A stretch of DNA of 64,000 bases, taken from contig SUZL01000010.1 in the NCBI GenBank assembly GCA_015059925.1, forward strand, positions 24,536 through 88,535, in the 5' to 3' direction. The notes under the pieces were generated by a model, which was not told where the DNA came from, searched no databases, and worked only from the letters and a program-made list of their open reading frames with translations. Within the stretch, counting starts at the first letter, position 1, and every line of letters starts with the position of its first letter. This DNA comes from Rikenellaceae bacterium. Lineage in GTDB: Bacteria > Bacteroidota > Bacteroidia > Bacteroidales > Rikenellaceae. This document shows, piece after piece, positions 1 to 64,000 of the stretch. The translations under genes were made by a program, and so were the position numbers.

Positions 1-239
1 AACTGCTCAACGGCAGAACCGGTGATTGAGAACGAGCACTTGAAAGCGCCCTTATTCTCCTTGATGAGCTTGAGCAACAGCGCATTCATCGGCAGATAGC
101 ACTGACGTGCAACCTTCTGCATAATGGCACGATTGGTAAAATCGTCGAGGTAGTTGTGGTCCTTACCGATGTTGAAAAAGCGGTAAACCTTCAAACGCCA
201 CGGCTGATGCACCTGAAAATATAAGCAAACTGTTTTCAT
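1..239 (-). CDS. GH57 alpha-amylase family protein, N-terminal part only
   Basis: The gene starts at an ATG at 239 and runs off the left edge, so only about 79 residues are visible. They begin MKTVCLYFQVHQPWRL and continue with YRFFNIGKDHNYLDD and an F-S-I-T-G-S segment. The Q-V-H-Q-P motif close to the N terminus is the hallmark of glycoside hydrolase family 57, whose members hydrolyse or rearrange alpha-glucans. No signal peptide is seen, which suggests a cytoplasmic enzyme. It follows the GT4 glycosyltransferase by 14 bases and closes what can be seen of a glycogen metabolism operon. Family assignment is firm; substrate and exact activity (amylase or branching-type) cannot be judged from this fragment. 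Confidence 0.8.
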   Translation of the reverse strand, partial: MKTVCLYFQVHQPWRLKVYRFFNIGKDHNYLDDFTNRAIMQKVARQCYLPMNALLLKLIKENKGAFKCSFSITGSAVEQ

Positions 240-253
240 ATCGAGTATTTTTA

Positions 254-1573
254 TTATTTTGCAACTTCATTAATAGCATCTTCGTAAACGGTCTTGATCT
301 TAGCGGCAGCATTGTTCCACTTCAGACCCGTAACCTCCTCCAGTCCCTTCTCGGCAAACATCTTCGACAGGGCAGGATACTTCACGAAGCCGTAGATGGC
401 GTCAGCCATTGCGTCCACGTCCCAGTAATCAACCTTTACGGCATAGTCCAGCACCTCCGCAACACCGCTCTGCTTTGAGATGATCGAAGGCACGTTGGCG
501 CGCATAGCCTCCAGCGGCGAGATACCGAACGGCTCCGACACCGAGGGCATAATATATACGTCCGAGAGCTGGAACATCTTATGCACGTCATCACCCTTCA
601 GGAAGCCCGTGAAGTGGAAGCGGTCGGCAATACCCAGACGCGCCACACGACGGATGACGTGGTTCATCATATCGCCCGATCCGGCCATAACGAAACGCAC
701 GTTAGGCACGCGCTTAAGCACCTTCGCCGCAGCCTCAACGAAGTAGTCGGGGCCCTTCTGGAAGGTGATTCGACCAAGGAAGGTAACGATCTTATCCTTC
801 ACGCCACGCTCGGGCATCTCGTTGTCCTTCTCGGCGAAGCGAACGGCGTTGTGCACCGTCACCACGCGCTCGGCGGGGATGCCATACTTCTCGATAACGA
901 TGTTTCTTGTCAGATTCGACACCGCGATGACGCGATCGGCAGCGGCCATACCAGCCTTCTCGATGGCGTAAACGCGCGTATCGATATTATCGCTCGACGA
1001 GCGGTCGAACGAGGTAGCGTGCATATGCACAACCAGCGGCTTGCCCGACACACGCTTTGCGGCGATACCCGCAAAGTAGGTCAGCCAGTCGTGTGCGTGA
1101 ATCACATCGAACTGACCCTCCAACTGTCGTGCCACCTCGGCTGCCACCACTGCGTAGCGAGCAACCTCCTCCATCAGGTTGGCACCATACTTACCCGAGA
1201 AGGTGTAACGCTGTGTCCAGCTATCACCCTCCTTCTCCCAGAACTTGCGGCCCGTGCGCTCGTAACCCTCGCGGTAGGTCTCAAACTCCTCGGGAGAGAT
1301 GTAGGGTACCATATTCGAGTCGATGTGAATGAACGAGATCTTGCGCATAATATCGTCAGCACCCTCGATCTTCGAGTCGCAGTAACGCGCCTCGATGTCG
1401 CTGGCATTAACGACCTTCACAAAACGCTCGTCCTCGTCGCCCGATGCACGAGGCATCACAAAGATAACCTCCACATCGTTGCGTGCCAAGCCTCGCGTCA
1501 TACCGTAGCACGCCGTACCGAGACCACCGGCAATATGAGGCGGGAACTCCCAGCCAAACATTAATACTCTCAT
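254..1573 (-). CDS. Glycosyltransferase family 4 protein, glycogen/starch synthase-like
   Basis: A 439-residue cytoplasmic glycosyltransferase. The N terminus carries the nucleotide-sugar synthase signature W-E-F-P-P-H-I-A-G-G-L-G (residues 8-19) and an H-A-H-D-W motif (159-163). The C-terminal Rossmann half has G-R-I-T-F-Q-K-G (268-275) and the E-x7-E donor-binding motif S-E-P-F-G-I-S-P-L-E-A-M (E347, E355). Together these describe a GT-B retaining enzyme close to glycogen or maltose-1-phosphate synthases. It starts 16 bases after the debranching enzyme and is followed after 14 bases by the GH57 gene, so the three are probably cotranscribed. Because the cluster also has a GT3 synthase, this GT4 protein may do a different elongation step. 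Donor specificity is not visible. Confidence 0.85.
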   Translation of the reverse strand: MRVLMFGWEFPPHIAGGLGTACYGMTRGLARNDVEVIFVMPRASGDEDERFVKVVNASDIEARYCDSKIEGADDIMRKISFIHIDSNMVPYISPEEFETYREGYERTGRKFWEKEGDSWTQRYTFSGKYGANLMEEVARYAVVAAEVARQLEGQFDVIHAHDWLTYFAGIAAKRVSGKPLVVHMHATSFDRSSSDNIDTRVYAIEKAGMAAADRVIAVSNLTRNIVIEKYGIPAERVVTVHNAVRFAEKDNEMPERGVKDKIVTFLGRITFQKGPDYFVEAAAKVLKRVPNVRFVMAGSGDMMNHVIRRVARLGIADRFHFTGFLKGDDVHKMFQLSDVYIMPSVSEPFGISPLEAMRANVPSIISKQSGVAEVLDYAVKVDYWDVDAMADAIYGFVKYPALSKMFAEKGLEEVTGLKWNNAAAKIKTVYEDAINEVAK

Positions 1574-1589
1574 CCTATTATCTTTTTAT

Positions 1590-3647
1590 CTATTTTTTCT
1601 TGCGTACACACTTCTTTTTGGGCTGAGCCTCTGCTACAACCTCCGCCTCCACGGTGGCCTTCTTCGCTGCGCTCTTCTTCGGCGCGGCCTTCTTTGCGGG
1701 GGCTGCCTTGCCCGTCTTCCCGCGCCACTGCTGAACAAGCGAATGGATGTAGAGCAGCGCACCTACGCTCGTTGCCTGTGAGAGGCATCCGCGCGCGCGG
1801 AACGGGGGATCACCCTCGAAGCACTCGCTAATCGAACCGATGCAAGAGGTCTGAATCTCGCTGTCGAAGCCTGCGAGCAGCTCCTCGGCATTGGGCAGGA
1901 AACCCTCGCCTGCGATTGCGAAGCAGCTCTTTGCATAGAACATCAGGGGCCATACCCAGATCGAACCGTTGCGGCTTGCCAGATCCTGCGAACGCTGATC
2001 CTCGGCATACGAAGGCTCGTAGTGAGGATTGCGCGGCGAGAGCGAACGTACGCCACGAGGAGTGATCAGGTGCTGGCGAACGACGCTCAACACATCCATC
2101 ATCTGCTCCTCGCTGAGCATCGTGTAGTCCAGACCACAAGCTACGAGCATATTCGAACGACGATAGTCGTTGGTCTCGTAGTCATTCACATAGTCTGCCA
2201 AATAACCCTCGTCGAGCCAGAATTTCGATATAAACGACTCTTTGGTCTTCGCAGGCTCTGCAGCCCACGCCTCCACGAAGGCCTTATCCTTATACTTGCG
2301 GGCCAGCGCAAGCGTATAACTTACGGCGTTGTACCACAAGGCCTGAATCTCCACAGCATAGCCTGCGCGCTGTGCTACAGGCTTGCCATCGACGATGGTA
2401 TTCATCCACGTCAGACACTCGCCCTCGGCAGCAGCCCACACCAGACCGTTGTCGTGCAGCTTCACCTTCTCGCCAAAGCCGCGACGATAAGCCTCCAGAA
2501 TCGACTTCATAGCCTCGCCATAGCGCTCCCACAGCTTCTTGGCCGAGATGTGCTTCTCAAGATTCTGCAACGACCAGAAGAACCACAGCGGCGCATCGGC
2601 AGCAACCCACGCCGACGCATTGCCGGCAAAGTCGCCATCCTTCATCTGGGCCACCATCGTGTCGAGCACATCCAGACAATCCTCCTTATAGTTCTGCTCC
2701 AGCACGATACCCGGCAGCGAGATCAGCGTATCGCGGCCAACTGTTCCATACCACGGATAGCCGGCGATCATCTCGGTGCGGCCGCCCGGACGACGAACCA
2801 CAAACTGACGTGCCGAGTGGTGCAGACAGCTCAGGAAGTCGATCTTGTGCGTACGACGAGCGATCGAAGCCTCGTAGATCTGCGAGATCGTCTCACCCGT
2901 TGCCATCTCATCCGTAGCGGCTGAGAAGATGACGCTCTCACCCTTCTTGATGGGCATCTCGAAGTAACCCGTCGTCAGAAGATCCTCGTAGCCATCGTAG
3001 CCACGCTTGATCTCCTCGGGGTACTCGAAGCCGTAGTACCAATCGGGAGCGGCAACGAACTCGGCGTCGGCCTTGTTGGTCTGAAGGTAGAGCCAAGGAT
3101 AACCCTCATAGAGCTTACACTTCACACCGCCCGCAATGGGATACGAACGACCGTTGGCCTCGACATTAGCCTTCGAGAGCGAGTGCTTGTTACGGAAGGC
3201 GAAGAAGGGGCGCAGACGAAGCGTAGTATCAGAGTGGGCATCGACAAGCGTGTAGCGGATCATAAGCTGCGTACGCTTGTGAATCCACAGCAACTCCTTA
3301 CGCAGAATCACGCCACCCACACGATAGGTGATCGTGGGTGTGGGGGTGTACTCAAAATCGGTGATGTACTTATGTCCTCGAGGCTCATACACACCCTTGA
3401 AGCGGTGCAAAGCCAGATTGAACGACTGATCGTGCTGGATGATCGTCTCATCGAGCGACGAAAGCAGAACGTATGCCTCGTCGGTCTGGTCGATCGGAGC
3501 CACCATCAAGCCGTGGTATTTGCGGGTATTGCAACATACTATCGTGGTGCTCATATAGCCGCCCTTACGGTCGGTTGCGAGCATCTCACGCTGAAGCGAA
3601 TACTCCAAATTGCCTAATTCACTCTTGTCAAATGTTAGTGCCGACAT
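1590..3647 (-). CDS. Glycogen debranching enzyme, amylo-alpha-1,6-glucosidase (GH133)
   Basis: A 685-residue protein with an N-terminal beta-rich domain (about 1-260; early motif E-M-L-A-T-D-R-K-G-G-Y) and a C-terminal (alpha/alpha)6 barrel beginning near residue 290 with A-G-Y-P-W-Y-G-T-V-G-R-D-T-L. This is the bacterial/archaeal amylo-alpha-1,6-glucosidase type that removes alpha-1,6 branch stubs from glycogen. It lies between the GT3-GT35 fusion and the GT4 synthase in the glycogen cluster. An unusual tail from about residue 643 consists almost only of Lys, Ala and Pro repeats (AAPAKKAAPKK and similar) and ends in R-K-K-K; it is not part of the catalytic fold. The ATG at 3647 fits the start of the conserved domain. 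Confidence 0.9.
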   Translation of the reverse strand: MSALTFDKSELGNLEYSLQREMLATDRKGGYMSTTIVCCNTRKYHGLMVAPIDQTDEAYVLLSSLDETIIQHDQSFNLALHRFKGVYEPRGHKYITDFEYTPTPTITYRVGGVILRKELLWIHKRTQLMIRYTLVDAHSDTTLRLRPFFAFRNKHSLSKANVEANGRSYPIAGGVKCKLYEGYPWLYLQTNKADAEFVAAPDWYYGFEYPEEIKRGYDGYEDLLTTGYFEMPIKKGESVIFSAATDEMATGETISQIYEASIARRTHKIDFLSCLHHSARQFVVRRPGGRTEMIAGYPWYGTVGRDTLISLPGIVLEQNYKEDCLDVLDTMVAQMKDGDFAGNASAWVAADAPLWFFWSLQNLEKHISAKKLWERYGEAMKSILEAYRRGFGEKVKLHDNGLVWAAAEGECLTWMNTIVDGKPVAQRAGYAVEIQALWYNAVSYTLALARKYKDKAFVEAWAAEPAKTKESFISKFWLDEGYLADYVNDYETNDYRRSNMLVACGLDYTMLSEEQMMDVLSVVRQHLITPRGVRSLSPRNPHYEPSYAEDQRSQDLASRNGSIWVWPLMFYAKSCFAIAGEGFLPNAEELLAGFDSEIQTSCIGSISECFEGDPPFRARGCLSQATSVGALLYIHSLVQQWRGKTGKAAPAKKAAPKKSAAKKATVEAEVVAEAQPKKKCVRKKK

Positions 3648-3696
3648 ATTAAAGTTTTTGAAAAATTATTTATCTATCGTAAAGTTAATAAAAAAT

Positions 3697-3711
3697 TTGG
3701 AGTCGCTCCAA
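3697..3711. terminator. Short hairpin with T-runs on both sides, between glycogen genes
   Basis: TTGGAG-TCG-CTCCAA forms a perfect 6-bp stem. On the minus strand it is followed by six T, on the plus strand by CTTTTT. It sits downstream of a larger terminator and about 50 bases before the debranching-enzyme start, so it could be a second terminator or an attenuator. A -7-like box (minus-strand TAACTTTA, 3678-3685) follows it. Function is inferred only from shape. Confidence 0.35.
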
Positions 3712-3782
3712 CTTTTTCGCAACAAATCGACAAAAAGAGGGAACATATTCGTCATTTCTGTCTTTTTGCAGGATGAGAAAAA

Positions 3783-3814
3783 CTTTTCGGGCGGGACTTG
3801 CCCACCCGAAAAAG
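3783..3814 (-). terminator. Intrinsic terminator after the GT3-GT35 fusion gene
   Basis: Inverted repeat CTTTTCGGGCGGG / CCCACCCGAAAAAG starting six bases after the stop codon of the fusion gene. On the minus strand the stem is followed by GTTTTTC. It implies that the debranching-enzyme operon downstream has its own promoter or depends on read-through. Confidence 0.65.
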
Positions 3815-3819
3815 TATGA

Positions 3820-6800
3820 TTAGGCCCACTTAACCAACGCGAAGTCCATACGGTGAGGCAGACGGTCGTTGGTAGGATAAACACGCAGCGCTACGTCGAA
3901 CGAGCCCGTGCGCTCGGGGGTGTAGTCGATCGAGAAGGTTACCTCGCCTCCCTCAACACTCTTGATGGCAAGGGGCTTGGTAGCAACCACATTCACAGCC
4001 TCGCCAGCCTCAATCTGCTTAGCCACAACCAACTCTACGCCCAAGTCCTCGGCACAGAGGTTAGCCACGTTGAGCGTTACCTCGTAGCGGTACTTCTTGT
4101 CCACGAATATAGCCTCGTTGTCCAGCTCTACACGCTTAACATTCAGGATCTTAACATCGTCCCAAGCGGCCGATACCTTACGCTTCCAAGCTGCCATCTC
4201 GCGGGCCATACGGTAGTTGTTCTCCACCATCTGCTCCTTGCGAGCCTTGAGCTTGTTGTAGAAGCGATCCTCATAGTCGATAAGCATACGGTTAGTGGTA
4301 AAGTTCGATGCGATGTCGGCAACACACTTCTTAACGGCATCAACCCAACGATGGGGCACGCCATCCTCCGAGCGATCGTAGTACATAGGTACGATCTGAT
4401 CCTCGATCGTGTTGTAGATCATCTCGGCATCGAGCTCATCCTGGAAGCGCTGATCGGTGAACGAACGCTCCATCGGGAGCATCCAGCCTGCGCCCTCCTT
4501 GTAGCCCTCGACCCACCAGCCGTCGAGCACAGAGAACTGCATTACACCGTTCATTACGCACTTCTCGCCCGAAGTACCCGAAGCCTCCAGAGGACGGGTC
4601 GGGGTGTTCAACCATACGTCCACACCCTGAACCATACGGCGAGCGAGCTCCATATCGTAGTTCTGCAGGAATACGATCTTACCTACGAACTCGGGCATCG
4701 ACGATACCTCAACGATACGCTTGATCAGATCCTGACCCGGCTTATCGTGCGGGTGAGCCTTACCAGCGAAGATGAACTGTACGGGGCGCTCCTTGTTATT
4801 CACCAGAGCCGACAGACGCTCAAGGTTGGTGAAGAGCAGGTGAGCACGCTTATATGTTGCGAAGCGACGCGCAAAACCGATCGTAAGTACGTCGGGGCGA
4901 ACACGCTCCACGATCTGAACCATCTGACGAGGTGAGTCGAAACGCACCTGCTTGGGATCGCTGTAACGAGCGCGGATGTGCTTGATCAGGCGCTCCTTCA
5001 GAGCGATACGCTCGCGCCACAGCTCCGCGTCGTCGATCTTGTGAACACCCTGCCACTCGGGGATGTTATAGACGTGGCCGTTGAAGCCGCCGGGGAAGTA
5101 ACGGTCGTACAGACGGCGCAGGTTCGATGCAACCCAAGTGGGGAAGTGAACACCGTTGGTAACGTAGCCGATGTGAAGCTCGTTCTTGAAGTATCCGGGC
5201 CACATATTACCCAGAATATCCTTCGACACCTCACCGTGCAACCACGACACACCATTAACCTCCTGCGAGAGGTTGCAAGCCAGAACCGACATCGAGAAGC
5301 GCTCGTTGGGGTCGTTGGGGTTGGTCTTACCGAGGTTGATGAATTGCTCCCAAGTGATACCCAGCACGTCGGGATAGTGCGACATATACTGACGCATCAT
5401 CGACTCGGGGAAGGCATCGTGACCTGCGGGCACGGGGGTATGCGTGGTAAAGAGCGACGACGAACGAACGACCTCCATAGCCTCCGAGAACGAGAGGTGC
5501 TTCTTCGAGATGAGGTTGCGGCAACGCTCCAGACCGATGAATGCTGCGTGGCCCTCGTTGCAGTGGTAAACCTCCTGCTTGATACCCATCTTAACCAGCG
5601 CGCGGATACCACCAACGCCGAGCAAGAGCTCCTGCTTGAGGCGGTTCTCCCAATCGCCACCGTAGAGGTAGTATGTGATCTGACGATCCTCATCGCGGTT
5701 TGCCTCGTAGTCCGTATCCAAGAGGTAGAGGTCGGTGCGACCTACCTGACACTTCCATACGCGAGCCGACAGGTTACGGCCGGGCAGAGCGATCTGGATA
5801 GTTACCCAGTTGCCAGCCTCATCACGCACGGGCGAGATGGGGAGCTTGGCGAAGTTCTGCGCCTCGTAAGTAGCCACCTGACTACCCTGCGACGAGAGCT
5901 GCTGGGTGAAGTATCCGTAGCGATAGAGCAGACCTACGGCAGCCATCGGAACATTTTTATCCGAAGCCTCCTTCAGGTAATCACCTGCCAAGATACCCAG
6001 GCCACCCGAGTAGATCTTCAGCGACGAGTGCAGACCGTACTCCATTGAGAAGTATGCCACCTTCGCGCTCTTGCCATCGGGCTTCTCCGACATATACTTA
6101 TCGAGCTGATCGGCCACATCGTCCAGACGTGCCAAGAACTCCTTGTCGTTCTCCAGCTCGTTGATGCGCTCCAATGTGAGCTTGTCGATCAGAGCGATGG
6201 GGTTGCGATCAACCTTGTTCCAAAGCTCGGGATCGATCGACTCGAACAGATCGCGTGCATCCTGCGTCCAGCACCACCAGAGGTTGCGCGAGATGGTCTC
6301 CAAAGCGCTCAGGCGCGAGGGCAGACGCTTCTCAACCATCATACGGTGCCAAGAGGGCTTGTTCGAGGTGAGCTGCTGACGCACGAAGTTGATCTGCTCG
6401 GTGCGGTTGCCGCCATCCTCAACAACGGCTGAGTTCATACGCGCAACTGAGTTCTCCAGAGCCTCGACGTAAGCACGCTCGTAGTACTTGAAGAACTTGC
6501 TCCACAGAGCCTTCTTCGAGAGCGAGCGAGCCGACTCGCGTACGTCATCAACCTGCTCCTGCGTGAGGTTAAGGAATCGCAGAACCGAATCAACCAGCTG
6601 CTCTACGGCGTAGGTGTCGTTGCTATCGTCGCGGCGGATCACCTCAACACCCTCGTGGTCGGCCTGCTTAACAGCCCAAAGGCCGAAGCCTGAGAGATTT
6701 GACGTGATGGTCGGAACAGAGAATGCAATCGACTCGAGCGGGGTGTAGCCCCAAGGCTCGTAGTATGAGGGGTATGCGGTAAGATCCATACCTACCAGCA

Positions 6801-8067
6801 ACTCATAGTAGTTCTTGTTGAAGACGCCATCCGCAGAGTTCAGATACGAGGGAACGAAGATAACCTTCACCTTCGACTCCTTGCTCTCGAGGATTGAGCC
6901 ACGCATCGTCTGCGAGATGGGATCCCACTGCGTATTCTCAAGGTAGTGCGTCGTGTACTTGCACTGTGCTGAATCGATAGGCTGCGATGCATCCTGCAGG
7001 TGGCGAACCAGATCGGCACGGGGACCGTTGTTGGCTGCGGGAACGGTTACATAGGCCAGAATCTCACGATCCAGAGCGCAAGAAGCCAGACGCTTCAACA
7101 ACTCCATAAAGATGTCGATGCCCTTGTTGTGATACTCGTAGCGGCCGCTCGTACCTACGATCAGCGGCTCCTTCTCGAACTTATGACCGTAGCAAGCCTC
7201 CGCAACCTCGATCATTGTGCGACGAGCCTCCGCACGCTTTGCCTCGAACTGCTCACCCTTCCATACGAAGTCGTTCTCGAAACCGTTGGGGGTGATGCTG
7301 GTAACCTCGCGGCCCAACAAATACTTACACTCGTTGGCCGTGATGTCGCTAACGGTGAGGAATGCGTCGTGGTAGTGCGCCGCCATCTTCTCGATCGAGT
7401 GCTTTGCCGTTACATTGAAACGACGTGCGATGTCGTCGGCGTTGTACTTGTGCAGATCCGAATAGAGCGCCAAGCCATTGCCGGCGATGCAGCGACCTGC
7501 AACCGTTGCGTGGGTTGAGAATACGGTAGCCACATAGGGCGAGTTCTTGCGAAGATACAGACCACCCGATGCGGTCATCCACTCGTGGAAGTGAGCCACA
7601 ACCTTATCTACCGACGAGCAAAAGTTCTCGACGTAAGACTTGATGACCATACCTGCGGCGTGGCCGAAGAGCACGGGCTCGATGTAATCCCACTGACCAG
7701 AGATTGAGTCAACGTGGAACTCCTCCCACATATATTTAAGCACCTCGTCCTTCTGCGAGATGAGCGACTTGAAGTCGATCAGGATAGCGATGGGGCGGCC
7801 CTCGACGTTCCAGCGGCCCAGACGCACGCGGATACCCTCCTCGTAGAGGCTCTCGCGCCAAGCTGCCAGCAGCGTATCGTCAGCCTCGAACTCGGGATTG
7901 ATGCTCTCCTGCATCAAATCCGGGCCGATGACGATGTAGTTATCACCCATACTCTTGGTTACCGTCAATGCTTTGGTGGCGACAACCGTATGAATACCAC
8001 CCACTTTGTTACATACCTCCCAACTCACCTCGAAAAGATGTTGGGGCATTTGATTCATATTACTCAT
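3820..8067 (-). CDS. GT3 glycogen synthase fused to GT35 alpha-glucan phosphorylase
   Basis: A 1415-residue bifunctional protein. Residues about 10-545 are a GT3, eukaryote-type glycogen synthase: S-W-E-V-C-N-K-V-G-G-I-H-T-V-V (15-29) and the catalytic Y-Y-E-P-W-G-Y-T-P-L-E-S (435-446). After a linker (546-580) a GT35 alpha-glucan phosphorylase begins at R-L-P-S-R-L and I-S-R-N-L-W-W-C-W (592-600). It keeps the PLP-lysine segment E-A-S-G-T-S-G-E-K-C followed by V-L-D-G-W-W. So one chain would carry both glucan elongation from a nucleotide sugar and phosphorolysis to glucose-1-phosphate. Start ATG 8067 (Met4 at 8058 also possible). It heads the glycogen cluster, has its own promoter and is followed by a terminator. 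Fusions of this type are known in Bacteroidetes; how the opposed activities are controlled is not visible. Confidence 0.9.
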   Translation of the reverse strand: MSNMNQMPQHLFEVSWEVCNKVGGIHTVVATKALTVTKSMGDNYIVIGPDLMQESINPEFEADDTLLAAWRESLYEEGIRVRLGRWNVEGRPIAILIDFKSLISQKDEVLKYMWEEFHVDSISGQWDYIEPVLFGHAAGMVIKSYVENFCSSVDKVVAHFHEWMTASGGLYLRKNSPYVATVFSTHATVAGRCIAGNGLALYSDLHKYNADDIARRFNVTAKHSIEKMAAHYHDAFLTVSDITANECKYLLGREVTSITPNGFENDFVWKGEQFEAKRAEARRTMIEVAEACYGHKFEKEPLIVGTSGRYEYHNKGIDIFMELLKRLASCALDREILAYVTVPAANNGPRADLVRHLQDASQPIDSAQCKYTTHYLENTQWDPISQTMRGSILESKESKVKVIFVPSYLNSADGVFNKNYYELLVGMDLTAYPSYYEPWGYTPLESIAFSVPTITSNLSGFGLWAVKQADHEGVEVIRRDDSNDTYAVEQLVDSVLRFLNLTQEQVDDVRESARSLSKKALWSKFFKYYERAYVEALENSVARMNSAVVEDGGNRTEQINFVRQQLTSNKPSWHRMMVEKRLPSRLSALETISRNLWWCWTQDARDLFESIDPELWNKVDRNPIALIDKLTLERINELENDKEFLARLDDVADQLDKYMSEKPDGKSAKVAYFSMEYGLHSSLKIYSGGLGILAGDYLKEASDKNVPMAAVGLLYRYGYFTQQLSSQGSQVATYEAQNFAKLPISPVRDEAGNWVTIQIALPGRNLSARVWKCQVGRTDLYLLDTDYEANRDEDRQITYYLYGGDWENRLKQELLLGVGGIRALVKMGIKQEVYHCNEGHAAFIGLERCRNLISKKHLSFSEAMEVVRSSSLFTTHTPVPAGHDAFPESMMRQYMSHYPDVLGITWEQFINLGKTNPNDPNERFSMSVLACNLSQEVNGVSWLHGEVSKDILGNMWPGYFKNELHIGYVTNGVHFPTWVASNLRRLYDRYFPGGFNGHVYNIPEWQGVHKIDDAELWRERIALKERLIKHIRARYSDPKQVRFDSPRQMVQIVERVRPDVLTIGFARRFATYKRAHLLFTNLERLSALVNNKERPVQFIFAGKAHPHDKPGQDLIKRIVEVSSMPEFVGKIVFLQNYDMELARRMVQGVDVWLNTPTRPLEASGTSGEKCVMNGVMQFSVLDGWWVEGYKEGAGWMLPMERSFTDQRFQDELDAEMIYNTIEDQIVPMYYDRSEDGVPHRWVDAVKKCVADIASNFTTNRMLIDYEDRFYNKLKARKEQMVENNYRMAREMAAWKRKVSAAWDDVKILNVKRVELDNEAIFVDKKYRYEVTLNVANLCAEDLGVELVVAKQIEAGEAVNVVATKPLAIKSVEGGEVTFSIDYTPERTGSFDVALRVYPTNDRLPHRMDFALVKWA

Positions 8068-8139
8068 AAAAATATCGTGTTGGTTATTATCCTTATATAA
8101 TATATGTATAAACTATGCACGGGATCCAAAAATCCGTTG

Positions 8140-8173
8140 CAAAGATAATACTTTATATTTATATCACAGCAAA
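8140..8173 (-). promoter_or_regulatory. Bacteroidetes-type promoter for the GT3-GT35 gene
   Basis: Minus-strand -7 box TATCTTTG (8140-8147) with a TTTG -33 box (8170-8173) and a 22-base, very AT-rich spacer. The leader to the ATG at 8067 is about 65 bases. Confidence 0.6.
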
Positions 8174-8235
8174 TTAAAACCCGCTAAAACGGATTTTATA
8201 AAATAATTTAACAATAATTTAATAATTTTTAGTAA

Positions 8236-9348
8236 CTACGCCTCGAAAAGCGATTCGATAACCGCATCCGAGATCATAAACCGCTCGACGGGAATCCTCA
8301 GCCACCCGCCTTCGCGTCTAAGATCGCCACTACAGAGCCACCCCTCTGCAAGGCGCTCCACGCGCTCGCGCTGCCCCGCTCCGAAGCGCTGCTCAAGGTA
8401 GTCCAGATCAATACCTTCCACGCAACGCAGCGCGGTCATCACATACTCGTTCAGGTGGTCGCGCTCGTCGAGTCTTTCGCTCTCATACTCGCGCCCCGCG
8501 ACATACTCCGCCACGCTCTGCGCCGACCAGTGGCGCGACTCGCCATCGAAGGAGTGCGCACCCGGCCCGATACCGAGATATTTTGCACCGCGCCAATACG
8601 ACGAATTGTGCTGCGCACGAAAACCCTCGCGGGCGTAATTCGACACCTCGTAATGCTCAAAGCCCGCATCGACAAGCATTTGATGCACAAGTATATACTC
8701 CGTCTGGCTCTGCTGCTCATCCACCTCGCGCATCTGGCCGCGAGCGAGTCTGCGTCCGAAGGCGGTTTGCGGCTCGATTGTCAAATGGTATGCCGAAACG
8801 TGTTTTACGTTAAGATCAATCGCCTGACGCAGCGACTGCTCCAGCACCCGCTCCGAAAATCCATCTACGCCGAAGATCAGGTCGATGGTGATATTCTCCA
8901 GCCCCGCATCCTGCAATCGCCTCACCGCCGCGACAGCCTGCGCGGCACTATGGCGGCGATTCATAAAACGCAACTCCTCGTCATCGAACGACTGCACGCC
9001 GAGGCTCACGCGATTGACAGCCGTGCGCCGCAGACAGCCGATGTACTCCGCAGTCAAATCGTCGGGATTGGCCTCAACGGTAATCTCATCCACCCCGCTA
9101 CAATCCCACAGCTGCGCGGCGCCATCGATGAGCGACTGCAACTCCGCCGGCCGAACGAGCGAAGGGGTGCCTCCGCCGAAATATATGGTCCGAATTTTGT
9201 CCTCGGCTAAAAACTCGCGCTGCTCCTCCATCTCGAGGTGCATAGCTTCGAGCGCCGCATCCACGCGCGAAAGATCGGCCTCACGAAAAAAATCGCAGTA
9301 GGCACAGATGCGTTTACAGAAAGGTATGTGGAAATATAAACCTGCCAT
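8236..9348 (-). CDS. hemW: HemW, radical SAM heme chaperone
   Basis: A 370-residue radical SAM protein. The cluster motif is C11-KRI-C15-AY-C18, followed by G-G-G-T-P-S, the SAM-binding strand. The next segments (E-A-N-P-D-D, V-N-R-V-S-L-G-V-Q-S-F, L-I-F-G) and the C-terminal winged-helix-like part are those of the HemN/HemW family. Cx3Cx2C followed by D-F-F, rather than the extra cysteine of HemN, points to HemW, which inserts heme into target proteins and is not a coproporphyrinogen dehydrogenase. It is cytoplasmic and monocistronic, transcribed away from pckA. The ATG at 9348 is directly before the conserved Y-F-H-I-P-F-C. Confidence 0.9.
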   Translation of the reverse strand: MAGLYFHIPFCKRICAYCDFFREADLSRVDAALEAMHLEMEEQREFLAEDKIRTIYFGGGTPSLVRPAELQSLIDGAAQLWDCSGVDEITVEANPDDLTAEYIGCLRRTAVNRVSLGVQSFDDEELRFMNRRHSAAQAVAAVRRLQDAGLENITIDLIFGVDGFSERVLEQSLRQAIDLNVKHVSAYHLTIEPQTAFGRRLARGQMREVDEQQSQTEYILVHQMLVDAGFEHYEVSNYAREGFRAQHNSSYWRGAKYLGIGPGAHSFDGESRHWSAQSVAEYVAGREYESERLDERDHLNEYVMTALRCVEGIDLDYLEQRFGAGQRERVERLAEGWLCSGDLRREGGWLRIPVERFMISDAVIESLFEA

Positions 9349-9396
9349 AGAGAGTGCGCTCGTAAATTACCGTCGCTCTCTTAAAGAGCGAAACTG

Positions 9397-9427
9397 CAAA
9401 GATAGCCAACTTTTTAGAAATCCACAA
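9397..9427 (-). promoter_or_regulatory. Promoter for hemW
   Basis: Minus-strand -7 box TATCTTTG (9397-9404) and TTG at -33 (9425-9427) with a 20-base spacer, about 50 bases before the hemW ATG. Confidence 0.6.
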
Positions 9428-9530
9428 CTTTTCGCTCACAAAGCTACGGGCCGCGTGGTTCGTGTGTTAAGAAAAAGTAAAATTTTTGGGAAATATAGTG
9501 TTACCCGTTTCACAATTCAAATACTTTTTA

Positions 9531-9538
9531 TAAATTTG
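9531..9538 (+). promoter_or_regulatory. -7 box of the pckA promoter
   Basis: TAAATTTG matches TAnnTTTG. The expected -33 position carries only a weak GTTTCA. It implies a leader of roughly 100 bases before pckA. Confidence 0.5.
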
Positions 9539-9553
9539 TAGCGCTGAAATAAG

Positions 9554-9585
9554 GGCCTTTTGGTCGGATGGCCCCCGAAAAGGCC
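9554..9585 (+). promoter_or_regulatory. Stem-loop in the pckA leader
   Basis: GGCCTTTT and AAAAGGCC form a perfect 8-bp stem; an inner TCGG/CCGA can extend it. It lies within the presumed 5' untranslated region about 60 bases before the start codon. There is no T-run, so it is not a simple terminator; a stability or regulatory role is a guess. Confidence 0.4.
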
Positions 9586-9645
9586 GCATCGAGCAAACGA
9601 AGAAGGATAAAAGAAGTAGTTTAACTAAATACAAATTTACAAATT

Positions 9646-11253
9646 ATGGCTAAAATTGATTTGACTAAGTACGGTATCACCGGTACTACCGAGGTGGTTT
9701 ACAACCCCTCTTACGATGAGTTGTTCCGCGAGGAGACTAAGCCCGGCTTGACCGGTTTTGACAAGGGTGTAGTAACCGAGATGGGTGCCGTTAACGTAAT
9801 GACTGGTGTTTACACCGGCCGTTCACCCAAGGATAAGTTCTTCGTAATGGACGAGACCTCTAAGGATACCATCTGGTGGACCTCTGAGGAGTACAAGAAC
9901 GACAACAAGCCCGTTACTCAGGAGGCTTGGGCTGAGTTGAAGGCTCTGGCTTCTAAGGAGCTCTCTAACAAGAAGCTCTACGTTGTAGATACTTTCTGCG
10001 GTGCTAACGAGAACTCTCGTCTTAAGATCCGCTTCATTATGGAGGTTGCTTGGCAGGCTCACTTCGTTAAGAATATGTTCATCCGTCCTACCGACGCTGA
10101 GTTGGAGGTTTACGGCGAGCCCGATTTCGTAGTATTGAACGCATCGAAGGCTAAGGTTGAGAACTACAAGGAGCTCGGTCTGAACTCTGAGACCGCTGTT
10201 GTGTTCAACCTCACCGAGAAGATGCAGGTTATCATCAACACTTGGTATGGTGGTGAGATGAAGAAGGGTATGTTCTCTTATATGAACTACCTGCTTCCTT
10301 TGAAGGGCATCGCTTCAATGCACTGCTCTGCTAACACCAACGAGAAGGGCGAGACCGCTATCTTCTTCGGTCTGTCTGGTACCGGTAAGACTACCCTTTC
10401 GACCGATCCTAAGCGTCAGCTGATCGGTGATGACGAGCACGGTTGGGACGACGAGGGCGTATTCAACTTCGAGGGTGGTTGCTATGCAAAGGTTATCAAC
10501 CTCTCTAAGGAGAACGAGCCCGACATCTGGAACGCTATCCGTCGCAACGCTCTGTTGGAGAACGTAACCGTTGATGAGGCTACCGGCAAGATCGACTTCG
10601 CTGATAAGTCAGTTACCGAGAACACTCGCGTATCTTACCCCATCTACCACATCGACAACATCGTTAAGGGTGTATCTAAGGCTCCCGCAGCAAAGAAGGT
10701 TATCTTCCTGTCAGCTGATGCATTCGGCGTACTGCCTCCCGTATCAATCCTGACTCCCGAGCAGACCAAGTACTACTTCCTCTCTGGTTTCACCGCTAAG
10801 TTGGCTGGTACCGAGCGTGGTATTACCGAGCCTACTCCTACCTTCTCAGCTTGCTTCGGTGCTGCATTCCTTTCATTGCACCCCACCAAGTACGGTGAGG
10901 AGTTGGTGAAGAAGATGGAGGCATCTGGCGCAACTGCTTACCTCGTGAATACTGGTTGGAACGGTACCGGCAAGCGTATCTCTATCAAGGATACTCGTGG
11001 TATCATCGACGCTATCCTCGATGGCTCAATCGACAAGGCTGAGACCAAGATGATTCCTATCTTCGATTTCAAGGTTCCCACCGCTCTTCCCGGTGTAGAT
11101 CCCGCTATCTTGGATCCCCGCGACACTTACGCTGACGCTGCTGAGTGGAACACCAAGGCCGAGGATTTGGCTTCACGCTTCATCAAGAACTTCGCTAAGT
11201 TCACCGGTAACGACGAGGGTAAGTCACTCGTAGCTGCTGGTCCCCAGTTGTAA
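9646..11253 (+). CDS. pckA: Phosphoenolpyruvate carboxykinase (ATP)
   Basis: A 535-residue ATP-type PEP carboxykinase that interconverts oxaloacetate and PEP at the gluconeogenic/anaplerotic node; in gut Bacteroidales it normally runs towards oxaloacetate in the fumarate pathway. Seen: Y-T-G-R-S-P-K-D-K (56-64, substrate-binding Arg), the kinase P-loop G-L-S-G-T-G-K-T-T (242-250), the metal motif I-G-D-D-E-H-G-W-D (260-268), and [11 protein letters not shown] further on. The codon choice (GCT, AAG, GGT, CGT preferred) differs from most neighbours and resembles rpsA and pnp in this window, which suggests high expression. It is monocistronic, with its own promoter, leader stem-loop and terminator. 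Confidence 0.97.
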
Positions 11254-11275
11254 TCTAATTAAAAGATTATAATCC

Positions 11276-11306
11276 AAGAGGCTGCCCCTGTGGGGTGGCC
11301 TCTTTT
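11276..11306 (+). terminator. Intrinsic terminator of pckA
   Basis: Stem AAGAGGC-TGCCCC / GGGG-TG-GCCTCTT closed by a TGT loop and followed by TTTTT, 22 bases after the pckA stop. Confidence 0.85.
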
Positions 11307-11355
11307 TGTTGGGGGGGCATTTTTTTGAACTGTAAAGAGATTTTGGCGTAAAAAT

Positions 11356-11385
11356 TTTGACGTTCCTACGGTTTTCGTATATTTG
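11356..11385 (+). promoter_or_regulatory. Promoter for the CotH lipoprotein gene
   Basis: TTTG (11356-11359), an 18-base spacer and TATATTTG (11378-11385): one of the cleanest Bacteroidetes promoters here. The ATG follows about 35 bases downstream. Confidence 0.75.
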
Positions 11386-11419
11386 TAAAAAGTACCAAAT
11401 ACCAAATTACCAAAACACT

Positions 11420-13234
11420 ATGAAACATCTCTTTTACACCCTTGCCGCCACATTGGCAATCGTTCTCGCTATGGCATCGTGCGATAAAAGCGACGAAATA
11501 ATCATCCCCACGCCTACACCCGACAATCCCGATACTCCGTCGGCCGAGGCCGTAATCATCGAGGCTGGCGCTGACGGCTCACTCGGCGGAGTGCTTATCG
11601 GCACGCGCTACTCGGTGGATTACTCCACGGGCGAGCGCTCGGAGACGGTCAATACGAAACAGAGTGTCTTCGACCGCAACTTTGACACCTTCTTCGCCTC
11701 TAACCAGCGTTCGGGAACGTGGGTAGGTCTTGACTTGGGCGAGAAGCACGTCATCACCAAGATCGGCTACTCTCCCCGCATCGGCCAAGCCGGCCGCGTA
11801 CAGCTGGCCGTCATCGAGGGCGCTAACGAAGCCGACTTCAGCGACGCTATGCCCATCTATCTGATTCCCGAGCCGGGCGTTGAGCGCGAGATGAACTACG
11901 CCGAGATCAACTGCTCGCGTGGCTTCCGCTACGTTCGCTATATGACACCGTACAATGTCCGCTGCAACCTCGCCGAGCTGGCATTCTACGGCACGAAGGG
12001 CGAGGGCGACGACTCGAAACTCTACCAGATTACGAACCTTCCGCTCGTAGTGATCAACACCGCAGGCAATGCCGAGATCGAGTCGAAGGAGTATGAGATC
12101 ACCAGCACGGTCTATGTCATCGGCGAGGATGGCACCTATCTGCACACCGACCGTAAGACGGGCGTGCGCGGGCGAGGCAATGCCAGCTGGAACTTCCCCA
12201 AGAAACCCTACCGTCTGAAGTTCGACAAGAAGGTCAATCTGCTGGGCGCACCTGCCAAGGCGAAGAAGTGGACGCTGATCAACAACTACGGCGACAAGTC
12301 GCTATTGCGCAATATCTTGGCCTTCGAGATCAGCCGTCGCGTGGGACTCGAATACACACCCTTCTGCCAGCCCGTCGATGTAGTGCTCAATGGCGAGTAC
12401 CGCGGCTGCTACCAGCTCTGCGACCAGATTGAGGTCGATAAGGGGCGTGTCGATATTACCGAGATGGAACCGAGCGACAATGCTGACGAGGCGCTGTCGG
12501 GTGGCTACCTGATCGAGATTGACGCCTATGCCGAGAGCGAGATCTCGTACTTCTGGTCGAAGCGTGGCATCCCCGTTACGATCAAGTCGCCCGACGATGA
12601 CGAGATCACCGAGCGTCAGGCCGACTACATCAAGGATTACTTCAACCGTATGGAGCAGTCGGTATTCGGCACACCTGCCGATAGAGACGACTTCACCAAA
12701 TTCCTCGATCTGGACAGCTTCCTGCGCCACTTCATCGTGGGCGAGCTGAGCGGCAACACCGACACCTATTGGAGCGTGTATATGAGTAAGGATCGCGGCA
12801 GCGACCAATTCAAGACGGGCCCCGTATGGGACTTCGACATTGCATTCGACAACGACATCCGCACCTATCCCGTAAATGGCAAATCGGACTTTGTCTATAC
12901 CGTTGGCTCTGCGGCGGGTGGCGATGTGATGAAGAATTTTGTCAATCAGATTATCAAGAACAACAAGCCCGCGCGCGAGCGCCTCGAGGAGCTATGGAGC
13001 GAGATGCGCGCGAGTGGCCAGATCAGTGTCGAGTCGCTCACAGAGTATATCAACCAGACTGCCCAGATGCTTCAGGCATCGCAGCGACTGAACTTCCTGC
13101 GCTGGCCCATCCTCGACCAGATGGTACACGAGAATCCGCAGGCGCTGGGGTCTTTCAACGCCGAGGTCGGCACCGTGCGCTCATTCATCAAGGGACGTAT
13201 TCCGTTTATGGATCAGCGAATTATATCGGAGTAA
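11420..13234 (+). CDS. CotH kinase-family lipoprotein with discoidin-like N-terminal domain
   Basis: The start is set at the ATG at 11420, because MKHLFYTL followed by a hydrophobic stretch and the lipobox M-A-S-C makes a typical lipoprotein signal; an upstream in-frame extension has no such sense. The mature protein (about 604 residues with signal) has a spacer rich in Pro/Asp/Thr, then a beta-sandwich that looks like an F5/8 type C or galactose-binding domain (about 60-190; D-R-N-F-D-T-F-F and T-W-V-G-L-D-L-G). A CotH domain follows: R-G-R-G-N-A-S-W, Y-R-L-K-F-D-K-K and K-W-T-L-I-N-N-Y-G-D-K-S. CotH of Bacillus spores is an atypical protein kinase; whether secreted Bacteroidetes members phosphorylate anything is unproven. 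Monocistronic, own promoter, terminator shared with the facing gene. Confidence 0.85.
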   Translation: MKHLFYTLAATLAIVLAMASCDKSDEIIIPTPTPDNPDTPSAEAVIIEAGADGSLGGVLIGTRYSVDYSTGERSETVNTKQSVFDRNFDTFFASNQRSGTWVGLDLGEKHVITKIGYSPRIGQAGRVQLAVIEGANEADFSDAMPIYLIPEPGVEREMNYAEINCSRGFRYVRYMTPYNVRCNLAELAFYGTKGEGDDSKLYQITNLPLVVINTAGNAEIESKEYEITSTVYVIGEDGTYLHTDRKTGVRGRGNASWNFPKKPYRLKFDKKVNLLGAPAKAKKWTLINNYGDKSLLRNILAFEISRRVGLEYTPFCQPVDVVLNGEYRGCYQLCDQIEVDKGRVDITEMEPSDNADEALSGGYLIEIDAYAESEISYFWSKRGIPVTIKSPDDDEITERQADYIKDYFNRMEQSVFGTPADRDDFTKFLDLDSFLRHFIVGELSGNTDTYWSVYMSKDRGSDQFKTGPVWDFDIAFDNDIRTYPVNGKSDFVYTVGSAAGGDVMKNFVNQIIKNNKPARERLEELWSEMRASGQISVESLTEYINQTAQMLQASQRLNFLRWPILDQMVHENPQALGSFNAEVGTVRSFIKGRIPFMDQRIISE

Positions 13235-13236
13235 AC

Positions 13237-13271
13237 AAAAAGTCTGTCAGCTTTCGCCGACAGACTTTTTT
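13237..13271. terminator. Bidirectional terminator between cotH and the araC operon
   Basis: AAAAAGTCTGTC and GACAGACTTTTTT form a 12-bp stem around a 10-base loop, with A-run left and T-run right, so it can end transcription from both sides. It begins two bases after the cotH stop. Confidence 0.85.
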
Positions 13272-13289
13272 ATTAAATTCCCCTCCCAT

Positions 13290-13411
13290 AAAATTGCATA
13301 ACAAGAGCTATTTTGAGACTGGTCGCCGACCGAAAGTCCGCAGCATACTTGGGCGTATGTGAGGAACTTGAGTAGGGGCCAGACGCCAAAAGAGCCTTGT
13401 TTGGCAATTTT
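13290..13411 (-). repeat. Dispersed 3'-UTR stem-loop element, copy A
   Basis: Ends AAAATTGCATAACAAG and CTTGTTTGGCAATTTT are near-perfect inverted repeats. Inside are a second helix (ATTTTG...CAAAAG, ACTGG...CCAG) and an apical hairpin CATAC-TTGGGC-GTATG flanked by CCGCAG and TGAGG. The right end touches the TAA stop of the minus-strand AraC gene. Similar elements occur near 35.8, 40.4, 45.1 and 63.8 kb. Confidence 0.8.
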
Positions 13412-14315
13412 ATCCCAATGCCTTGTAGCGCGAGGGCGATACCCCCGTTCGCTGCTTGAAATATTTTCCGAAGAATGACTGCGACACGAAATTGAGTCGC
13501 TCCGAGACCTCCAAAATGCTCAATCCGGGCTGGGCAAGCAGCTCCTTAGCCTTGCCGATTACGGCATCGTCGATAATCTTCGAGGCGTTGCGACCTGTCT
13601 GCTTTTTGCACACCAGCGAGAGGTACTTGGGCGTGATGCCCAACTTCGAGGCGTAGTACTCGACGCTTCGCTCCTGATGGCACGAGCGCACCAATTCCGA
13701 TGCAAACTGACGTATCAACTCGCCAGCACGAGAGAGAGTATCCGAGCCCGACATCGCCGACAAAGAGTAGTTGCCGATTATGGCAGCCAACATATAGTAA
13801 AGGGTATTGGCAAGCGACGAGAGAATCTTCTCGCCATAGATTCCATCGACACTACTCATACGCCCCACAAGAGCCGCTATGGCGTGCAGGCGCGTGGTAT
13901 CCTCCACACGAAGCTCAATGCAGGGCTTAGCTCCGACCATAATATCGGACATCAGTTTATCCGCCGCATCGTGATTTACCGAGCTAATGAATGCCTCCGA
14001 GAAATGGATAAGATAACCCATCGCAGCCTTGCTGGACTTGAATGCCCCAACTGCCGAGTCGCCGCGCAGGATGAGCAATGAGTTGGGACGCAATTCGTAA
14101 TTACGCCCGTTGATCGTACTCTTGGCCGTGCCACTCACCACAATCAAGACCACCATCCCATCAATGCCATTCTCAACGCTCTCCAACTCCTGCAATCGCA
14201 GCAGTGGCGTAAGCCTAAAATTCTGCGAGAGGAAACCCTCCTCCGAGAGTGTCTTTTTAATTTTAGTTACCGAAACGCAGCTCACTTCCTCACTACTCTT
14301 TCTCTTACTCTGCAT
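13410..14315 (-). CDS. AraC family transcriptional regulator
   Basis: About 301 residues. The N-terminal half is a cupin-like sensing domain (I-V-V-S-G-T-A-K-S-T-I-N-G-R-N-Y-E-L-R-P). The C-terminal 100 residues are a double helix-turn-helix AraC domain: Y-A-S-K-L-G-I-T-P-K-Y-L-S-L-V-C-K-K and I-L-E-V-S-E-R-L-N-F-V-S-Q-S-F-F-G-K-Y-F, ending G-V-S-P-S-R-Y. The ATG at 14315 is preferred; a GTG at 14339 that overlaps the stop of the lipid-kinase gene would add eight residues and allow translational coupling. It is last in the apbE, lipid kinase, araC order, and its stop abuts dispersed repeat copy A. The ligand and targets are unknown. Confidence 0.85.
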   Translation of the reverse strand: MQSKRKSSEEVSCVSVTKIKKTLSEEGFLSQNFRLTPLLRLQELESVENGIDGMVVLIVVSGTAKSTINGRNYELRPNSLLILRGDSAVGAFKSSKAAMGYLIHFSEAFISSVNHDAADKLMSDIMVGAKPCIELRVEDTTRLHAIAALVGRMSSVDGIYGEKILSSLANTLYYMLAAIIGNYSLSAMSGSDTLSRAGELIRQFASELVRSCHQERSVEYYASKLGITPKYLSLVCKKQTGRNASKIIDDAVIGKAKELLAQPGLSILEVSERLNFVSQSFFGKYFKQRTGVSPSRYKALG

Positions 14316-14335
14316 ACCTGAAAAAACTTCGATTA

Positions 14336-15232
14336 TCACTGATTCTCACTCGGACACACGATGTTGAGCGCTCCCCTGAGGCAACACACCCTCATCGGGA
14401 AACGACCTCCGCTCTGTCCATCCACGTCGGTATCCTCGCTAACGGGCGTAACGAGCGTCAGTTCACTCGCCTGCAAGTACTTCACCGCCGTAGTCCTAAC
14501 TCCTAACACATACAACATCATATCCATAGCCGACTGCACCACAGTATCGCGCTTGCGCAGGAACAGGCAGTCGAACACGCCATCGCGCAGGCTCGAACGT
14601 CGCGCCAGCGGCACACGTCCCGCCGTCTCGCCATTGAGCACCAAACCCATCAAAGTCGGGTAGTAGAAGGCCTCGCCATCGGCCGTTATGGTGAGCGGAA
14701 TACCACGCACCTTCTTCAGCTCCTTCAGAGCCTCGATCATATAGGCCGCGCGCCCCATCAGGTGCTTCATCTCCTCGGGCGTATGCTGCGATGTTGTGGT
14801 AAAGATTCCAAAACTGAATATATTGACAAAATAGATCTCCTGCTTGTCGGCCCTATCGATAGACTCCACGCGGCCGCAATCGATAGGCTCCACCACGCCA
14901 TAAGCGATCTGGCGGGCCGCCTTCTTTAGATTGTTTGACATTCCCAACGCACCCGCAAAATCGTTGGCCGTACCCGCAGGCAGAATGCCGAGCGGGATGG
15001 AGAGCGAACGACGCATAAGGGCATTGACCACATAGTTGAGCGTACCATCACCTCCCGCCACAACGATCAGATCGACAGACTCATACCCCTCGATAGGGTT
15101 TCCGTCAAAACGTAGCGGCACGGGCCTCATATCGTAGCCAGCATCACGAAAGATGGCCACAACCTGTTCTATGTTGCGCCCGATCTTTCCACGTCCTGCC
15201 TGACTGTTATATAGCAAAATTGCTTGCTTCAT
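14336..15232 (-). CDS. Diacylglycerol kinase family lipid kinase (DagK/YegS type)
   Basis: 298 residues with the diacylglycerol/sphingosine kinase catalytic domain: N-S-Q-A-G-R-G-K near the N terminus, the nucleotide loop V-V-A-G-G-D-G-T-L-N (about 58-67) and L-G-I-L-P-A-G-T-A-N-D-F-A. The C-terminal half is the beta-sandwich typical of YegS/DgkB, with N-I-F-S-F-G-I-F-T-T, D-V-D-G-Q and G-G-R-F-P. Such soluble enzymes phosphorylate diacylglycerol or related lipids with ATP at the inner membrane. The gene follows apbE after 23 bases and overlaps the alternative GTG start of araC, so the three genes form one operon. The precise lipid substrate cannot be read from sequence. Confidence 0.88.
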   Translation of the reverse strand: MKQAILLYNSQAGRGKIGRNIEQVVAIFRDAGYDMRPVPLRFDGNPIEGYESVDLIVVAGGDGTLNYVVNALMRRSLSIPLGILPAGTANDFAGALGMSNNLKKAARQIAYGVVEPIDCGRVESIDRADKQEIYFVNIFSFGIFTTTSQHTPEEMKHLMGRAAYMIEALKELKKVRGIPLTITADGEAFYYPTLMGLVLNGETAGRVPLARRSSLRDGVFDCLFLRKRDTVVQSAMDMMLYVLGVRTTAVKYLQASELTLVTPVSEDTDVDGQSGGRFPMRVCCLRGALNIVCPSENQ

Positions 15233-15255
15233 AAATTTCGTTTTCTCCCCTAAAT

Positions 15256-16305
15256 CTACTCGATCACACGCAACCCCTCGACCTTGCCCAAGGCCGTCTC
15301 GAGACCCTTCGAGTAGTACATCTCATACTCATCTCTCTGGCCAGCGGTTATGAAAAAGACCATAACACCCTGCCCCGACAAACCACGCGCCACCTCGATG
15401 GCACGCTCCACACCCAACGCCATAAACATCGTACCGTAGGCATCGGCCTCGGCACACGTCGGGGCTATGACCGTCGCCGAAAGCATATTCGTTACGGCGC
15501 TTCGTCCCGTGCGCGGGTCTATCGTATGGGCGACCTTACGCCCCTCGGCGTCAAGATAGTATCGGCGGTAGTTTCCCGATGTTGCCATCGAGCAGTTGCT
15601 CAGCGAGATGACCTGCTCGATGAAGGCTCCGGGCGTGTCGTTTCCATCGAAGGGAGTCTCCACTCCCACGCGCCACGCGCCACCCTTTGGGTTCACGCCT
15701 CGGCAACGCACCTCGCCGCCAATATCGACCAAATAATCCTCCACACCCAACTGCTCCAGAGCCTCGGCCGCCATATCGACCACATAGCCTTTGGCAATGG
15801 AGTTGAAATCGATCTGCACACGCTCATCGGCCTTGCGCAGTCGGCCCTCCGAGATGGTGAGTTTATCGATGCCGACAAACTCCAATATCGAATCGACATT
15901 GACCTTCGCCTCACGATCCTTGCCTGCAAAGCCGTAGGCCGTAACCAGCGGAGCGACAGTAACATCGTATGCTCCCTCGCTCTGCTCGCTCACGCGGCGC
16001 GAGAGTCCCAGACAGTGGATGATATGCTCGTCCAGCTGATCCGTCTCATTGCGATTAAGGCGGCTGAGCAGCGAGTTTTCATCGAAGATTGACATCGACG
16101 CCTTGGAGGCGGAGTCGATCTGCATCATCATCGCATAGATCTCGGCCGATGGGCGGTCGGTACGGGCCTGCACCTGCATAAACGTGCCGAGCATCTGGCC
16201 CTCGACGCGGACATACTGCAGAGGCTTGTCAGCACATCCGACCAGCAGCAATGCCGCCGCAACGACAGCTAAAATATCGAGCAAAAAAAATCTACGCAAA
16301 CTCAT
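15256..16305 (-). CDS. apbE: FAD:protein FMN transferase ApbE (lipoprotein)
   Basis: The ATG at 16305 is chosen because MSLRRFFLLDILAVVAA followed by L-L-L-V-G-C is a lipoprotein signal; the longer frame to 16332 would bury it. About 349 residues. ApbE covalently attaches FMN from FAD to Thr residues of Nqr/Rnf-type subunits outside the cytoplasmic membrane. Motifs seen: G-Q-M-L-G-T-F-M-Q-V near the start, the Y-D-V-T-V-A-P-L segment, D-F-N-S-I-A-K-G-Y-V-V-D, V-D-I-G-G-E-V-R and H-T-I-D-P-R-T-G, all typical of the family. The C-terminal A-D-A-Y-G-T-M-F-M-A-L-G is also conserved. It heads an operon with the lipid kinase and AraC genes; no Nqr/Rnf genes are in the window. Confidence 0.92.
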   Translation of the reverse strand: MSLRRFFLLDILAVVAAALLLVGCADKPLQYVRVEGQMLGTFMQVQARTDRPSAEIYAMMMQIDSASKASMSIFDENSLLSRLNRNETDQLDEHIIHCLGLSRRVSEQSEGAYDVTVAPLVTAYGFAGKDREAKVNVDSILEFVGIDKLTISEGRLRKADERVQIDFNSIAKGYVVDMAAEALEQLGVEDYLVDIGGEVRCRGVNPKGGAWRVGVETPFDGNDTPGAFIEQVISLSNCSMATSGNYRRYYLDAEGRKVAHTIDPRTGRSAVTNMLSATVIAPTCAEADAYGTMFMALGVERAIEVARGLSGQGVMVFFITAGQRDEYEMYYSKGLETALGKVEGLRVIE

Positions 16306-16370
16306 AAAAAGGTGCACCTTACGACTACCCAAAATGACTTTTCGGCAGACTAAAATGGCACATTACTTCG

Positions 16371-16378
16371 CAAATATA
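16371..16378 (-). promoter_or_regulatory. -7 box upstream of apbE
   Basis: Minus-strand TATATTTG, 66 bases before the apbE ATG. No clear -33 box was found at normal spacing. Confidence 0.45.
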
Positions 16379-16461
16379 CATAAATTTACAAAAAAAAGAA
16401 CACCTCGCGACCAAAGAGACATATAATACTGTGAAAAAATATGGTTTTTGGCCCAAAAATA

Positions 16462-16493
16462 TTTGGCTCTTAACTAAATTCGGAGTATTTTTG
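16462..16493 (+). promoter_or_regulatory. Promoter for rpsO
   Basis: TTTG (16462-16465), a 20-base spacer and TATTTTTG (16486-16493). Transcription would start near 16500, giving a leader of about 100 bases. Confidence 0.65.
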
Positions 16494-16600
16494 TGCCACG
16501 CTCCGGTGTTATCCATAGTAAGGAGGATGCATCGTGGAGTGCAACCAGGGTTTGGGAGGTTCCGGAAGGCGACGCTCAAGCCCATAAATCTTATTTTTTT
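16494..16600 (+). promoter_or_regulatory. Possible structured rpsO leader
   Basis: The roughly 100-base leader before the S15 gene is purine-rich and can fold: CCACG (16496-16500) pairs with CGTGG (16533-16537), and GGC (16567) with GCC downstream. S15 represses its own mRNA through leader structures in several phyla, so this is a reasonable candidate. The fold is inferred by eye only. Confidence 0.35.
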
Positions 16601-16873
16601 ATGGCTTATTTAACAGCAGAGAAAAAGCAAGAGCTTTTTGGTAAGTACGGCAAGTCTAACACCGACACTGGTTCTCCGGAGAGCCAGATCGCGTTGTTTT
16701 CGTACCGTATCAGCCACCTTACTGAGCACCTCAAGCAGAACAAGCACGACTTCGGTACCCAGCGCTCACTGTTGCGCTTGGTAGGTAAGCGTCGCAAGTT
16801 GCTTATGTACCTTAAGGAGGTTGATATCGAGCGCTACCGCGCAATCATCAAGACTCTTAACCTCCGTAAGTAA
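16601..16873 (+). CDS. rpsO: 30S ribosomal protein S15
   Basis: 90 residues starting at the ATG at 16601 ([10 protein letters not shown]); an in-frame GTG-type extension upstream lies in the leader and is not homologous. The S15 fold is recognisable by [32 protein letters not shown] and a C-terminal [13 protein letters not shown]15 binds 16S rRNA early in assembly of the small-subunit platform. It is followed by pnp, the classic rpsO-pnp arrangement, with a hairpin in between. Confidence 0.97.
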
Positions 16874-16888
16874 GAGACTGCGAGGTGA

Positions 16889-16926
16889 AAAAGGGCTGTT
16901 GGAGGCAAATAGAGCCGACAGCCCTT
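16889..16926 (+). terminator. Hairpin between rpsO and pnp
   Basis: AAGGGCTGT and ACAGCCCTT form a 9-bp stem with a long loop and a weak TTGTTT tail. It probably acts as a partial terminator or processing hairpin, as in other rpsO-pnp operons. Confidence 0.55.
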
Positions 16927-16962
16927 GTTTATGACAATTTTATTTGACGATTATAACAGATT

Positions 16963-19200
16963 ATGGAAGGAAAGAAGTTGTACAACGCTGTACAAAAGAC
17001 GATCACACTCGCTGACGGACGAGAGATTATGATCGAGACCGGCAAATTGGCCAAGCAGGCTGACGGCTCGGTTGTCGTTAAGATGGGCGACACAATGCTT
17101 CTCGGTACCGTAGTGGCTGCCAAGGATGCAAAGGAGGGAACAGATTTTATGCCTCTTCAGGTGGAGTATAAGGAGAAGTTCGCATCGTGCGGACGCTTCC
17201 CCGGAGGCTTTATGAAGCGCGAAGGCAAGGCAAGCGATGCCGAGGTGCTGGTGGCTCGATTGATCGACCGCGCACTTCGTCCGCTCTTCCCCTCGGACTA
17301 TCACGCTGACGTTTTCGTAACGGTTAATCTTATTTCGGCCGACAAGGATATCCAGCCCGATGCGCTGGCAGGTCTGGCCGCTTCGGCTGCTCTGGCCGTA
17401 TCGGACATCCCCTTCGGAGGTCCTATTTCGGAGGTTCGCGTAGCTCGCATTAACGGCGAGTACGTCATCAACCCCAATTTCTCACAGATGGCCGATGCCG
17501 ATTTGGACATTATGGTCGGCGGTACCATCGACAACATCCTGATGGTAGAGGGTGAGATGAACGAGGTGTCGGAGGAGGTTATGCTCGGCGCCATCAAGTT
17601 CGCTCACGAGGAGATCAAGAAGCACTGCGCCGTTCAGATCGAGCTCTCGAAGGAGCTGGGCAAGGACGTTAAGCGCACCTACTGCCACGAGACCAACGAT
17701 GAGGAGCTGCGTCAGCTGATCATCACCGAGCTCTACGACAAGGCTTACGCCATCGCTACCAGCGGTACGGCAAAGCACGAGCGCTCGGAGGCTTTCGAGG
17801 CTCTGGAGGCAGAGTTTGCAGCGCGTTACACCGAGGAGGAGCTCGAGGAGAAGGCTCCCCTGATCCACAAGTACTTCCACGACGATGTGCAGAAGAAGGC
17901 TATGCGCAATATGATCCTCGACGAGGGCAAGCGCCTCGACGGTCGTGCTACCGACGAGATCCGTCCCATCTGGTGCGAGGTAGGCTACCTGCCTGCAGCT
18001 CACGGTTCGGCTATCTTCACTCGTGGTGAGACTCAGTCGCTGACCACCGTTACGCTCGGTACGAAGCTCGACGAGAAGATGATCGACGAGGTATTGGTAC
18101 AGGGCTCTGAGAAGTTCACCCTGCACTACAACTTCCCTCCCTTCTCTACGGGTGAGGCTCGTCCCGCACGCGGCGTGAGCCGTCGTGAGATCGGTCACGG
18201 CCACTTGGCTTGGCGTGCGCTGAAGCCTATGATCCCCACTGGCGAGGCTATGCCCTATGCACTTCGCGTAGTATCGGATATTCTGGAGTCTAACGGCTCT
18301 TCATCAATGGCAACCGTATGTGCCGGTACGCTGGCGCTGATGGATGCTGGTGTTAAGATCAAGAAGCCCGTATCGGGTATCGCAATGGGCCTTATCTCTG
18401 ACTCTGCAACGGGCCGCTGGGCCGTTCTGTCGGACATCTTGGGTGATGAGGATCACTTGGGCGATATGGACTTCAAGGTTACGGGTACGGCCGACGGTAT
18501 CACCGCAACGCAGATGGATATCAAGGTTGACGGCCTCTCATACGAGGTTCTGGCAACCGCTCTGGAGCAGGCTCGCAAGGGTCGTATGCACATCTTGGGC
18601 AAGATCACCGAGACCATCGCCGAGCCTCGTGAGGACTACCGTCCATTCGTTCCCCGCATCGTGCAGATCCAGATCCCGAAGGACTTCATCGGTGCTGTTA
18701 TTGGCCCCGGTGGCAAGGTTATTCAGGAGATTCAGAAGACCACCAACACCACCATCACCATCACCGAGAATGATGAGTGCGGCGTAGTGGATATCTTCGG
18801 CGTAGATAAGGAGGCTCTGGATGGCGCACTCTCACGCATCAAGGCTATCGTTGCTGTTCCCGAGGTAGGTGAGGTTTACGATGGAACGATCAAGAGCATC
18901 GTGGCTTTCGGTGCTTTCGTTGAGATCCTGCCCGGCAAGGAGGCTCTGCTGCACATCTCGGAGATCGACTACAAGCGTTTCGAGACTATGGAGGAGACCG
19001 GTCTGAAGGAGGGCGACAAGATCGAGGTTAAGCTCATCGGTATGGATCCCAAGACCAACAAGTATAAGCTCTCTCACAAGGCTCTGATGCCCAAGCCCGA
19101 GGGTTGGGTTGAGCGTGAGCGCAAGCCCCGTCCGGAGGGAGGTCGTCCCCGTGGCGATCGCGGCGAGCGTCGCAGCTCAGACCGTCCCAAGCGTCAATAA
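16963..19200 (+). CDS. pnp: Polyribonucleotide nucleotidyltransferase (PNPase)
   Basis: 745 residues with the full PNPase order: first RNase PH domain (about 10-150, with [13 protein letters not shown]), an all-alpha linker, second RNase PH domain (about 325-560; [33 protein letters not shown]), KH domain ([11 protein letters not shown]) and S1 domain ([17 protein letters not shown]). The enzyme degrades RNA phosphorolytically from 3' ends. The last 35 residues form an Arg/Pro/Gly-rich basic tail ([10 protein letters not shown]) that may add RNA affinity. It lies downstream of rpsO. Confidence 0.97.
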
Positions 19201-19251
19201 TATATTTAAGGAATACTTAAACTAAATGTATAATACTAATTACAAACTTTT

Positions 19252-21000
19252 ATGAAAAACAGTCTTAAATTATTCGTTGCCATTGCTATGGCAGCCGTTT
19301 TGACCGGCTGTAACTGCTTCAGCAAGATGGCAAAGAATCAGGACGATGTAACAATCGCCTGCACGCCCGACGTTCTCGCACTTAACAATGGCAAGGTAGA
19401 GGCCGACATCACGGTAAACTACCCCGCTAAGTACTACAACAAGAAGGCCGTACTGAAGGTAACCCCCGTAATGGTATTCGAGGGCGGTATGGTAGAGGGT
19501 GCTACCAAGTATTTCCAGGGTTCAAAGGTTAAGGATAACTACACCGTAGTTCCCGCAACTGGTGGTTCATTCACTCAGCACGTTGAGTTCCCCTACGACG
19601 CTCGTATGGCTCAGAGCGAGCTCAAGCTTCTGATCGAGGTTAAGTGCCCCAGCGGTCCCTGCAAGGAGTGGACTTTGGTAAACGCTAACAACGGTGCTAT
19701 GCCTACCAAGGCTGAGAAGGCTGCTCTGGCAGCTGGCGGCAAGCAGGCTGAGGCTATCAAGGCTGCTTTCGCACTGCCCGTAGCTAAGGGTGTAAACACT
19801 CTGCAGAGCGACTTGGCTTACTCAGACGTTATGTCTAACACGGCTAACAACTACAAGAACGTAACTACCGTTGTTACCAAGGCTGACATTATGTACGCTA
19901 TCAACTCATCAACCGTAGCTCGCAAGGCTGCCGACACCGATGAGCTCAAGGCTTTCAAGCAGAACGTAGTTGACCAGCAGAGCAACGACCGCGCAACGCA
20001 GAAGCTCTACGTTCACGGTTACGCATCTCCCGATGGTCCCGAGAAGTTCAACGACAACCTCTCTTCAGCTCGTTCAAAGTCAGGCCACAAGGCTGCTGAG
20101 AAGCTCTTGAAGGATACCGGTATGGCTCTCGACGTAGCATCTTACGGTGAGGACTGGGAAGGCTTCAAGGAGTTGGTTGCTGCATCTGACATCGACGACA
20201 AGGATATCATCCTTCAGGTTTTGAGCCGTTACGACTCTTCAACCCAGCGTGAGGCTGAGATCAAGAATATGTCAGCTGTATTCACCGAGCTTAAGAAGGA
20301 GATTCTGCCCAAGCTGCGCCGTGCACAGCTCGTAAACAGCACCGACATCAAGGGTAAGACCGATGCTGAGATGGCTGCTTTGATCAACAATGGTCGTCTG
20401 GACGAGCTCACCAACGAGGAGCTTCTCTATATGGCCGAGAGCGTATTGAAGGATGTCAAGGCTCAGGCTACCGTTCTGGAGTATGCTGCCAAGAAGTTCA
20501 ACGATGCTCGCGCTTACAACAACCTCGGTGTAGCTTACGCTAAGTTGGGTGATGCTAAGAAGGCTCTCCAGAACATCGAGAAGGCTGCTCAGTTGGGTCT
20601 GAACAACAACGAGCTCAACAGCAACCTCGCACTTGCTAATCTGGCTAACGGCAACGTAGCTAAGGCACAGCAGTACGCTGCTGCAGCTGACGCTAAGACC
20701 AAGTCTATGATCGCTGCTGCTCAGGGTAACTACAGCGCTGCTGCTTCAACCCTGTCAGGTTACAACGCTGCTATCGCTAACACTATGAACAACGACCTGA
20801 CCGCTGCCAAGAAGGCTATCACCTCTGACGCATCGGCTAAGGCTGACTACCTGCGTGCTGTAATCGCAGCTAAGGAGGGCGACCTTCAGACTGCAAAGGC
20901 TCAGCTGCAGAGCGCAATCTCTAAGGATGCATCTCTGGCTGCAAAGGCTGCGAAGGATGTAAACCTTGCAAACTTGTTCGCAAGCGGCTTTAAGCTCTAA
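19252..21000 (+). CDS. Lipoprotein with OmpA-like and TPR domains
   Basis: 582 residues. The signal peptide ends in the lipobox V-L-T-G-C, so it should be lipid-anchored. The N-terminal 150 residues look beta-rich. The middle has an OmpA-like segment (K-L-Y-V-H-G-Y-A-S-P-D-G-P-E-K-F-N and L-S-S-A-R-S), which in this family binds peptidoglycan. The C-terminal 200 residues are TPR-like (A-Y-N-N-L-G-V-A-Y-A-K-L-G-D-A-K-K-A-L, N-L-A-L-A-N-L-A-N-G-N) and very Ala/Lys-rich. Codons are those of highly expressed genes (GCT, AAG, GTA). It starts 51 bases after pnp and ends at a strong terminator. An abundant envelope protein linking outer membrane and cell wall is a fair inference; its exact role is unknown. 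Confidence 0.75.
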   Translation: MKNSLKLFVAIAMAAVLTGCNCFSKMAKNQDDVTIACTPDVLALNNGKVEADITVNYPAKYYNKKAVLKVTPVMVFEGGMVEGATKYFQGSKVKDNYTVVPATGGSFTQHVEFPYDARMAQSELKLLIEVKCPSGPCKEWTLVNANNGAMPTKAEKAALAAGGKQAEAIKAAFALPVAKGVNTLQSDLAYSDVMSNTANNYKNVTTVVTKADIMYAINSSTVARKAADTDELKAFKQNVVDQQSNDRATQKLYVHGYASPDGPEKFNDNLSSARSKSGHKAAEKLLKDTGMALDVASYGEDWEGFKELVAASDIDDKDIILQVLSRYDSSTQREAEIKNMSAVFTELKKEILPKLRRAQLVNSTDIKGKTDAEMAALINNGRLDELTNEELLYMAESVLKDVKAQATVLEYAAKKFNDARAYNNLGVAYAKLGDAKKALQNIEKAAQLGLNNNELNSNLALANLANGNVAKAQQYAAAADAKTKSMIAAAQGNYSAAASTLSGYNAAIANTMNNDLTAAKKAITSDASAKADYLRAVIAAKEGDLQTAKAQLQSAISKDASLAAKAAKDVNLANLFASGFKL

Positions 21001-21021
21001 TCAATAGCTTAACAGATACCA

Positions 21022-21066
21022 AGAGGGGGCTAACTCGAAAGTTAGTCCCCTCTTCTTTTTTATTTT
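21022..21066 (+). terminator. Intrinsic terminator after the OmpA/TPR lipoprotein gene
   Basis: GAGGGGGCTAAC and GTTAGTCCCCTC form a 12-bp stem with one mismatch and a TCGAAA loop, then TTCTTTTTTATTTT. Confidence 0.9.
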
Positions 21067-21079
21067 ATCAGAAAAAACG

Positions 21080-21087
21080 TATATTTG
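21080..21087 (+). promoter_or_regulatory. -7 box of the deoC promoter
   Basis: TATATTTG, 23 bases before the deoC ATG. The -33 region overlaps the T-tail of the preceding terminator and has no TTTG. Confidence 0.5.
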
Positions 21088-21109
21088 TGAAAACGTAAAA
21101 CTCAAAATT

Positions 21110-21985
21110 ATGGAGTACGCCAACCATCTTCAAGAGTATGCTCCGGCCCCGACGGCCGAATCGGTTGCCGCTCAGGTCGCCTCGCTGAAGGCTGCCGCCG
21201 CGGAGAATGGCAACATAGATATATATAAAAGGTGTCTCGCCGCCGTTGATCTCACGACACTCTCGTGCAGCGACTCAGCCGAGTCGGTTGCGGCATTGGC
21301 TCGCCGCGCCGCCGAGTTCTATATCGACTACCCCGATCTGCAGAACGTCGCATCGGTATGCGTCTATCCCCCCTTTGTTGAGAATGTGGGCCTTGCTATC
21401 GATGGCACACCTATGCGCATCACGAGCGTTGCGGGTGGCTTCCCATCGTCGCAGACCTTCCTCGAGGTGAAGATGTTGGAGGTGGCGATGGCTATCGAGA
21501 ACGGAGCCGACGAGGTGGATATCGTTCTCAACGTGGGCGAGATCCTCGCTGGCAACTACGACGAGGCTGCCAACGAGGTGGAGGTGTTGCGTGAGGAGTC
21601 GGAGGGTGCTACGCTGAAGGTTATCCTCGAGACGGGCGCGCTCCGCAGTCCCGGACTGATCTACAACGCTGCGCTGCTTTCGATGGCTGCGGGTGCCGAC
21701 TTTATCAAGACATCGACGGGCAAGATCGACATTGGTGCTACGCCCGAGGCCGCCGTTGTGATGTGTCAGGCCATCGGCGAGTACTTCCGCAAGACGGGCC
21801 GCCGCGTGGGATTCAAGGCCGCAGGCGGAGTCCGCACGAAGGAGGATGCCGTGCTCTACTACACCATCGTTAAGGAGTTGCTCGGCGAGGAGTGGCTCAC
21901 GCCCGAACTCTTCCGCATCGGAGCATCATCGCTCGCCAACTGCCTGCTCTCGGCCATCGAGGGCCACGAGGTGAAATACTTCTAA
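21110..21985 (+). CDS. deoC: Deoxyribose-phosphate aldolase
   Basis: 291 residues. DeoC cleaves 2-deoxyribose-5-phosphate to glyceraldehyde-3-phosphate and acetaldehyde in deoxynucleoside catabolism. Class I aldolase motifs are present: L-T-T-L near residue 48, V-C-V-Y-P-P-F-V, D-E-V-D-I-V-L-N-V, the Schiff-base lysine in F-I-K-T-S-T-G-K (about residue 200) and the second lysine in G-F-K-A-A-G-G-V-R-T. The protein is longer at the N terminus than the 220-250-residue enzymes and so resembles the E. coli-size class. It is monocistronic between a terminator and a convergent phosphoesterase gene. No other deo gene is in the window. Confidence 0.95.
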   Translation: MEYANHLQEYAPAPTAESVAAQVASLKAAAAENGNIDIYKRCLAAVDLTTLSCSDSAESVAALARRAAEFYIDYPDLQNVASVCVYPPFVENVGLAIDGTPMRITSVAGGFPSSQTFLEVKMLEVAMAIENGADEVDIVLNVGEILAGNYDEAANEVEVLREESEGATLKVILETGALRSPGLIYNAALLSMAAGADFIKTSTGKIDIGATPEAAVVMCQAIGEYFRKTGRRVGFKAAGGVRTKEDAVLYYTIVKELLGEEWLTPELFRIGASSLANCLLSAIEGHEVKYF

Positions 21986-22024
21986 TTCGTTACTGCATAA
22001 GCACAATAAGCTCCTCAAGGAGTT

Positions 22025-23203
22025 CTACTCTACTTTTACCGTGTGGCGATGCAACACCTTTCCCGTCGCATCCACAACCTCCATATCAATCTGCGACTTT
22101 GTGGCGCGAACGTTCACCTTATCGTTGTTCGAGTTCACCAGAATGGGGAAGTTGTTATCCACCGAACCCACGTCGCGGTAGCTGTAACTATGCGTATGGC
22201 CGCACAACATCACGTCGATACCTGCCTCGTTGAGCGTCGGCAGCAGCAGGCGCTTCAGCTCGTTGTTTCCGTACCAGCCCACACCCTTATCGAAGGGGAT
22301 GTGCAGCAGCGCAATCTTCACGGGTGCCGAACGGAACTCCTCGCTCTTGACAGCCTCCTTCAACCACTCGGCCATCTGCTCGCGGTAGGCATCGTAGGCT
22401 GCCGTGCCGCCATACTCGATGTCGCTATCGGGCTTATCCTCACCACTATCCAGCACGACGAAGGCTACGGGCCCCTGACGGAACGTGAAGTAGGGAGTGT
22501 TGGTCGGCGTGGGGAAGAGGTTCAGGTACTCGCTAAAGCCGGGGCCGCGCGTCTCGTGATTTCCACGCACATAAACGAGCGGGACGTCCGTAGCGAAGGT
22601 CTCCGTTGCGCGGGTCATAAAGCCCGTCTCGATATCCTCCACCGAGCCCATAAAGCTCACCATATCGCCATTGAAGACCACGAAATCGGGCTTCTGCTCC
22701 TTCAGGCCCTTCGTCAGAGCCAACATCATCGAGTCGCGTCCGTGAATGTCGTTCACCATCGTGAAGGTGCAATCCTCCTTCTCGGCATCCATCGTGCGGA
22801 TGGCGTAGGGCTTCTGCGAATATACGTTGCTCGCGCTGATATAACCGCTCGGAACGGGGTTGTGGCCGCTATCGTCCACGCCCTGCTGATAGATGCGGTA
22901 GCGGTAGCTCGTACCGGGCTTGAGTCCCGTGATGCGAACGTGATGTACGGCCGATACGACGTGACGGCCCATAAAATCCTCATCATAGCGTGGACGCTCC
23001 TCGGCATAGAACGACGTGCCATCGTCGGGAGCAACCTCCACCCAACCCATACAGCGGTCGGTCGAAGTCCAGACAACGGTCATCTCGGTCTCGGTTACGC
23101 CCACCACCCACGGGCCGCACTTGGTTTTCACCCTCGGGGGATCGGCTGCGAATGCTACAACGGCTAAAAGCGTGAGCATCAGGCTAAAACATAGTCTCTT
23201 CAT
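22025..23203 (-). CDS. Secreted metallophosphoesterase with purple-acid-phosphatase-like N-domain
   Basis: 392 residues with a signal peptide (MKRLCFSLMLTLLAVVAFAA). Residues about 25-125 form a fibronectin III-like domain as in purple acid phosphatases (T-E-M-T-V-V-W-T-S, H-H-V-R-I-T-G-L-K-P-G-T-S-Y-R-Y-R). The calcineurin-like domain then gives all metal ligands: N-D-I-H-G-R-D, N-G-D-M-V, R-G-N-H-E-T-R, L-L-H-I-P-F-D and C-G-H-T-H-S-Y. The normal D-x-H of motif I is present as D-I-H. It should hydrolyse phosphate esters in the periplasm or outside; the natural substrate is unknown. It follows the 71-aa membrane protein after 21 bases and shares its operon with the S41 protease. Confidence 0.88.
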   Translation of the reverse strand: MKRLCFSLMLTLLAVVAFAADPPRVKTKCGPWVVGVTETEMTVVWTSTDRCMGWVEVAPDDGTSFYAEERPRYDEDFMGRHVVSAVHHVRITGLKPGTSYRYRIYQQGVDDSGHNPVPSGYISASNVYSQKPYAIRTMDAEKEDCTFTMVNDIHGRDSMMLALTKGLKEQKPDFVVFNGDMVSFMGSVEDIETGFMTRATETFATDVPLVYVRGNHETRGPGFSEYLNLFPTPTNTPYFTFRQGPVAFVVLDSGEDKPDSDIEYGGTAAYDAYREQMAEWLKEAVKSEEFRSAPVKIALLHIPFDKGVGWYGNNELKRLLLPTLNEAGIDVMLCGHTHSYSYRDVGSVDNNFPILVNSNNDKVNVRATKSQIDMEVVDATGKVLHRHTVKVE

Positions 23204-23224
23204 AGTCAGTAGTATTTTTTACGT

Positions 23225-23440
23225 TTACTCTACATTCTCCTGCGTCTGAGCATTCTGCTCCACCTCGACCTCCACACCTATCTGCTCAACAACCTCCTCC
23301 TCCGGGGCTGTCGTCTGCGCAACAGGCGAGAAGAGATCCTCGGGAAGCAGGCTCTTATATGATCCAGCGCCCAGCGCCGTCATCACGATTATCGCCACCA
23401 CGCCCACTGCGAAGAGCAATCCTATAATCTTCTTTATCAT
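23225..23440 (-). CDS. Small membrane protein with acidic tail
   Basis: 71 residues, no family recognised. A single hydrophobic segment (residues 4-25, I-I-G-L-L-F-A-V-G-V-V-A-I-I-V-M) is followed by a short linker and a strongly acidic, Val/Glu/Gln-rich tail (E-E-E-V-V-E-Q and similar). With two lysines before the membrane segment, the tail is probably periplasmic. The start codon lies two bases after the stop of the S41 protease gene and the stop 21 bases before the phosphoesterase, so it is translated within this operon and is likely real. A link with the protease or phosphoesterase is only suggested by position. Confidence 0.65.
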   Translation of the reverse strand: MIKKIIGLLFAVGVVAIIVMTALGAGSYKSLLPEDLFSPVAQTTAPEEEVVEQIGVEVEVEQNAQTQENVE

Positions 23441-23442
23441 AG

Positions 23443-25149
23443 CTATCTATTCAGTTTTATCTCCATTTCGGGTAGCGTGCGGCTGATGATCACCTCCTCG
23501 CCCTCATCGGGTTCGGGCAGAGGCATATCCTTAAGCAGCTCCACCGAGCGCACCAGCACATTATCGACCGGCATAATGTTGTAGTAGAATGCCGCATCCT
23601 CCAACACCGTATTGCGGCCGATGTAGGCCCTCAGCTGCGCCTCCATAATCTTGCGCGAACGGGCTATATCCCTCTGTACGGGCTTTACGCCCTGCGTCTC
23701 GGCGTAGCGGATAAAATCATCGAAGAGCGTCTTGTCGCTATCGAGCAGCTCAGTCAGCTCATCCATCGTTCGCACCGCATTGAGCGCCTCGCGGTGGCGG
23801 TCGGCGTAGTCCAACGTGTAGCGGTAGAGGATGTTACGGCCCGAGACCTCGACGTAATACTTGGTCATATCGGTGGTATCCATCGGGATGAATACATCGG
23901 GCATAATACCGCCTCCGCCATATACGACCTTACCCTTCGGCGTTACGAACTTGAGCGAGTCGGCAAAGTGGATGCTGTCGGCCGAGAAGAACTCGTTGTT
24001 GTTGTAGCGGCGGATCAGATCCATATCGTAGTTGTAATCGTCGCCATTGGTATAGGGTTTCTGAATCGAGCGGCCCGTAGGGGTGAAATAACGCGCAACG
24101 GTGAGTCGCAAGGCCGAGCCATCGGCGTAGGGTATCTGACTCTGCACCAAACCCTTACCAAACGAGCGTCGTCCCACGATCGTGCCTCGGTCGTTATCCT
24201 GCACCGCGCCGGCCAGAATCTCGCTCGACGAGGCACTACCCTCGTCGATGAGCACCACCAGAGCCAGATCCGTTGCCGTACCCGTGCCGTCGCTGAACTC
24301 CTTGACCTGCTCGCGGTGGCGATCCTCCGTATATACGATCAGCTTGCCTGCGGGCAGGAACTCGTTGGCGATCAGAATCGCCTGATCGAGGAAGCCGCCC
24401 GAATTATCGCGCAAGTCGAAAATCAACTTGGTCATACCCTGCTCACGCAGCTGCGCGAGGGCCTGCTGCAACTCCATAAACGACGTGCGGGCAAACTGCG
24501 ACAGACGTATAAAACCGATGCTGTCGGTCAGCATCGTCGCCGCCTCGATACTCTTGATGGGGATGGCATCGCGCACAACCGTAATATCGACCAGCTCGTC
24601 GATATTCTGACGCTTGAGCGAGAGTCGCACCTCCGTGCCGCGTCGTCCGCGCAGACGCTTGACGATGTCGTTCTGCGGCATCTTCACACCAGCCACCAAC
24701 GTATCGTTGATCTCAATGATGCGATCGCCCGCCACGATTCCCGCCTTGGCACTCGGGCCATTGGGGATGACACTGAGCACGATAACCGTATCGGTCGCGG
24801 CGTTGAACGACACGCCAATACCGTCGAACTCGCCCTCCAGCGGCTCGTTCAGCTCCTGCATCTCGCGTGCGGGGATATATACCGAGTGAGGATCCAGCTC
24901 GCGCATCATCAGCGGGATGACCAGCTCGGCGAGCGAATCCATCGAGATAGAGTCCACAAAACGATGCTCGACGAGCATACTCGTCTGCATAATCTTGTTT
25001 GTCATATTCATACTGCTGCGACGTATGAGCGAGCGAATCTGCGACTCGGCACGGTTGCGCCCGACGAACTGTCCCAACAATATTCCAAGAACCACTCCTA
25101 CGGCCAAAATCAGCGGAAAGAGTATCGTGTGTTTAGAGTTTTTATACAT
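23443..25149 (-). CDS. S41 family carboxy-terminal processing peptidase
   Basis: 568 residues. One N-terminal membrane anchor (H-T-I-L-F-P-L-I-L-A-V-G-V-V-L-G), then a helical segment, a PDZ domain (about 85-180; G-I-G-V-S-F-N, G-P-S-A-K-A-G-I-V-A-G-D-R-I) and the tail-specific protease domain. The catalytic serine is in G-S-A-S-S-S-E-I-L-A-G-A and the general-base lysine in R-S-F-G-K-G-L-V-Q. A C-terminal region of about 170 residues follows, with a segment rich in Asp/Thr. It resembles CtpA/Prc-type proteases that trim periplasmic substrates. Upstream, 91 bases away, is the DUF3078 gene; downstream the 71-aa membrane protein follows at once. Confidence 0.93.
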   Translation of the reverse strand: MYKNSKHTILFPLILAVGVVLGILLGQFVGRNRAESQIRSLIRRSSMNMTNKIMQTSMLVEHRFVDSISMDSLAELVIPLMMRELDPHSVYIPAREMQELNEPLEGEFDGIGVSFNAATDTVIVLSVIPNGPSAKAGIVAGDRIIEINDTLVAGVKMPQNDIVKRLRGRRGTEVRLSLKRQNIDELVDITVVRDAIPIKSIEAATMLTDSIGFIRLSQFARTSFMELQQALAQLREQGMTKLIFDLRDNSGGFLDQAILIANEFLPAGKLIVYTEDRHREQVKEFSDGTGTATDLALVVLIDEGSASSSEILAGAVQDNDRGTIVGRRSFGKGLVQSQIPYADGSALRLTVARYFTPTGRSIQKPYTNGDDYNYDMDLIRRYNNNEFFSADSIHFADSLKFVTPKGKVVYGGGGIMPDVFIPMDTTDMTKYYVEVSGRNILYRYTLDYADRHREALNAVRTMDELTELLDSDKTLFDDFIRYAETQGVKPVQRDIARSRKIMEAQLRAYIGRNTVLEDAAFYYNIMPVDNVLVRSVELLKDMPLPEPDEGEEVIISRTLPEMEIKLNR

Positions 25150-25164
25150 ATATCACTTATCTAT

Positions 25165-25203
25165 CCCCGAAAACCAACAATCGGCATACCATTCTTTTCG
25201 GGG
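25165..25203. other. Perfect 9-bp inverted repeat between DUF3078 and S41 genes
   Basis: CCCCGAAAA (25165-25173) and TTTTCGGGG (25195-25203) are separated by 21 bases. No T-run follows on either strand, so it is not a standard terminator. It may be a processing site between the two cistrons. Confidence 0.4.
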
Positions 25204-25240
25204 CCTTGCATCCTCGGCCGCCCATCGGCCCGCGATGCGA

Positions 25241-26413
25241 TTATTTATTCTTAAACGTATAGGTCAAACCGAGCGAGATGTACGACTTGAGCATAATCGC
25301 GCTGTTCTGCGCCTTGTCGTAGAGCATATTCACCGTAACCTCGGTCTCAAAATACTTCGATGCCTTGATCCTGAACGAGTTTCGCCAATCGACGGTCGGG
25401 TGCAACATCTCGTGGCGCGGCACGGCCGTAGGCTCCAAACCCTCGGGGCTGCCGTTCTGCTTCCAGCTGTCGAGCTCGGCCAGATAGTCGTCATAGTCGC
25501 GGATCTTCGAGAGGTTGCTCACGTTGGTGATCCAACCGTAGTAGCAGAAGATGTTAGTGTCGTAGGTAAACCAATTCTCCTTACCCCAGCTGCGCTTGAA
25601 CTCCAACTTCACTGACGAACCACCCGTAAAGAGGAAATTCTTGTCGATATCGACACCAAACCAGCTCTTGGCCTCCTTGTTGCGGTAGTAACGCTCGACG
25701 AGCGAGTTGTTTGCCACAACGCCGTTACCAGAGAGGGGGAAGAGCGAGATCTTGATCGGGAACTTAGGGTTGGGGCTGGCGAAATCCATACCGATAGAGA
25801 AGTCCATATTACCCGGCGCAAGGAAACCCGTGATCACATCGTCGTCGGTCTGCTGCGTGCGCGAGAGGTATGAGTTCGTGAATTGGCTCTTGAACTTGAA
25901 CATCATCGTATATGACCACTTGTTATTTACCGCCAGCTTGGGCTGCACCTGCAACCAGAACTCATCGACATTCTTGAACCATATACCCTTACGGTCGCCA
26001 TCCTCGGTATCTACGCGCAGACGGTTGTAGCCGAACTTGGCGCTCACCTGCGTATTGTTCGAGAAGCGATCCTTCTTGTAGGTATGCACCAGATTGAACG
26101 AACCGAGCACCGAGATAGCGTTATCACCACCCTTCGTGTCGGCCCACGCCTCGTTGTACGAGGTCATCGTACCTTGCAGCTTGAGCGTTATCTCCAGATA
26201 GTTACGCTCCAGACGGATGCGCTGACGCTCCAGACGGTCGCGCGCATCGCTGAACGACGCAAGCTCGTTGATATTGGCATTCTGTATCTGAGTCTGATGA
26301 TTCACATTGCCCGCTGTACGGGTTTTGGTCTGATCCTCGACGGTGAACTGCGCGCGGGCGGGCAGAGCCAGCATCGTAGCCATAGCGATCAGTATTGTCA
26401 AAAGTCTATTCAT
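25241..26413 (-). CDS. DUF3078 family envelope protein
   Basis: 390 residues with a signal peptide ([21 protein letters not shown], cleavage before Q-F). The rest is rich in alternating hydrophobic/polar strands with aromatic ends ([30 protein letters not shown]) and finishes [12 protein letters not shown], a terminal strand ending close to an aromatic residue, as in outer-membrane beta-barrels. This matches the DUF3078 family of Bacteroidetes, thought to be outer-membrane proteins of unknown function. It is transcribed divergently from nfo and may lead the S41 protease operon. Confidence 0.75.
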
Positions 26414-26448
26414 AATCGGCTGTTTTTATATTTTGTTTTTCTTCAATG

Positions 26449-26456
26449 CAAAGTTA
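26449..26456 (-). promoter_or_regulatory. -7 box for the DUF3078 gene
   Basis: Minus-strand TAACTTTG, 36 bases before the ATG. No convincing -33 box. Confidence 0.4.
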
Positions 26457-26477
26457 CAATTTTTCAGTGAATATACT

Positions 26478-26485
26478 TATATTTG
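26478..26485 (+). promoter_or_regulatory. -7 box of the nfo promoter
   Basis: TATATTTG, 31 bases before the nfo ATG, in the divergent gap shared with the DUF3078 gene. Confidence 0.5.
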
Positions 26486-26516
26486 TAAGTACATAATTAA
26501 TCAACTATTCTACTAT

Positions 26517-27362
26517 ATGAAATATTTTGGTGCACACGTCAGCGCTTCGGGCGGAGTCGATAACGCCCCGCGCAACGCATTTGAGATAGGAGCTACGGCA
26601 TTTGCCCTCTTCACGAAGAATCAACGCCAGTGGGCCGCTCCCCCACTCAGCGACGAGCAGGTGGCGGCCTTCCGCGAGGCCTGCGAGAAATATGGCTACG
26701 CGCCACATCAGATTCTGCCCCACGACAGCTACCTCATAAACCTCGGCCACCCCGAGCGCGAGGGATTGGAGAAGTCGCGCGCATCGTTCCTGCACGAGAT
26801 GGAGCGTTGTGAGCGTCTGGGATTGGATCGCCTGAATTTCCACCCGGGCAGCCACCTGAAGAAGATCTCGGAGGAGGAGAGCCTGAAGCTCGTGGCCGAG
26901 TCGATCAACATCGCGCTGGATAAGACGCACGGAGTTACGGCCGTCATAGAGAATACGGCAGGTCAAGGCTCAAACCTCGGTTACGCCTTCTGGCACTTGG
27001 CCTATATCATTGACCGCGTGGAGGATAAGTCGCGCGTAGGCGTATGCCTCGACACCTGCCACTCGTTCGCCGCAGGGTACGACCTCTCGACCGAGGAGGG
27101 CTGCGACGAGGTCTTCGCCGAGTTCGAGCGAGAGGTTGGATTTGAGTATCTGCGCGGTATGCACCTCAACGATGCGATGAAACCCCTCGGCAGCCGCGTC
27201 GATCGCCACTCGCCGATGGGCGAGGGGCATTTGGGCATAACGCCCTTTCGGTACATTGCACGCGATGCCCGTTTCGACGATATTCCGCTCATCCTCGAGA
27301 CACCCGACGAAAGCCGCTGGGCCGAGGAGATTGCAATGCTGAAGAGTTTTGCGAAGGAGTAA
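26517..27362 (+). CDS. nfo: Endonuclease IV
   Basis: 281 residues from the ATG at 26517 ([14 protein letters not shown]); the frame stays open upstream but that part overlaps the divergent gene start and promoter. Endonuclease IV cuts DNA 5' to abasic sites using three zinc ions. The metal-ligand motifs are all there: [41 protein letters not shown] and L-E-T-P. Length equals the family norm. It is monocistronic, with its own promoter and a terminator. It is the only obvious DNA repair gene in the window. Confidence 0.97.
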
Positions 27363-27364
27363 AT

Positions 27365-27400
27365 AAAAAGGGTGCCCGATGATTTCGGACACCTTTTTTC
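27365..27400. terminator. Bidirectional terminator after nfo
   Basis: AAAAAGGGTG-C-CCGA and TTCGG-A-CACCTTTTTT pair with one mismatch around a short loop. A-run and T-run flank the stem, so it can serve nfo and the convergent minus-strand gene. Confidence 0.85.
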
Positions 27401-27411
27401 TTATTCCATAG

Positions 27412-27432
27412 AAATTGTATAACAAGAGCTAT
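27412..27432 (-). repeat. Solo end of the dispersed stem-loop element, copy E
   Basis: GAAATTGTATAACAAGAGCTA equals the conserved left end of the dispersed element (compare copy A, AAATTGCATAACAAGAGCTA). The rest of the element is absent, and two bases later comes the stop codon of the minus-strand gene at 27433. It may be a deletion remnant. Confidence 0.55.
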
Positions 27433-27834
27433 TTATTCATTTCCTTTGGCTTCCAAGATGGGTAGGCCCGCCTCGGTAGGAATGTAAATAACCTTATTCG
27501 CCGAAGAGTTCTGCTGTCGCACCCATAGATACTGAATGTAGGTGGGCGTGAGCGAGCCATTCTCGATCTTGATAGCCTCGGCAGCACCCTGTGCGCGCAC
27601 TACCTCAGCCTGAGCGTTAAGTTTCTCTGCCTCGAGGTTGGCCTTCGCCTCCTCAATCTTGATCTGTCGATTCTGCTCGGCCTGCGCCAACTCTGCACGT
27701 CCCTTCATCTCCTGCTGCCACACCTTGTATCGGGGCACACCAAAGAGGAAGAACGCAACAATTGCACAACATACAAACGCAATAGACAAAACTGCGCCAG
27801 CCGTAATTACGGGGCCTTGGTTCGGATTACTCAT
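27433..27834 (-). CDS. Small membrane protein with stomatin/prohibitin-like coiled coil
   Basis: 133 residues. A Pro/Gly-rich N-terminal dozen, one strong membrane helix (residues about 11-31), then an amphipathic segment from 38 to 90 rich in Ala, Glu, Gln and Lys (A-E-L-A-Q-A-E-Q-N-R-Q-I-K-I-E-E-A-K). It ends with A-E-A-I-K-I-E-N-G-S-L-T-P-T-Y-I-Q-Y-L-W and V-I-Y-I-P-T-E-A-G-L-P-I-L. This is the pattern of the coiled-coil and C-terminal part of SPFH (stomatin/prohibitin/HflK) proteins, but the SPFH core domain is missing. The length and layout resemble mini 'membrane protease subunit' proteins. It is last in the cvpA-rsgA-trmH-aminotransferase run, 24 bases after the aminotransferase. Function unknown. 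Confidence 0.65.
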   Translation of the reverse strand: MSNPNQGPVITAGAVLSIAFVCCAIVAFFLFGVPRYKVWQQEMKGRAELAQAEQNRQIKIEEAKANLEAEKLNAQAEVVRAQGAAEAIKIENGSLTPTYIQYLWVRQQNSSANKVIYIPTEAGLPILEAKGNE

Positions 27835-27858
27835 AGTTCAATGGTTTTAGGTGGGTTA

Positions 27859-29058
27859 TTATAATCTGTCAAGACATTTTCTTATCAATCGCACGCTGTC
27901 GCCGATCTCCTCGTCCGAGATAACGAGCGGAGGCGAAATGCGGAATGCCGTATCGCAATAGAGGAACCAGTCGCTCAGGATTCCCTCCTCGATAAAGATA
28001 TCCATCAGTCGGTAGAGCTTCTCGCTTGCGCCCAGCTCAACGGCCAACAGCAGACCACTGCGGCGGATCTCCCTTACGGCCGGATGGTCGCGTAGCAGCT
28101 CCTCGTACATCGCACCCTTGCGCTCGACATCCTCAACCACTTTATTATCAATCAGGTATCGCATCGCCGCCAATCCCGCAGCACAACATACGGGGTGGCC
28201 TCCGAAGGTGGTGATATGGCCCAAGACGGGATCGTGAGTCAGCGTTGCCATTATCTCTTGGCTCGAGACGAAAGCTCCGAGCGGCATACCGCCACCCAAC
28301 GCCTTTGCCAAGCAGACAACATCGGGCGTTACGCCATATCGCTGCATAGCGAACATCTCACCCGAGCGGCCCATACCCATCTGTATCTCATCGAAAATCA
28401 GCAGCGCCCCCACCTCCGTACAACGCTCACGCAGAGCCTGCAGGAATCCATCCTCGGGCGGACGTACACCCGCCTCACCCTGCACGGGCTCGCACAGCAC
28501 GCAGGCCGTGCGCTCGGTAATCTGCTTTAGATCCTCCTTATGGTTAAAACGGATAGCCTTCGTATCGGGCAGCAGCGGTCGAAAAGCCGACTTCCACTCC
28601 TCGCCCTCGGGCTGTCCCATCATACTCATCGCGCCGTGCGTCGAGCCGTGGTAGGCACGTCGCATCGAGATCATCTCCGTGCGTCCCGTATAGCGCTTGG
28701 CAAGTTTCAGCGCACCCTCCACAGCCTCGGCTCCCGAGTTAAGGAAATAGACCGAGTCGAGGGGATCGGGCAGAGTCTGGGCGAGCAGTCGCGCGAACTC
28801 CACCTGCGGGCGCTCGACCATCTCGCCATAGACCATAATGTGCATATACTCTGCGGCTTGGCGCTGCACAGCCTCCACGACGGCCCGATTTGCGTGGCCG
28901 ACATTGCTCACCGACACACCCGAGATCAGATCGTAATAGGGCTTACCCTCGGGCGTATAGAAAAAGACACCCTCGGCACGCTCGACCTCGATAAGTTGCG
29001 GCGAGGGCGAGGTCTGCGCAACGTGGCGCAGGAATTGTTTTCGTAGGATTTCGCTCAT
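27859..29058 (-). CDS. Class III PLP-dependent aminotransferase (ornithine/acetylornithine type)
   Basis: 399 residues with the full class III fold. Seen: G-V-S-V-S-N-V-G-H and F-L-N-S-G-A-E-A-V-E-G-A-L-K-L-A-K, then the PLP phosphate and ring contacts A-Y-H-G-S-T-H-G and E-P-V-Q-G-E-A-G. The L-I-F-D-E-I-Q-M-G-M-G-R-S-G motif comes before the Schiff-base lysine in C-L-A-K-A-L-G-G-G-M-P-L-G. The relatives are acetylornithine, ornithine and 4-aminobutyrate aminotransferases; the substrate is not decided by sequence. It has no arg genes next to it: it follows trmH by six bases and precedes the small stomatin-like gene. Cytoplasmic. Confidence 0.88.
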   Translation of the reverse strand: MSEILRKQFLRHVAQTSPSPQLIEVERAEGVFFYTPEGKPYYDLISGVSVSNVGHANRAVVEAVQRQAAEYMHIMVYGEMVERPQVEFARLLAQTLPDPLDSVYFLNSGAEAVEGALKLAKRYTGRTEMISMRRAYHGSTHGAMSMMGQPEGEEWKSAFRPLLPDTKAIRFNHKEDLKQITERTACVLCEPVQGEAGVRPPEDGFLQALRERCTEVGALLIFDEIQMGMGRSGEMFAMQRYGVTPDVVCLAKALGGGMPLGAFVSSQEIMATLTHDPVLGHITTFGGHPVCCAAGLAAMRYLIDNKVVEDVERKGAMYEELLRDHPAVREIRRSGLLLAVELGASEKLYRLMDIFIEEGILSDWFLYCDTAFRISPPLVISDEEIGDSVRLIRKCLDRL

Positions 29059-29064
29059 AGGTCT

Positions 29065-29775
29065 TTACAATGGAAATTGACGCTCCAGAATTCGCTGCGA
29101 GTCCTTTACCGACGACATCACCCAGCGGAACAGCATCTCGCGGGCATCATCCTCCTTTAGACGCCAATCAATCGAGGGCGAGAGGCGCATACGCTGCGAG
29201 AGCATATAGATCAGAATCGCCGCCGAGGCCGACACGTTCAGACTCTCGACCATACCGCACATCGGGATGCGCAAATACTCATCCGCCGCCTCGATAATCT
29301 CGTCGCTCACACCCGCGTGCTCCGTACCGAAGACCAGACAGAAGGGGCCGCGCTCCACATCGAACGTTTCGGGAGTGCAACTCTCGCGGTGAGGCGTGGT
29401 GGCCACCAGTCGATATCCCGCGCCCTTCAACGCCGCGATAGCCTCCTCGGTCGAGTCGTGGCGCGTCAGATCAACCCACTTATCCGTGCCACGCACGATA
29501 TTGACGTTGGGCGAGAACTTGCAGCGCGTCTCCACCGTATGCAGATCCTGCAATCCGAACGCCTCGCAGTGGCGCACCAGCGCCGAGGCGTTCTGCGGAT
29601 GGAACGTATTCTCGGTAAGGATGGTCATATAGCGTGTGCGCGAAGACAAGGTGCGACGCAGCACCTCGATGCGCTCCTCGGTAAGGAATGTCTCCAGATA
29701 TGCCGTGCGCTCGTCGTACCACTCCTTCGAGTGGCCAGCGCAGTAGGCTTTCAATCTACTTGCGATACTTGTCAT
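29065..29775 (-). CDS. trmH: TrmH/SpoU family RNA 2'-O-methyltransferase
   Basis: 236 residues when started at the ATG at 29775, which overlaps rsgA by 20 bases; an ATG at 29805 would overlap by 50 and is less likely. All three knot motifs of SPOUT methyltransferases are present: N-A-S-A-L-V-R-H-C-E-A-F-G, L-V-F-G-T-E-H-A-G-V-S and I-P-M-C-G-M-V-E-S-L-N-V-S-A-S-A-A. The first motif with N and R, and the R-L-K-A-Y start with H-S-K-E-W-Y-D-E-R-T, fit TrmH, which methylates the ribose of G18 in tRNA. It sits in an operon with rsgA and cvpA. A different tRNA or rRNA target cannot be ruled out. Confidence 0.85.
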   Translation of the reverse strand: MTSIASRLKAYCAGHSKEWYDERTAYLETFLTEERIEVLRRTLSSRTRYMTILTENTFHPQNASALVRHCEAFGLQDLHTVETRCKFSPNVNIVRGTDKWVDLTRHDSTEEAIAALKGAGYRLVATTPHRESCTPETFDVERGPFCLVFGTEHAGVSDEIIEAADEYLRIPMCGMVESLNVSASAAILIYMLSQRMRLSPSIDWRLKEDDAREMLFRWVMSSVKDSQRILERQFPL

Positions 29776-30682
29776 CTTCGTCAAGGATTTTAAGGTAACT
29801 CTCATATCGCGGATAGGCTATCTCGCCCCTCTGGACGGCCTCCACAACGGCACAATGCGGCTCGTGCGTATGAGAACAATTATAGAAACGGCACTCGGGC
29901 AGGTAGCGCATCATCTCGGGGAAGTAGTGCGCCAGCTCGGCATCTTCAATATCGATCAGGCCGAAGCCCTTAATACCCGGAGTGTCAATTATATATCCGC
30001 CCTCCGAGAGGGGGTACATCGTCGAAAATGTAGTGGTGTGCTTGCCCTTGTGATGGCTCTGCGAGATCTCGCCCGTGCGAATATCCAGCCCCGGCTCAAC
30101 GGCCGCCACGAGAGTCGATTTTCCCACGCCCGAATTTCCCGACAGCAACGTGGTCTTGCCACGCAGCAATTCGCGCACCTGAGCCACGCCCTCGCCCTCG
30201 GTGGCCGAGACCTCGATGATGCGGTAGCCCGCACTCTCATAAATAGCGTGAAACTCCTCCACCTCGTCGGGTCGCTGACGCGCAAGATCGATCTTCGCCA
30301 GCAGGATCGTCGAAGGCACCTTGTAGGCCTCGCACGTTACCAAGAAACGGTCGATGAACTCCTTTGCCGTCGTGGGCGAGAAGAGCGTTACGACCAGCAG
30401 CGCCTGATCCACGTTGGCCGCTATGATGTGCGACTCCTTCGAAAGGTTCGATGCGCGACGGATGATGTAGTTGCGGCGCGGTTCGATGGCCGAGATGACG
30501 TAAGCCCCCTCGGCATCAGCCTCAACCCTTACCACGTCGCCCACTACTACGGGATTGGTCGAACGCACGCTCTTCAGGCGCAGTTTGCCTCGGATGCGAC
30601 ACTGCAGGCGCTCGCCCTCGTGCAACACCTCATACCAACTGCCCGTCGAGCGGACAACCATTGCGCTGAATCCCTCTGCCAT
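29756..30682 (-). CDS. rsgA: Ribosome small subunit-dependent GTPase RsgA
   Basis: 308 residues. An N-terminal OB fold (V-V-G-D-V-V-R-V-E), a circularly permuted GTPase domain with the motif order G4 (L-A-K-I-D-L), G1 (G-N-S-G-V-G-K-S-T) and G3 (D-T-P-G-I-K-G-F-G), and a C-terminal zinc finger C-R-F-Y-N-C-S-H-T-H-E-P-H-C. RsgA (YjeQ) releases late assembly factors and checks the 30S decoding centre. It starts two bases after the cvpA stop and overlaps trmH. Confidence 0.96.
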   Translation of the reverse strand: MAEGFSAMVVRSTGSWYEVLHEGERLQCRIRGKLRLKSVRSTNPVVVGDVVRVEADAEGAYVISAIEPRRNYIIRRASNLSKESHIIAANVDQALLVVTLFSPTTAKEFIDRFLVTCEAYKVPSTILLAKIDLARQRPDEVEEFHAIYESAGYRIIEVSATEGEGVAQVRELLRGKTTLLSGNSGVGKSTLVAAVEPGLDIRTGEISQSHHKGKHTTTFSTMYPLSEGGYIIDTPGIKGFGLIDIEDAELAHYFPEMMRYLPECRFYNCSHTHEPHCAVVEAVQRGEIAYPRYESYLKILDEDDKYRK

Positions 30683-30684
30683 CG

Positions 30685-31173
30685 TTAATCCAAGAATTTG
30701 TCGGCCAACTCCTCGAAATAGGGCGTCAATTTGTCGGTGATACCCTTCACAGGCTCATACCAATGCGACTCGGCAACACACTCGCGCGAGGCCCACTCAT
30801 AGTTCTTATTGGCGTTGGCAAACCACGAGAACAGCACGCTCACGATCAGTGCTACCTTCGCCACCGAGAACAATATTCCGAGTAACACGTCAATTGCACC
30901 CAGCCCCGCGAAGCGGAACACAGCCCTGAGCACATAACCGAATACGGCGATAAGAATCATCGCAGCCACGAATATCACAATAAATCCCACAACGCCCTGT
31001 ACTCCAACATCAATGCCGAGTATCCGCTCCAACTCCGAGCCATACTGCGTAGCAAAGAAGAGCGCCGCCACAACGGCCAGAAGCGAGAGCATTTGCAGGA
31101 GGAATCCGCGACGCCAGCCGTTGAATACGGCCCACGCCAGCGAGAGATAAACTATGATGTCAAAGATATTCAT
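30685..31173 (-). CDS. cvpA: CvpA family membrane protein
   Basis: 162 residues, with four predicted membrane helices. It begins M-N-I-F-D-I-I-V-Y-L-S-L-A-W-A-V-F-N-G-W-R-R-G-F, the typical CvpA start with the G-x-x-x-G-F motif after the first helix, and has a second conserved helix V-V-G-F-I-V-I-F-V-A-A-M-I-L-I. CvpA proteins are widespread inner-membrane proteins linked to colicin V export and envelope stress, with unclear mechanism. First gene of the cvpA-rsgA-trmH run; divergent from the GH2 gene. Confidence 0.85.
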   Translation of the reverse strand: MNIFDIIVYLSLAWAVFNGWRRGFLLQMLSLLAVVAALFFATQYGSELERILGIDVGVQGVVGFIVIFVAAMILIAVFGYVLRAVFRFAGLGAIDVLLGILFSVAKVALIVSVLFSWFANANKNYEWASRECVAESHWYEPVKGITDKLTPYFEELADKFLD

Positions 31174-31263
31174 AACTGTCGAATTTAATCCTATTTATAA
31201 GTGTTTCTGCCACAACTATGGTCAAAATATCGCACGAAGTTAGCATTTTTTTTTGATATTTCG

Positions 31264-31271
31264 TATATTTG
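31264..31271 (+). promoter_or_regulatory. -7 box of the GH2 gene promoter
   Basis: TATATTTG after a T-rich tract. It implies a leader of about 90 bases before the ATG at 31368. No -33 box at normal spacing. Confidence 0.5.
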
Positions 31272-31367
31272 CAGAAAGTAACACGGCTATCCGGCGTTAT
31301 TCCTACCCACTATAGCGTTCGGCTAATGAGTGTTTTAAGCTACGAAAACAACTAATTTGACGCCCCT

Positions 31368-33365
31368 ATGAAACGATACATTATTTTTGCCCTTCTATTG
31401 ATATTTTGCTCCGCGGCCTCGGCCCGCGAGGTATTCTCGCTCAACGACAACTGGCAGTTCTACTTCAAGCTGGAGTCGAGCAGCGACAGCGCACGCAACA
31501 TATCACTCCCCCACACTTGGAATCTCGACGCTTTGGCCGGTCAGGGCAGCTACCGCCAGACCACGGCCAACTACTCGCGCGATATATTCATCCCCGCCGA
31601 GTGGTCCTCAAAGCGTCTTTTTCTGAAGTTCTACGGTGTGCAGAGCGTGGCCGACGTATTCGTCAATGGCCACCACGTCGGCGAGCATCGCGGCGGCTGG
31701 ACAGCCTTCACCTTTGAGATCACGCGCCACCTCGACTATGGCAAGGACAACTCGCTGCTGGTGGTTGTGAACAACTCCTTCCAGAACGATATTCTCCCTA
31801 CCTCGTCGGAGGTCAATCTCTACGGAGGCATCTACCGCGATGTGGAGCTTATCGTTACCGAGCCTACGACCATCTCGCCGCTACACTACGGATCGGATGG
31901 TGTGCTGATTCACCAGAACAACATCACCGACAACTCGGTCGATGTAACCGCCTCTGTCTGGGTAACATCGCTCTACGAGAAGGCGTGCGATTTGGCCATC
32001 AGCGTTAGAGACGAGGATGGCGGCGTAGTCTATTCGCGCTATCTGAAGGAGCGCATCGAGGCGGGCAAACCCATCGACATCCCTTTCACCATCGAAGAGC
32101 CGCTGCTGTGGAGTCCCGACGATCCCAACCTCTACTATATCACCATCGGCATCGGCCCCCGTCAGGAGGATGAGGTTACCGTTACGACGGGCTTCCGCTC
32201 CATCGAGGTCAAGGCCGACAAGGGTTTGCATATCAACGGCGAGCGCATCCCCGTTCACGGCGTTACGCTCTACCACGACCGCGCCGCCATCGGCAGCGCC
32301 CTGCGCACGCGCCACTACGACGAGGATCTGGAGCAGATACTCGACATCGGTGCCAATGCCATCCGCTCGGCCACCGCTCCCCACTCGCAGTACCTCTACG
32401 ACCGCTGCGACGAGAATGGCCTGATGGTGTGGATCGACACCCCCTTTACACGCGCGCCCTACCTTAGCGATATATTCTACTTCCCGACCGACCGCTTCAA
32501 GCAGAACGGTCTGGAGCAGATGCGCGAGATTATCATTCAGAATTACAACCACCCCTCGGTCATAATGTGGGGTGTATTCTCGCTCGCGTGGTTGCGCGGC
32601 GACGATGTGCTGGGCTTCGTGCGTCAGCTCAACTCGACGGCCAAGTCGCTCGACCCCTCACGCCCGACGGTGGCCCTCAGCAATCAGGATGGCGAGATAA
32701 ATTTCGTTACCGACCTTATCGTATGGCAGCAAAATCTGGGCTGGGAGCGCGGCATTATCAACGACCTGACGCTCTGGTGCGATAAGCTCTCATCGGATTG
32801 GGGACACCTCTGCTCGGCCGTAGCCTACGGCGAGGCCGGCTCAATCGACCAGCAGGCACACTCAAGTCTCAAGCCCGCGACGATCGACCCCCGCTGGTTG
32901 CCCGAGCGCTGGCAGACCGAGTTCCACGAGGGCTATGTCAAGCATCTGCACGACAACGAGGCCTTCTGGGGTGTCTGGATTAATAATATGTTTGAGTTTG
33001 GATCGGTGCGCCACAACGAGGGAATCTCGCGCACGGGATTGGTTACCTTCGACCGCAAGGATCAGAAGGATGCCTACTATCTCTACCGCGCCTTGTGGAA
33101 CGAGAAGAGTCCCACGCTGCACCTTACGGGCAAGCGCCGCAACATACGCCAAGACTCGATCCAGCAGATCAAGTTCTACTCTTCGTCGGTCGAGGCACCC
33201 GTTCTGACGGTGAATAAAGATACTGTTGCCGTTCGTGAGGTTGCACCCTGCCAATACACCTCCGACTCGATCGAGCTTCACGGCCGCAATTCGGTCGTTG
33301 TAACGGCGGGCGAGCTGCGACAGACGCAGACCATCACAATTGGCAACGCATTAAGACAGCGCTAA
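31368..33365 (+). CDS. Glycoside hydrolase family 2 protein lacking the acid/base Glu
   Basis: 665 residues with a signal peptide (MKRYIIFALLLIFCSAASA). Domain order is that of GH2 enzymes: jelly-roll sugar-binding domain (about 22-165, with L-P-H-T-W-N and F-Y-G-V-Q-S-V-A-D-V-F-V-N-G), immunoglobulin-like domain (about 170-280), and a TIM barrel from about 283 (H-I-N-G-E-R-I-P-V-H-G-V). In active GH2 enzymes the barrel strand reads W-G-x-x-N-E with Glu as acid/base. Here it is W-G-V-F-S-L (401-406), so both Asn and Glu are replaced, while the nucleophile-like Glu is kept in Y-G-E-A-G (489). The reading frame is intact there. Either the protein works by another mechanism or it is a carbohydrate-binding pseudoenzyme. 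The last 32 bases overlap the convergent wbqC-like gene. Confidence 0.85.
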   Translation: MKRYIIFALLLIFCSAASAREVFSLNDNWQFYFKLESSSDSARNISLPHTWNLDALAGQGSYRQTTANYSRDIFIPAEWSSKRLFLKFYGVQSVADVFVNGHHVGEHRGGWTAFTFEITRHLDYGKDNSLLVVVNNSFQNDILPTSSEVNLYGGIYRDVELIVTEPTTISPLHYGSDGVLIHQNNITDNSVDVTASVWVTSLYEKACDLAISVRDEDGGVVYSRYLKERIEAGKPIDIPFTIEEPLLWSPDDPNLYYITIGIGPRQEDEVTVTTGFRSIEVKADKGLHINGERIPVHGVTLYHDRAAIGSALRTRHYDEDLEQILDIGANAIRSATAPHSQYLYDRCDENGLMVWIDTPFTRAPYLSDIFYFPTDRFKQNGLEQMREIIIQNYNHPSVIMWGVFSLAWLRGDDVLGFVRQLNSTAKSLDPSRPTVALSNQDGEINFVTDLIVWQQNLGWERGIINDLTLWCDKLSSDWGHLCSAVAYGEAGSIDQQAHSSLKPATIDPRWLPERWQTEFHEGYVKHLHDNEAFWGVWINNMFEFGSVRHNEGISRTGLVTFDRKDQKDAYYLYRALWNEKSPTLHLTGKRRNIRQDSIQQIKFYSSSVEAPVLTVNKDTVAVREVAPCQYTSDSIELHGRNSVVVTAGELRQTQTITIGNALRQR

Positions 33366-33939
33366 TGGCCTCAGGGCCTTCGCATAGGAGCAGGTCCAGC
33401 ACCGAGAGATTCTCCACAAAAGGCATACGGTCCGAAAAGACCTGAACATAAGGCTCGGCTACAAACGTCGAGCCTTCATTATGCTTCGGTCTCAGATCCA
33501 AATCCCCTTCAGTAGCCTCCACATACTGCTCCGAGACTTGCACCTCACACTTCGCCCCAAGCAGACGCAGGAGAGTCTGCAGATACTCCATATTGTAATC
33601 GACCAGATAGCGCCACTCGCGGCGATAGAAGGGCTCCAGCTCCTCGGCGTAGTGGTCAAAATATGGCGACGACTTGTAAGCCGAGAGTATCGACACCCAA
33701 TGCTGGTGCTGCCAGCGCTTCGAGTAGTCGATCCTAACGTCGCGCATCCGCTGGCGCGGACGGTTGCCATTCTCGACGTGAACCGTCAGCGGCATAACGC
33801 CATTTGCCGAGAGGATTCGGGCGCGGTTGCGCTCCGAACGCTTGATATAGTTCTCGCCCAAGTCGATCACGCACTGCTCGCGCAGCAGTCGCACGACATA
33901 CTCCACCGAGGGCATATATGCTGCGGGAAGAATTACCAT
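33334..33939 (-). CDS. WbqC family protein
   Basis: 201 residues. The N terminus has L-P-A-A-Y-M-P-S-V-E-Y, then D-L-G-E-N-Y-I-K-R-S-E-R-N-R-A-R-I and N-G-V-M-P-L-T-V-H-V, and the middle has H-Q-H-W-V-S-I-L-S-A-Y-K-S-S-P-Y-F-D-H-Y. These are the conserved elements of WbqC-like proteins, found beside O-antigen genes and widely in Bacteroidetes; the biochemical role is not established. It is cytoplasmic. Its start lies one base after the prmA stop, so translation is probably coupled. The 3' end overlaps the end of the GH2 gene by 32 bases on the opposite strand. Confidence 0.82.
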   Translation of the reverse strand: MVILPAAYMPSVEYVVRLLREQCVIDLGENYIKRSERNRARILSANGVMPLTVHVENGNRPRQRMRDVRIDYSKRWQHQHWVSILSAYKSSPYFDHYAEELEPFYRREWRYLVDYNMEYLQTLLRLLGAKCEVQVSEQYVEATEGDLDLRPKHNEGSTFVAEPYVQVFSDRMPFVENLSVLDLLLCEGPEAISAVLMRCQL

Positions 33940-33940
33940 A

Positions 33941-34771
33941 TTACTCTTTTTTACACATTACAACCATCCAACCCTCGCGCTCGCTTACGCTCTCCACCGC
34001 GAAGCCCTGCTCCACCGCCGCGCGCTCGATGTGGGGCACATCCTCTCTAAGGAAGCCACTCATCACAAGCCTTCCGCCCTCCGATAGAGCCTCCGCAAAC
34101 GATGGCATCATATCGATAAGTATATTACGATTGATATTGGCCAACACAAAATCGAACTTCTCGCCCTCGACGGCCGCCATCGATCCGCAACGAACATCCA
34201 GCTCAACACCGCTCAGCGCCATACTGTCGCGGCAACTTTCGCACGCCCAATCGTCAATATCGACCGCCACCATCTGCTCCGCTCCGCACTTCATCGCAAC
34301 GATTGCCAGAACGCCCGTTCCGCAGCCCATATCCAAGCCGCGCAGGCCCTCGACACCCATCTCGCTTATTGTCTGCGACATCAGCGCTGTGGTTGCGTGG
34401 TGGCCCGTGCCGAACGACATTCTCGGTGCGATGACAACATCCACCTCGCCCGCCGCAGCCGCCGCGTGGTGGGCCGCACGAATCACAATCGGCCGCTCAC
34501 CCTCAACCCTTACGGGCTCGAAGTCGCTCTCCCACTCGGCATTCCAATTCTGCTGCTCGATGAGCACAGCCTCATACTGCTCGATGCCCTGCTCAAGGAG
34601 CATCCTCGCAACCTCCTGCTCGCAAGGGGCGTAATCCTGAAGCAGGATGTAGGCCTTGAGCGCCGCATCCTCCTCGACAAACGAGTCGAAGGGATAATCG
34701 GACAAGAGGGCGGTCAGGATCTCCGCCTGCTGAGCGTTTTCTGTGCGAATATTGAGTTCGATGTATTCCAT
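33941..34771 (-). CDS. prmA: Ribosomal protein L11 methyltransferase
   Basis: 276 residues from the ATG at 34771 (M-E-Y-I-E-L-N-I-R-T); an upstream in-frame start at 34819 would run into the xerD promoter and is not homologous. Motifs: M-S-F-G-T-G-H-H-A-T-T (PrmA-specific), the SAM-binding loop G-L-D-M-G-C-G-T-G-V-L-A-I and the catalytic A-N-I-N-R-N-I-L. PrmA trimethylates L11. It is followed directly by the wbqC-like gene and divergent from xerD. Confidence 0.93.
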   Translation of the reverse strand: MEYIELNIRTENAQQAEILTALLSDYPFDSFVEEDAALKAYILLQDYAPCEQEVARMLLEQGIEQYEAVLIEQQNWNAEWESDFEPVRVEGERPIVIRAAHHAAAAAGEVDVVIAPRMSFGTGHHATTALMSQTISEMGVEGLRGLDMGCGTGVLAIVAMKCGAEQMVAVDIDDWACESCRDSMALSGVELDVRCGSMAAVEGEKFDFVLANINRNILIDMMPSFAEALSEGGRLVMSGFLREDVPHIERAAVEQGFAVESVSEREGWMVVMCKKE

Positions 34772-34788
34772 ATTATGTAAAATTTTAC

Positions 34789-34796
34789 TACTTTTG
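34789..34796 (+). promoter_or_regulatory. -7 box of the xerD promoter
   Basis: TACTTTTG, 36 bases before the xerD ATG, in the 61-base gap to prmA. Confidence 0.5.
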
Positions 34797-34832
34797 CCGT
34801 AGGCCATCGGCCAATGCAAAGTTAGAAAGAAT

Positions 34833-35729
34833 ATGGCAGAATCTACGAAAAAATGGATGGAAATTTCGCGCTCCTACCGCACCTATATGCGGCTGGAGAA
34901 GCATCTGGCGAAGAACACGATCGAATCCTATATGCGCGATTTGGCTCAATTCGCCCACTTCATCCTGCGTATGTACGACGTTCCACCCAAGAAGGTTGAG
35001 ACGGAGATGATACGCAACTACCTTAAGCGACTATACGATTTAGGGCGCGAGAAGAGTTCGCAGGCGCGAGCGCTGAGCGGCATAAAGAGCTTTTTCAATT
35101 ACCTGATTCTCAACGACGTGATCGAGGCTTCGCCCGCCGAGCTGATCGAAGCCCCCAAGGCCTCACGTCCACTGCCCGACACCCTCACCATAGACGAGAT
35201 CGACCGCCTCATAGGCTCGATCGATGCCTCCACAACCAAAGGTCTGCGCGACCGTGCCATCTTGGAGGTGCTCTACTCGTGCGGCCTGCGCGTGAGCGAA
35301 CTGTGCGAGCTGCGCATCGGCGACCTCTTCTTCGGCGAGGGTTACATCCGCGTCACGGGCAAGGGCGACAAGCAGCGACTTGTACCCATCAGCGCAATGG
35401 CGCGCGAGCGCATACAGCTCTACTTGGACGAGCGCCGCAGCCGCTACCGCGACGAGATCCTCTTCCTGAACAATCGTGGCGAGCGCCTCACGCGCGTTAT
35501 GATCTTCACCATCATCAAGCAGGCCGCCCAGCGCGCCTCGATTGACAAGAAGATCAGCCCCCACACCTTCCGCCACTCCTTCGCCACGCATCTGCTGCAG
35601 GGCGGTGCAAGCATCCGTCAGGTGCAGGAGCTGCTGGGCCACGAGAATATCATCACCACCGAGATCTATACCCACCTCAACACCGACCATCTGCGCGAGA
35701 CGCTGCAGGAGCATTTGTCGTTAGAATAA
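34833..35729 (+). CDS. xerD: Site-specific tyrosine recombinase XerD/XerC
   Basis: 298 residues, the usual Xer length. The N-terminal SAM-like domain (Y-M-R-L-E-K-H-L-A-K-N-T-I-E-S-Y) is followed by the catalytic domain with all active residues: R153 in G-L-R-V-S-E-L, K177/K180 in T-G-K-G-D-K-Q-R, H244 and R247 in H-T-F-R-H, H270 in L-G-H-E-N and the nucleophile Y279 in E-I-Y-T-H-L. Xer recombinases resolve chromosome dimers at dif. The length, full motif set and housekeeping neighbourhood (prmA, adk) argue against a mobile-element integrase. XerC versus XerD cannot be decided without the paralogue. Confidence 0.9.
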   Translation: MAESTKKWMEISRSYRTYMRLEKHLAKNTIESYMRDLAQFAHFILRMYDVPPKKVETEMIRNYLKRLYDLGREKSSQARALSGIKSFFNYLILNDVIEASPAELIEAPKASRPLPDTLTIDEIDRLIGSIDASTTKGLRDRAILEVLYSCGLRVSELCELRIGDLFFGEGYIRVTGKGDKQRLVPISAMARERIQLYLDERRSRYRDEILFLNNRGERLTRVMIFTIIKQAAQRASIDKKISPHTFRHSFATHLLQGGASIRQVQELLGHENIITTEIYTHLNTDHLRETLQEHLSLE

Positions 35730-35730
35730 A

Positions 35731-35768
35731 AAATGAAGGAGCTTGCCCGATTTTCAGACAAGCTCCTT
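35731..35768. terminator. Bidirectional terminator between xerD and the Gfo/Idh gene
   Basis: AAGGAGCTTG and CAAGCTCCTT form a perfect 10-bp stem. The minus side is followed by a clear T-run (CATTTTTTATT), the plus side by the weaker GTGCTTTAT. It therefore probably serves mainly the minus-strand gene, beyond dispersed repeat copy B. Confidence 0.75.
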
Positions 35769-35796
35769 GTGCTTTATACAAAATCCTCCACCCCAT

Positions 35797-35918
35797 AAAA
35801 ATTGTATAACAAGAGGGATTTCAAGGCTTGCGATGCACGAGAAACCGCAGTTTGCTGGGCGCAAATGAGGATTTCGAGTGCGAGCGTAACGCAGAAATCG
35901 CCTTGTTAGGCAATTTTT
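35797..35918 (-). repeat. Dispersed 3'-UTR stem-loop element, copy B
   Basis: Ends AAAATTGTATAACAAG and CTTGTTAGGCAATTTT. Inner helices GATTTC/GAAATC and GCAC-GA-GAAA/TTTC-GA-GTGC lead to the apical hairpin TTTGC-TGGGC-GCAAA, flanked by CCGCAG and TGAGG. The right end adjoins the TAA stop of the Gfo/Idh gene. It is the most regular copy and a good reference for the family. Confidence 0.85.
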
Positions 35919-37311
35919 ACTCCTTGGCAACTTCGAGCGCTTTGGTGGTAGTATAATATTTTGAGATCATCTGCGAACGCTCCCACGCGGGAATCTCGCC
36001 CTGCTTCAGATAGTCGAGATAGACCTGCATAACGGAACTGAATCGCTGCTCGTGAGTCTTCACGATATCCGACGGAATCACCACCTGCCACTCGTGCTCG
36101 GCCGTCTTAGCAATATCCAACCCGGGATACTCATCGGCAATCGAGCGCAACGCTGCACGCAACGTAGCCTCCGCCTCGGCATCATCGCCCGTCTTGCTAA
36201 CGACGTAGAGCATAGGCTTGTAACCCTGCTCCTTGCCCTGACGAATCTCGATGTTGGCCTTCGAGCCCTTCACCACCGAGTAGTGCGTGTCGCCCGTACC
36301 CTCCGTACCAACGGCCGCCATAAAGTTCCAGATAACGCTCACGCGGCAGTTCACGCCGTTGAGACGATAGTTTAGTTCGCCATTTGAATATACCTGCAAC
36401 GTGTCGTTCACCACATCCTTCTTAAGAAAATCGGGATACTCATCCTGCCCCGTCACCAGACGATACTTATCGCGCGGGATGGGCGTAGCCCAACGACGCG
36501 CCGAGGTGAACTCGATCTGCTTCGTGTAGTCAATCTCCTGCTCGGGCATCACGGTACACTGCACCAGATCAACAAGATGCGTCGTAACGTCCACAATACC
36601 CTCGCCCTGCTGCTCCACGTCGAAGTACCACTCGGGGCGGCGCAACGGCTGGCCCGACACATACTTAAAGAAGTGGTGTACGCTCTCCTTCGTGATGGTG
36701 GGATCGTCGGCCGTGCCCTTCTCCATCTCGCCGAAGAGCTCGGGTATGGCAACCAGCACACGCTGAAGCTCGTTGTTGATCTCCGAACGCTCGGTCATAA
36801 TATCATACACCATCGAACCCTTCGCGGGGGCCTCCAGCAGCGTCTGCTCCAGCAGCGCAAAGTTCTTCTGATCGATGGCCATCGGCTTGTCCGACAGCAC
36901 GTTGAAACCTGCATCTACGGCCGCCTTCACATAACGTGTCTTCTTGCCGTTGTTACCCGCCAAGACCACTACGTTGCCCTTCCTCTCCTCGATCATCTTC
37001 TCCAGAAAATCATCGCCCGCGTAGAGCTGCTCCTGCCACGATGTGGGGCGCTCCGAGCGCTCGTTGTAGATCTTGATGCGATCCAAGTGCATCTGCACAT
37101 CATCGCCCTCGGGGGCATATACATTCACCACGGGATCGACCTCGTCGTACATATACATCTGCACCAGCGCCGCGTGGAAGTGGCCCGGATCGAGCGTTAG
37201 GAGTTTCACCTCGCCCGGAGTGCCGTTAAAACCCTCGCCGGCGGGTGCCGCACCGCCGCACGCGGTGAGTGCCAAAGCTGCAGCCATCATAGAAATAAGG
37301 TTCTTCTTCAT
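35917..37311 (-). CDS. Gfo/Idh/MocA family oxidoreductase, lipoprotein
   Basis: 464 residues. The N terminus MKKNLISMMAAALALTAC-G is a lipoprotein signal with lipobox A-L-T-A-C. The following part looks like a dehydrogenase Rossmann domain, though its first glycine-rich loop is atypical (L-L-T-L-D-P-G-H-F-H-A-A-L-V-Q-M); V-V-L-A-G-N-N-G-K-K and L-S-D-K-P-M-A-I-D are the clearest matches to Gfo/Idh/MocA enzymes. The C-terminal half contains H-H-F-F-K-Y-V-S-G and T-H-L-V-D-L-V-Q, matching the Bacteroidetes oxidoreductase C-terminal domain. Being lipid-anchored implies a periplasmic or surface site, unusual for an NAD(P) enzyme. The substrate is unknown. The stop codon adjoins dispersed repeat copy B. 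Confidence 0.82.
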   Translation of the reverse strand: MKKNLISMMAAALALTACGGAAPAGEGFNGTPGEVKLLTLDPGHFHAALVQMYMYDEVDPVVNVYAPEGDDVQMHLDRIKIYNERSERPTSWQEQLYAGDDFLEKMIEERKGNVVVLAGNNGKKTRYVKAAVDAGFNVLSDKPMAIDQKNFALLEQTLLEAPAKGSMVYDIMTERSEINNELQRVLVAIPELFGEMEKGTADDPTITKESVHHFFKYVSGQPLRRPEWYFDVEQQGEGIVDVTTHLVDLVQCTVMPEQEIDYTKQIEFTSARRWATPIPRDKYRLVTGQDEYPDFLKKDVVNDTLQVYSNGELNYRLNGVNCRVSVIWNFMAAVGTEGTGDTHYSVVKGSKANIEIRQGKEQGYKPMLYVVSKTGDDAEAEATLRAALRSIADEYPGLDIAKTAEHEWQVVIPSDIVKTHEQRFSSVMQVYLDYLKQGEIPAWERSQMISKYYTTTKALEVAKE

Positions 37312-37378
37312 ACTATTTTCGTTTTATAATTTTCCTTTTTTCGGGGCGCCGCCGCCATCGGCAACGCCATCAACCCAA

Positions 37379-37386
37379 CAAAGATA
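37379..37386 (-). promoter_or_regulatory. -7 box for the Gfo/Idh lipoprotein gene
   Basis: Minus-strand TATCTTTG, 68 bases before the ATG. No clear -33 box. Confidence 0.4.
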
Positions 37387-37429
37387 CAAAGAAAAATCAC
37401 TTATTTTGCGAAAAAAAAAGATTAAAACG

Positions 37430-37459
37430 TTGAAATTTACTGTTTTTGCAGTATCTTTG
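37430..37459 (+). promoter_or_regulatory. Promoter for rpsA
   Basis: TTG (37430-37432), a 19-base spacer and TATCTTTG (37452-37459). The leader of about 90 bases contains a GC-rich stretch (GCGCGCGC...GCGGGCGC) that may fold. Confidence 0.7.
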
Positions 37460-37554
37460 TCCTCGCTTTCGCGCGCGCATTATGCGGGCGCAGGCGCAAA
37501 ACATTTATTATTAACAATTTAACGAGCGATTGTATCGCAAAACATTTTTCCACG

Positions 37555-39345
37555 ATGGAAGTATTGAACAATGTAGCAAACGAGAGTTTCGATTGGAACG
37601 CGTTTGAGAATGATTTGGATCTCTATGGCGGTCAGTCTAAGGAGCAGGTAGCTGAGGCTTATGGCCAGACTCTGTCAAACATCGCAGTAGGCGAGGTTGT
37701 TGAGGGTACCGTTAGCGAGATCAACAAGCGCGAGGTAACCGTAAACATCGGCTACAAGAGCGAGGGTATGATTCAGGCAACTGAGTTCCGTTACAACCCC
37801 GAGTTGGCTATCGGCGACAAGGTTGAGGTTTACGTTGAGTCTGTTGAGGACAAGAGCGGCGCTCTGGCACTCTCGCACAAGAAGGCTCGTCAGCTCAAGA
37901 GCTGGGATCGTGTAAACGAGGCTCTGAACAACGACGAGATCATTAAGGGTTACGTTAAGTGCCGCACTAAGGGCGGTATGATCGTTGACGTATTCGGCAT
38001 CGAGGCATTCTTGCCCGGTTCGCAGATCGACGTTAAGCCTATCCGCGACTACGATGTATACGTTGACAAGACTATGGAGTTCAAGGTTGTTAAGATCAAC
38101 CAGGAGTTCCGCAACGTAGTAGTATCACACAAGGCACTCATCGAGGCCGAGTTGGAGGCTCAGAAGCAGGTTATTATGTCTAAGCTCGAGAAGGGCCAGA
38201 TCCTCGAGGGTACCGTTAAGAATATCACCAACTACGGTGTATTCATCGACCTTGGTGGCGTAGATGGTTTGATCCACATCACCGACCTGAGCTGGGGCCG
38301 CGTAAACAAGCCCGAGGAGCTCGTTCAGCTCGACCAGAAGCTCAACGTTGTTATCATCGACTTCGACGAGCAGAAGAAGCGTATCGCTCTTGGTCTTAAG
38401 CAGCTCACTCCCCATCCTTGGGAGGCTCTGGACGCTAATCTTAAGGTTGGCGACACCGTTAAGGGTAAGGTTGTTGTTATGGCCGACTACGGTGCATTCG
38501 TTGAGATCGCTACCGGCGTAGAGGGTCTGATCCACGTATCAGAGATGTCTTGGAGCCAGCACCTGCGTTCAGCACAGGAGTTCCTGAAGGTAGGCGACGA
38601 GGTAGAGGCAGTTATCCTGACTCTGGACCGCGAGGAGCGCAAGATGTCGCTCGGTATCAAGCAGCTTACTCCCGATCCTTGGGAGGGTATCGAGGCTAAG
38701 TATCCCGTTGGCACCAAGTGCGCAGCTAAGGTTCGCAACTTCACCAACTTCGGTGTATTCGTTGAGATCGAGGAGGGCATCGATGGCCTGATCCACATCT
38801 CTGACCTGAGCTGGACCAAGAAGGTTAAGCACCCCAGCGAGTTCACTCAGATCGGTGCTGAGATCGAGGTTGTAGTTCTTGAGATCGACAAGGAGAACCG
38901 TCGTTTGAGCCTCGGCCACAAGCAGCTCGAGGAGAATCCTTGGAACGAGATCGAGTCGAAGTACGCTGTTGACACCGTACACACCGCTACCATCTCGGAG
39001 CTCACCGATAAGGGCGCAGTTGTAGTTCTGGGTGAGAACATCACCGGTTTTGCACCTGCTAAGCAGCTTGTTAAGGAGGACGGTACCACTTTGAAGGCCG
39101 GCGAGACCGCTGATTTCAAGGTTATCGAGTTCTCTAAGGCTACCAAGCGCATCACTCTCTCTCACTCTCGCATCTTCGAGGAGGCAAAGCGTGCCGAGAT
39201 CGCTGCTGAGAAGGCTGAGAAGCGTGCTGCTGCCGATGCAACCAAGTCTTCATTGAAGAAGGTTAACGCTTCTATCGAGAAGACCACTTTGGGTGACATC
39301 GCAGGTTTGGCAGAGTTGAAGGCTGCTATGGAGAAGAATAAGTAA
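37555..39345 (+). CDS. rpsA: 30S ribosomal protein S1
   Basis: 596 residues with six S1 (OB-fold) domains. The start of each repeat is seen in G-T-V-S-E-I-N-K-R-E-V-T-V-N, G-Y-V-K-C-R-T-K-G-G-M-I-V-D, G-T-V-K-N-I-T-N-Y-G-V-F-I-D, G-K-V-V-V-M-A-D-Y-G-A-F-V-E, A-K-V-R-N-F-T-N-F-G-V-F-V-E and A-T-I-S-E-L-T-D-K-G-A-V-V-V. Domains 3 to 5 have the best RNA-binding signature (G-L-I-H-I-S/T-D-L-S-W). S1 recruits mRNA to the ribosome. Codon use is strongly biased to GCT, AAG and GTT, as expected for high expression. It has its own promoter and terminator. Confidence 0.97.
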   Translation: MEVLNNVANESFDWNAFENDLDLYGGQSKEQVAEAYGQTLSNIAVGEVVEGTVSEINKREVTVNIGYKSEGMIQATEFRYNPELAIGDKVEVYVESVEDKSGALALSHKKARQLKSWDRVNEALNNDEIIKGYVKCRTKGGMIVDVFGIEAFLPGSQIDVKPIRDYDVYVDKTMEFKVVKINQEFRNVVVSHKALIEAELEAQKQVIMSKLEKGQILEGTVKNITNYGVFIDLGGVDGLIHITDLSWGRVNKPEELVQLDQKLNVVIIDFDEQKKRIALGLKQLTPHPWEALDANLKVGDTVKGKVVVMADYGAFVEIATGVEGLIHVSEMSWSQHLRSAQEFLKVGDEVEAVILTLDREERKMSLGIKQLTPDPWEGIEAKYPVGTKCAAKVRNFTNFGVFVEIEEGIDGLIHISDLSWTKKVKHPSEFTQIGAEIEVVVLEIDKENRRLSLGHKQLEENPWNEIESKYAVDTVHTATISELTDKGAVVVLGENITGFAPAKQLVKEDGTTLKAGETADFKVIEFSKATKRITLSHSRIFEEAKRAEIAAEKAEKRAAADATKSSLKKVNASIEKTTLGDIAGLAELKAAMEKNK

Positions 39346-39370
39346 TCCACTACTTATAAACTCTGAATGG

Positions 39371-39401
39371 CTCCCGCATCGCAAGGTGCGGGAGTTTTTT
39401 T
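39371..39401 (+). terminator. Intrinsic terminator of rpsA
   Basis: CTCCCGCA and TGCGGGAG form an 8-bp stem followed by TTTTTTT. Confidence 0.92.
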
Positions 39402-39508
39402 GTTTTGCATCAGATGCTCAAGTCTGCAGTAAAAGCCCAAGTTTAAGCCAAAAGCACAAGCCGCACACCTATTATATAATTACGGATAATCGACTAAAGA
39501 GCGAGGCC

Positions 39509-39550
39509 CGATGGCCACGAGTTTATGACGCTCGTTAGACGCAGCCATCG
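39509..39550. other. Unassigned two-helix hairpin in the rpsA-rpsT gap
   Basis: CGATGGC (39509-39515) pairs with GCCATCG (39544-39550), and an inner ACGAG (39517-39521) with CTCGT (39531-39535). The 324-base gap 39346-39669 holds this, the rpsA terminator and the rpsT terminator; no ORF is credible. The hairpin has no T-run, so it is not a terminator. Promoter-like boxes were not seen, so an RNA gene cannot be claimed. Confidence 0.4.
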
Positions 39551-39615
39551 CATTGAGGGATGAATATCGTAGAGTGATAAGTAAGGTAAGTCGCTACCGC
39601 CTAAACCAAAATAAC

Positions 39616-39643
39616 AAAGGCCACTCCCGTCGGGAGCGGCCTT
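39616..39643. terminator. Terminator of rpsT
   Basis: AAAGGCC-A-CTCCCG / CGGGAG-C-GGCCTTT, with one mismatch. The minus side continues GTTATTTTGG and the plus side AATTATTT, so it fits mainly the rpsT transcript. Confidence 0.7.
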
Positions 39644-39669
39644 TAATTATTTCGGAGATTCCGATTCGC

Positions 39670-39924
39670 TTATGCCAATGCGTTAACGTGAAGTGCGAGT
39701 GAGCTCTTGAGGTTAGCAGCCTTGTTCTTGTGGATAATGTTAGTCTTAGCCAACTTATCGAGCATAGATGATACCTTGGGAAGCAGTGCCTCAGCAGCGC
39801 CCTTCTCGGTGGTGTTACGCAATGCCTTCACGGCGTTACGAGCGGTCTTGTGATACAAACGGTTGTGTGCACGCTTGGTAACCGTCTGACGGATTCTCTT
39901 CTTTGATGACTTGTGATTTGCCAT
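39670..39924 (-). CDS. rpsT: 30S ribosomal protein S20
   Basis: 84 residues. It begins [14 protein letters not shown] and is a helical, lysine/arginine-rich protein with the R-N-A-V-K-A-L-R region and a [17 protein letters not shown] end, all typical of S20. S20 binds 16S rRNA in the body of the 30S subunit. It lies 183 bases downstream of tRNA-Glu on the same strand and could share its transcript. Confidence 0.96.
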
Positions 39925-40003
39925 AATTGTTTTAACTTTTATTTTTTACTTTTATGCGTTTTCCTGTTTACTCGGACCGATAAGTGCGTCCACCCACTTC
40001 CCA

Positions 40004-40017
40004 AAGGCCGCGGCCTT
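40004..40017. other. Perfect 14-base palindrome downstream of tRNA-Glu
   Basis: AAGGCCG/CGGCCTT lies in a stretch of 183 bases between tRNA-Glu and rpsT that has no ORF. Outer GCGT (39987-39990) and ACGC can extend it to a longer hairpin. It may separate or process the tRNA from the rpsT mRNA. Function is inferred from position only. Confidence 0.35.
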
Positions 40018-40107
40018 AAGAACGCCACGTAGGCATTCAAATAAATTTTCACCCTGTCAAACGCCGCCTCGACGAATACAAAATCGCTCACGGGGCGTCA
40101 GTCATAG

Positions 40108-40179
40108 TAGTCCATAGGAGAGTCGAACTCCTCTTTCAAGAATGAAAATCTTGCGTCCTAACCGATAGACGAATGGACC
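40108..40179 (-). tRNA. tRNA-Glu (UUC)
   Basis: The minus strand folds as a complete 72-base cloverleaf. The acceptor stem is GGTCCAT / ATGGACT with discriminator A. The anticodon arm is CAAGA-TTTTCAT-TCTTG, giving anticodon TTC. The T arm is AGGAG-TTCGACT-CTCCT. The D loop has the GGTTAGGAC pattern. CCA is not encoded. Confidence 0.95.
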
Positions 40180-40221
40180 TTACCGCTATCGCACATCCGC
40201 AGGGATAGCACTTTAGCGACG

Positions 40222-40251
40222 CAAAGGTAAGAAAAAAAATATAAACTACAA
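40222..40251 (-). promoter_or_regulatory. Promoter for tRNA-Glu
   Basis: Minus-strand TTG (40249-40251), 19-base spacer, TACCTTTG (40222-40229), about 43 bases before the mature 5' end. A textbook Bacteroidetes promoter. Confidence 0.7.
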
Positions 40252-40315
40252 TAAATCCGACGAAAAAGTGGCTAATCAACTGAATAAAAAAGACTCCCAC
40301 CCGACCACCTCGCGC

Positions 40316-40350
40316 ATAAAAAAGGGTGCGTAACCAAAAGTTAGCACCCT
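40316..40350 (-). terminator. Terminator of adk, downstream of repeat copy C
   Basis: On the minus strand AGGGTGC-TAAC and GTTA-C-GCACCCT form a stem of about 11 bp, followed by TTTTTT. It is the first terminator after adk, so copy C lies inside the adk 3' untranslated region. Confidence 0.8.
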
Positions 40351-40358
40351 AATTCCAA

Positions 40359-40547
40359 GGAATTGTATAACAAGTGAGATTTCAAGGCTTGCGATGCACT
40401 CAAAACCGCAGCATACTAAGGCGTATGTGAGGATTTGGAGTGCGAGCGTAAGGTTGCGTTTAAGCGAGGGCAGAGGGAGCTTGCTCACTTTGCCGAGCGT
40501 AGCAACCAAAAGGAACTTAACGCAGAAATATCCTTGTTAGACGATTC
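40359..40547 (-). repeat. Dispersed 3'-UTR stem-loop element, copy C, with insertion
   Basis: GGAATTGTATAACAAG at the left and CTTGTTAGACGATTCC at the right pair as terminal inverted repeats. Inner helix GCACTC-AAAA / TTTG-GAGTGC and apical hairpin CATAC-TAAGGC-GTATG keep base pairing with changed sequence relative to copy B. A 69-base insertion at 40451-40519 splits the descending arm. The right end is six bases from the adk stop codon. Confidence 0.8.
40451..40519. repeat. Nested hairpin insertion in repeat copy C
   Basis: Absent from the other copies at the same place. It is flanked by TA on both sides (40449-40450 and 40518-40519). GGTTGC (40452-40457) and GCAACC (40502-40507) close a hairpin with an inner GGCA...TGCC and AGC-TT-GCT. 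This looks like a second small mobile or repeat unit; no ORF fits. Confidence 0.6.
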
Positions 40548-40551
40548 CGTA

Positions 40552-41127
40552 CTATTTCTTTGAGTCGATAGCTGCACAAATTCGGTCGAACACCTCGTCC
40601 ATCGTACCCACACCATCAACAGCCACATACTTACCCTGCTTTGAGTAGTAGTCGGCAACGATAGCGGTCTGCTCACGATAAACCGAGATTCGGTTGCGGA
40701 TCACATCCTCCGATGCGTCATCGGCTCGACCTGAGTCCTTGCCGCGCAACAGGATACGCTTCACGAGTTCCTCCTCGGGAACGTCCATATAGACCATCAC
40801 ATTCACGCTAAGGCCATCCTCCGCCAAAATACGGTCAAACTCCTCGGCCTGTGCCGTTGTGCGGGGGAAACCGTCGAAGATGTTACCTACGGCATCCTTG
40901 TGCTCGGCCATATAGTTGCGAATCATACCGATCACGATTGAGTCGGGAGCCAAAGCGCCTGACTCGATGTAGCTCTGCATACTTTTTCCCAGCTCCGTAC
41001 CGCGAGTGATCTCACCACGAATAACATCACCCGTTGAGATGTGGTTGATGTTGTACTTCTCCTTAATTCGCGCCGCCTGCGTACCCTTGCCGCATCCGGG
41101 CGCACCAAATAATATAATGTTAAGCAT
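40552..41127 (-). CDS. adk: Adenylate kinase
   Basis: 191 residues, the short-LID type. P-loop L-F-G-A-P-G-C-G-K-G-T-Q-A (residues 6-18), AMP-binding S-T-G-D-V-I-R-G-E and D-G-F-P-R-T-T-A-Q-A-E-E-F, LID with R-L-x type arginines in L-L-R-G-K-D-S-G-R-A-D-D. It converts ATP and AMP to two ADP in the cytoplasm. Its 3' untranslated region contains repeat copy C and then a terminator. Confidence 0.96.
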   Translation of the reverse strand: MLNIILFGAPGCGKGTQAARIKEKYNINHISTGDVIRGEITRGTELGKSMQSYIESGALAPDSIVIGMIRNYMAEHKDAVGNIFDGFPRTTAQAEEFDRILAEDGLSVNVMVYMDVPEEELVKRILLRGKDSGRADDASEDVIRNRISVYREQTAIVADYYSKQGKYVAVDGVGTMDEVFDRICAAIDSKK

Positions 41128-41163
41128 TGTCAGTTGGTAGTTTTAGTTAAACCTAACTGCTGT

Positions 41164-41171
41164 CAAAATTA
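41164..41171 (-). promoter_or_regulatory. -7 box of the adk promoter
   Basis: Minus-strand TAATTTTG, 37 bases before the adk ATG, after an AT-rich tract. No -33 box at normal spacing. Confidence 0.4.
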
Positions 41172-41286
41172 CAAAAAAAATTAAATAAATTCTCTTTCGC
41201 ATCAACATTTTATTACATAAATAGGCCTAAAGGGATTTTTTTTGCACACTTTCAACCCTCGGCGACTTCACAATCCGATATTTTCG

Positions 41287-41294
41287 TAACTTTG
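41287..41294 (+). promoter_or_regulatory. -7 box for the lipoprotein gene at 41315
   Basis: TAACTTTG, 20 bases before the ATG. Confidence 0.45.
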
Positions 41295-41314
41295 CCTAAA
41301 GTAAATTGTTTCCT

Positions 41315-41959
41315 ATGCGATCTCTATTGCCGACATACGTTGCCTTGCTGCTGCTCGTCGCGTGCCACAAGCCTGCGGAGCCGATCTCCATTTCGGGCTT
41401 TGTCCATAGTGCCGATGAGGAGCAACTCACCCTTACCAACGACAGCATCCCCTCGCGCCGATTCCTGATTGACGAGAGCACTCTTATCGAGGGCGGCGAG
41501 ATGGCGGAGGGTAACATCGTCGAGGTGATCTACCTCCCCTCGGAGGTCGAAGGCACCACTCCTACGGCCCTTCACATTATCACCGACAAGACCTACACCG
41601 AGTCTCTCGGGCGCTGGGGCACCGAAGGAGAGTCGCGACTGCCGATCGACATCACACTCCTGCCGCACGGCCGCATCGAGCAGAGCCAGCCGGGCGACAT
41701 TCTCCGCTTCGAGCGCTGGGAGCTCACTGCGGAGGAGGGCACGATCTCGCTGCACGGCGTAATCTCGCTACCACCCGACTACGCGGCACGCGCCGCAAGG
41801 CTTAAGGCCGGCGAGGAGCTTGAGCCTCCCACCCGCCGCGAGCGCCACTTCGCCGTAACGGCACGCCTCGACAAGCAGAGCGACAACAATACGGAGAGCC
41901 GCCGCGTGATGATCTTCTCGACCGAAGACGATCAGACAAAACTATATTTCCAGCAATAA
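41315..41959 (+). CDS. Hypothetical lipoprotein
   Basis: 214 residues from the ATG at 41315; a TTG nine bases upstream is in frame but unnecessary. The signal M-R-S-L-L-P-T-Y-V-A-L-L-L-L-V-A-C ends in a lipobox. Next comes a compact beta-rich stretch (I-S-G-F-V-H-S-A-D-E-E-Q-L-T-L-T) and later segments of moderate hydrophobicity (I-L-R-F-E-R-W-E-L). No family was recognised. It stands alone between adk and the convergent thiL operon. Envelope location is likely; role unknown. Confidence 0.65.
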   Translation: MRSLLPTYVALLLLVACHKPAEPISISGFVHSADEEQLTLTNDSIPSRRFLIDESTLIEGGEMAEGNIVEVIYLPSEVEGTTPTALHIITDKTYTESLGRWGTEGESRLPIDITLLPHGRIEQSQPGDILRFERWELTAEEGTISLHGVISLPPDYAARAARLKAGEELEPPTRRERHFAVTARLDKQSDNNTESRRVMIFSTEDDQTKLYFQQ

Positions 41960-41969
41960 AATAAAAAAC

Positions 41970-42001
41970 GAGAGGCTGCCCGAGCAATCAGGCAGCCTCT
42001 C
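41970..42001. terminator. Bidirectional terminator between the lipoprotein gene and the thiL operon
   Basis: GAGAGGCTGCC and GGCAGCCTCTC form a perfect 11-bp stem with a 10-base loop. Minus side: T-run (CGTTTTTTATTT). Plus side: CAATTTTTA. Confidence 0.88.
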
Positions 42002-42007
42002 CAATTT

Positions 42008-42118
42008 TTATCCGTGCAGGGCATTGATATATTCCCAATAGTGGTACGCGGCGAAGGTCATCGCCACAAAAATCACAATGGCACCCAGCACCACGAGTAT
42101 CTTTTTCATCCGTTTCAT
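42008..42118 (-). CDS. 36-residue single-pass membrane protein downstream of thiL
   Basis: The ORF starts M-K-R-M-K-K-I-L and continues with one membrane helix (V-V-L-G-A-I-V-I-F-V-A-M-T-F-A-A), then a short polar end with H, Y, W and E. The ATG at 42118 is three bases after the thiL stop, and the terminator follows the stop codon directly, so the reading frame fills exactly the space between thiL and the end of the transcript. It is too short for family assignment. Positive residues before the helix suggest N-in orientation. Confidence 0.6.
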   Translation of the reverse strand: MKRMKKILVVLGAIVIFVAMTFAAYHYWEYINALHG

Positions 42119-42121
42119 ACC

Positions 42122-43156
42122 CTACTCCTCCTTAAATCCTTGTGCCCTGAGCTTTATGTCGCTGCCGTCGGGCGTAACCAAATATGCTCCCGTCGTTTCG
42201 CGCGTGATGTGGCCCACAACGTCCACCACGCCAAGACGCATCACCTGCTCCTGCATCGCCAGCGGCACCGTGAAGAGCAGTTCGTAGTCGCCGCCGCCGT
42301 TCAGCGCCGCCACCACGGGGTCGATGTGCATCTCCTCGGCCAACGCCGTAGTCTGCTTGGCAATGGGGATGCGATCCAGATAGATTCGCGCGCCGCACTT
42401 CGAAGCCTTGCAGATCTGCAACACTTCGCTCGCAAGGCCGTCCGAGATGTCGATCATCGACGTTGGCACGATCTTCTCCTCGGCCAAAATATCCACAATA
42501 TCCTTTCTCGCGCGCGGCTTCAGGTAGCGCTGCAACAGATACTCATACCCCGCAAACTGCGGCTCGGGGTTGGCCACATCCTTCAGCACGCGCTTCTCGC
42601 GCTCCAACAGCTGCAAACCAAGATACGCCGCACCGAGGTTTCCTGTCAGACAGATCAGGTCGTTGAACTGCGCACCCGAGCGATAGCTCAGCGCCTTGCG
42701 CTTCGCGCGACCTATGGCCGTGATGTTGATCACAAGGCCCGTCATCGATGCCGTCGTGTCGCCGCCGACCAGATCAACACCCAACTCCTTGCAAGCAAAA
42801 TCCACGCCCTCGTACAAATCCTCCAACGCCTCCACCGGCAGCTTCGCCGAGACACCTATCGAGATCATCACCTGCTCGGGCAGCGCATTCATCGCAAGGA
42901 TGTCGCTCACGCCCACCACTACGGCCTTGTAGCCGAGGTGCTTCAGAGGGAAGTATGTCAAATCGAAGTCGATGCCCTCTAACAGCGTGTCGGTCGAGAT
43001 CACCGTCGCATCGTTCCTGCCAGCCGCCACCACGGCCGCATCGTCGCCCACGCCCCGCAGCGTATGCTTCGACGAGGTTGTGGCGTTGCGCGTAAGATGA
43101 TCAATCAATCCGAACTCTCCCAGCTCGGCAATCTCGGTACGTTTTCTCTGGCTCAT
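42122..43156 (-). CDS. thiL: Thiamine-monophosphate kinase
   Basis: 344 residues. ThiL phosphorylates thiamine monophosphate to the diphosphate. The AIRS/PurM-like fold is shown by G-E-F-G-L-I-D near the start, the ATP/metal segment G-V-G-D-D-A-A-V-V, S-T-D-T-L-L-E-G-I-D-F-D, V-G-G-D-T-T (substrate and Mg site) and D-I-S-D-G-L-A-S-E-V. Cytoplasmic. No other thi genes are present. It is followed three bases later by the 36-residue membrane protein. Confidence 0.93.
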   Translation of the reverse strand: MSQRKRTEIAELGEFGLIDHLTRNATTSSKHTLRGVGDDAAVVAAGRNDATVISTDTLLEGIDFDLTYFPLKHLGYKAVVVGVSDILAMNALPEQVMISIGVSAKLPVEALEDLYEGVDFACKELGVDLVGGDTTASMTGLVINITAIGRAKRKALSYRSGAQFNDLICLTGNLGAAYLGLQLLEREKRVLKDVANPEPQFAGYEYLLQRYLKPRARKDIVDILAEEKIVPTSMIDISDGLASEVLQICKASKCGARIYLDRIPIAKQTTALAEEMHIDPVVAALNGGGDYELLFTVPLAMQEQVMRLGVVDVVGHITRETTGAYLVTPDGSDIKLRAQGFKEE

Positions 43157-43172
43157 AGTATTTCAATTTTTA

Positions 43173-43180
43173 CAAATATA
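43173..43180 (-). promoter_or_regulatory. -7 box of the thiL promoter
   Basis: Minus-strand TATATTTG, 17 bases before the thiL ATG; this gives a very short leader. Confidence 0.45.
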
Positions 43181-43231
43181 CGAAAAATTTCACTTCGCGT
43201 TCGTCTTTTTTCCTAATTTCGCGTCATATAG

Positions 43232-43248
43232 TCAAACGCGGCGTTTGA
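43232..43248 (+). promoter_or_regulatory. 17-bp perfect palindrome before the ECF sigma gene
   Basis: TCAAACGC-G-GCGTTTGA, 18 bases before the start codon of the sigma factor. Preceded by a weak -7-like TAATTTCG (43214-43221). It could be an operator or a hairpin covering the start of the mRNA. Confidence 0.5.
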
Positions 43249-43266
43249 AACACAAACTTTAATAAA

Positions 43267-43752
43267 ATGAAACTCAACTCAAAAAGCAATTACGAACATT
43301 TAGCCGAGTGGATCGACCTCTGGCAGGATCAACTCTTCCGCTACGCCTTCCTCCGCTTGGGCAACCGCAGCGACGCGGAGGATGTTGTGCAGGAGGCTTT
43401 CCTGAAGGTGGCCGCAACGACGACCACCCTCACAAACCCCAAGGCCTACCTCTTTCGCATCGTCGCCAACCGCTCGATTGACATCCTACGCGAGCGAAAC
43501 CGTTTGACTACACTCGAGGAGCGCATCGCAGCCCCCTCGGCGAGCGACGATTGGGAGGCCGAGCAGGAGCAACGCCGCATCGAGCAACTCCTCAGCCGCC
43601 TGCCCGAACAGCAGAGCGAGGTGATACGCCTGCACATCCACTGTTCGCTGAAATTCACCGAGATCGCCGAGATGCTGGAGACCCCCGCCTCGACCATCAA
43701 GAGCCGTTTCACGAGCGGCATCGAACGACTGAAACAACTATTAATCAACTAA
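43267..43752 (+). CDS. ECF-type RNA polymerase sigma factor
   Basis: 161 residues with region 2 (L-F-R-Y-A-F-L-R-L-G-N-R-S-D-A-E-D-V-V-Q-E-A-F) and region 4 with a helix-turn-helix (L-H-I-H-C-S-L-K-F-T-E-I-A-E-M-L-E-T-P-A-S-T-I-K), joined by a short linker; region 3 is absent, as in all ECF factors. Its stop is 13 bases before the start of the putative anti-sigma gene, so they form an operon. Targets unknown; a palindrome lies just upstream. Confidence 0.93.
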   Translation: MKLNSKSNYEHLAEWIDLWQDQLFRYAFLRLGNRSDAEDVVQEAFLKVAATTTTLTNPKAYLFRIVANRSIDILRERNRLTTLEERIAAPSASDDWEAEQEQRRIEQLLSRLPEQQSEVIRLHIHCSLKFTEIAEMLETPASTIKSRFTSGIERLKQLLIN

Positions 43753-43765
43753 AACTCACTCAACT

Positions 43766-45025
43766 ATGAAAAACTCATATTCATCACCCGACGAGCAGAT
43801 CATCTCTATGCTCACCCCGCAGGTCGAGCTTAAGCCCTCGGCCGATATGCGCTCACGCATCCTCGCCGCAGCCGCCCATCAGCAAGCCCAGCAAGCCTCG
43901 CAACAGGCTGCCCAGCCGAAGGCCCGTACGCGCCGCCTGAGCTATTGGCTCGGAGCAGCGGCATCTGCAGCCGCAGTTGTGGCCATCGCCATCACTCTCA
44001 CGCTCAACTCACCCGCCTACGCCGCCCGCCGCTACTTCTCGCAAGCGCTCATCGTGATGCAGGAAGCCAAGACGATGGTACTGAAGGGCAGTCTTCGCAC
44101 CGATGCAAACGAGTCGATCGACTACATCAACCCGCAGGCCGACTTCGTACCCGCCACGGTTAAGGTCATCTACGACGATCAGATGTTGTTCTCGATCGAG
44201 AAGAAGGGCGGCCGCACGGTGCTCTACAAGGGCGCTGACGACACGGGCGATTATGTGTATCAGTGGGCCAATTTCAACAACTCCCTCACGGGCTGGAAGA
44301 GCCAGCACGCCGGCTTTGTCAATGACGAGCTCGAGGCCATACTCAACCCCCACCTGCTGCTCGAGGCCGAGTACCGCACCGCCGAGCGCAACAAAGGCTC
44401 GAACTACGTGATCACGGAGGTCGGCGAGATGGTCGTCGTAAGAGTCTCTACAACGGCTCAGGGCGATTACTCGGAGAGCGACTATATGCTCAACACCTCA
44501 CTCGCCGAGGCCAACACGCAGCGCGAGTACACCTTCGACAAGGGCACGGGCCTGCTCCAGAAGTTGCGCATCGTGATTATGATCGACGACAAGCCCGTTA
44601 CGATTCTTGAGAGCGAGAGCATCGACTACAACGTCCCCCTGACCGCGGCCGATCTCTACGACAAGGCCATCTTTGATAGCATCACCTTCAACGATATGGA
44701 GATTAAGGTCGAGGCATCATCACCGCTTATCGGCATCGAGGCCGACGAGGCTGCCGAGATTATCCTCAAGGCGATGCAGACGTGGGACAGCGAGATTCTC
44801 AATACTGCGATGTTCTATTTTAAGGGCGATTTGATGAAGGTCGTGGAGGAGCGCTACAAGGGCGTGGAGGTGCGCTCCATCGGCAAGGCGCAATCGTCGG
44901 GACTCTATCCGGGTAAGTTTGTCAAGTGCAAAGTCATTATGCCCGACGGCAGCAAGGAGACGCTGAGGCTCGCCCTGCGCAACGACAACCGACAAGGCGT
45001 ATGGGTTGTAGATGGAGGATTGTAG
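43766..45025 (+). CDS. Putative anti-sigma factor with large periplasmic domain
   Basis: 419 residues. The N terminus is short and cytoplasmic-like (S-P-D-E-Q-I-I-S-M-L-T-P-Q-V-E-L) with a Gln/Ala-rich segment. One membrane helix follows (about 65-83: A-A-A-S-A-A-A-V-V-A-I-A-I-T-L). The remaining 330 residues are mostly beta-strand-like and probably periplasmic (V-K-V-I-Y-D-D-Q-M-L-F-S-I-E-K-K, Y-V-I-T-E-V-G-E-M-V-V-V-R), reminiscent of LolA/MucB-like sensor domains. The topology and its place 13 bases after an ECF sigma gene suggest an anti-sigma factor that senses the envelope. A zinc anti-sigma motif is not seen, so this stays a prediction. Confidence 0.6.
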   Translation: MKNSYSSPDEQIISMLTPQVELKPSADMRSRILAAAAHQQAQQASQQAAQPKARTRRLSYWLGAAASAAAVVAIAITLTLNSPAYAARRYFSQALIVMQEAKTMVLKGSLRTDANESIDYINPQADFVPATVKVIYDDQMLFSIEKKGGRTVLYKGADDTGDYVYQWANFNNSLTGWKSQHAGFVNDELEAILNPHLLLEAEYRTAERNKGSNYVITEVGEMVVVRVSTTAQGDYSESDYMLNTSLAEANTQREYTFDKGTGLLQKLRIVIMIDDKPVTILESESIDYNVPLTAADLYDKAIFDSITFNDMEIKVEASSPLIGIEADEAAEIILKAMQTWDSEILNTAMFYFKGDLMKVVEERYKGVEVRSIGKAQSSGLYPGKFVKCKVIMPDGSKETLRLALRNDNRQGVWVVDGGL

Positions 45026-45046
45026 AACTCAACCATAAGCATTAAC

Positions 45047-45074
45047 AAAGGCGAGCCTTCGGGCCCGCCTTTTT
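45047..45074 (+). terminator. Terminator of the ECF sigma operon
   Basis: AAAGGCG-AGCC-TTCG-GGCC-CGCCTTT with a T-run, 21 bases after the anti-sigma stop. Confidence 0.85.
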
Positions 45075-45083
45075 CTATTAAAC

Positions 45084-45115
45084 AAAAAAGCTGATCCCCA
45101 ACGGAATCAGCTTTT
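45084..45115 (-). terminator. Terminator of rpsF-rpsR-rplI
   Basis: AAAAAAGCTGAT and AATCAGCTTTTA pair around CCCCAACGG; on the minus strand the stem ends in TTTTTT. It lies beyond repeat copy D, so copy D is inside the transcript's 3' untranslated region. Confidence 0.8.
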
Positions 45116-45121
45116 AATATA

Positions 45122-45244
45122 TTTTGCTTGTATTAAAGTGGCTTTTCAAGGCTTGCGAAGATTTCAAAAGCGGAGTTTACTTGGCGTAAATGAGCATTTT
45201 GAAATCGAGCGTAACGCCGAAAAGACCTTTAAGACAACAAAATT
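45122..45244 (-). repeat. Dispersed 3'-UTR stem-loop element, copy D
   Basis: The most divergent copy. TTTTGCTTGTATTAAAG and its partner CTTTAAGACAACAAAA are inverted repeats. Inner helix GATTTCAAAA / ATTTTGAAATC and apical hairpin TTTAC-TTGGC-GTAAA keep pairing with different bases from copies A to C. The motif AAGGCTTGCGAAG is conserved. The right end overlaps the TAA stop codon of rplI. Confidence 0.75.
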
Positions 45245-45683
45245 ACTCCTCAGCTACAACTGACAAAGCCACAGTAGCCTTCACCTCGCGGTGGAGCTTA
45301 ATCTCAGCGGTGTACTCACCTACGGTCTTGATAGACTCTACGGTGATAGCCTTGCGATCAACCACAACCTCCTTGGCAGCCAAAGCCTCAGCAACGTCAG
45401 CCGAAGTTACAGCACCGAAGATCTTACCCTCCTCAGCCTTAACGGTGATAACCAAAGGCAGGTTAGCGATCTTCTCAGCCAATGCCTGAGCGTCAGCCAG
45501 AATCTTAGCGTCCTTGTGAGCACGCTGGCGCAGGTTCTCAGCCAATACCTTCTTAGCCGAAGCGGTAGCAGCCTTAGCGAAACCCTGAGGAATCAAGTAA
45601 TTGTTTGCGTAACCGGGCTTTACGTTAACGATGTCGTTAGCATAACCCAAGTTCTCTACGTCTTTGATAAGAATAACTTCCAT
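45243..45683 (-). CDS. rplI: 50S ribosomal protein L9
   Basis: 146 residues. The L9 N-domain starts M-E-V-I-L-I-K-D-V-E-N-L-G and contains V-K-P-G-Y-A-N-N-Y-L-I-P-Q-G-F-A. The helix that links to the C-domain is lysine- and alanine-rich. Last gene of rpsF-rpsR-rplI; 19 bases separate it from rpsR. Its stop codon merges with repeat copy D. Confidence 0.96.
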   Translation of the reverse strand: MEVILIKDVENLGYANDIVNVKPGYANNYLIPQGFAKAATASAKKVLAENLRQRAHKDAKILADAQALAEKIANLPLVITVKAEEGKIFGAVTSADVAEALAAKEVVVDRKAITVESIKTVGEYTAEIKLHREVKATVALSVVAEE

Positions 45684-45702
45684 ATTGCTCTCCTCCTCTT
45701 AA

Positions 45703-45981
45703 TTATTTCATACAATCGGTTACGAACGGCAGAATAGCCAAGTGGCGAGCGCGCTTTACAGCCTGAGCCACCTTCTTCTGGAACTTCTGTGAGGTACCGG
45801 TCAAACGGCGGGGAAGGATCTTACCCTGCTCGTTGAGGAACTTCTTCAGGAACTCACCGTCCTTATAATCTACGTACTTGATACCGAGCTTCTTGAAGCG
45901 GCAGTACTTCTTCTTCTTTACATCTACTGATACGGGATTCAGGTAACGAATCTCACCGCCCTTTACATTCTCCTGTGCCAT
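45703..45981 (-). CDS. rpsR: 30S ribosomal protein S18
   Basis: 92 residues. Conserved elements: [35 protein letters not shown] and [11 protein letters not shown]18 pairs with S6 on the platform of the 30S subunit. It lies three bases after rpsF. Confidence 0.96.
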
Positions 45982-45984
45982 AGT

Positions 45985-46332
45985 TTACTCCTCCTGTGAT
46001 TTGTTAGCAAGCTTTGCACGACGCTTAGCAGAGTACTCTACAGCGAACTTGTCCTGCTTGAAAGTTAAGAAACGAATGATTCGCTCGTCACGACGGTAGC
46101 CGGTCTCGAGCTTGTTGATGAGTGCACCCTCACCCTCGAACTCTACGAGGAAGTAGAAACCGGTGGTCTTCTTCTGAATGGGATAAGCGAGCTTCTTGAG
46201 GCCCCAGTTCTCCACATTTACGATCTGACCGCCGTTCTCGGTGATGATACCCTGGAATTTGTCAGCAACCTCCTTCACCTGAGCATCCGAAAGGACGGGA
46301 GTGACAATGAAAACGGTTTCGTAATTGTTCAT
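45985..46332 (-). CDS. rpsF: 30S ribosomal protein S6
   Basis: 115 residues from the ATG at 46332 ([10 protein letters not shown]); a longer frame exists but overlaps the promoter. Typical S6 ferredoxin-like fold: [28 protein letters not shown], and [10 protein letters not shown]. First gene of the rpsF-rpsR-rplI operon. Confidence 0.96.
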
Positions 46333-46373
46333 AATTGATTTAATTAAATTGTTGTTTTTGCTTTTTAGCGGCA

Positions 46374-46403
46374 CAAAGGTACGAATATTTTTTCGAAAAC
46401 AAA
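46374..46403 (-). promoter_or_regulatory. Promoter for rpsF-rpsR-rplI
   Basis: Minus-strand TTTG (46400-46403), 18-base spacer, TACCTTTG (46374-46381), the same -7 box as tRNA-Glu. The leader is about 35 bases. Confidence 0.7.
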
Positions 46404-46443
46404 ATTTTTTCTCAAATTATTCACACAATGTGAGATATATCAC

Positions 46444-46478
46444 AAAAAACAAAGTGCCCGACTCAGCCGCGGCACCTT
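46444..46478 (-). terminator. Terminator after the permease/ABM operon
   Basis: Minus strand AAGGTGCC and GGGCACTTT form a stem, followed by GTTTTTTG; it starts 13 bases after the stop codon of the last ABM gene. Confidence 0.75.
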
Positions 46479-46490
46479 GCTTTATTACGT

Positions 46491-46871
46491 TTAGTCAATC
46501 ATCACCCTTCGGAACGTACCCTTAAAATCGGGATCATTAATTCCACGACACTCCTCCGAATGGAGCTTAACGTGAGGCTGTGAGTTGTGCTTTTGATGGG
46601 CCTCAACACTTGACCACACCTCGTCGATAAAGAAGATGGTAGGATCGGTCGGCGACTGATAGATCTCATACACCTCGCAACCCTCCTCCTTGAGCGTCGC
46701 CTCGCGGCACTTGAGGAACGAATCACGCAATGTTGCCACGTGCTCGGGCTTAACCTTACGAACAATGTTAAGCAGGAGTTTCTTACCCTCGGGCTGCTCC
46801 TGAGCTTGTGCGAAATCAGCAAATGCAAAGAGTGCAACAACGCACATCAATACTTTGAATAGTTTTTTCAT
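46491..46871 (-). CDS. Secreted ABM-domain protein (putative quinol monooxygenase type), single domain
   Basis: 126 residues. A signal peptide (M-K-K-L-F-K-V-L-M-C-V-V-A-L-F-A-F-A-D-F) ends A-Q-A-Q. The mature part is one ferredoxin-like ABM domain: L-L-N-I-V-R-K-V-K-P-E-H-V-A-T-L-R-D, C-E-V-Y-E-I-Y-Q-S-P-T-D-P-T-I-F-F, H-V-K-L-H-S-E-E-C. ABM domains (YgiN-like) are usually cytoplasmic, so export is odd. It follows its two-domain relative after 20 bases, and the two share long identical stretches (T-L-R-D-S-F-L-K, E-A-T-L-K-E-E-G-C-E), a sign of duplication. Function unknown. Confidence 0.75.
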   Translation of the reverse strand: MKKLFKVLMCVVALFAFADFAQAQEQPEGKKLLLNIVRKVKPEHVATLRDSFLKCREATLKEEGCEVYEIYQSPTDPTIFFIDEVWSSVEAHQKHNSQPHVKLHSEECRGINDPDFKGTFRRVMID

Positions 46872-46891
46872 TATGGCTATTTTATAGTTTA

Positions 46892-47572
46892 TTACTTGAT
46901 AAAGATCTTATGCACCTTGGTCTTGAACGAGGGCTCGTTAATTCCCTGACACTCCTCCGAGTGTACCTTCGAGTGGGGTAGCGTGCTATGGATGGTGTGC
47001 GCCTCGTCCGTAGTCCACAACTCGTAGATAAGGAAGATGGTGGGATCGAGCACCGACTGATAAATCTCAAAAGCCTCGCAACCCTCCTCCTTGAGCGTAG
47101 CCTCGCGGCTCTTGAGGAACGAGTCGCGCAGCGTCGAGATATGCTCGGGCTTAACCTTGCGGATGATGTTCATCCACAGACGCTCGCCCGTAGGCTCGCC
47201 GCCAATGTATGCGCGGTGCACAAAGCCCTTGTACTCGGGATCACTTGCAGCACCCATCTCGCTTATCAGGGTTTTCAGATGATCGGTTGCCGAGTGAGCC
47301 TGATGACCGGCATCGTTGCGCCACACCTCATAGAATACGTACGCCTGCGGATCCAGACACGAGCGGAAAATCTCATACTCCACCGTACCCGCCTCCTTCA
47401 ATGTCTCCACGCGGCACTTGAGGAACGCCTCGGGCAGGTCGCCCATACCCCCGTCCTTCTCACGACGGAACACATTGGTCAAAATGTTCTTATCGGCCGT
47501 CTGGGCCAGAACAACATCTGTCGCCATCAACAATGCAACGGCACACATTGCAAATTTGAAAATCTTTCTCAT
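46892..47572 (-). CDS. Secreted protein with two ABM domains
   Basis: 226 residues with a signal peptide (M-R-K-I-F-K-F-A-M-C-A-V-A-L-L-M-A). It has two ABM-type repeats. The first (about 25-120) includes A-F-L-K-C-R-V-E-T-L-K-E-A-G and Y-V-F-Y-E-V-W. The second (about 130-225) includes S-F-L-K-S-R-E-A-T-L-K-E-E-G-C-E, I-F-L-I-Y-E-L-W and H-S-E-E-C-Q-G-I-N. The second repeat is closer to the neighbouring single-domain gene than to its own first repeat, so a gene or domain duplication is likely. It is 20 bases downstream of the permease gene. The substrate and cofactor are unknown. Confidence 0.75.
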   Translation of the reverse strand: MRKIFKFAMCAVALLMATDVVLAQTADKNILTNVFRREKDGGMGDLPEAFLKCRVETLKEAGTVEYEIFRSCLDPQAYVFYEVWRNDAGHQAHSATDHLKTLISEMGAASDPEYKGFVHRAYIGGEPTGERLWMNIIRKVKPEHISTLRDSFLKSREATLKEEGCEAFEIYQSVLDPTIFLIYELWTTDEAHTIHSTLPHSKVHSEECQGINEPSFKTKVHKIFIK

Positions 47573-47592
47573 AGTTTTATCGGCTCTTATGA

Positions 47593-48831
47593 TTAGTTTT
47601 CTTTAAGTTTGAATCCTAACGCCTCCACAGCCGCGCGCACCTGTTCGCGCGTTACGCGACCACGCACTACGGCGCGTCCCGTCGGCAAATCCACCTCGGC
47701 CGACTCTGCACCCTCCAATGCCGCCAACGCCTTCTCCACATTGGCGCGACAATGGTTGCAACGCATACCCTCGACGTAGAATGTCTGCTCGCTCTGTTGC
47801 TCTACGTCGCACGCCTCACAGCCGCACTCCACCTCGGGGCCCCGTCTAAATCTTCTTATGAGCGCATTTACCAGCAGCGCCACCATCACAACCGAGCAGA
47901 CAATGTTGAACCATCCCTGTCCGCGACCAGCACCCGCCGCCATAGCGTCGATCGACTCGGTGAACCACTCGCGCGGCAAAAGATAATCCACCGCCAATCC
48001 GAACGCCATCGCACCGCCCACGATCGAGAGCAGGTAGAGCATCAGCGAGCGTCGGCCCATCACCTTGCCCACCACCAACATCGAGGCTGCATTGACCGCA
48101 GGGCCTGCCATCAGCAGCACCAGCGCCGTACCGGGCGAGAGGCCCTTTAACATCAGCGCCACAGCGATAGGAATCGATCCCGTCGCGCAGAGATACATCG
48201 GCATAGCGAATAACAACACCACAACCATACTCAGCAGCGAGTTATCGGCAAACAGCGCGAAGAACGACGCGGGCACAAACACCGTAATGAGTCCGGCCAC
48301 TACCAAACCCACCACCAGCCAGCGGCCAATATCCTGCATCATATCGACAAAGGCATACTTCAGCGCCTTGCGAATCTTGCCGCCAAACGACAGCACCGGC
48401 TCCTTCTGCGCCTCAATCTCCTCGGCCACCGCCACGTCCTTCTTGTCAAACATATTAACCACCTGTCCGCCAAAAAGTGCCGTTACCAGAGCCGCTACGG
48501 GGCGCAGCAGAGCAAAGGGCAAACCCATCAGCGAGTAGGTTGCAAATATCGAATCTACGCCCGTCTGCGGCGTAGCGATCAGAAACGACACAGCCGCACC
48601 CTTCGATGCGCCCTCCTTACGCAGCGACATCGCCGTCGGAATCACTCCGCACGAACAGAGCGGCAGGGGCACACCCAGCAGGGCGGCATTGACTACCGAA
48701 CGGAACGACGAGCCACCCAGATAGCGGCGATACAATCGGCTCGGCACAAATGCGTGCATCACACCCGCCAGCAGGAATCCGAGCAGCAGGTATGGCGACA
48801 TTTTATTTACAAGAGCTATAATCTCACTCAT
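47593..48831 (-). CDS. SO_0444-type Cu/Zn efflux permease with C-terminal HMA domain
   Basis: 412 residues. Two blocks of membrane helices make the permease domain (about 1-330). The first contains the signature P-L-P-L-C-S-C-G-V-I-P, with a Cys-x-Cys that could carry metal; the second has Y-L-C-A-T-G-S-I-P-I-A-V-A-L. A short cysteine-rich linker follows (C-G-C-E-A-C), then a heavy-metal-associated domain (about 345-412) with M-R-C-N-H-C. This is the architecture of the SO_0444 family of putative copper/zinc efflux transporters. It is first in an operon with two secreted ABM proteins, starting at a clear promoter. Confidence 0.87.
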   Translation of the reverse strand: MSEIIALVNKMSPYLLLGFLLAGVMHAFVPSRLYRRYLGGSSFRSVVNAALLGVPLPLCSCGVIPTAMSLRKEGASKGAAVSFLIATPQTGVDSIFATYSLMGLPFALLRPVAALVTALFGGQVVNMFDKKDVAVAEEIEAQKEPVLSFGGKIRKALKYAFVDMMQDIGRWLVVGLVVAGLITVFVPASFFALFADNSLLSMVVVLLFAMPMYLCATGSIPIAVALMLKGLSPGTALVLLMAGPAVNAASMLVVGKVMGRRSLMLYLLSIVGGAMAFGLAVDYLLPREWFTESIDAMAAGAGRGQGWFNIVCSVVMVALLVNALIRRFRRGPEVECGCEACDVEQQSEQTFYVEGMRCNHCRANVEKALAALEGAESAEVDLPTGRAVVRGRVTREQVRAAVEALGFKLKEN

Positions 48832-48872
48832 CGTAATTTCATTTTTTATTTAACATCAACGATAATCCACAG

Positions 48873-48902
48873 CAAAGATAGTCGATTTATCCTTAATGCA
48901 AA
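48873..48902 (-). promoter_or_regulatory. Promoter for the permease/ABM operon
   Basis: Minus-strand TTTG (48899-48902), 18-base spacer, TATCTTTG (48873-48880); leader about 35 bases. Confidence 0.72.
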
Positions 48903-48982
48903 TAAGCATAACTACTTAAATTACCCCAATCTCGCACAGCCCTTCGGTCTCTTCTAATGGAGCCGCACAGCGGCGACCGAAG

Positions 48983-49054
48983 CCCCTGCCTGAGGCGGGG
49001 GTTGGGGGTGGGTCAGAGACTGTTAATGCGGCCAACGGCCGCAAGGTTGGCCGC
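48983..49054. other. GC-rich palindromic segment downstream of metH
   Basis: In the 248-base gap between the permease and metH there is CCCCTGCCTGAGGCGGGG (a hairpin followed by two G-runs, GGGGTTGGGGGTGGG). Then a perfect 9-bp hairpin follows, GCGGCCAAC / GTTGGCCGC (49028-49036, 49046-49054). No T-run follows on the metH side. The G-runs could form a quadruplex. No ORF fits. Confidence 0.4.
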
Positions 49055-49079
49055 CAGAAGCAATATCCGAGTCCCCTAC

Positions 49080-52000
49080 TTAAAAATACTTCGCACAGCG
49101 AGAGGCTATATACACGCCGCACACCGACGCCTGCGGATACATCGCGCCGTTCTCCGTCAGGCGGATTCCGATCCTCTCCGCCCCGAGCAACCGCGCCAGC
49201 GGGAATATCGCGCGCTGATCTCCGAGCGACGGATAACCAACGGCGGGCCTGATACCCCGAAACGCCCCCTGAAACATCTCCCTCGGCGAGAGCTCCTCGT
49301 CGGGCGCATAGCCCCACAATTCGCGTCTTACCTTCGCGTGCAGCCACTCCGAAGCCGCCTCGACCAATCTGTCGCCCACGCTCTGCATCAGTAGCGCCGC
49401 ATATTGATCACCCTCGGTCTTGAGTCGCTCCAACTCCTGCGCGAACGACTGCGACACAGTCACGGCAAATGCCCCGACATAATCCTCGGGCGCAACAAAA
49501 TCCGCGAGCGAGAGTGCCACGCCATCGGCATTGGGCTTCGCCTGTCGCGGTGCGACGATACGCTCCGCAACGCTCTTGCCGCCACAGCAGCTGCACCCCT
49601 CGGCGTGCTTTAGCTCGATGTAATCCTCTCCGCCTCGCGCCTCAAAGAATCCCACTCGCGCCACCAGATGGTGCTGCATCCTATCGAGCAACTGCTCGGC
49701 CTCGGCGCGAATCTGCTCGGCCTCGGCGCTACCCTTACGCACACGCCAAAGATTGTAGAAGTGAATCCAATTTATATAGGGTCGCACCTGCTCAAGCGCA
49801 ATCTGCAACTCCCTAACACCCAAGAAAGTCGGTCTTACGATCTGCTCCTTCGACCAATCGATCTTCGGTCGCTGCGGCTCCTCCTTCTCGCCGCCACTCT
49901 GCGCCTGCAACCCGTCGCGCAGACGCTGCTGCTCACGGCGTAGCTCCTCGATTATCTGCTCACGCTCACGGCCCGACAGGCGTAGCGCCAGAATCGGATT
50001 TTGCGACGCATCCTTCAGGTGGAACACAGACCCATCATAGAGTGGCGCAATCTTCGCCGCCGTATGCAGAGCCGACGTGGTAGCACCACCGATAAAGAGC
50101 GGCACGCTCACTTCCGCCGCCTTCAGCTCACTCGCCACGCGGCACATCTCATCGAGCGACGGAGTGATCAATCCGCTTAGACCGATATAATCCACCCTCT
50201 GCCGCAGTGCCTCCTCAACGATTCGCTCCGAGGGCACCATCACGCCGAGGTCAATCACCTCGAAGTTGTTGCACGCCAGCACCACCGCAGCTATATTCTT
50301 TCCAATGTCGTGAACGTCGCCCTTGACCGTCGCCACAAGATAACGCCCTGCGCTGCTGCCGCCCGAGCTACACTGCTCGATGTGCGGGCGCAGAATCTCT
50401 ACGGCACGTTTCATCGTGCGGGCGGTCTTGACCACCTGCGGCAGGAACATCTTACCCTCGCCAAAGAGCCTTCCCACAAGCGTCATACCCTCCATCAGCG
50501 GGCCCTCGATAATCTCCGTCGGCGAAGCGTACTCCGCAAGTGCCTGTCGCAGGTCCACCTCCAGATACTCCTCCTCGCCACGTTGCAGCGCCGTCATCAG
50601 TCGCTCCTGCAAGGGTACCGCCTCCCGATTCTCGACCTTTGCGGTCTGCTCCACCGCGCCTTTATACTGCTCGGCCATCGCCACCAGCCGCTCCGTTGCA
50701 TCCTCCCTGCGGCATAGCACCACATCTTCCAACGCCTCGCGCAGCGCCTCGGGAATATCCTCATACATCACCTTCGTCGAGGGATTCACGATAGCCATAT
50801 CCATTCCCGCGCGGATTGCGTGGTAGAGAAATACGGCGTGCATCGCCTCGCGCAGGTAATTATTTCCTCTGAACGAGAACGAGAGATTGCTCACGCCACC
50901 ACTCACGCGCGCACCCTGCAGATTCTTGTGAATCCACTCCGTTGCGCGGATAAAATCCAACGCATAGGCATCGTGCTCGCGCATACCCGTTGCTATGGTC
51001 AGGATGTTGGGATCGAAGATTATATCACGCGGATCAAAGCCAACCTCCTCGGTCAGAATCCGATAGGCTCGCTCGCACACCTCCACCTTTCGCTCAAGCG
51101 AGGTCGCCTGTCCCTGCTCGTCGAATGCCATCACGACCAGCGCCGCCCCTAGCTCCCTGACTCGTCGGGCACGCTCTATGAAGCGTTGCTCACCCTCCTT
51201 GAGCGAGAGCGAATTGACGATAGCCTTACCCTGAATCGTCTTCAGCGCCGCCTCGATCACCTCGAAACGCGACGAATCGACCATCCACGGCAGTCGTGCC
51301 ACCTCGGGATCGGAGGCCATAAGATTGAGGAAGTGAACCATCCTCTGCTGCGCATCAATCATCGCATCGTCCATATTCACATCCAGCACCATCGCCCCGT
51401 CGCGCACCTGCGCACGCGCTATGGCCAACGCCTCGTCATACTTCTCCTCGCTGATGAGCCGCAGGAACTTCCGACTTCCCGCCACATTGCATCGCTCGCC
51501 CACGTTGATAAACGCTCCCTGATCGGCGAATGCGTCCAGTCCCGCCAGCCACTTCACGCTCTTTTCCGACGGCCGTCGCACCTTCTCGGCGCGAGCCGCT
51601 ACCTGAGCAATAAGGCGTATATGTTCGGGCGTTGTTCCGCAACAGCCGCCCACGATATTTACCAATCCCTGCTCCACAAACTGCTCCACCCATCGGGCCA
51701 TCCGTTCGGGCGTCTGGTCATACCGGCCCATCTGGTCGGGCATTCCCGCATTGGGGTGGGCACTCACATAGTAGGGTGCATCCAAAAGTTGCTTTAGATA
51801 TGGCATCATCTGCTCAGCACCGAACGAGCAGTTGAGTCCCACCGACAGCAGCTCGACGTGCCCCACCGAGGCCATCATCGCCTCCAGCGTCTGCCCCGCC
51901 AACATTCGCCCTGCGGCATCGGCAATCGTCGCCGAGAGCATAATCGGCAACTTGCGCCCCTTCAGCGCAAAGACCGCCTCGGCCGCTGCAAGTGCCGCCT

Positions 52001-52559
52001 TCACATTGAGCGTATCGAACGCAGTCTCGACGAGCAGCAGATCCACGCCACCCTCCACGAGCGCATCAATCTGCTCGCAGTAAGCCACATACAGCGCGTC
52101 AAAATCGACCGCACGGTGAGCCGGATCATCCACATCGGGCGACATCGAGGCCGTCTTTCCCGTCGGGCCGATCGAACCCGCCACGAAACACTCCCTCGCA
52201 GGATTCTCCGCTGCGAAGCGATCCACCTCCGCGCGCGCCAACTCCGCCGCTGCGAGGTTCATCCTCCGAACGAGATGCTGCGTCCCGTACTCGGCCTGCG
52301 AGATGGCCTGCGCCCCGAACGTGCAGGTCGAGACAATATCGGCCCCCGCCTCGAGGTATGCGCGATGGATAGCCGCAATAAGATCGGGGCGCGTGAGCAC
52401 CAGCATCTCATTGTTGCCCTTGAGCGCACTGCCGTGCCCCGCAAACTCCTCACCGCGATAGTCCGCCTCCTGCAGCCCCTCGCGCTGAATCATCGTTCCC
52501 ATAGCACCGTCTAACACCGCCACACGCTGCTCAAGAATATCCTTGATGGACTTTGCCAT
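49080..52559 (-). CDS. metH: Methionine synthase, cobalamin-dependent
   Basis: 1159 residues from the ATG at 52559 (M-A-K-S-I-K-D-I-L); the frame is open for 43 more codons but that part overlaps metF and is not homologous. Domains in order: homocysteine-binding with zinc cysteines (V-G-L-N-C-S-F-G and V-G-G-C-C-G-T-T-P-E-H-I), pterin-binding (F-I-N-V-G-E-R-C-N-V-A-G-S), cobalamin cap, B12-binding with D-V-H-D-I-G-K-N, and the C-terminal activation domain (R-G-I-R-P-A-V-G-Y-P-S). It transfers the methyl group of methyl-tetrahydrofolate to homocysteine. Just before the activation domain is an uncommon C-S-C-C-G-G. metF lies 17 bases upstream on the same strand. Confidence 0.95.
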   Translation of the reverse strand: MAKSIKDILEQRVAVLDGAMGTMIQREGLQEADYRGEEFAGHGSALKGNNEMLVLTRPDLIAAIHRAYLEAGADIVSTCTFGAQAISQAEYGTQHLVRRMNLAAAELARAEVDRFAAENPARECFVAGSIGPTGKTASMSPDVDDPAHRAVDFDALYVAYCEQIDALVEGGVDLLLVETAFDTLNVKAALAAAEAVFALKGRKLPIMLSATIADAAGRMLAGQTLEAMMASVGHVELLSVGLNCSFGAEQMMPYLKQLLDAPYYVSAHPNAGMPDQMGRYDQTPERMARWVEQFVEQGLVNIVGGCCGTTPEHIRLIAQVAARAEKVRRPSEKSVKWLAGLDAFADQGAFINVGERCNVAGSRKFLRLISEEKYDEALAIARAQVRDGAMVLDVNMDDAMIDAQQRMVHFLNLMASDPEVARLPWMVDSSRFEVIEAALKTIQGKAIVNSLSLKEGEQRFIERARRVRELGAALVVMAFDEQGQATSLERKVEVCERAYRILTEEVGFDPRDIIFDPNILTIATGMREHDAYALDFIRATEWIHKNLQGARVSGGVSNLSFSFRGNNYLREAMHAVFLYHAIRAGMDMAIVNPSTKVMYEDIPEALREALEDVVLCRREDATERLVAMAEQYKGAVEQTAKVENREAVPLQERLMTALQRGEEEYLEVDLRQALAEYASPTEIIEGPLMEGMTLVGRLFGEGKMFLPQVVKTARTMKRAVEILRPHIEQCSSGGSSAGRYLVATVKGDVHDIGKNIAAVVLACNNFEVIDLGVMVPSERIVEEALRQRVDYIGLSGLITPSLDEMCRVASELKAAEVSVPLFIGGATTSALHTAAKIAPLYDGSVFHLKDASQNPILALRLSGREREQIIEELRREQQRLRDGLQAQSGGEKEEPQRPKIDWSKEQIVRPTFLGVRELQIALEQVRPYINWIHFYNLWRVRKGSAEAEQIRAEAEQLLDRMQHHLVARVGFFEARGGEDYIELKHAEGCSCCGGKSVAERIVAPRQAKPNADGVALSLADFVAPEDYVGAFAVTVSQSFAQELERLKTEGDQYAALLMQSVGDRLVEAASEWLHAKVRRELWGYAPDEELSPREMFQGAFRGIRPAVGYPSLGDQRAIFPLARLLGAERIGIRLTENGAMYPQASVCGVYIASRCAKYF

Positions 52560-52576
52560 ATTTCTCTGATTTTGAA

Positions 52577-53530
52577 TTAATAGACAGCCTTGGCGATAGC
52601 CTCTACGCTCGCTGCCGCATTCATCGAGTAGAAGTGTATGCTCGGCACACGCGCCGCCTTCAACTCTCGCGCCTGCTGCACGCCCCACTCTACGCCTAAC
52701 GCCTTCACATCATCATTCGAGCGGCAACGGCACAACTCGCGCGCCAGCTCCATCGGCAAATCGATGTGGAAGGTCTTGGGCAGCAGCGCCTGCTGCGTGA
52801 GCGAAGTCAGGGGCTTAAGGCCCGGGATGATGGGCACCGTTATTCCCGCCGCTCGGCAGCGCTCCACGAAGTCGAAGTAGCGACTATTGTCGAAGAACAT
52901 CTGCGTTACGACATACTGCGCACCCGCATCGACCTTCGCCTTCAGATACTCAATATCCATATCTATGTTCATCGCCTCCTCGTGCTTCTCGGGGTAGCCC
53001 GCCACGCCATACGAAAATTGATTCATCGGCTCGTGCTCCTCGCCATCGAGCATCACGCCGCGATTGAACGCCTCCACCTGACGGCACAGCTCAACAGCGT
53101 GCTCGTGTCCATCGGCGTTGGGGATAAATCGGTTGTCGCCCTTGGCTCTGTCGCCTCGCAGCAGGAGCAGGTTGGTGATTCCGAGATACGACAAATCGAT
53201 AAGCTCATTCTCCGTATCTGCCTTCGAGAATCCGCTGCAGATAAGGTGCGGCACTGTAGGCACGCCATAACGTCCTTTCAGCGCAGCGGCGATGGCCACC
53301 GTTCCGGGACGACGACGCTCGAAGGTGCGCTGGAAGACGCCCTCCGCCACCTCACGATAAACCACCTCGGAGCGGTGTGTTGTGATATTTATATATGCAG
53401 GATTGAAGGGCATCAGACGATCAATCGAGCGAAAGACCTGCTCGATGCTCTTACCCCTCACGGGCGGCAGGACCTCGAACGAGAAGGCCGTCGGATGATC
53501 CTCCGCAAGAAATTGTGCAACATTACTCAT
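52577..53530 (-). CDS. metF: 5,10-methylenetetrahydrofolate reductase
   Basis: 317 residues. The TIM-barrel flavoprotein that makes methyl-tetrahydrofolate for MetH. Evidence: F-S-F-E-V-L-P-P near the N terminus (catalytic Glu), P-A-Y-I-N-I-T-T-H, H-L-I-C-S-G-F-S-K, L-L-R-G-D-R-A (FAD site) and Y-V-V-T-Q-M-F-F-D-N. Followed by metH after 17 bases, so the two probably form one operon. Nothing else of the methionine pathway is here. Confidence 0.96.
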   Translation of the reverse strand: MSNVAQFLAEDHPTAFSFEVLPPVRGKSIEQVFRSIDRLMPFNPAYINITTHRSEVVYREVAEGVFQRTFERRRPGTVAIAAALKGRYGVPTVPHLICSGFSKADTENELIDLSYLGITNLLLLRGDRAKGDNRFIPNADGHEHAVELCRQVEAFNRGVMLDGEEHEPMNQFSYGVAGYPEKHEEAMNIDMDIEYLKAKVDAGAQYVVTQMFFDNSRYFDFVERCRAAGITVPIIPGLKPLTSLTQQALLPKTFHIDLPMELARELCRCRSNDDVKALGVEWGVQQARELKAARVPSIHFYSMNAAASVEAIAKAVY

Positions 53531-53555
53531 AACCTAAATTATAAAAGCCTAATTA

Positions 53556-53563
53556 CAAAGATA
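53556..53563 (-). promoter_or_regulatory. -7 box of the metF-metH promoter
   Basis: Minus-strand TATCTTTG, 26 bases before the metF ATG. A TTG lies at a rather long 24-base spacing. Confidence 0.45.
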
Positions 53564-53594
53564 TGTAAAAATATCCGTTTTTCATAACAACAAT

Positions 53595-53622
53595 AAAAAT
53601 AGCTACCCCACAGGATAGCTAT
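53595..53622 (-). terminator. Terminator after the AT-rich lipoprotein gene
   Basis: ATAGCTA and TAGCTAT form a stem; on the minus strand it ends in TTTTTATTG. It lies 11 bases after the stop codon at 53634. Confidence 0.65.
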
Positions 53623-53633
53623 CTATTACTAAT

Positions 53634-54101
53634 CTATTTTAGATGTATTTTAAGTGTTGATGGTGCGTGGCCACCAATCTTACCATAACTCTCCGATTCT
53701 ATTATCCTATGAAAGTATATCTCAAATAGATTGCAATCACAATTCGGTTCAATCATTATAGTATATCTCCGAAATCCATCTGGGATAACTTTACATCCAA
53801 ATGCCTCATATTTATCATACTTTATAATATCCTCAAATTTTACAAGATATTCTGGCGGAGAAGTCCTAAAAAACGATTCAGATTCAACATCATAACTCGC
53901 CGAATTATCCAGAGAATTTATCTTCACAATGCTTCCGATATAAGAATCAATATCTGTTTCAATCACCACTTCCCCTCCTCTATCTTTATCAATATCCACA
54001 CTTTGAGGAGTAAGCCTTACCAAAATATCATAATCAGCTCCATTCTTTTCGCAAGCAACAAAAGCAAGCGCTGCGACCATCACAATAATAAACTTTCTCA
54101 T
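53634..54101 (-). CDS. Hypothetical lipoprotein, AT-rich
   Basis: 155 residues. The signal M-R-K-F-I-I-V-M-V-A-A-L-A-F-V-A-C ends in a lipobox. The mature part begins with a Bacteroidetes-like segment (L-T-P-Q-S-V-D-I-D-K-D-R-G-G-E-V-V-I-E-T-D) that resembles BACON/Ig-type beta domains, then strands with several aromatic residues. No close family recognised. The gene is much richer in A and T, and uses ATA, AAA and TTA-type codons far more than its neighbours, which points to recent acquisition or relaxed expression. It has its own terminator between metF and ppdK. Confidence 0.6.
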   Translation of the reverse strand: MRKFIIVMVAALAFVACEKNGADYDILVRLTPQSVDIDKDRGGEVVIETDIDSYIGSIVKINSLDNSASYDVESESFFRTSPPEYLVKFEDIIKYDKYEAFGCKVIPDGFRRYTIMIEPNCDCNLFEIYFHRIIESESYGKIGGHAPSTLKIHLK

Positions 54102-54181
54102 AGCAGTGTGCTTTTATTAAATTATACTACATTACAACTCACAAGGTACGAACAAATTTATTAATCTGCAACGATTTACAC

Positions 54182-54227
54182 AAAAAAAATATGAGGCATC
54201 CGACCATCAATCGAATACCCCATATTT
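54182..54227 (-). terminator. Terminator of ppdK
   Basis: AAATATG-AGG-CAT-CCGA and TCGA-ATA-CCC-CATATTT form a long stem with few mismatches; the minus strand ends with TTTTTTTT. Confidence 0.8.
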
Positions 54228-54246
54228 ATTATGAACTCTAAAAAAA

Positions 54247-56976
54247 TTACTTCTGATTCAGTGCTGCGTGTGCTGCGGCCAGACGTGCGATAGGCACACG
54301 GAAGGGCGAGCAGCTCACATAGTTAAGACCGGCATAGTGGCAGAACTCCACCGACGATGGCTCACCGCCGTGCTCGCCGCAGATACCGCACTTCAGGTCG
54401 AGTCGCGTACCGCGTCCCTTCATCACAGCCTCGCGGATGAGCTGGCCCACACCGTTGCGATCCAGAATCTGGAAGGGATCATTCTTCAGGATACCCTTAT
54501 CGAGATATGTAGGCAGGAACTTGGCAATATCGTCGCGCGAGAATCCGAGCGTCATCTGCGTAAGGTCGTTGGTACCGAACGAGAAGAACTCCGCAACCTC
54601 GGCAATCTGGTTGGCCGTAACGGCCGCACGGGGAACCTCGATCATCGTACCCACCAAGTAGTCGATACGGTTGTTGCGCTCCGCAAACACCTGCTCGGCA
54701 ACGCTGTCGATAACACCCTTCTGGTAGCGCAACTCCTTGTGGTTACCCACCAGCGGCACCATAATCTCCACCTTCACGGGCGTTCCTGCAGCCTCGACAT
54801 TCATCGCAGCCTCAAGGATTGCACGCGCCTGCATCTCGGTGATCTCGGGATAGGTGTTACCCAGTCGGCAGCCACGATGACCGAGCATCGGGTTCACCTC
54901 GCCCAAGTACTCCACCTTCGCCGCGATCTTCTCAAACGGTACGCCCAGCTCCTCGGCCAGCTCGCGCTGCTCCTTCTCCGTGTGGGGTGCAAACTCGTGC
55001 AAGGGGGGATCCAACAAACGGATGATCACGGGATAACCCTTCATCGCCTTGAACAGACCCTCGAAGTCGCCACGCTGCATCGGCAGCAGCTTCGCCAGCG
55101 CCACACGACGACCAGCCTCATCATCGGCCAGAATCATCTCACGCACAGCCTTGATACGGTCGCCCTCAAAGAACATATGCTCCGTACGGCACAATCCGAT
55201 ACCCTCGGCACCGAAAGCAAATGCCTTCTCGGCATCGCGCGGGGTGTCGGCATTGGCGCGCACCTTCATCGTGGCGTACTTGCCGGCGAGTTCCATCAGC
55301 TGACCGAAATCGCCGCTAAGGTCGGCATCCTCCGTAGCCACCTGACCCAAATAAACCTCACCTGTCGATCCGTTGAGCGAGATCCAATCGCCCTCCTTGA
55401 TCTCATATCCGTTCACCTTGATGGTGCGAGCCTTATAATCGATGTTAAGCTCACCTGCACCCGACACGCAGCACTTACCCATACCACGCGCAACCACGGC
55501 CGCGTGCGAGGTCATACCGCCGCGAGCTGTCAGGATTCCGGCAGCATCCAACATACCCTTCAAATCCTCGGGCGAGGTCTCGATACGAACCAAGATCGCC
55601 TTCTGGCCCGTCTCGGCCAACACCTTCTCTGCATCCTCGGCGAAGAATACTACGGGACCCGTAGCCGCACCGGGCGATGCGGGCAAACCCTTCACCAGCA
55701 CCTTCGCGTTCTTCACGGCGCGCTTATCGAATACGGGGTGCAGCAGCTCGTCCAGCTTGGCGGGCTCGCAACGCAGCACGGCGGTCTTCTCGTCGATCAA
55801 ACCCTCGCGCAACATATCCATTGCGATCTTCACCATCGCCGCACCCGTACGCTTTCCGTTACGACACTGCAACATCCACAGCTTTCCGTCCTGAATAGTG
55901 AACTCAATATCCTGCATATCGGTGAAATACTGCTCCAGATGATGCTGAATATCATTCAGTTCGTTATATACCGCAGGCATAACCTCCTCGAGCGAAGGGT
56001 ACTTCTCGGCGCGCTCCTGCTCCGAGATGTTCTGCGCCTTGGCCCAACGACGCGAGCCCTCGATGGTAATCTGCTGCGGGGTACGAATACCTGCCACAAC
56101 ATCCTCTCCCTGAGCATTTACGAGGTACTCACCATTGAAGATGTTCTCGCCCGTAGCTGCATCGCGCGAGAAGGCCACACCCGTAGCCGAGTTCTCTCCC
56201 ATATTACCGAACACCATCGCCTGCACCGATACGGCCGTACCCCACTCCTCGGGGATGTTGTTGAGCTTACGATACAGAATCGCGCGCTCGTTCATCCACG
56301 AGCCGAACACCGCGCACACAGCGCCCCAGAGCTGCTCCCACGGGCAGGTGGGGAACTCCTTGCCGGTCTGCTCCTTCACGGCAGCCTTGAACGCCGCAAC
56401 CAGCTCCTTGAGATCCTCAACCGTAAGGTCGGTATCCTGCTCTACGCCGCGCTTATGCTTCTGCTCGTCGATCAAAACCTCGAAGGGATCCTGATCCTGC
56501 TTCGATACGGGCTTCATACCCAGCACCACGTCGCCATACATCTGCACGAAACGGCGATACGAGTCCCACGCAAAACGGGGATTACCCGTACGCTTCGAGA
56601 CAGCCTCCACAGCCTCGTCATTCATACCGAGGTTCAGGATCGTATCCATCATACCGGGCATCGATGCACGCGCACCCGAACGTACCGACACCAGCAGCGG
56701 CTTCTCCTTGTCGCCAAACTGCATACCCGTCAGACGCTCTATGTTCTTCATTGCGCTCTCCACCTCGGGACGCAACATCTCGATCACGGCATCCTTACCC
56801 TTGCTATAATATTCGGCGCACACCTCGGTGGTGATAGTGAATCCCGGGGGTACGGGAATACCGATAAGGTTCATCTCGGCGAGATTGGCACCCTTACCAC
56901 CGAGCAACTCTCTCATCTTTCCATTGCCCTCGGCCTCTTTGTTACCGAAGGTGTAAACGCGTTTTACACTATTCAT
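54247..56976 (-). CDS. ppdK: Pyruvate, phosphate dikinase
   Basis: 909 residues from the ATG at 56976 (M-N-S-V-K-R-V-Y-T-F-G); a TTG nine bases upstream is unlikely. The three PPDK domains are clear: nucleotide-binding (L-G-G-K-G-A-N-L-A-E-M, S-V-R-S-G-A-R-A-S-M-P-G-M-M-D-T), the central phosphohistidine domain (G-G-M-T-S-H-A-A-V-V-A-R-G) and the PEP/pyruvate barrel (G-I-G-L-C-R-T-E-H-M-F, G-T-N-D-L-T-Q-M). Reaction: ATP, phosphate and pyruvate to AMP, PPi and PEP, reversible. With pckA it suggests flexible PEP/pyruvate metabolism. It is monocistronic between its own promoter and terminator. Confidence 0.97.
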   Translation of the reverse strand: MNSVKRVYTFGNKEAEGNGKMRELLGGKGANLAEMNLIGIPVPPGFTITTEVCAEYYSKGKDAVIEMLRPEVESAMKNIERLTGMQFGDKEKPLLVSVRSGARASMPGMMDTILNLGMNDEAVEAVSKRTGNPRFAWDSYRRFVQMYGDVVLGMKPVSKQDQDPFEVLIDEQKHKRGVEQDTDLTVEDLKELVAAFKAAVKEQTGKEFPTCPWEQLWGAVCAVFGSWMNERAILYRKLNNIPEEWGTAVSVQAMVFGNMGENSATGVAFSRDAATGENIFNGEYLVNAQGEDVVAGIRTPQQITIEGSRRWAKAQNISEQERAEKYPSLEEVMPAVYNELNDIQHHLEQYFTDMQDIEFTIQDGKLWMLQCRNGKRTGAAMVKIAMDMLREGLIDEKTAVLRCEPAKLDELLHPVFDKRAVKNAKVLVKGLPASPGAATGPVVFFAEDAEKVLAETGQKAILVRIETSPEDLKGMLDAAGILTARGGMTSHAAVVARGMGKCCVSGAGELNIDYKARTIKVNGYEIKEGDWISLNGSTGEVYLGQVATEDADLSGDFGQLMELAGKYATMKVRANADTPRDAEKAFAFGAEGIGLCRTEHMFFEGDRIKAVREMILADDEAGRRVALAKLLPMQRGDFEGLFKAMKGYPVIIRLLDPPLHEFAPHTEKEQRELAEELGVPFEKIAAKVEYLGEVNPMLGHRGCRLGNTYPEITEMQARAILEAAMNVEAAGTPVKVEIMVPLVGNHKELRYQKGVIDSVAEQVFAERNNRIDYLVGTMIEVPRAAVTANQIAEVAEFFSFGTNDLTQMTLGFSRDDIAKFLPTYLDKGILKNDPFQILDRNGVGQLIREAVMKGRGTRLDLKCGICGEHGGEPSSVEFCHYAGLNYVSCSPFRVPIARLAAAHAALNQK

Positions 56977-57035
56977 AAGCTTCAAATTTTTATTTTACAA
57001 CTCTATATTCTGTTATTTTTATTATTTCCATCCTA

Positions 57036-57066
57036 CAAATATATAACTTTTTTGTTAATAAACAAA
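57036..57066 (-). promoter_or_regulatory. Promoter for ppdK
   Basis: Minus-strand TTTG (57063-57066), 19-base spacer, TATATTTG (57036-57043). The -33 box lies inside the last codons of the preceding gene. The leader is about 55 bases. Confidence 0.75.
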
Positions 57067-57867
57067 TTTTTCGCCCAGATATATAAATACAGGCAGCGCC
57101 GAAGAGTAGCCTCCATAATAATTTTTTCTATCGAAGGTCGCCTTCGGTCGTCCCCTCCCGTCCAGCAGCCAAGGCTTGATATATACGCCACTACGGACAA
57201 CATCCTCAGCGTCGCTTGCCACCCTATCGCGCATTATCCACCTATCGCCTCCGACCACATTGCCTTCGCCTCTAAGCTCTCCATCCTTCGAGTAGTCCTT
57301 CAGGCCAAAGCGCTCCACATCCGACATCCGACCGATAAGAACCACATCGCCCTTTTGCCGTAGTTGCCTCTGCTGCAAGAGCGCCCCAATCGCCGTCGAA
57401 CGATAGGCCGCAACCACCGTCAGCGCTCGGCCTCGGGCGCTACCCTCGACGCAGAGCAACCCGCGCCACGAGGTTATATGTTCGGGAATAAAACGATCGG
57501 CAAAGTAGAGCAATGCAAAGTCCAGGCCATCGCTGCCGCTCTGCTCACGATGCAGGTACGAATAGTCGCTCTTGCAGGCCATCGCAATGTCGCGCACCAC
57601 CTGCTCACTCTCCACGCCATACAACGCCACCACATCCATCGCCATCGAGTCGATTACCTCGGCCGTATGCTCCACCTTGCGGCGATAACGCTCCTCGCCC
57701 CAAGCACGTCGGCCCTGCGGGGTGTAATCACTATCGTTATACAACGAAGAAGGGATGGTGTCATACATTGCCTCCACATCGTAAAACGCCACCCCTATCA
57801 CATTTTGTGCCGCGATCTGCACCACACTCCCCAACACGAGGATTATAGCCATCAACCACCTACACAT
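57055..57867 (-). CDS. Degenerate endonuclease/exonuclease/phosphatase-fold protein
   Basis: 270 residues from the ATG at 57867, one base after the mnmA stop; a TTG at 57879 would overlap mnmA. A signal peptide is likely (M-C-R-W-L-M-A-I-I-L-V-L, ends A-A-Q-N). The fold is that of secreted EEP proteins of Bacteroidetes: F-Y-D-V-E-A-M-Y-D-T (normal F-Y-N-V-E-N-L-F-D-T), D-Y-T-P-Q-G-R-R-A-W and G-L-D-F-A-L-L-Y-F. But the catalytic residues are gone: L-Y-G-V-E-S instead of the Q-E-V-E-N type, A-A-Y-R-S-T instead of N-H-W-P-S-R, I-G-R-M-S-D instead of G-D-F-N-D, and S-S-A-L-P-V instead of S-D-H-x-P-V. The frame is intact, so it is a likely pseudoenzyme rather than a decaying pseudogene. Confidence 0.7.
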   Translation of the reverse strand: MCRWLMAIILVLGSVVQIAAQNVIGVAFYDVEAMYDTIPSSLYNDSDYTPQGRRAWGEERYRRKVEHTAEVIDSMAMDVVALYGVESEQVVRDIAMACKSDYSYLHREQSGSDGLDFALLYFADRFIPEHITSWRGLLCVEGSARGRALTVVAAYRSTAIGALLQQRQLRQKGDVVLIGRMSDVERFGLKDYSKDGELRGEGNVVGGDRWIMRDRVASDAEDVVRSGVYIKPWLLDGRGRPKATFDRKNYYGGYSSALPVFIYLGEKFVY

Positions 57868-57868
57868 A

Positions 57869-59044
57869 CTACTTCTCAATTACACCCGATCCGACCAACA
57901 CTTCGCCATCATACCACGCCGCAAACTGCCCTGCGGCAATGCCTCGCTGCGGCTCATCGAAGAGGATATACAACCCATCCCCAACGGCCACAAGCTCCGC
58001 CCCCTGCAACGGCTGGCGGTAACGTATCCTCACCTCGTAGCGCCGCCTCTCGCCCTCGGCCATCCGAAGAGCTGGATCAACCCAATGCACCTCGTCGGCC
58101 TTGATGTGCAACGCCCGTCGATAGAGGCCCGGGTGCGAATCACCCTCACCCACATATATCACATTCTCCTTTACGTCCGTAGCGATGATAAACAGCGACT
58201 CCTTCCTTCCGCCGATTCCGAGTCCTTTGCGCTGCCCGATGGTGTAGAAGTGTGCACCCTTATGCACACCCACCTTCTTGCCGTCGCGCACCGTATATCT
58301 ATATGGCTCGGCCAACGCCTGCAAATCCCCCTCGGCCACCTCGCGGCCATAGCCTCGCCACGAGGGCAGAATCTCGTGCACGTTACCCTCGCGGGCCGCA
58401 ATCTGCTGCTGGAGAAATACGGGCAGATCGACCTTGCCGACGAAACATATTCCCTGCGAATCCTTGCGTTTGGCCGTTGCGAGTTTCTGCTCGGCCGCTA
58501 TCGCGCGCACCTCAGACTTGAGCAGATGGCCTATCGGGAAGAGGGCATAACGCAGCTGCTCCTGCGTGAGCTGACAGAGGAAATAGCTCTGATCCTTATT
58601 CTTGTCCGCTCCCGCCAGCAAGCGATAGACCGTGCGACCATCGACCAGCTCCTCCGTTTTTTGGCAGTAGTGGCCCGTTGCCACGAAGTCGGCGCCCATC
58701 TTGAGCGCCTCCTTGAGAAATACATCAAACTTGATCTCGCGGTTGCACAGCACATCGGGATTGGGCGTGCGGCCCTGTTCGTATTCGGAGAACATATAAT
58801 CGACCACGCGCTGCTTATACTCCTTCGACAGATCGACAAATCGAAACGGTATATCCAATCGCTTGGCCACCAGCTCGGCAAAGAGCTGATCGTCATACCA
58901 CGGGCAGTCGCCCTCGAGCGTTCCGGTCGTATCGTGCCAATTACGCATAAAGAGTCCTATCACCTCGTGCCCCTGCTCTTTAAGCAGATATGCCGCCACC
59001 GAGGAGTCCACACCTCCCGACAATCCTACAACTACTCTTGCCAT
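57869..59044 (-). CDS. mnmA: tRNA-specific 2-thiouridylase MnmA
   Basis: 391 residues. N-terminal PP-loop ATPase domain (V-V-V-G-L-S-G-G-V-D-S-S-V-A-A). First catalytic cysteine in N-P-D-V-L-C-N-R-E-I-K-F (C101), second in Q-G-I-C-F-V-G-K. H-Y-C, then a central domain and a C-terminal beta-barrel. MnmA thiolates U34 of Glu, Gln and Lys tRNAs; a substrate, tRNA-Glu(UUC), is encoded in this window. Followed directly by the degenerate EEP-fold gene. Confidence 0.95.
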   Translation of the reverse strand: MARVVVGLSGGVDSSVAAYLLKEQGHEVIGLFMRNWHDTTGTLEGDCPWYDDQLFAELVAKRLDIPFRFVDLSKEYKQRVVDYMFSEYEQGRTPNPDVLCNREIKFDVFLKEALKMGADFVATGHYCQKTEELVDGRTVYRLLAGADKNKDQSYFLCQLTQEQLRYALFPIGHLLKSEVRAIAAEQKLATAKRKDSQGICFVGKVDLPVFLQQQIAAREGNVHEILPSWRGYGREVAEGDLQALAEPYRYTVRDGKKVGVHKGAHFYTIGQRKGLGIGGRKESLFIIATDVKENVIYVGEGDSHPGLYRRALHIKADEVHWVDPALRMAEGERRRYEVRIRYRQPLQGAELVAVGDGLYILFDEPQRGIAAGQFAAWYDGEVLVGSGVIEK

Positions 59045-59065
59045 ATCTCAAATTCAGTTTGCTTA

Positions 59066-59073
59066 CAAATTTA
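59066..59073 (-). promoter_or_regulatory. -7 box of the mnmA promoter
   Basis: Minus-strand TAAATTTG, 22 bases before the mnmA ATG. No -33 box at normal spacing. Confidence 0.4.
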
Positions 59074-59085
59074 CAAAAAAATCCA

Positions 59086-59712
59086 TCACAATGCGCAGAA
59101 CAACGACACCAAAAACGGCACCGAGAAATCGACCACCACGCCGTGCACGATAGCCACAAACACCCACTCGCGCCCCGCATACTGCGTGATCACGGGCAGC
59201 GTAACATCCATCGTTGTCGCACCACCCGAGCATATCGGTGCTACGGGCGAGAAGTAGCGCACCATCAGCGGCGCAAGCGTCAGCGTCAGCATCTCGCGCA
59301 GGATGTTGGCCACCAGAGCGACCGTTCCCAGCTCCGCCGCCACAACAGCACCCACCATCGGCTCCTTGAGCTGCGTGATGAGAATCGAGGATAGCGAGTA
59401 GTATCCCATTCCGCTACCTGCGGCCATCACCTCGGCCACCGACCAGCGCGAAATCAACAGCGACACCGCCGCACTCGCCACCAGCGTTCCGACGATCGTA
59501 GCAAAGGGCAGAATCAGCAATCGCGGCGAGAGCGACAGCAGAATCTCCTTCAGGCGCGGATCGCTTCCGATGCCTATACCCACCTGCAACATCAGCGCAT
59601 ACAACACCCACATCGCCACACTTCCGTCCGTGAGCCACGTCGGCAGCAGCTCGCACCAAGCGGCCGCCACACCCACCACAAAGGCGGCAATTATGATAAA
59701 ACTACTCCGCAC
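59086..59712 (-). CDS. LysO-type lysine exporter, C-terminal subunit
   Basis: 208 residues beginning with GTG at 59712, overlapping the end of the N-terminal subunit gene by 11 bases. Several membrane helices: W-V-L-Y-A-L-M-L-Q-V-G-I-G-I-G, L-L-I-L-P-F-A-T-I-V-G-T-L-V-A-S-A-A, and S-G-M-G-Y-Y-S-L-S-S-I-L-I. These correspond to the C-terminal part of LysO (DUF340), which exports lysine through the inner membrane. Together with the small gene before it this makes one transporter from two chains. Confidence 0.8.
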   Translation of the reverse strand: MRSSFIIIAAFVVGVAAAWCELLPTWLTDGSVAMWVLYALMLQVGIGIGSDPRLKEILLSLSPRLLILPFATIVGTLVASAAVSLLISRWSVAEVMAAGSGMGYYSLSSILITQLKEPMVGAVVAAELGTVALVANILREMLTLTLAPLMVRYFSPVAPICSGGATTMDVTLPVITQYAGREWVFVAIVHGVVVDFSVPFLVSLFCAL

Positions 59713-59983
59713 GTCGGCCTCCTCCCTTTACTATATTATATACCGCGCGAGCAGCCACGACACTTCCCGCAACCGCAGCCAGCGCTATCAGCACCGCATC
59801 GCCACCCAATCGCGGCAGGTTGCGCATCACAGCCTCGTTGCCTCCGATCTCGCCACCCATAACGAACAGAAGCGCCACGATGGTTGCCATCGTCGTTAGG
59901 CCTACATAACGCAGCGCACTCCATCGACGAGCGAGATACCCCAACGCAATGCCGACAAACATCACAGCTATAATCTTAAACAT
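59702..59983 (-). CDS. LysO-type lysine exporter, N-terminal subunit
   Basis: 93 residues with three membrane helices: I-I-A-V-M-F-V-G-I-A-L-G-Y, T-T-M-A-T-I-V-A-L-L-F-V-M-G and A-V-L-I-A-L-A-A-V-A-G-S-V-V-A. It has the N-terminal LysO/DUF340 motif G-G-E-I-G-G-N. The stop overlaps the GTG start of the C-terminal gene, so they are translationally coupled. In E. coli the two parts form one protein. Confidence 0.8.
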   Translation of the reverse strand: MFKIIAVMFVGIALGYLARRWSALRYVGLTTMATIVALLFVMGGEIGGNEAVMRNLPRLGGDAVLIALAAVAGSVVAARAVYNIVKGGGRRAE

Positions 59984-60165
59984 CCTCGGTCAATTTTTCC
60001 GCAAAGTTAGTCGCTTTTGCCTTTTCTGCCAAACCCACCTCCTCTCACCCCCAGAAAATCGCCATCGACGCCCCGAAAAAGTTTCTCTTACAGAGAAAAA
60101 GCAAAAAAATCACAAAAAAATGAAAAAAATAACTACTTTGTGATACAAAATACCAAAATTATCCA

Positions 60166-60173
60166 TATATTTG
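60166..60173 (+). promoter_or_regulatory. -7 box of the PspC-PadR cluster promoter
   Basis: TATATTTG, 38 bases before the first ATG. A TTTG (60137-60140) is found but at a 25-base spacing. Confidence 0.5.
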
Positions 60174-60211
60174 CATCAGGAAAATATCTCAACTCAATTA
60201 AATACTCGACT

Positions 60212-60709
60212 ATGAAAGAGACAATCAACGTCAACATTGCCGGTCAAGCCTTCACGATGGATATGGATGCTTACACGGCGCTAACGGCCTACCTCGACGA
60301 CATTGCGCGTCGTCTGCCCCAGAGCGACACCGAGACTATGGCCGACATCGAGGCTCGCATTGCCGAGCTCTTCCGCGAGAAGGTACCCTCCCCGATGATG
60401 GTCATAACGTATGGCGTTCTGCGCAACACGATGAACCAGATCGGCCGTCCCGAGGACTTCGGCGCTGCCAACCGTCCCCTGAACTCCTCGACGGAGAAGA
60501 AGAGCGGCGAGCGTCGCCTCTACCGCTCACGCACCGACCGCTCGATTGCGGGCGTATGTTCGGGCCTTGCCAAGTATTTCGGTCTGGAGACTTCGCTCGT
60601 GCGCATCGCCGCCATCCTCTGCATCTTCGCAGCCGGAGCTACGCTGTGGATCTACCTCATTCTGTGGCTTGTTCTTCCCTACGAGCCCGAAACGCAACAA
60701 AATAAGTAA
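60212..60709 (+). CDS. PspC domain protein with Bacteroidetes N-domain
   Basis: 165 residues from the ATG at 60212 (M-K-E-T-I-N-V-N-I-A-G); the frame extends 65 codons upstream across the promoter and is not used. Residues 1-100 are a small domain also found in the second PspC protein of the cluster (A-Y-L-D-D-I-A, then D-I-E-A-R-I-A-E-L-F). The C-terminal part is a PspC domain: R-L-Y-R-S-R-T-D-R-S-I-A-G-V-C-S-G-L-A-K-Y-F-G and a membrane helix. PspC is a membrane stress sensor in enteric bacteria. It is followed 21 bases later by padR. Confidence 0.82.
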   Translation: MKETINVNIAGQAFTMDMDAYTALTAYLDDIARRLPQSDTETMADIEARIAELFREKVPSPMMVITYGVLRNTMNQIGRPEDFGAANRPLNSSTEKKSGERRLYRSRTDRSIAGVCSGLAKYFGLETSLVRIAAILCIFAAGATLWIYLILWLVLPYEPETQQNK

Positions 60710-60730
60710 CCACTCAAACGAATCAAAGCT

Positions 60731-61126
60731 ATGAACGACGATAACGTAAAAGTACAAATGCGCAAAGGCATCCTCGAGTATTGCATCTTGGCCATACTCT
60801 CACGCGAGGACTCCTACGCTCCGAAGATCATCGCCGAGCTCAAGCAGGCCGAGATGATCGTTGTCGAGGGTACGCTCTACCCCATCCTCACCCGCCAGAA
60901 GAACGCAGGCCTTCTGACCTACCGCTGGGAGGAGTCGCCGCAGGGCCCACCCCGCAAGTATTATATGCTCACCGAGGCTGGCCGCAAGCAGTTGGCCCTT
61001 TTGGACGATGCGTGGAACGAAATGGTCGAGCAGATACGCCTGATCCGCCACGGCCACACCGTGATCGAATCCACCGAGGAGCCCTCCACGCGCCCCATCC
61101 CCGAGCTTAACCCCACGCAGGAGTAG
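60731..61126 (+). CDS. PadR family transcriptional regulator
   Basis: 131 residues with the PadR winged helix: Q-M-R-K-G-I-L-E-Y-C-I-L-A-I-L-S, E-G-T-L-Y-P-I-L-T-R-Q-K-N-A-G-L-L, P-R-K-Y-Y-M-L-T-E-A-G. The second domain is short and the protein ends with a Pro/Glu-rich tail. PadR proteins usually repress neighbours in response to stress ligands, so self-control of this PspC/GIN cluster is likely. Confidence 0.88.
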   Translation: MNDDNVKVQMRKGILEYCILAILSREDSYAPKIIAELKQAEMIVVEGTLYPILTRQKNAGLLTYRWEESPQGPPRKYYMLTEAGRKQLALLDDAWNEMVEQIRLIRHGHTVIESTEEPSTRPIPELNPTQE

Positions 61127-61179
61127 CACTCACTCAACTAACTGAAATAAACAACTATTACACGCAAAACACTATTACA

Positions 61180-62274
61180 ATGAAACGTATTCTATTTTTT
61201 ATCACTGCCATAGCCCTCGTTTGCGGCTACGTGCCTCAGACACAGGCACAGACAATCTACTCTTCCGACGGATCAGTCGTAACCATCACCAGCGATCAAC
61301 TTGCCGAACTTGGCGAGCGCCTCGGTCGCCTTGGTGAGGAGCTGGGCGAGAGTTTAGGCAGAGATTTGGGTTCGCTGGGCGAGGAGCTCGGTTCGTTGGG
61401 CGTAGATCTTGCCGAGGCCATAGAGAATGGCGACATCGATGGCAACGTCTATATCAACGGCAAGCGCATCAGCGACAAGGACAACAAGTCGCAGCAGCGT
61501 TTTCGCGGTAGCGGCCGCATCATCACCGAGAAGCGCACCGTCCCCGCAGACTATCGTGGCATCATCACCAGCCGCTCGATCAAGGTTACGCTTGAGGATC
61601 GTTTAGACCCGACGGCCATCATCCGCGCCGACGACAACGTGATGCCTTACATCAAGATCGAGGATCGTGGCGGCGTTTTGCAGATCAAGATCGACGACGA
61701 GATCCGCACCATCAACAACGTAACGGCCGAGGTGAGCCTCCCCAAGAGCGAGGCAATCAGCCTTCTGGAGGCGGCAAGCGCATCGCACATCAACGTCAAT
61801 TACACCATCCGTAGCTCTTCGCTCGAGATCGACGCTGCATCGGCTGCTGAAATCAACATCTCGAAGGCCGACGTCGGCAGCTGCGATGTAGAGGTCTCTT
61901 CGGCTGCCAAAGTCAGGGGCACGCTCATCGCCTCGCAGTGCGAGGTCGAGTCCTCATCGGCTGCCAATGCCCGACTCCAGATTCTGGCCGGCAAGTGCGA
62001 GGCCGACGCCTCGTCAGCCGCAAAAATTATCCTCAGCGGCGAGGCAGGCACACTCTCGGCCGATGCCTCATCAGCTGCCGACATCGATGCCGTCAATCTC
62101 AAGATTCTCAACAATGGCATAGCCAACTCTTCGTCGGGTGCCAACATCAAGATTCAGGCCGGCAAGTCGCTCTCTGCCAATGCCTCATCGGGCGGCTCGA
62201 TAAGCTACAAGAGCGAAAATGACCTCAACATTCACATCAAAAAGTCAAGCGGCGGTAGCGTTCGCAAGATGTAA
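61180..62274 (+). CDS. Secreted GIN-domain protein (DUF2807)
   Basis: 364 residues with signal peptide (M-K-R-I-L-F-F-I-T-A-I-A-L-V-C-G). An N-terminal helical, Leu/Gly/Glu-repeating stretch (L-G-E-E-L-G-S-L-G) is followed by the head-GIN/DUF2807 domain: V-P-A-D-Y-R-G-I-I-T-S-R-S-I-K-V-T-L. The C-terminal 150 residues are a beta-helix with a repeating Cys and Ser-Ser-Ala-Ala pattern about every 20 residues (G-S-C-D-V-E-V-S-S-A-A, S-Q-C-E-V-E-S-S-S-A-A, G-K-C-E-A-D-A-S-S-A-A). Such proteins are common in Bacteroidetes beside PspC/PadR genes; function unknown. Confidence 0.82.
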   Translation: MKRILFFITAIALVCGYVPQTQAQTIYSSDGSVVTITSDQLAELGERLGRLGEELGESLGRDLGSLGEELGSLGVDLAEAIENGDIDGNVYINGKRISDKDNKSQQRFRGSGRIITEKRTVPADYRGIITSRSIKVTLEDRLDPTAIIRADDNVMPYIKIEDRGGVLQIKIDDEIRTINNVTAEVSLPKSEAISLLEAASASHINVNYTIRSSSLEIDAASAAEINISKADVGSCDVEVSSAAKVRGTLIASQCEVESSSAANARLQILAGKCEADASSAAKIILSGEAGTLSADASSAADIDAVNLKILNNGIANSSSGANIKIQAGKSLSANASSGGSISYKSENDLNIHIKKSSGGSVRKM

Positions 62275-62293
62275 ACACCAACACCCTACGACA

Positions 62294-63679
62294 ATGAACG
62301 AAATCAAGAAATGTAGTATCGCGGGCGTATCGTTCACCTTGGAGCGTGATGCCTACGAGACTCTCAGCCAATACCTACAGTCGCTCCGCGACACCTACTG
62401 CGACAACCCCGACGGCGAGGAGATTCTGGCCGACATCGAGGCCCGCATCGCCGAGCTTATTCTCTCGACCCAGCCCCTCGATGCCATCATCGCCAAGCCA
62501 CTGATCAACAACATCATAAAGCAGATGGGCTCGGCCGCCGAGATCGACGAGGAGGGCACCGAGCGCCACGTCGAGACGGAGGATCAGTACGGCAATCCCC
62601 GCATCCCGCGTCGCCTGTACCGCGATCTGGAGAACGGCAAGCTGGGCGGCGTATGCGCCGGTATCGCCAGCTACTTCGACATCGACCCCGCGTGGGTACG
62701 TCTGGCGGCATTCCTGCCCCTGCTGCTCACCCCTATCATCGGCTCGATGAACTTCCTAAACGCACTTCTGCCCTTGACGAGCAACCTCTTCGGATTTGTG
62801 GTTCTGGGCTACCTGATTATGTGGTTTGCCATCCCTGCAGCCTCGTCGGCACGTCAGCGACTGGAGATGCGCGGCGAGCGTATAACCGCCGACAGCATCC
62901 GCGCCAATACGTCAGCGCCCGACCAGCGCGAGCGCACGATCATTGCCAAGCTGGTGGCCGCCTTCGGTAGTTTCCTGCTGATTTGCGTCAAGATAGTAAC
63001 GCTACTTATACTTATCGTTCTGGTCTGCGGCTCGAGCGTGCTGGGCCTTGTCGCCATCACGGGCGTGCCTGCGCTGCTGACGACCGACTTTGTAACGGGC
63101 GTTGCGTTGGCCTCATTCTTTGTGGTGGTAACGATTCCCATCATTGTGCTGATCTACCTCTCGGTGATGTTGCTAATCTCGCGCCGTCCCCACGGCCGCA
63201 CGATGCTCATTATGTTCATCATCTGGCTCATTGCTCTGATTGCGATGATCGTCTCGGCCATCAAGTCGCCCGTTAAGTTCGACCGCCAGATCGAGAACAC
63301 CTTTGAGTCGGTCTTCCAGCACGACGAAGATATTCTCTTCGAGGAGTTCACCGAGGAGGAGCTTAAGGAGTTCCACGAGCAGTTCGAGGACTACGACACC
63401 ACCTCTCTACAACAGGACAACCTCACCCTGACACTCGAGGGCCCGAGCGACAACATCTCACAGATGAAGGCGACGGTGCAGTTCAGCGACGACGGTCTGC
63501 GCATCACCGACAACGAGGGTGAACTGATCGAGATCACGACCGACGGCATAAAGATCGGCGGCGAGGATTTCATCAACTACACCACCGAGCGCTCACCCCA
63601 GAGCGACGCCATCATCTTCTCCGTTGGCGGCGTTACGATCCGATTAGAGGAGGCCATCAAGAGTGCCGAGGAAGAATAA
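62294..63679 (+). CDS. PspC domain membrane protein, large
   Basis: 461 residues from the ATG at 62294 (M-N-E-I-K-K-C-S-I-A-G); the extended frame overlaps the GIN gene. The N-terminal domain matches the small PspC protein (A-Y-E-T-L-S-Q-Y-L, D-I-E-A-R-I-A-E-L-I). PspC domain: R-L-Y-R-D-L-E-N-G-K-L-G-G-V-C-A-G-I-A-S-Y-F. Then about five to six membrane helices and a C-terminal soluble part of about 130 residues beginning with a very acidic stretch (E-E-F-T-E-E-E-L-K-E). Last gene of the cluster; it starts 19 bases after the GIN gene. Confidence 0.82.
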   Translation: MNEIKKCSIAGVSFTLERDAYETLSQYLQSLRDTYCDNPDGEEILADIEARIAELILSTQPLDAIIAKPLINNIIKQMGSAAEIDEEGTERHVETEDQYGNPRIPRRLYRDLENGKLGGVCAGIASYFDIDPAWVRLAAFLPLLLTPIIGSMNFLNALLPLTSNLFGFVVLGYLIMWFAIPAASSARQRLEMRGERITADSIRANTSAPDQRERTIIAKLVAAFGSFLLICVKIVTLLILIVLVCGSSVLGLVAITGVPALLTTDFVTGVALASFFVVVTIPIIVLIYLSVMLLISRRPHGRTMLIMFIIWLIALIAMIVSAIKSPVKFDRQIENTFESVFQHDEDILFEEFTEEELKEFHEQFEDYDTTSLQQDNLTLTLEGPSDNISQMKATVQFSDDGLRITDNEGELIEITTDGIKIGGEDFINYTTERSPQSDAIIFSVGGVTIRLEEAIKSAEEE

Positions 63680-63703
63680 CACATCTTAAAGGTTTATAAT
63701 GAG

Positions 63704-63738
63704 AAAGGGTGCTATCCATCGTGGATAACACCCTTTTT
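63704..63738 (+). terminator. Terminator of the PspC/PadR/GIN cluster
   Basis: AAAGGGTG-C-TATCCA and TGGATA-A-CACCCTTT with T-runs afterwards. Confidence 0.87.
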
Positions 63739-63810
63739 ATTTTTTTCGGGCCAAGCCAGACGCCAATTTATCTCAGGCAAGAGCTCCCAAAGAGCCCCCC
63801 CACACTTCTT

Positions 63811-63885
63811 AAAATTGCTATAACAAGAGGGATTTTAAGGCTTGCGAAGCACGAGAAACCGCAGTTTACTTTTAGTAAATAAATC
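63811..63885 (-). repeat. Dispersed stem-loop element, copy F, truncated
   Basis: AAAATTGCTATAACAAG followed by AGGGATTTTAAGGCTTGCGA and the CCGCAG-TTTAC / GTAAA apical hairpin; the left arm matches copy B closely. The descending arm and right end are missing; after 63885 the sequence is AT-rich and unrelated. Written as minus for consistency with the other copies. Confidence 0.7.
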
Positions 63886-64000
63886 AACTATTTGCCAACC
63901 TTAAATATTTATTTAATAATCAAACTATTGTCAAATTACTTTATAGTTGCTATTTAATTTTATAACATACAATTTGCATACAAAGTCGGAGATTTCGGGA
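63886..64000. other. AT-rich end of the window, nothing recognised
   Basis: No ORF longer than a few codons with a credible start was found, and there is no clear promoter or terminator. The stretch 63739-63810 before copy F also has no gene. Confidence 0.6.

Follow-up and report, generated by a model that had tools for sequence, protein, structure and literature searches.

Elements and neighbouring genes in the window

The 64,000-nt stretch of DNA analysed here (the window) contains four long copies of a hairpin element, together with one truncated copy (F) and one remnant (E), all on the + strand. The preliminary description had reported six related elements in a common orientation, and all six were recovered by covariance model, BLAST or sequence. 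The copies, the genes whose stop codons they abut and the adjoining hairpins are as follows.

13237..13274, strand not assigned: terminator-like hairpin left of copy A (sequence, limits set by eye)
13287..13415, + strand: copy A, full-length hairpin element (covariance-model match, 89.4 bits)
13410..14315, - strand: AraC-type regulator, stop abuts copy A (gene call, Pfam)
27411..27436, + strand: copy E, remnant consisting of the left arm alone (sequence; six-genome alignment)
35795..35921, + strand: copy B, full-length element (covariance-model match, 144.1 bits; alignment)
35917..37311, - strand: Gfo/Idh-type oxidoreductase (Oxidoreduct_C), stop abuts copy B (gene call, Pfam)
40357..40549 (about), + strand: copy C, interrupted by an insertion (model core match and BLAST pieces)
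40552..41127, - strand: adk, stop abuts copy C (gene call, Pfam)
45084..45120, strand not assigned: terminator-like hairpin left of copy D (sequence, limits set by eye)
45121..45245, + strand: copy D, at rplI (covariance-model match, 112.1 bits; alignment, identities)
45243..45683, - strand: rplI, stop abuts copy D (gene call, Pfam)
63811..63870, + strand: copy F, which keeps just the left half (BLAST hit on copy B, its positions 2-60)

The model matches the core of copy C alone (40383-40456, 62.7 bits), the wider span being drawn from BLAST pieces, and an insertion of ~60 bases is nested within this copy at roughly 40452-40512. The four minus-strand genes behind which the long copies had been placed were confirmed by Pfam, with stop-to-element-end distances of -6 (A), -5 (B), +2 (C) and -3 nt (D), taken to the modelled end or, for C, to the widened end. 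Terminator-like hairpins are seen beside copies, in agreement with the earlier statement that the elements adjoin terminators.

Copy number and distribution

The genome from which the window derives holds about 60 copies (62 catalogued) and, amongst 24 relatives of the same genus, 17 carry between 2 and 83 model matches and seven carry none; the expectation of further copies genome-wide is thus borne out. A further 15 remote matches, in which the core and fold are kept and the arms are different, come from six other Bacteroidales families. Gut bacteria related to Alistipes can carry a dispersed repeat of ~120 bases, whose predicted fold is a single long hairpin. No Rfam family above its gathering score covers the element in any locus tested: only a tRNA was matched in the window, nothing at the remote loci L335-L342, and at L001 and L165, searched at E up to 5, the matches were tRNAs and sub-threshold hits, none lying over the element. 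A literature search, beyond whose reach most subscription journals lay, returned no published description of the repeat. Several contigs of genome G001 break inside the element, which gives the family practical relevance.

Structure, covariation and the folding strand

Covariation was assessed on an alignment of 57 copies from the same genome and 16 relatives, by counting pairs, with shuffles and slides as controls. In this alignment 92.3% of cells pair and both sides have changed in 33 of the 48 pairs, giving 355 double-change cells; shuffling yields 100.7 +/- 10.4 and sliding the partners 50-67. The compensatory evolution of the helices proposed from the window alone is therefore upheld across the family. 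The foot of the consensus element reads AAGTTG/CAACTT, and a G.T pair in the core is retained in 56 of the 57 copies.

The two strands do not fold equally well. RNA folding of copy B gave z = -6.9 for the + strand and -5.6 for the - strand and, amongst full copies in the genome, the strand antisense to the abutting gene folds better in 51 of 53. This strand also tolerates more G.T than A.C wobble pairs, though two of the four alignments show this only weakly (21 to 17; 32 to 18), part of helix 2 shows the reverse and the counts are inflated by shared ancestry. The preliminary description had envisaged the elements as transcribed 3' UTRs, possibly functional 3'-end RNAs. Their position at stop codons stands, whereas a role as RNA of the abutting gene is weakened, as both the energies and most wobble pairs favour the antisense strand, which in the window is the + strand. 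A function of some kind for the element is nevertheless suggested at rplI (see below).

Evidence for mobility

In G001, 135-141 identical bases extend to four unrelated right flanks, and a second subfamily likewise has four different right flanks. The recently moved unit spans ~162 bases (156-163) and comprises a terminator-like hairpin and the long hairpin. Filled and empty orthologous sites were found at two loci and also at adk. In a six-genome alignment, the E site carries a full element in G062 and G064 as opposed to the left-arm remnant of the window, whilst the B site is occupied by a different subfamily in G062 and by a remnant in G064; the remnants at both sites end at short ATTTT repeats. 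Taken together, the identical units with different flanks, the filled and empty sites, the remnants and the swapped subfamilies leave mobility of the family well supported.

The unit ends in G001 resemble inverted repeats, GGGGCTGTCTAACAAG and, reversed, GAAGCTGTCTAACAAG, and terminal inverted repeats are present in that the two ends have GnnGCTGTCTAACAAG in common, inverted. Inspection of six intact copies by eye showed no target site duplication; their exact ends are uncertain, as no empty site closely related to a recent copy came to light: a search of 61 genomes with the joined flanks of recent G001 copies returned just tRNA and scattered matches.

Placement, orientation and the copy at rplI

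Placement and orientation in the source genome are not random. Of the outcomes named as refuting the preliminary description, none was obtained: further copies exist, covariation is strong and the placement is patterned. The right end of 49 of the 62 copies lies at the stop of an opposite-strand gene, and 49 of 54 copies are oriented alike within their contigs. The T-A skew agrees in sign across all 12 contigs, which counts for the mobile-element reading, and the G-C skew has the expected sign in only seven of 12, which counts against it. Amongst remote matches, the right end lies at a stop in seven of 15. For recent units in other genomes, a rough frame search, several rows of which had weak or negative coding scores, put the distance at 0-72 nt past a stop. 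The notion that the more recent copies do not abut the stop was discarded at a 150-bit cut (27/37 versus 22/25, p = 0.21); the eight most alike copies are flush in 3/8 cases against 46/54 (p = 0.008), only a hint since that cut was picked after viewing the data. Copying of the outer stem from host coding sequence, suspected at L054, L046, L056 and L057, was also rejected, as the arms lie past the stop once the stops are located.

The position at stops favours a functional gene-end element under selection, a stop-flush hairpin acting on transcript ends or as a barrier to antisense transcription and only occasionally copied, as does the refilling of sites by other subfamilies. The copy at rplI also speaks for it. 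Elements of the copy-D type occupy this site in L169, L171, L173, L177 and L188 also and, in five genomes, the element is 95.2-99.2% identical against 87.5-91.4% for the gene. Third-codon identity at rplI is 0.70-0.78 for six of 15 pairs; the remaining nine, at 0.20-0.26, were out of frame and left out. Such conservation exceeds that expected of a decaying mobile copy and counts against a mobile-element explanation; the rplI copy looks to be kept by selection. However, in the comparison with the sixth genome, L188, the gene is conserved at least as well as the element. Moreover, seven of the 24 same-genus relatives have no match at all, the element is flush with the adk stop in merely four of 80 named loci, and the better-folding antisense strand could not be transcribed from a convergent left gene at 22 of the 62 copies, which lack one. 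Selection at gene ends as the general explanation is judged rather unlikely.

The search for a mobiliser and for carriers

The preliminary description had raised the possibility of a REP/RAYT- or IS200-like mobile hairpin. Within the genus this finds no backing: the Y1_Tnp domain (PF01797) was detected in none of 16 same-genus genomes, with assemblies 72-98% complete, and in eight of nine genomes of other families. No reverse transcriptase was found in the genome with the most copies; RVT_1 was not found in G001, G004, G005, G008, G010, G011 or G013, several of which are rich in copies, and was found in four of five copy-free genomes searched.

An alternative origin is an ordinary double-stranded MITE. 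Its mobiliser would be the DDE transposase encoded by some insertion sequence whose inverted ends match, and its placement and orientation would be due to later selection. The inverted-repeat-like ends of the G001 unit fit this proposal, and its size of ~162 bases and intergenic position match those of bacterial MITEs described in PMC2229807. Yet the end motif GGGGCTGTCNNACAAG, searched as one exact pattern in seven genomes, occurred at 12 sites in three of them, and none of the portion of sites read was seen to bracket a gene; no parental insertion sequence sharing the motif was seen amongst them. The lack of a visible target duplication in the six intact copies and the strand asymmetry of the fold, which this origin does not explain, also weigh against it, and we regard it as improbable. 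Replication errors do hit hairpins, and the E and B remnants stop at short ATTTT repeats, but correction of the arms against each other by replication template switching, mimicking compensation, is very improbable, as it should erase the non-standard core positions that are kept, such as the G.T pair, and explains neither dispersal nor stop-codon placement.

Viral, phage or plasmid carriage was also considered and rejected. Five pattern scans of viral contigs turned up 0, 0, 1, 0 and 0 stretches, and one unit, compared by blastn with phages and plasmids, had no match. The sole viral-contig case, L450, holds an element of 137.5 bits lying 32 nt past a PHO4-type transporter gene; because of this neighbour, and of the Clp-protease gene and portal-like gene (under the Pfam cut-off) upstream, it is likely to be the host flank of a provirus.

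Relationship to known elements

Like the proposed form of this element, integron attC sites act as folded single strands with paired arms, positioned past a stop codon and bearing the motifs GTTRRRY and RYYYAAC. The right arm of the element, GTTAGAC, fits the former, whereas the consensus left arm, GTATAAC, does not fit the latter, and the copies described here are scattered behind core genes without a cassette array.

A parallel in general properties is offered by ERIC/IRU, NEMIS/Correia and similar repeats, described in PMC2229807 as non-autonomous, intergenic, imperfect palindromes of ~100-200 bp with highly paired transcripts. That source credits ERIC with an orientation-dependent effect on the stability of mRNA, and lists known small mobile repeats as having TA ends and mostly target duplications. 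The present family is alike in size, palindromy, intergenic site and, probably, non-autonomy, but differs from what is described there in that no target duplication was seen, a core is common to families with changed arms and orientation is common along contigs. REPs, according to PMC3733652, are high-copy palindromes of 20-40 bp, often between convergent genes, with a GTAG or CGTC tag, those of the CGTC type being reported without a dedicated transposase. High-copy palindromy and a frequent site between convergent genes are shared with REPs and REPINs; however, the element is ~120 bases long (unit 156-163), its consensus foot has no GTAG or CGTC tag and, unlike the REP/RAYT (IS200/IS605) system, it occurs in a genus where Y1_Tnp was found in 0/16 genomes. 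Three palindromic structured-RNA candidates of 80-132 bp from Bacteroidetes, HMP2_4205, HMP2_1065 and HMP2_1032, are placed near TPR, RuvA and TonB genes and predicted to be terminators in PMC8040213. In these two respects they differ from this family, with which they share palindromy, size range and Bacteroidetes hosts, although they may be identical with part of it.

A model for dispersal and its significance

The best reading is a new REP/ERIC/MITE-like family whose mobiliser was not found. Directly observed are its dispersal and covariation, the way copies are placed and oriented in the source genome, the filled and empty orthologous sites, and the identical units with different flanks. 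More specifically, we give roughly even chances to a non-autonomous mobile element of ~120 bases, mostly behind stops, that spreads via a single-stranded antisense form. Against it stand the failure to find a mobiliser, the lack of a visible target duplication, the limits of the wobble signal and the conservation at rplI. The moving form would be single-stranded DNA of the strand antisense to the abutting gene, read at its conserved core by a trans-acting protein; entry would occur at replication forks, which would account for the common orientation. As the unit joins a terminator-like hairpin to the long hairpin, insertion would supply a terminator and should do little harm. Some copies, for example that at rplI, may later have been retained for their own use.

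A broader proposal, speculative and on balance doubtful, is a Bacteroidales-wide class of mobile single-stranded DNA hairpins operating without a Y1 transposase or reverse transcriptase, in which some enzyme would read the conserved core, arms would be swapped without constraint, new copies would enter with the fork behind leading-strand stops and some would be recruited as permanent gene-end structures.

Dispersed bacterial hairpins are usually attributed to RAYT transposases or to parent insertion sequences. Here, signs of recent activity come from a genome in which a Y1 transposase and a reverse transcriptase were both not found, and the family has a structured core common to several families, contig-wise orientation and flush stops. 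If this is true, the change of a mobile element into a gene-end structure could be put to the test in this family.

Copy number and distribution

The six related elements of one orientation that the preliminary description reported in the window are confirmed, all lying on one strand; the observation is correct and the family is bigger than was then described. A covariance model built from 57 copies, which was used for the genome searches, gave 64 matches at E <= 1 in the source genome (assembly size 2.09 Mb, 25 contigs; the window is C11 bases 24536-88535). Our catalogue holds 62 of these own copies, leaving out one reverse-strand echo and one match with E = 0.046; four of the 62 were extended by hand across a nested insertion. 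The same model gave 2 to 83 matches in 17 of 24 same-genus relatives, with none in the other 7, and 1 to 7 matches in 6 of 16 genomes from other Bacteroidales families. The closest named relatives in a comparison of adk loci are Alistipes and Rikenellaceae genomes, many of them ruminant-gut.

A hairpin-like insertion of ~60 bases (GGTTGCGTTTAAGCGAGGGCAGAGGGAGCTTGC...) lies within copy C, at adk, and similar ones within other own copies; it is a separate repeat lodged inside the larger one. Short own versions of 63-74 bases retain the paired arms and the stop-codon site, much of the inner core having gone.

Nested insertions and short versions (G000 = own genome)
Window, about 40452-40512: nested insertion in copy C
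G000 C23:40198-40390: own copy with nested insertion
G000 C2:89673-89843: own copy with nested insertion
G000 C4:64565-64711: own copy with nested insertion
G000 C19:6871-6944: short version
G000 C19:53933-54005: short version
G000 C9:80157-80229: short version
G000 C5:10286-10348: short version

Structure and covariation

In alignment A1, comprising 57 copies, 92.3% of cells are paired, both sides change in 33 of 48 pairs, and 355 double-change cells compare with 100.7 +/- 10.4 after shuffling and at most 67 after sliding. Among 15 other-family matches, whose alignment was fitted to the model and is hence biased towards it, double changes occur in 40 of 45 pairs (171 cells vs 54.9 +/- 6.2). 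Kinship among copies inflates such counts; despite this, chance is a very unlikely origin of the covariation because the counts are both large and broad. Both sets thus bear out the compensatory evolution proposed earlier. By eye, the core motifs AAGGC, GGAG, TACT and TGAG are mostly retained in the other-family matches, whose arms are of different types (GTGTTTGRTTCAGA in G031, G036 and G040; AGGAACGAATCAAAAATAA in G034).

Signs of mobility

In genome G001, a unit starts at four contig ends and shows 100% identity across 135-141 bases, as far as the point where four unrelated right flanks begin; its left part is carried by four contig ends. The unit is therefore present in at least four copies. 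A second G001 subfamily has four different right flanks. With ends picked by eye, the unit measures 156-163 nt in six cases, including the left-side hairpin, and six own copies are also alike over ~50 nt on the left.

Among 80 named adk loci, the covariance model places the element flush with the stop in four (L171, L176, L177 and L221), whilst L240 carries one ~100 nt further past adk on the other strand; 31 of the 80 were inspected as sequence and 27 of these lack it, some contigs stopping near adk. A site filled in L170 is empty in L176, and one filled in G005 is empty in the own genome. Site E, where the own genome keeps only a left arm, has full copies in G062 and G064; site B, at the Gfo/Idh-type gene, is occupied by another subfamily in G062 and, in G064, by a remnant that stops at a short ATTTT repeat. 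At rplI, L176 carries a different element from its relatives and L185 and L186 none. These filled and empty sites, remnants and other subfamilies show that copies have been gained, lost and swapped.

Several further arrangements were observed. In G016 a burst of similar units is seen on contigs C379, C243, C398, C12, C59, C91, C169 and C274; they are flanked on the left by A-rich and on the right mostly by T-rich sequence, as though they had replaced a bidirectional terminator. At L099 (about 11615-11740) a shrunken unit follows a stop, its right end and terminator hairpin kept and the long hairpin deleted; RNase P RNA-like sequence is its neighbour (both by eye).

Direct tandems of two elements
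L117 2573-2823 (G004)
L118 2519-2768 (G004)
L113 97-348 (G001)
L177 7073-7345 (adk)

Placement and orientation

With genes called by a simple coding-score script, the closest gene to the right is antisense in 57 of the 62 own copies. Its stop falls -20 to +8 nt from the element end in 49, and within -6 to +2 nt in 42 of those 49. The left-hand gene is convergent in 40/62, and the 60 nt to the left fold below -8 kcal/mol in 56/62. Seven of 15 remote matches also adjoin an antisense reading frame at its stop (L335, L336, L338, L341, L342, L344 and L345).

Among the 54 copies on contigs that have two or more, 49 hold the majority orientation, a figure unmatched in 20000 random-sign trials. Of the 668 genes in the stretches read, only 378 lie on the strand of the abutting genes, so gene-strand bias alone is insufficient for this shared orientation (binomial 4e-8, a rough value, the majority being picked from the same data). 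Read in the element orientation, T-A skew is negative in 12/12 contigs; G-C skew is -0.032 overall, yet negative in only 7/12. We infer that the abutting genes run in the direction of replication.

Which strand folds

Wobble pairs in the element orientation favour G.T over A.C in A1 (85 vs 34, omitting two mostly G.T pairs), in A2, which shares copies with A1 (131 vs 44 in 62/70 rows, 36 of the 131 from one mostly-G.T pair), in A4 (32 vs 18) and in A3 (21 vs 17 in 20/27 rows). The excess arises mainly in the outer helix, several helix 2 pairs showing the opposite direction. Of the 53 full own copies, 51 have the better predicted free energy on the + strand (means -47.6 vs -40.1 kcal/mol), as do all 53 with DNA parameters. 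This strand runs antisense to the abutting gene, so an mRNA tail becomes the less likely selected form; single-stranded DNA or antisense RNA would be the more likely one.

The rplI copy

Over ten pairs among the own locus, L169, L171, L173 and L177, the rplI element is 95.2-99.2% identical, the gene 87.5-91.4% and its third codon positions 0.74-0.78 (four in-frame pairs), and adjoining intergenic sequence is barely alignable. Against L188 the element (87-90%) is not better conserved than rplI (86-90%). Judged by eye, four pairing-preserving double changes, including apical TTTAC/GTAAA to CATAC/GTATG, and one pair-breaking change distinguish L188 from the own copy. Conservation above that of rplI, together with the pairing-preserving changes, suggests selection on the fold at this one site.

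Mobilisers and relationship to known repeats

The RAYT- or IS200-type mobiliser considered previously is not upheld within the genus, as Y1_Tnp was found in 0/16 same-genus genomes, a negative weakened by incomplete assemblies; it is present in 8/9 genomes of other families. No reverse transcriptase was detected in G001 (83 element matches), G005 (75) or others, a result likewise weakened by incomplete assemblies; in the own genome a single hit to the enzyme stays below the cut-off, and 4 of 5 copy-free genomes searched possess it. The element was not seen on extrachromosomal carriers among viral contigs scanned and phages and plasmids searched by blastn with one unit. On viral contig L450 (6841-9246) it follows a PHO4-type transporter gene with phage genes alongside, likely the host flank of a provirus. 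The gene to the left of copy B (window 34833-35729) encodes a phage-integrase-family tyrosine recombinase (PF00589) that resembles an ordinary Xer protein.

In its behaviour the element is like ERIC, NEMIS and REP, which are small mobile hairpin repeats. It fails the RAYT test, however; no target duplication has been seen in it so far, and it has a common core with varying arms, placement at stop codons and contig-wide polarity. We file it among the small mobile hairpin repeats, as a variant with features of its own.
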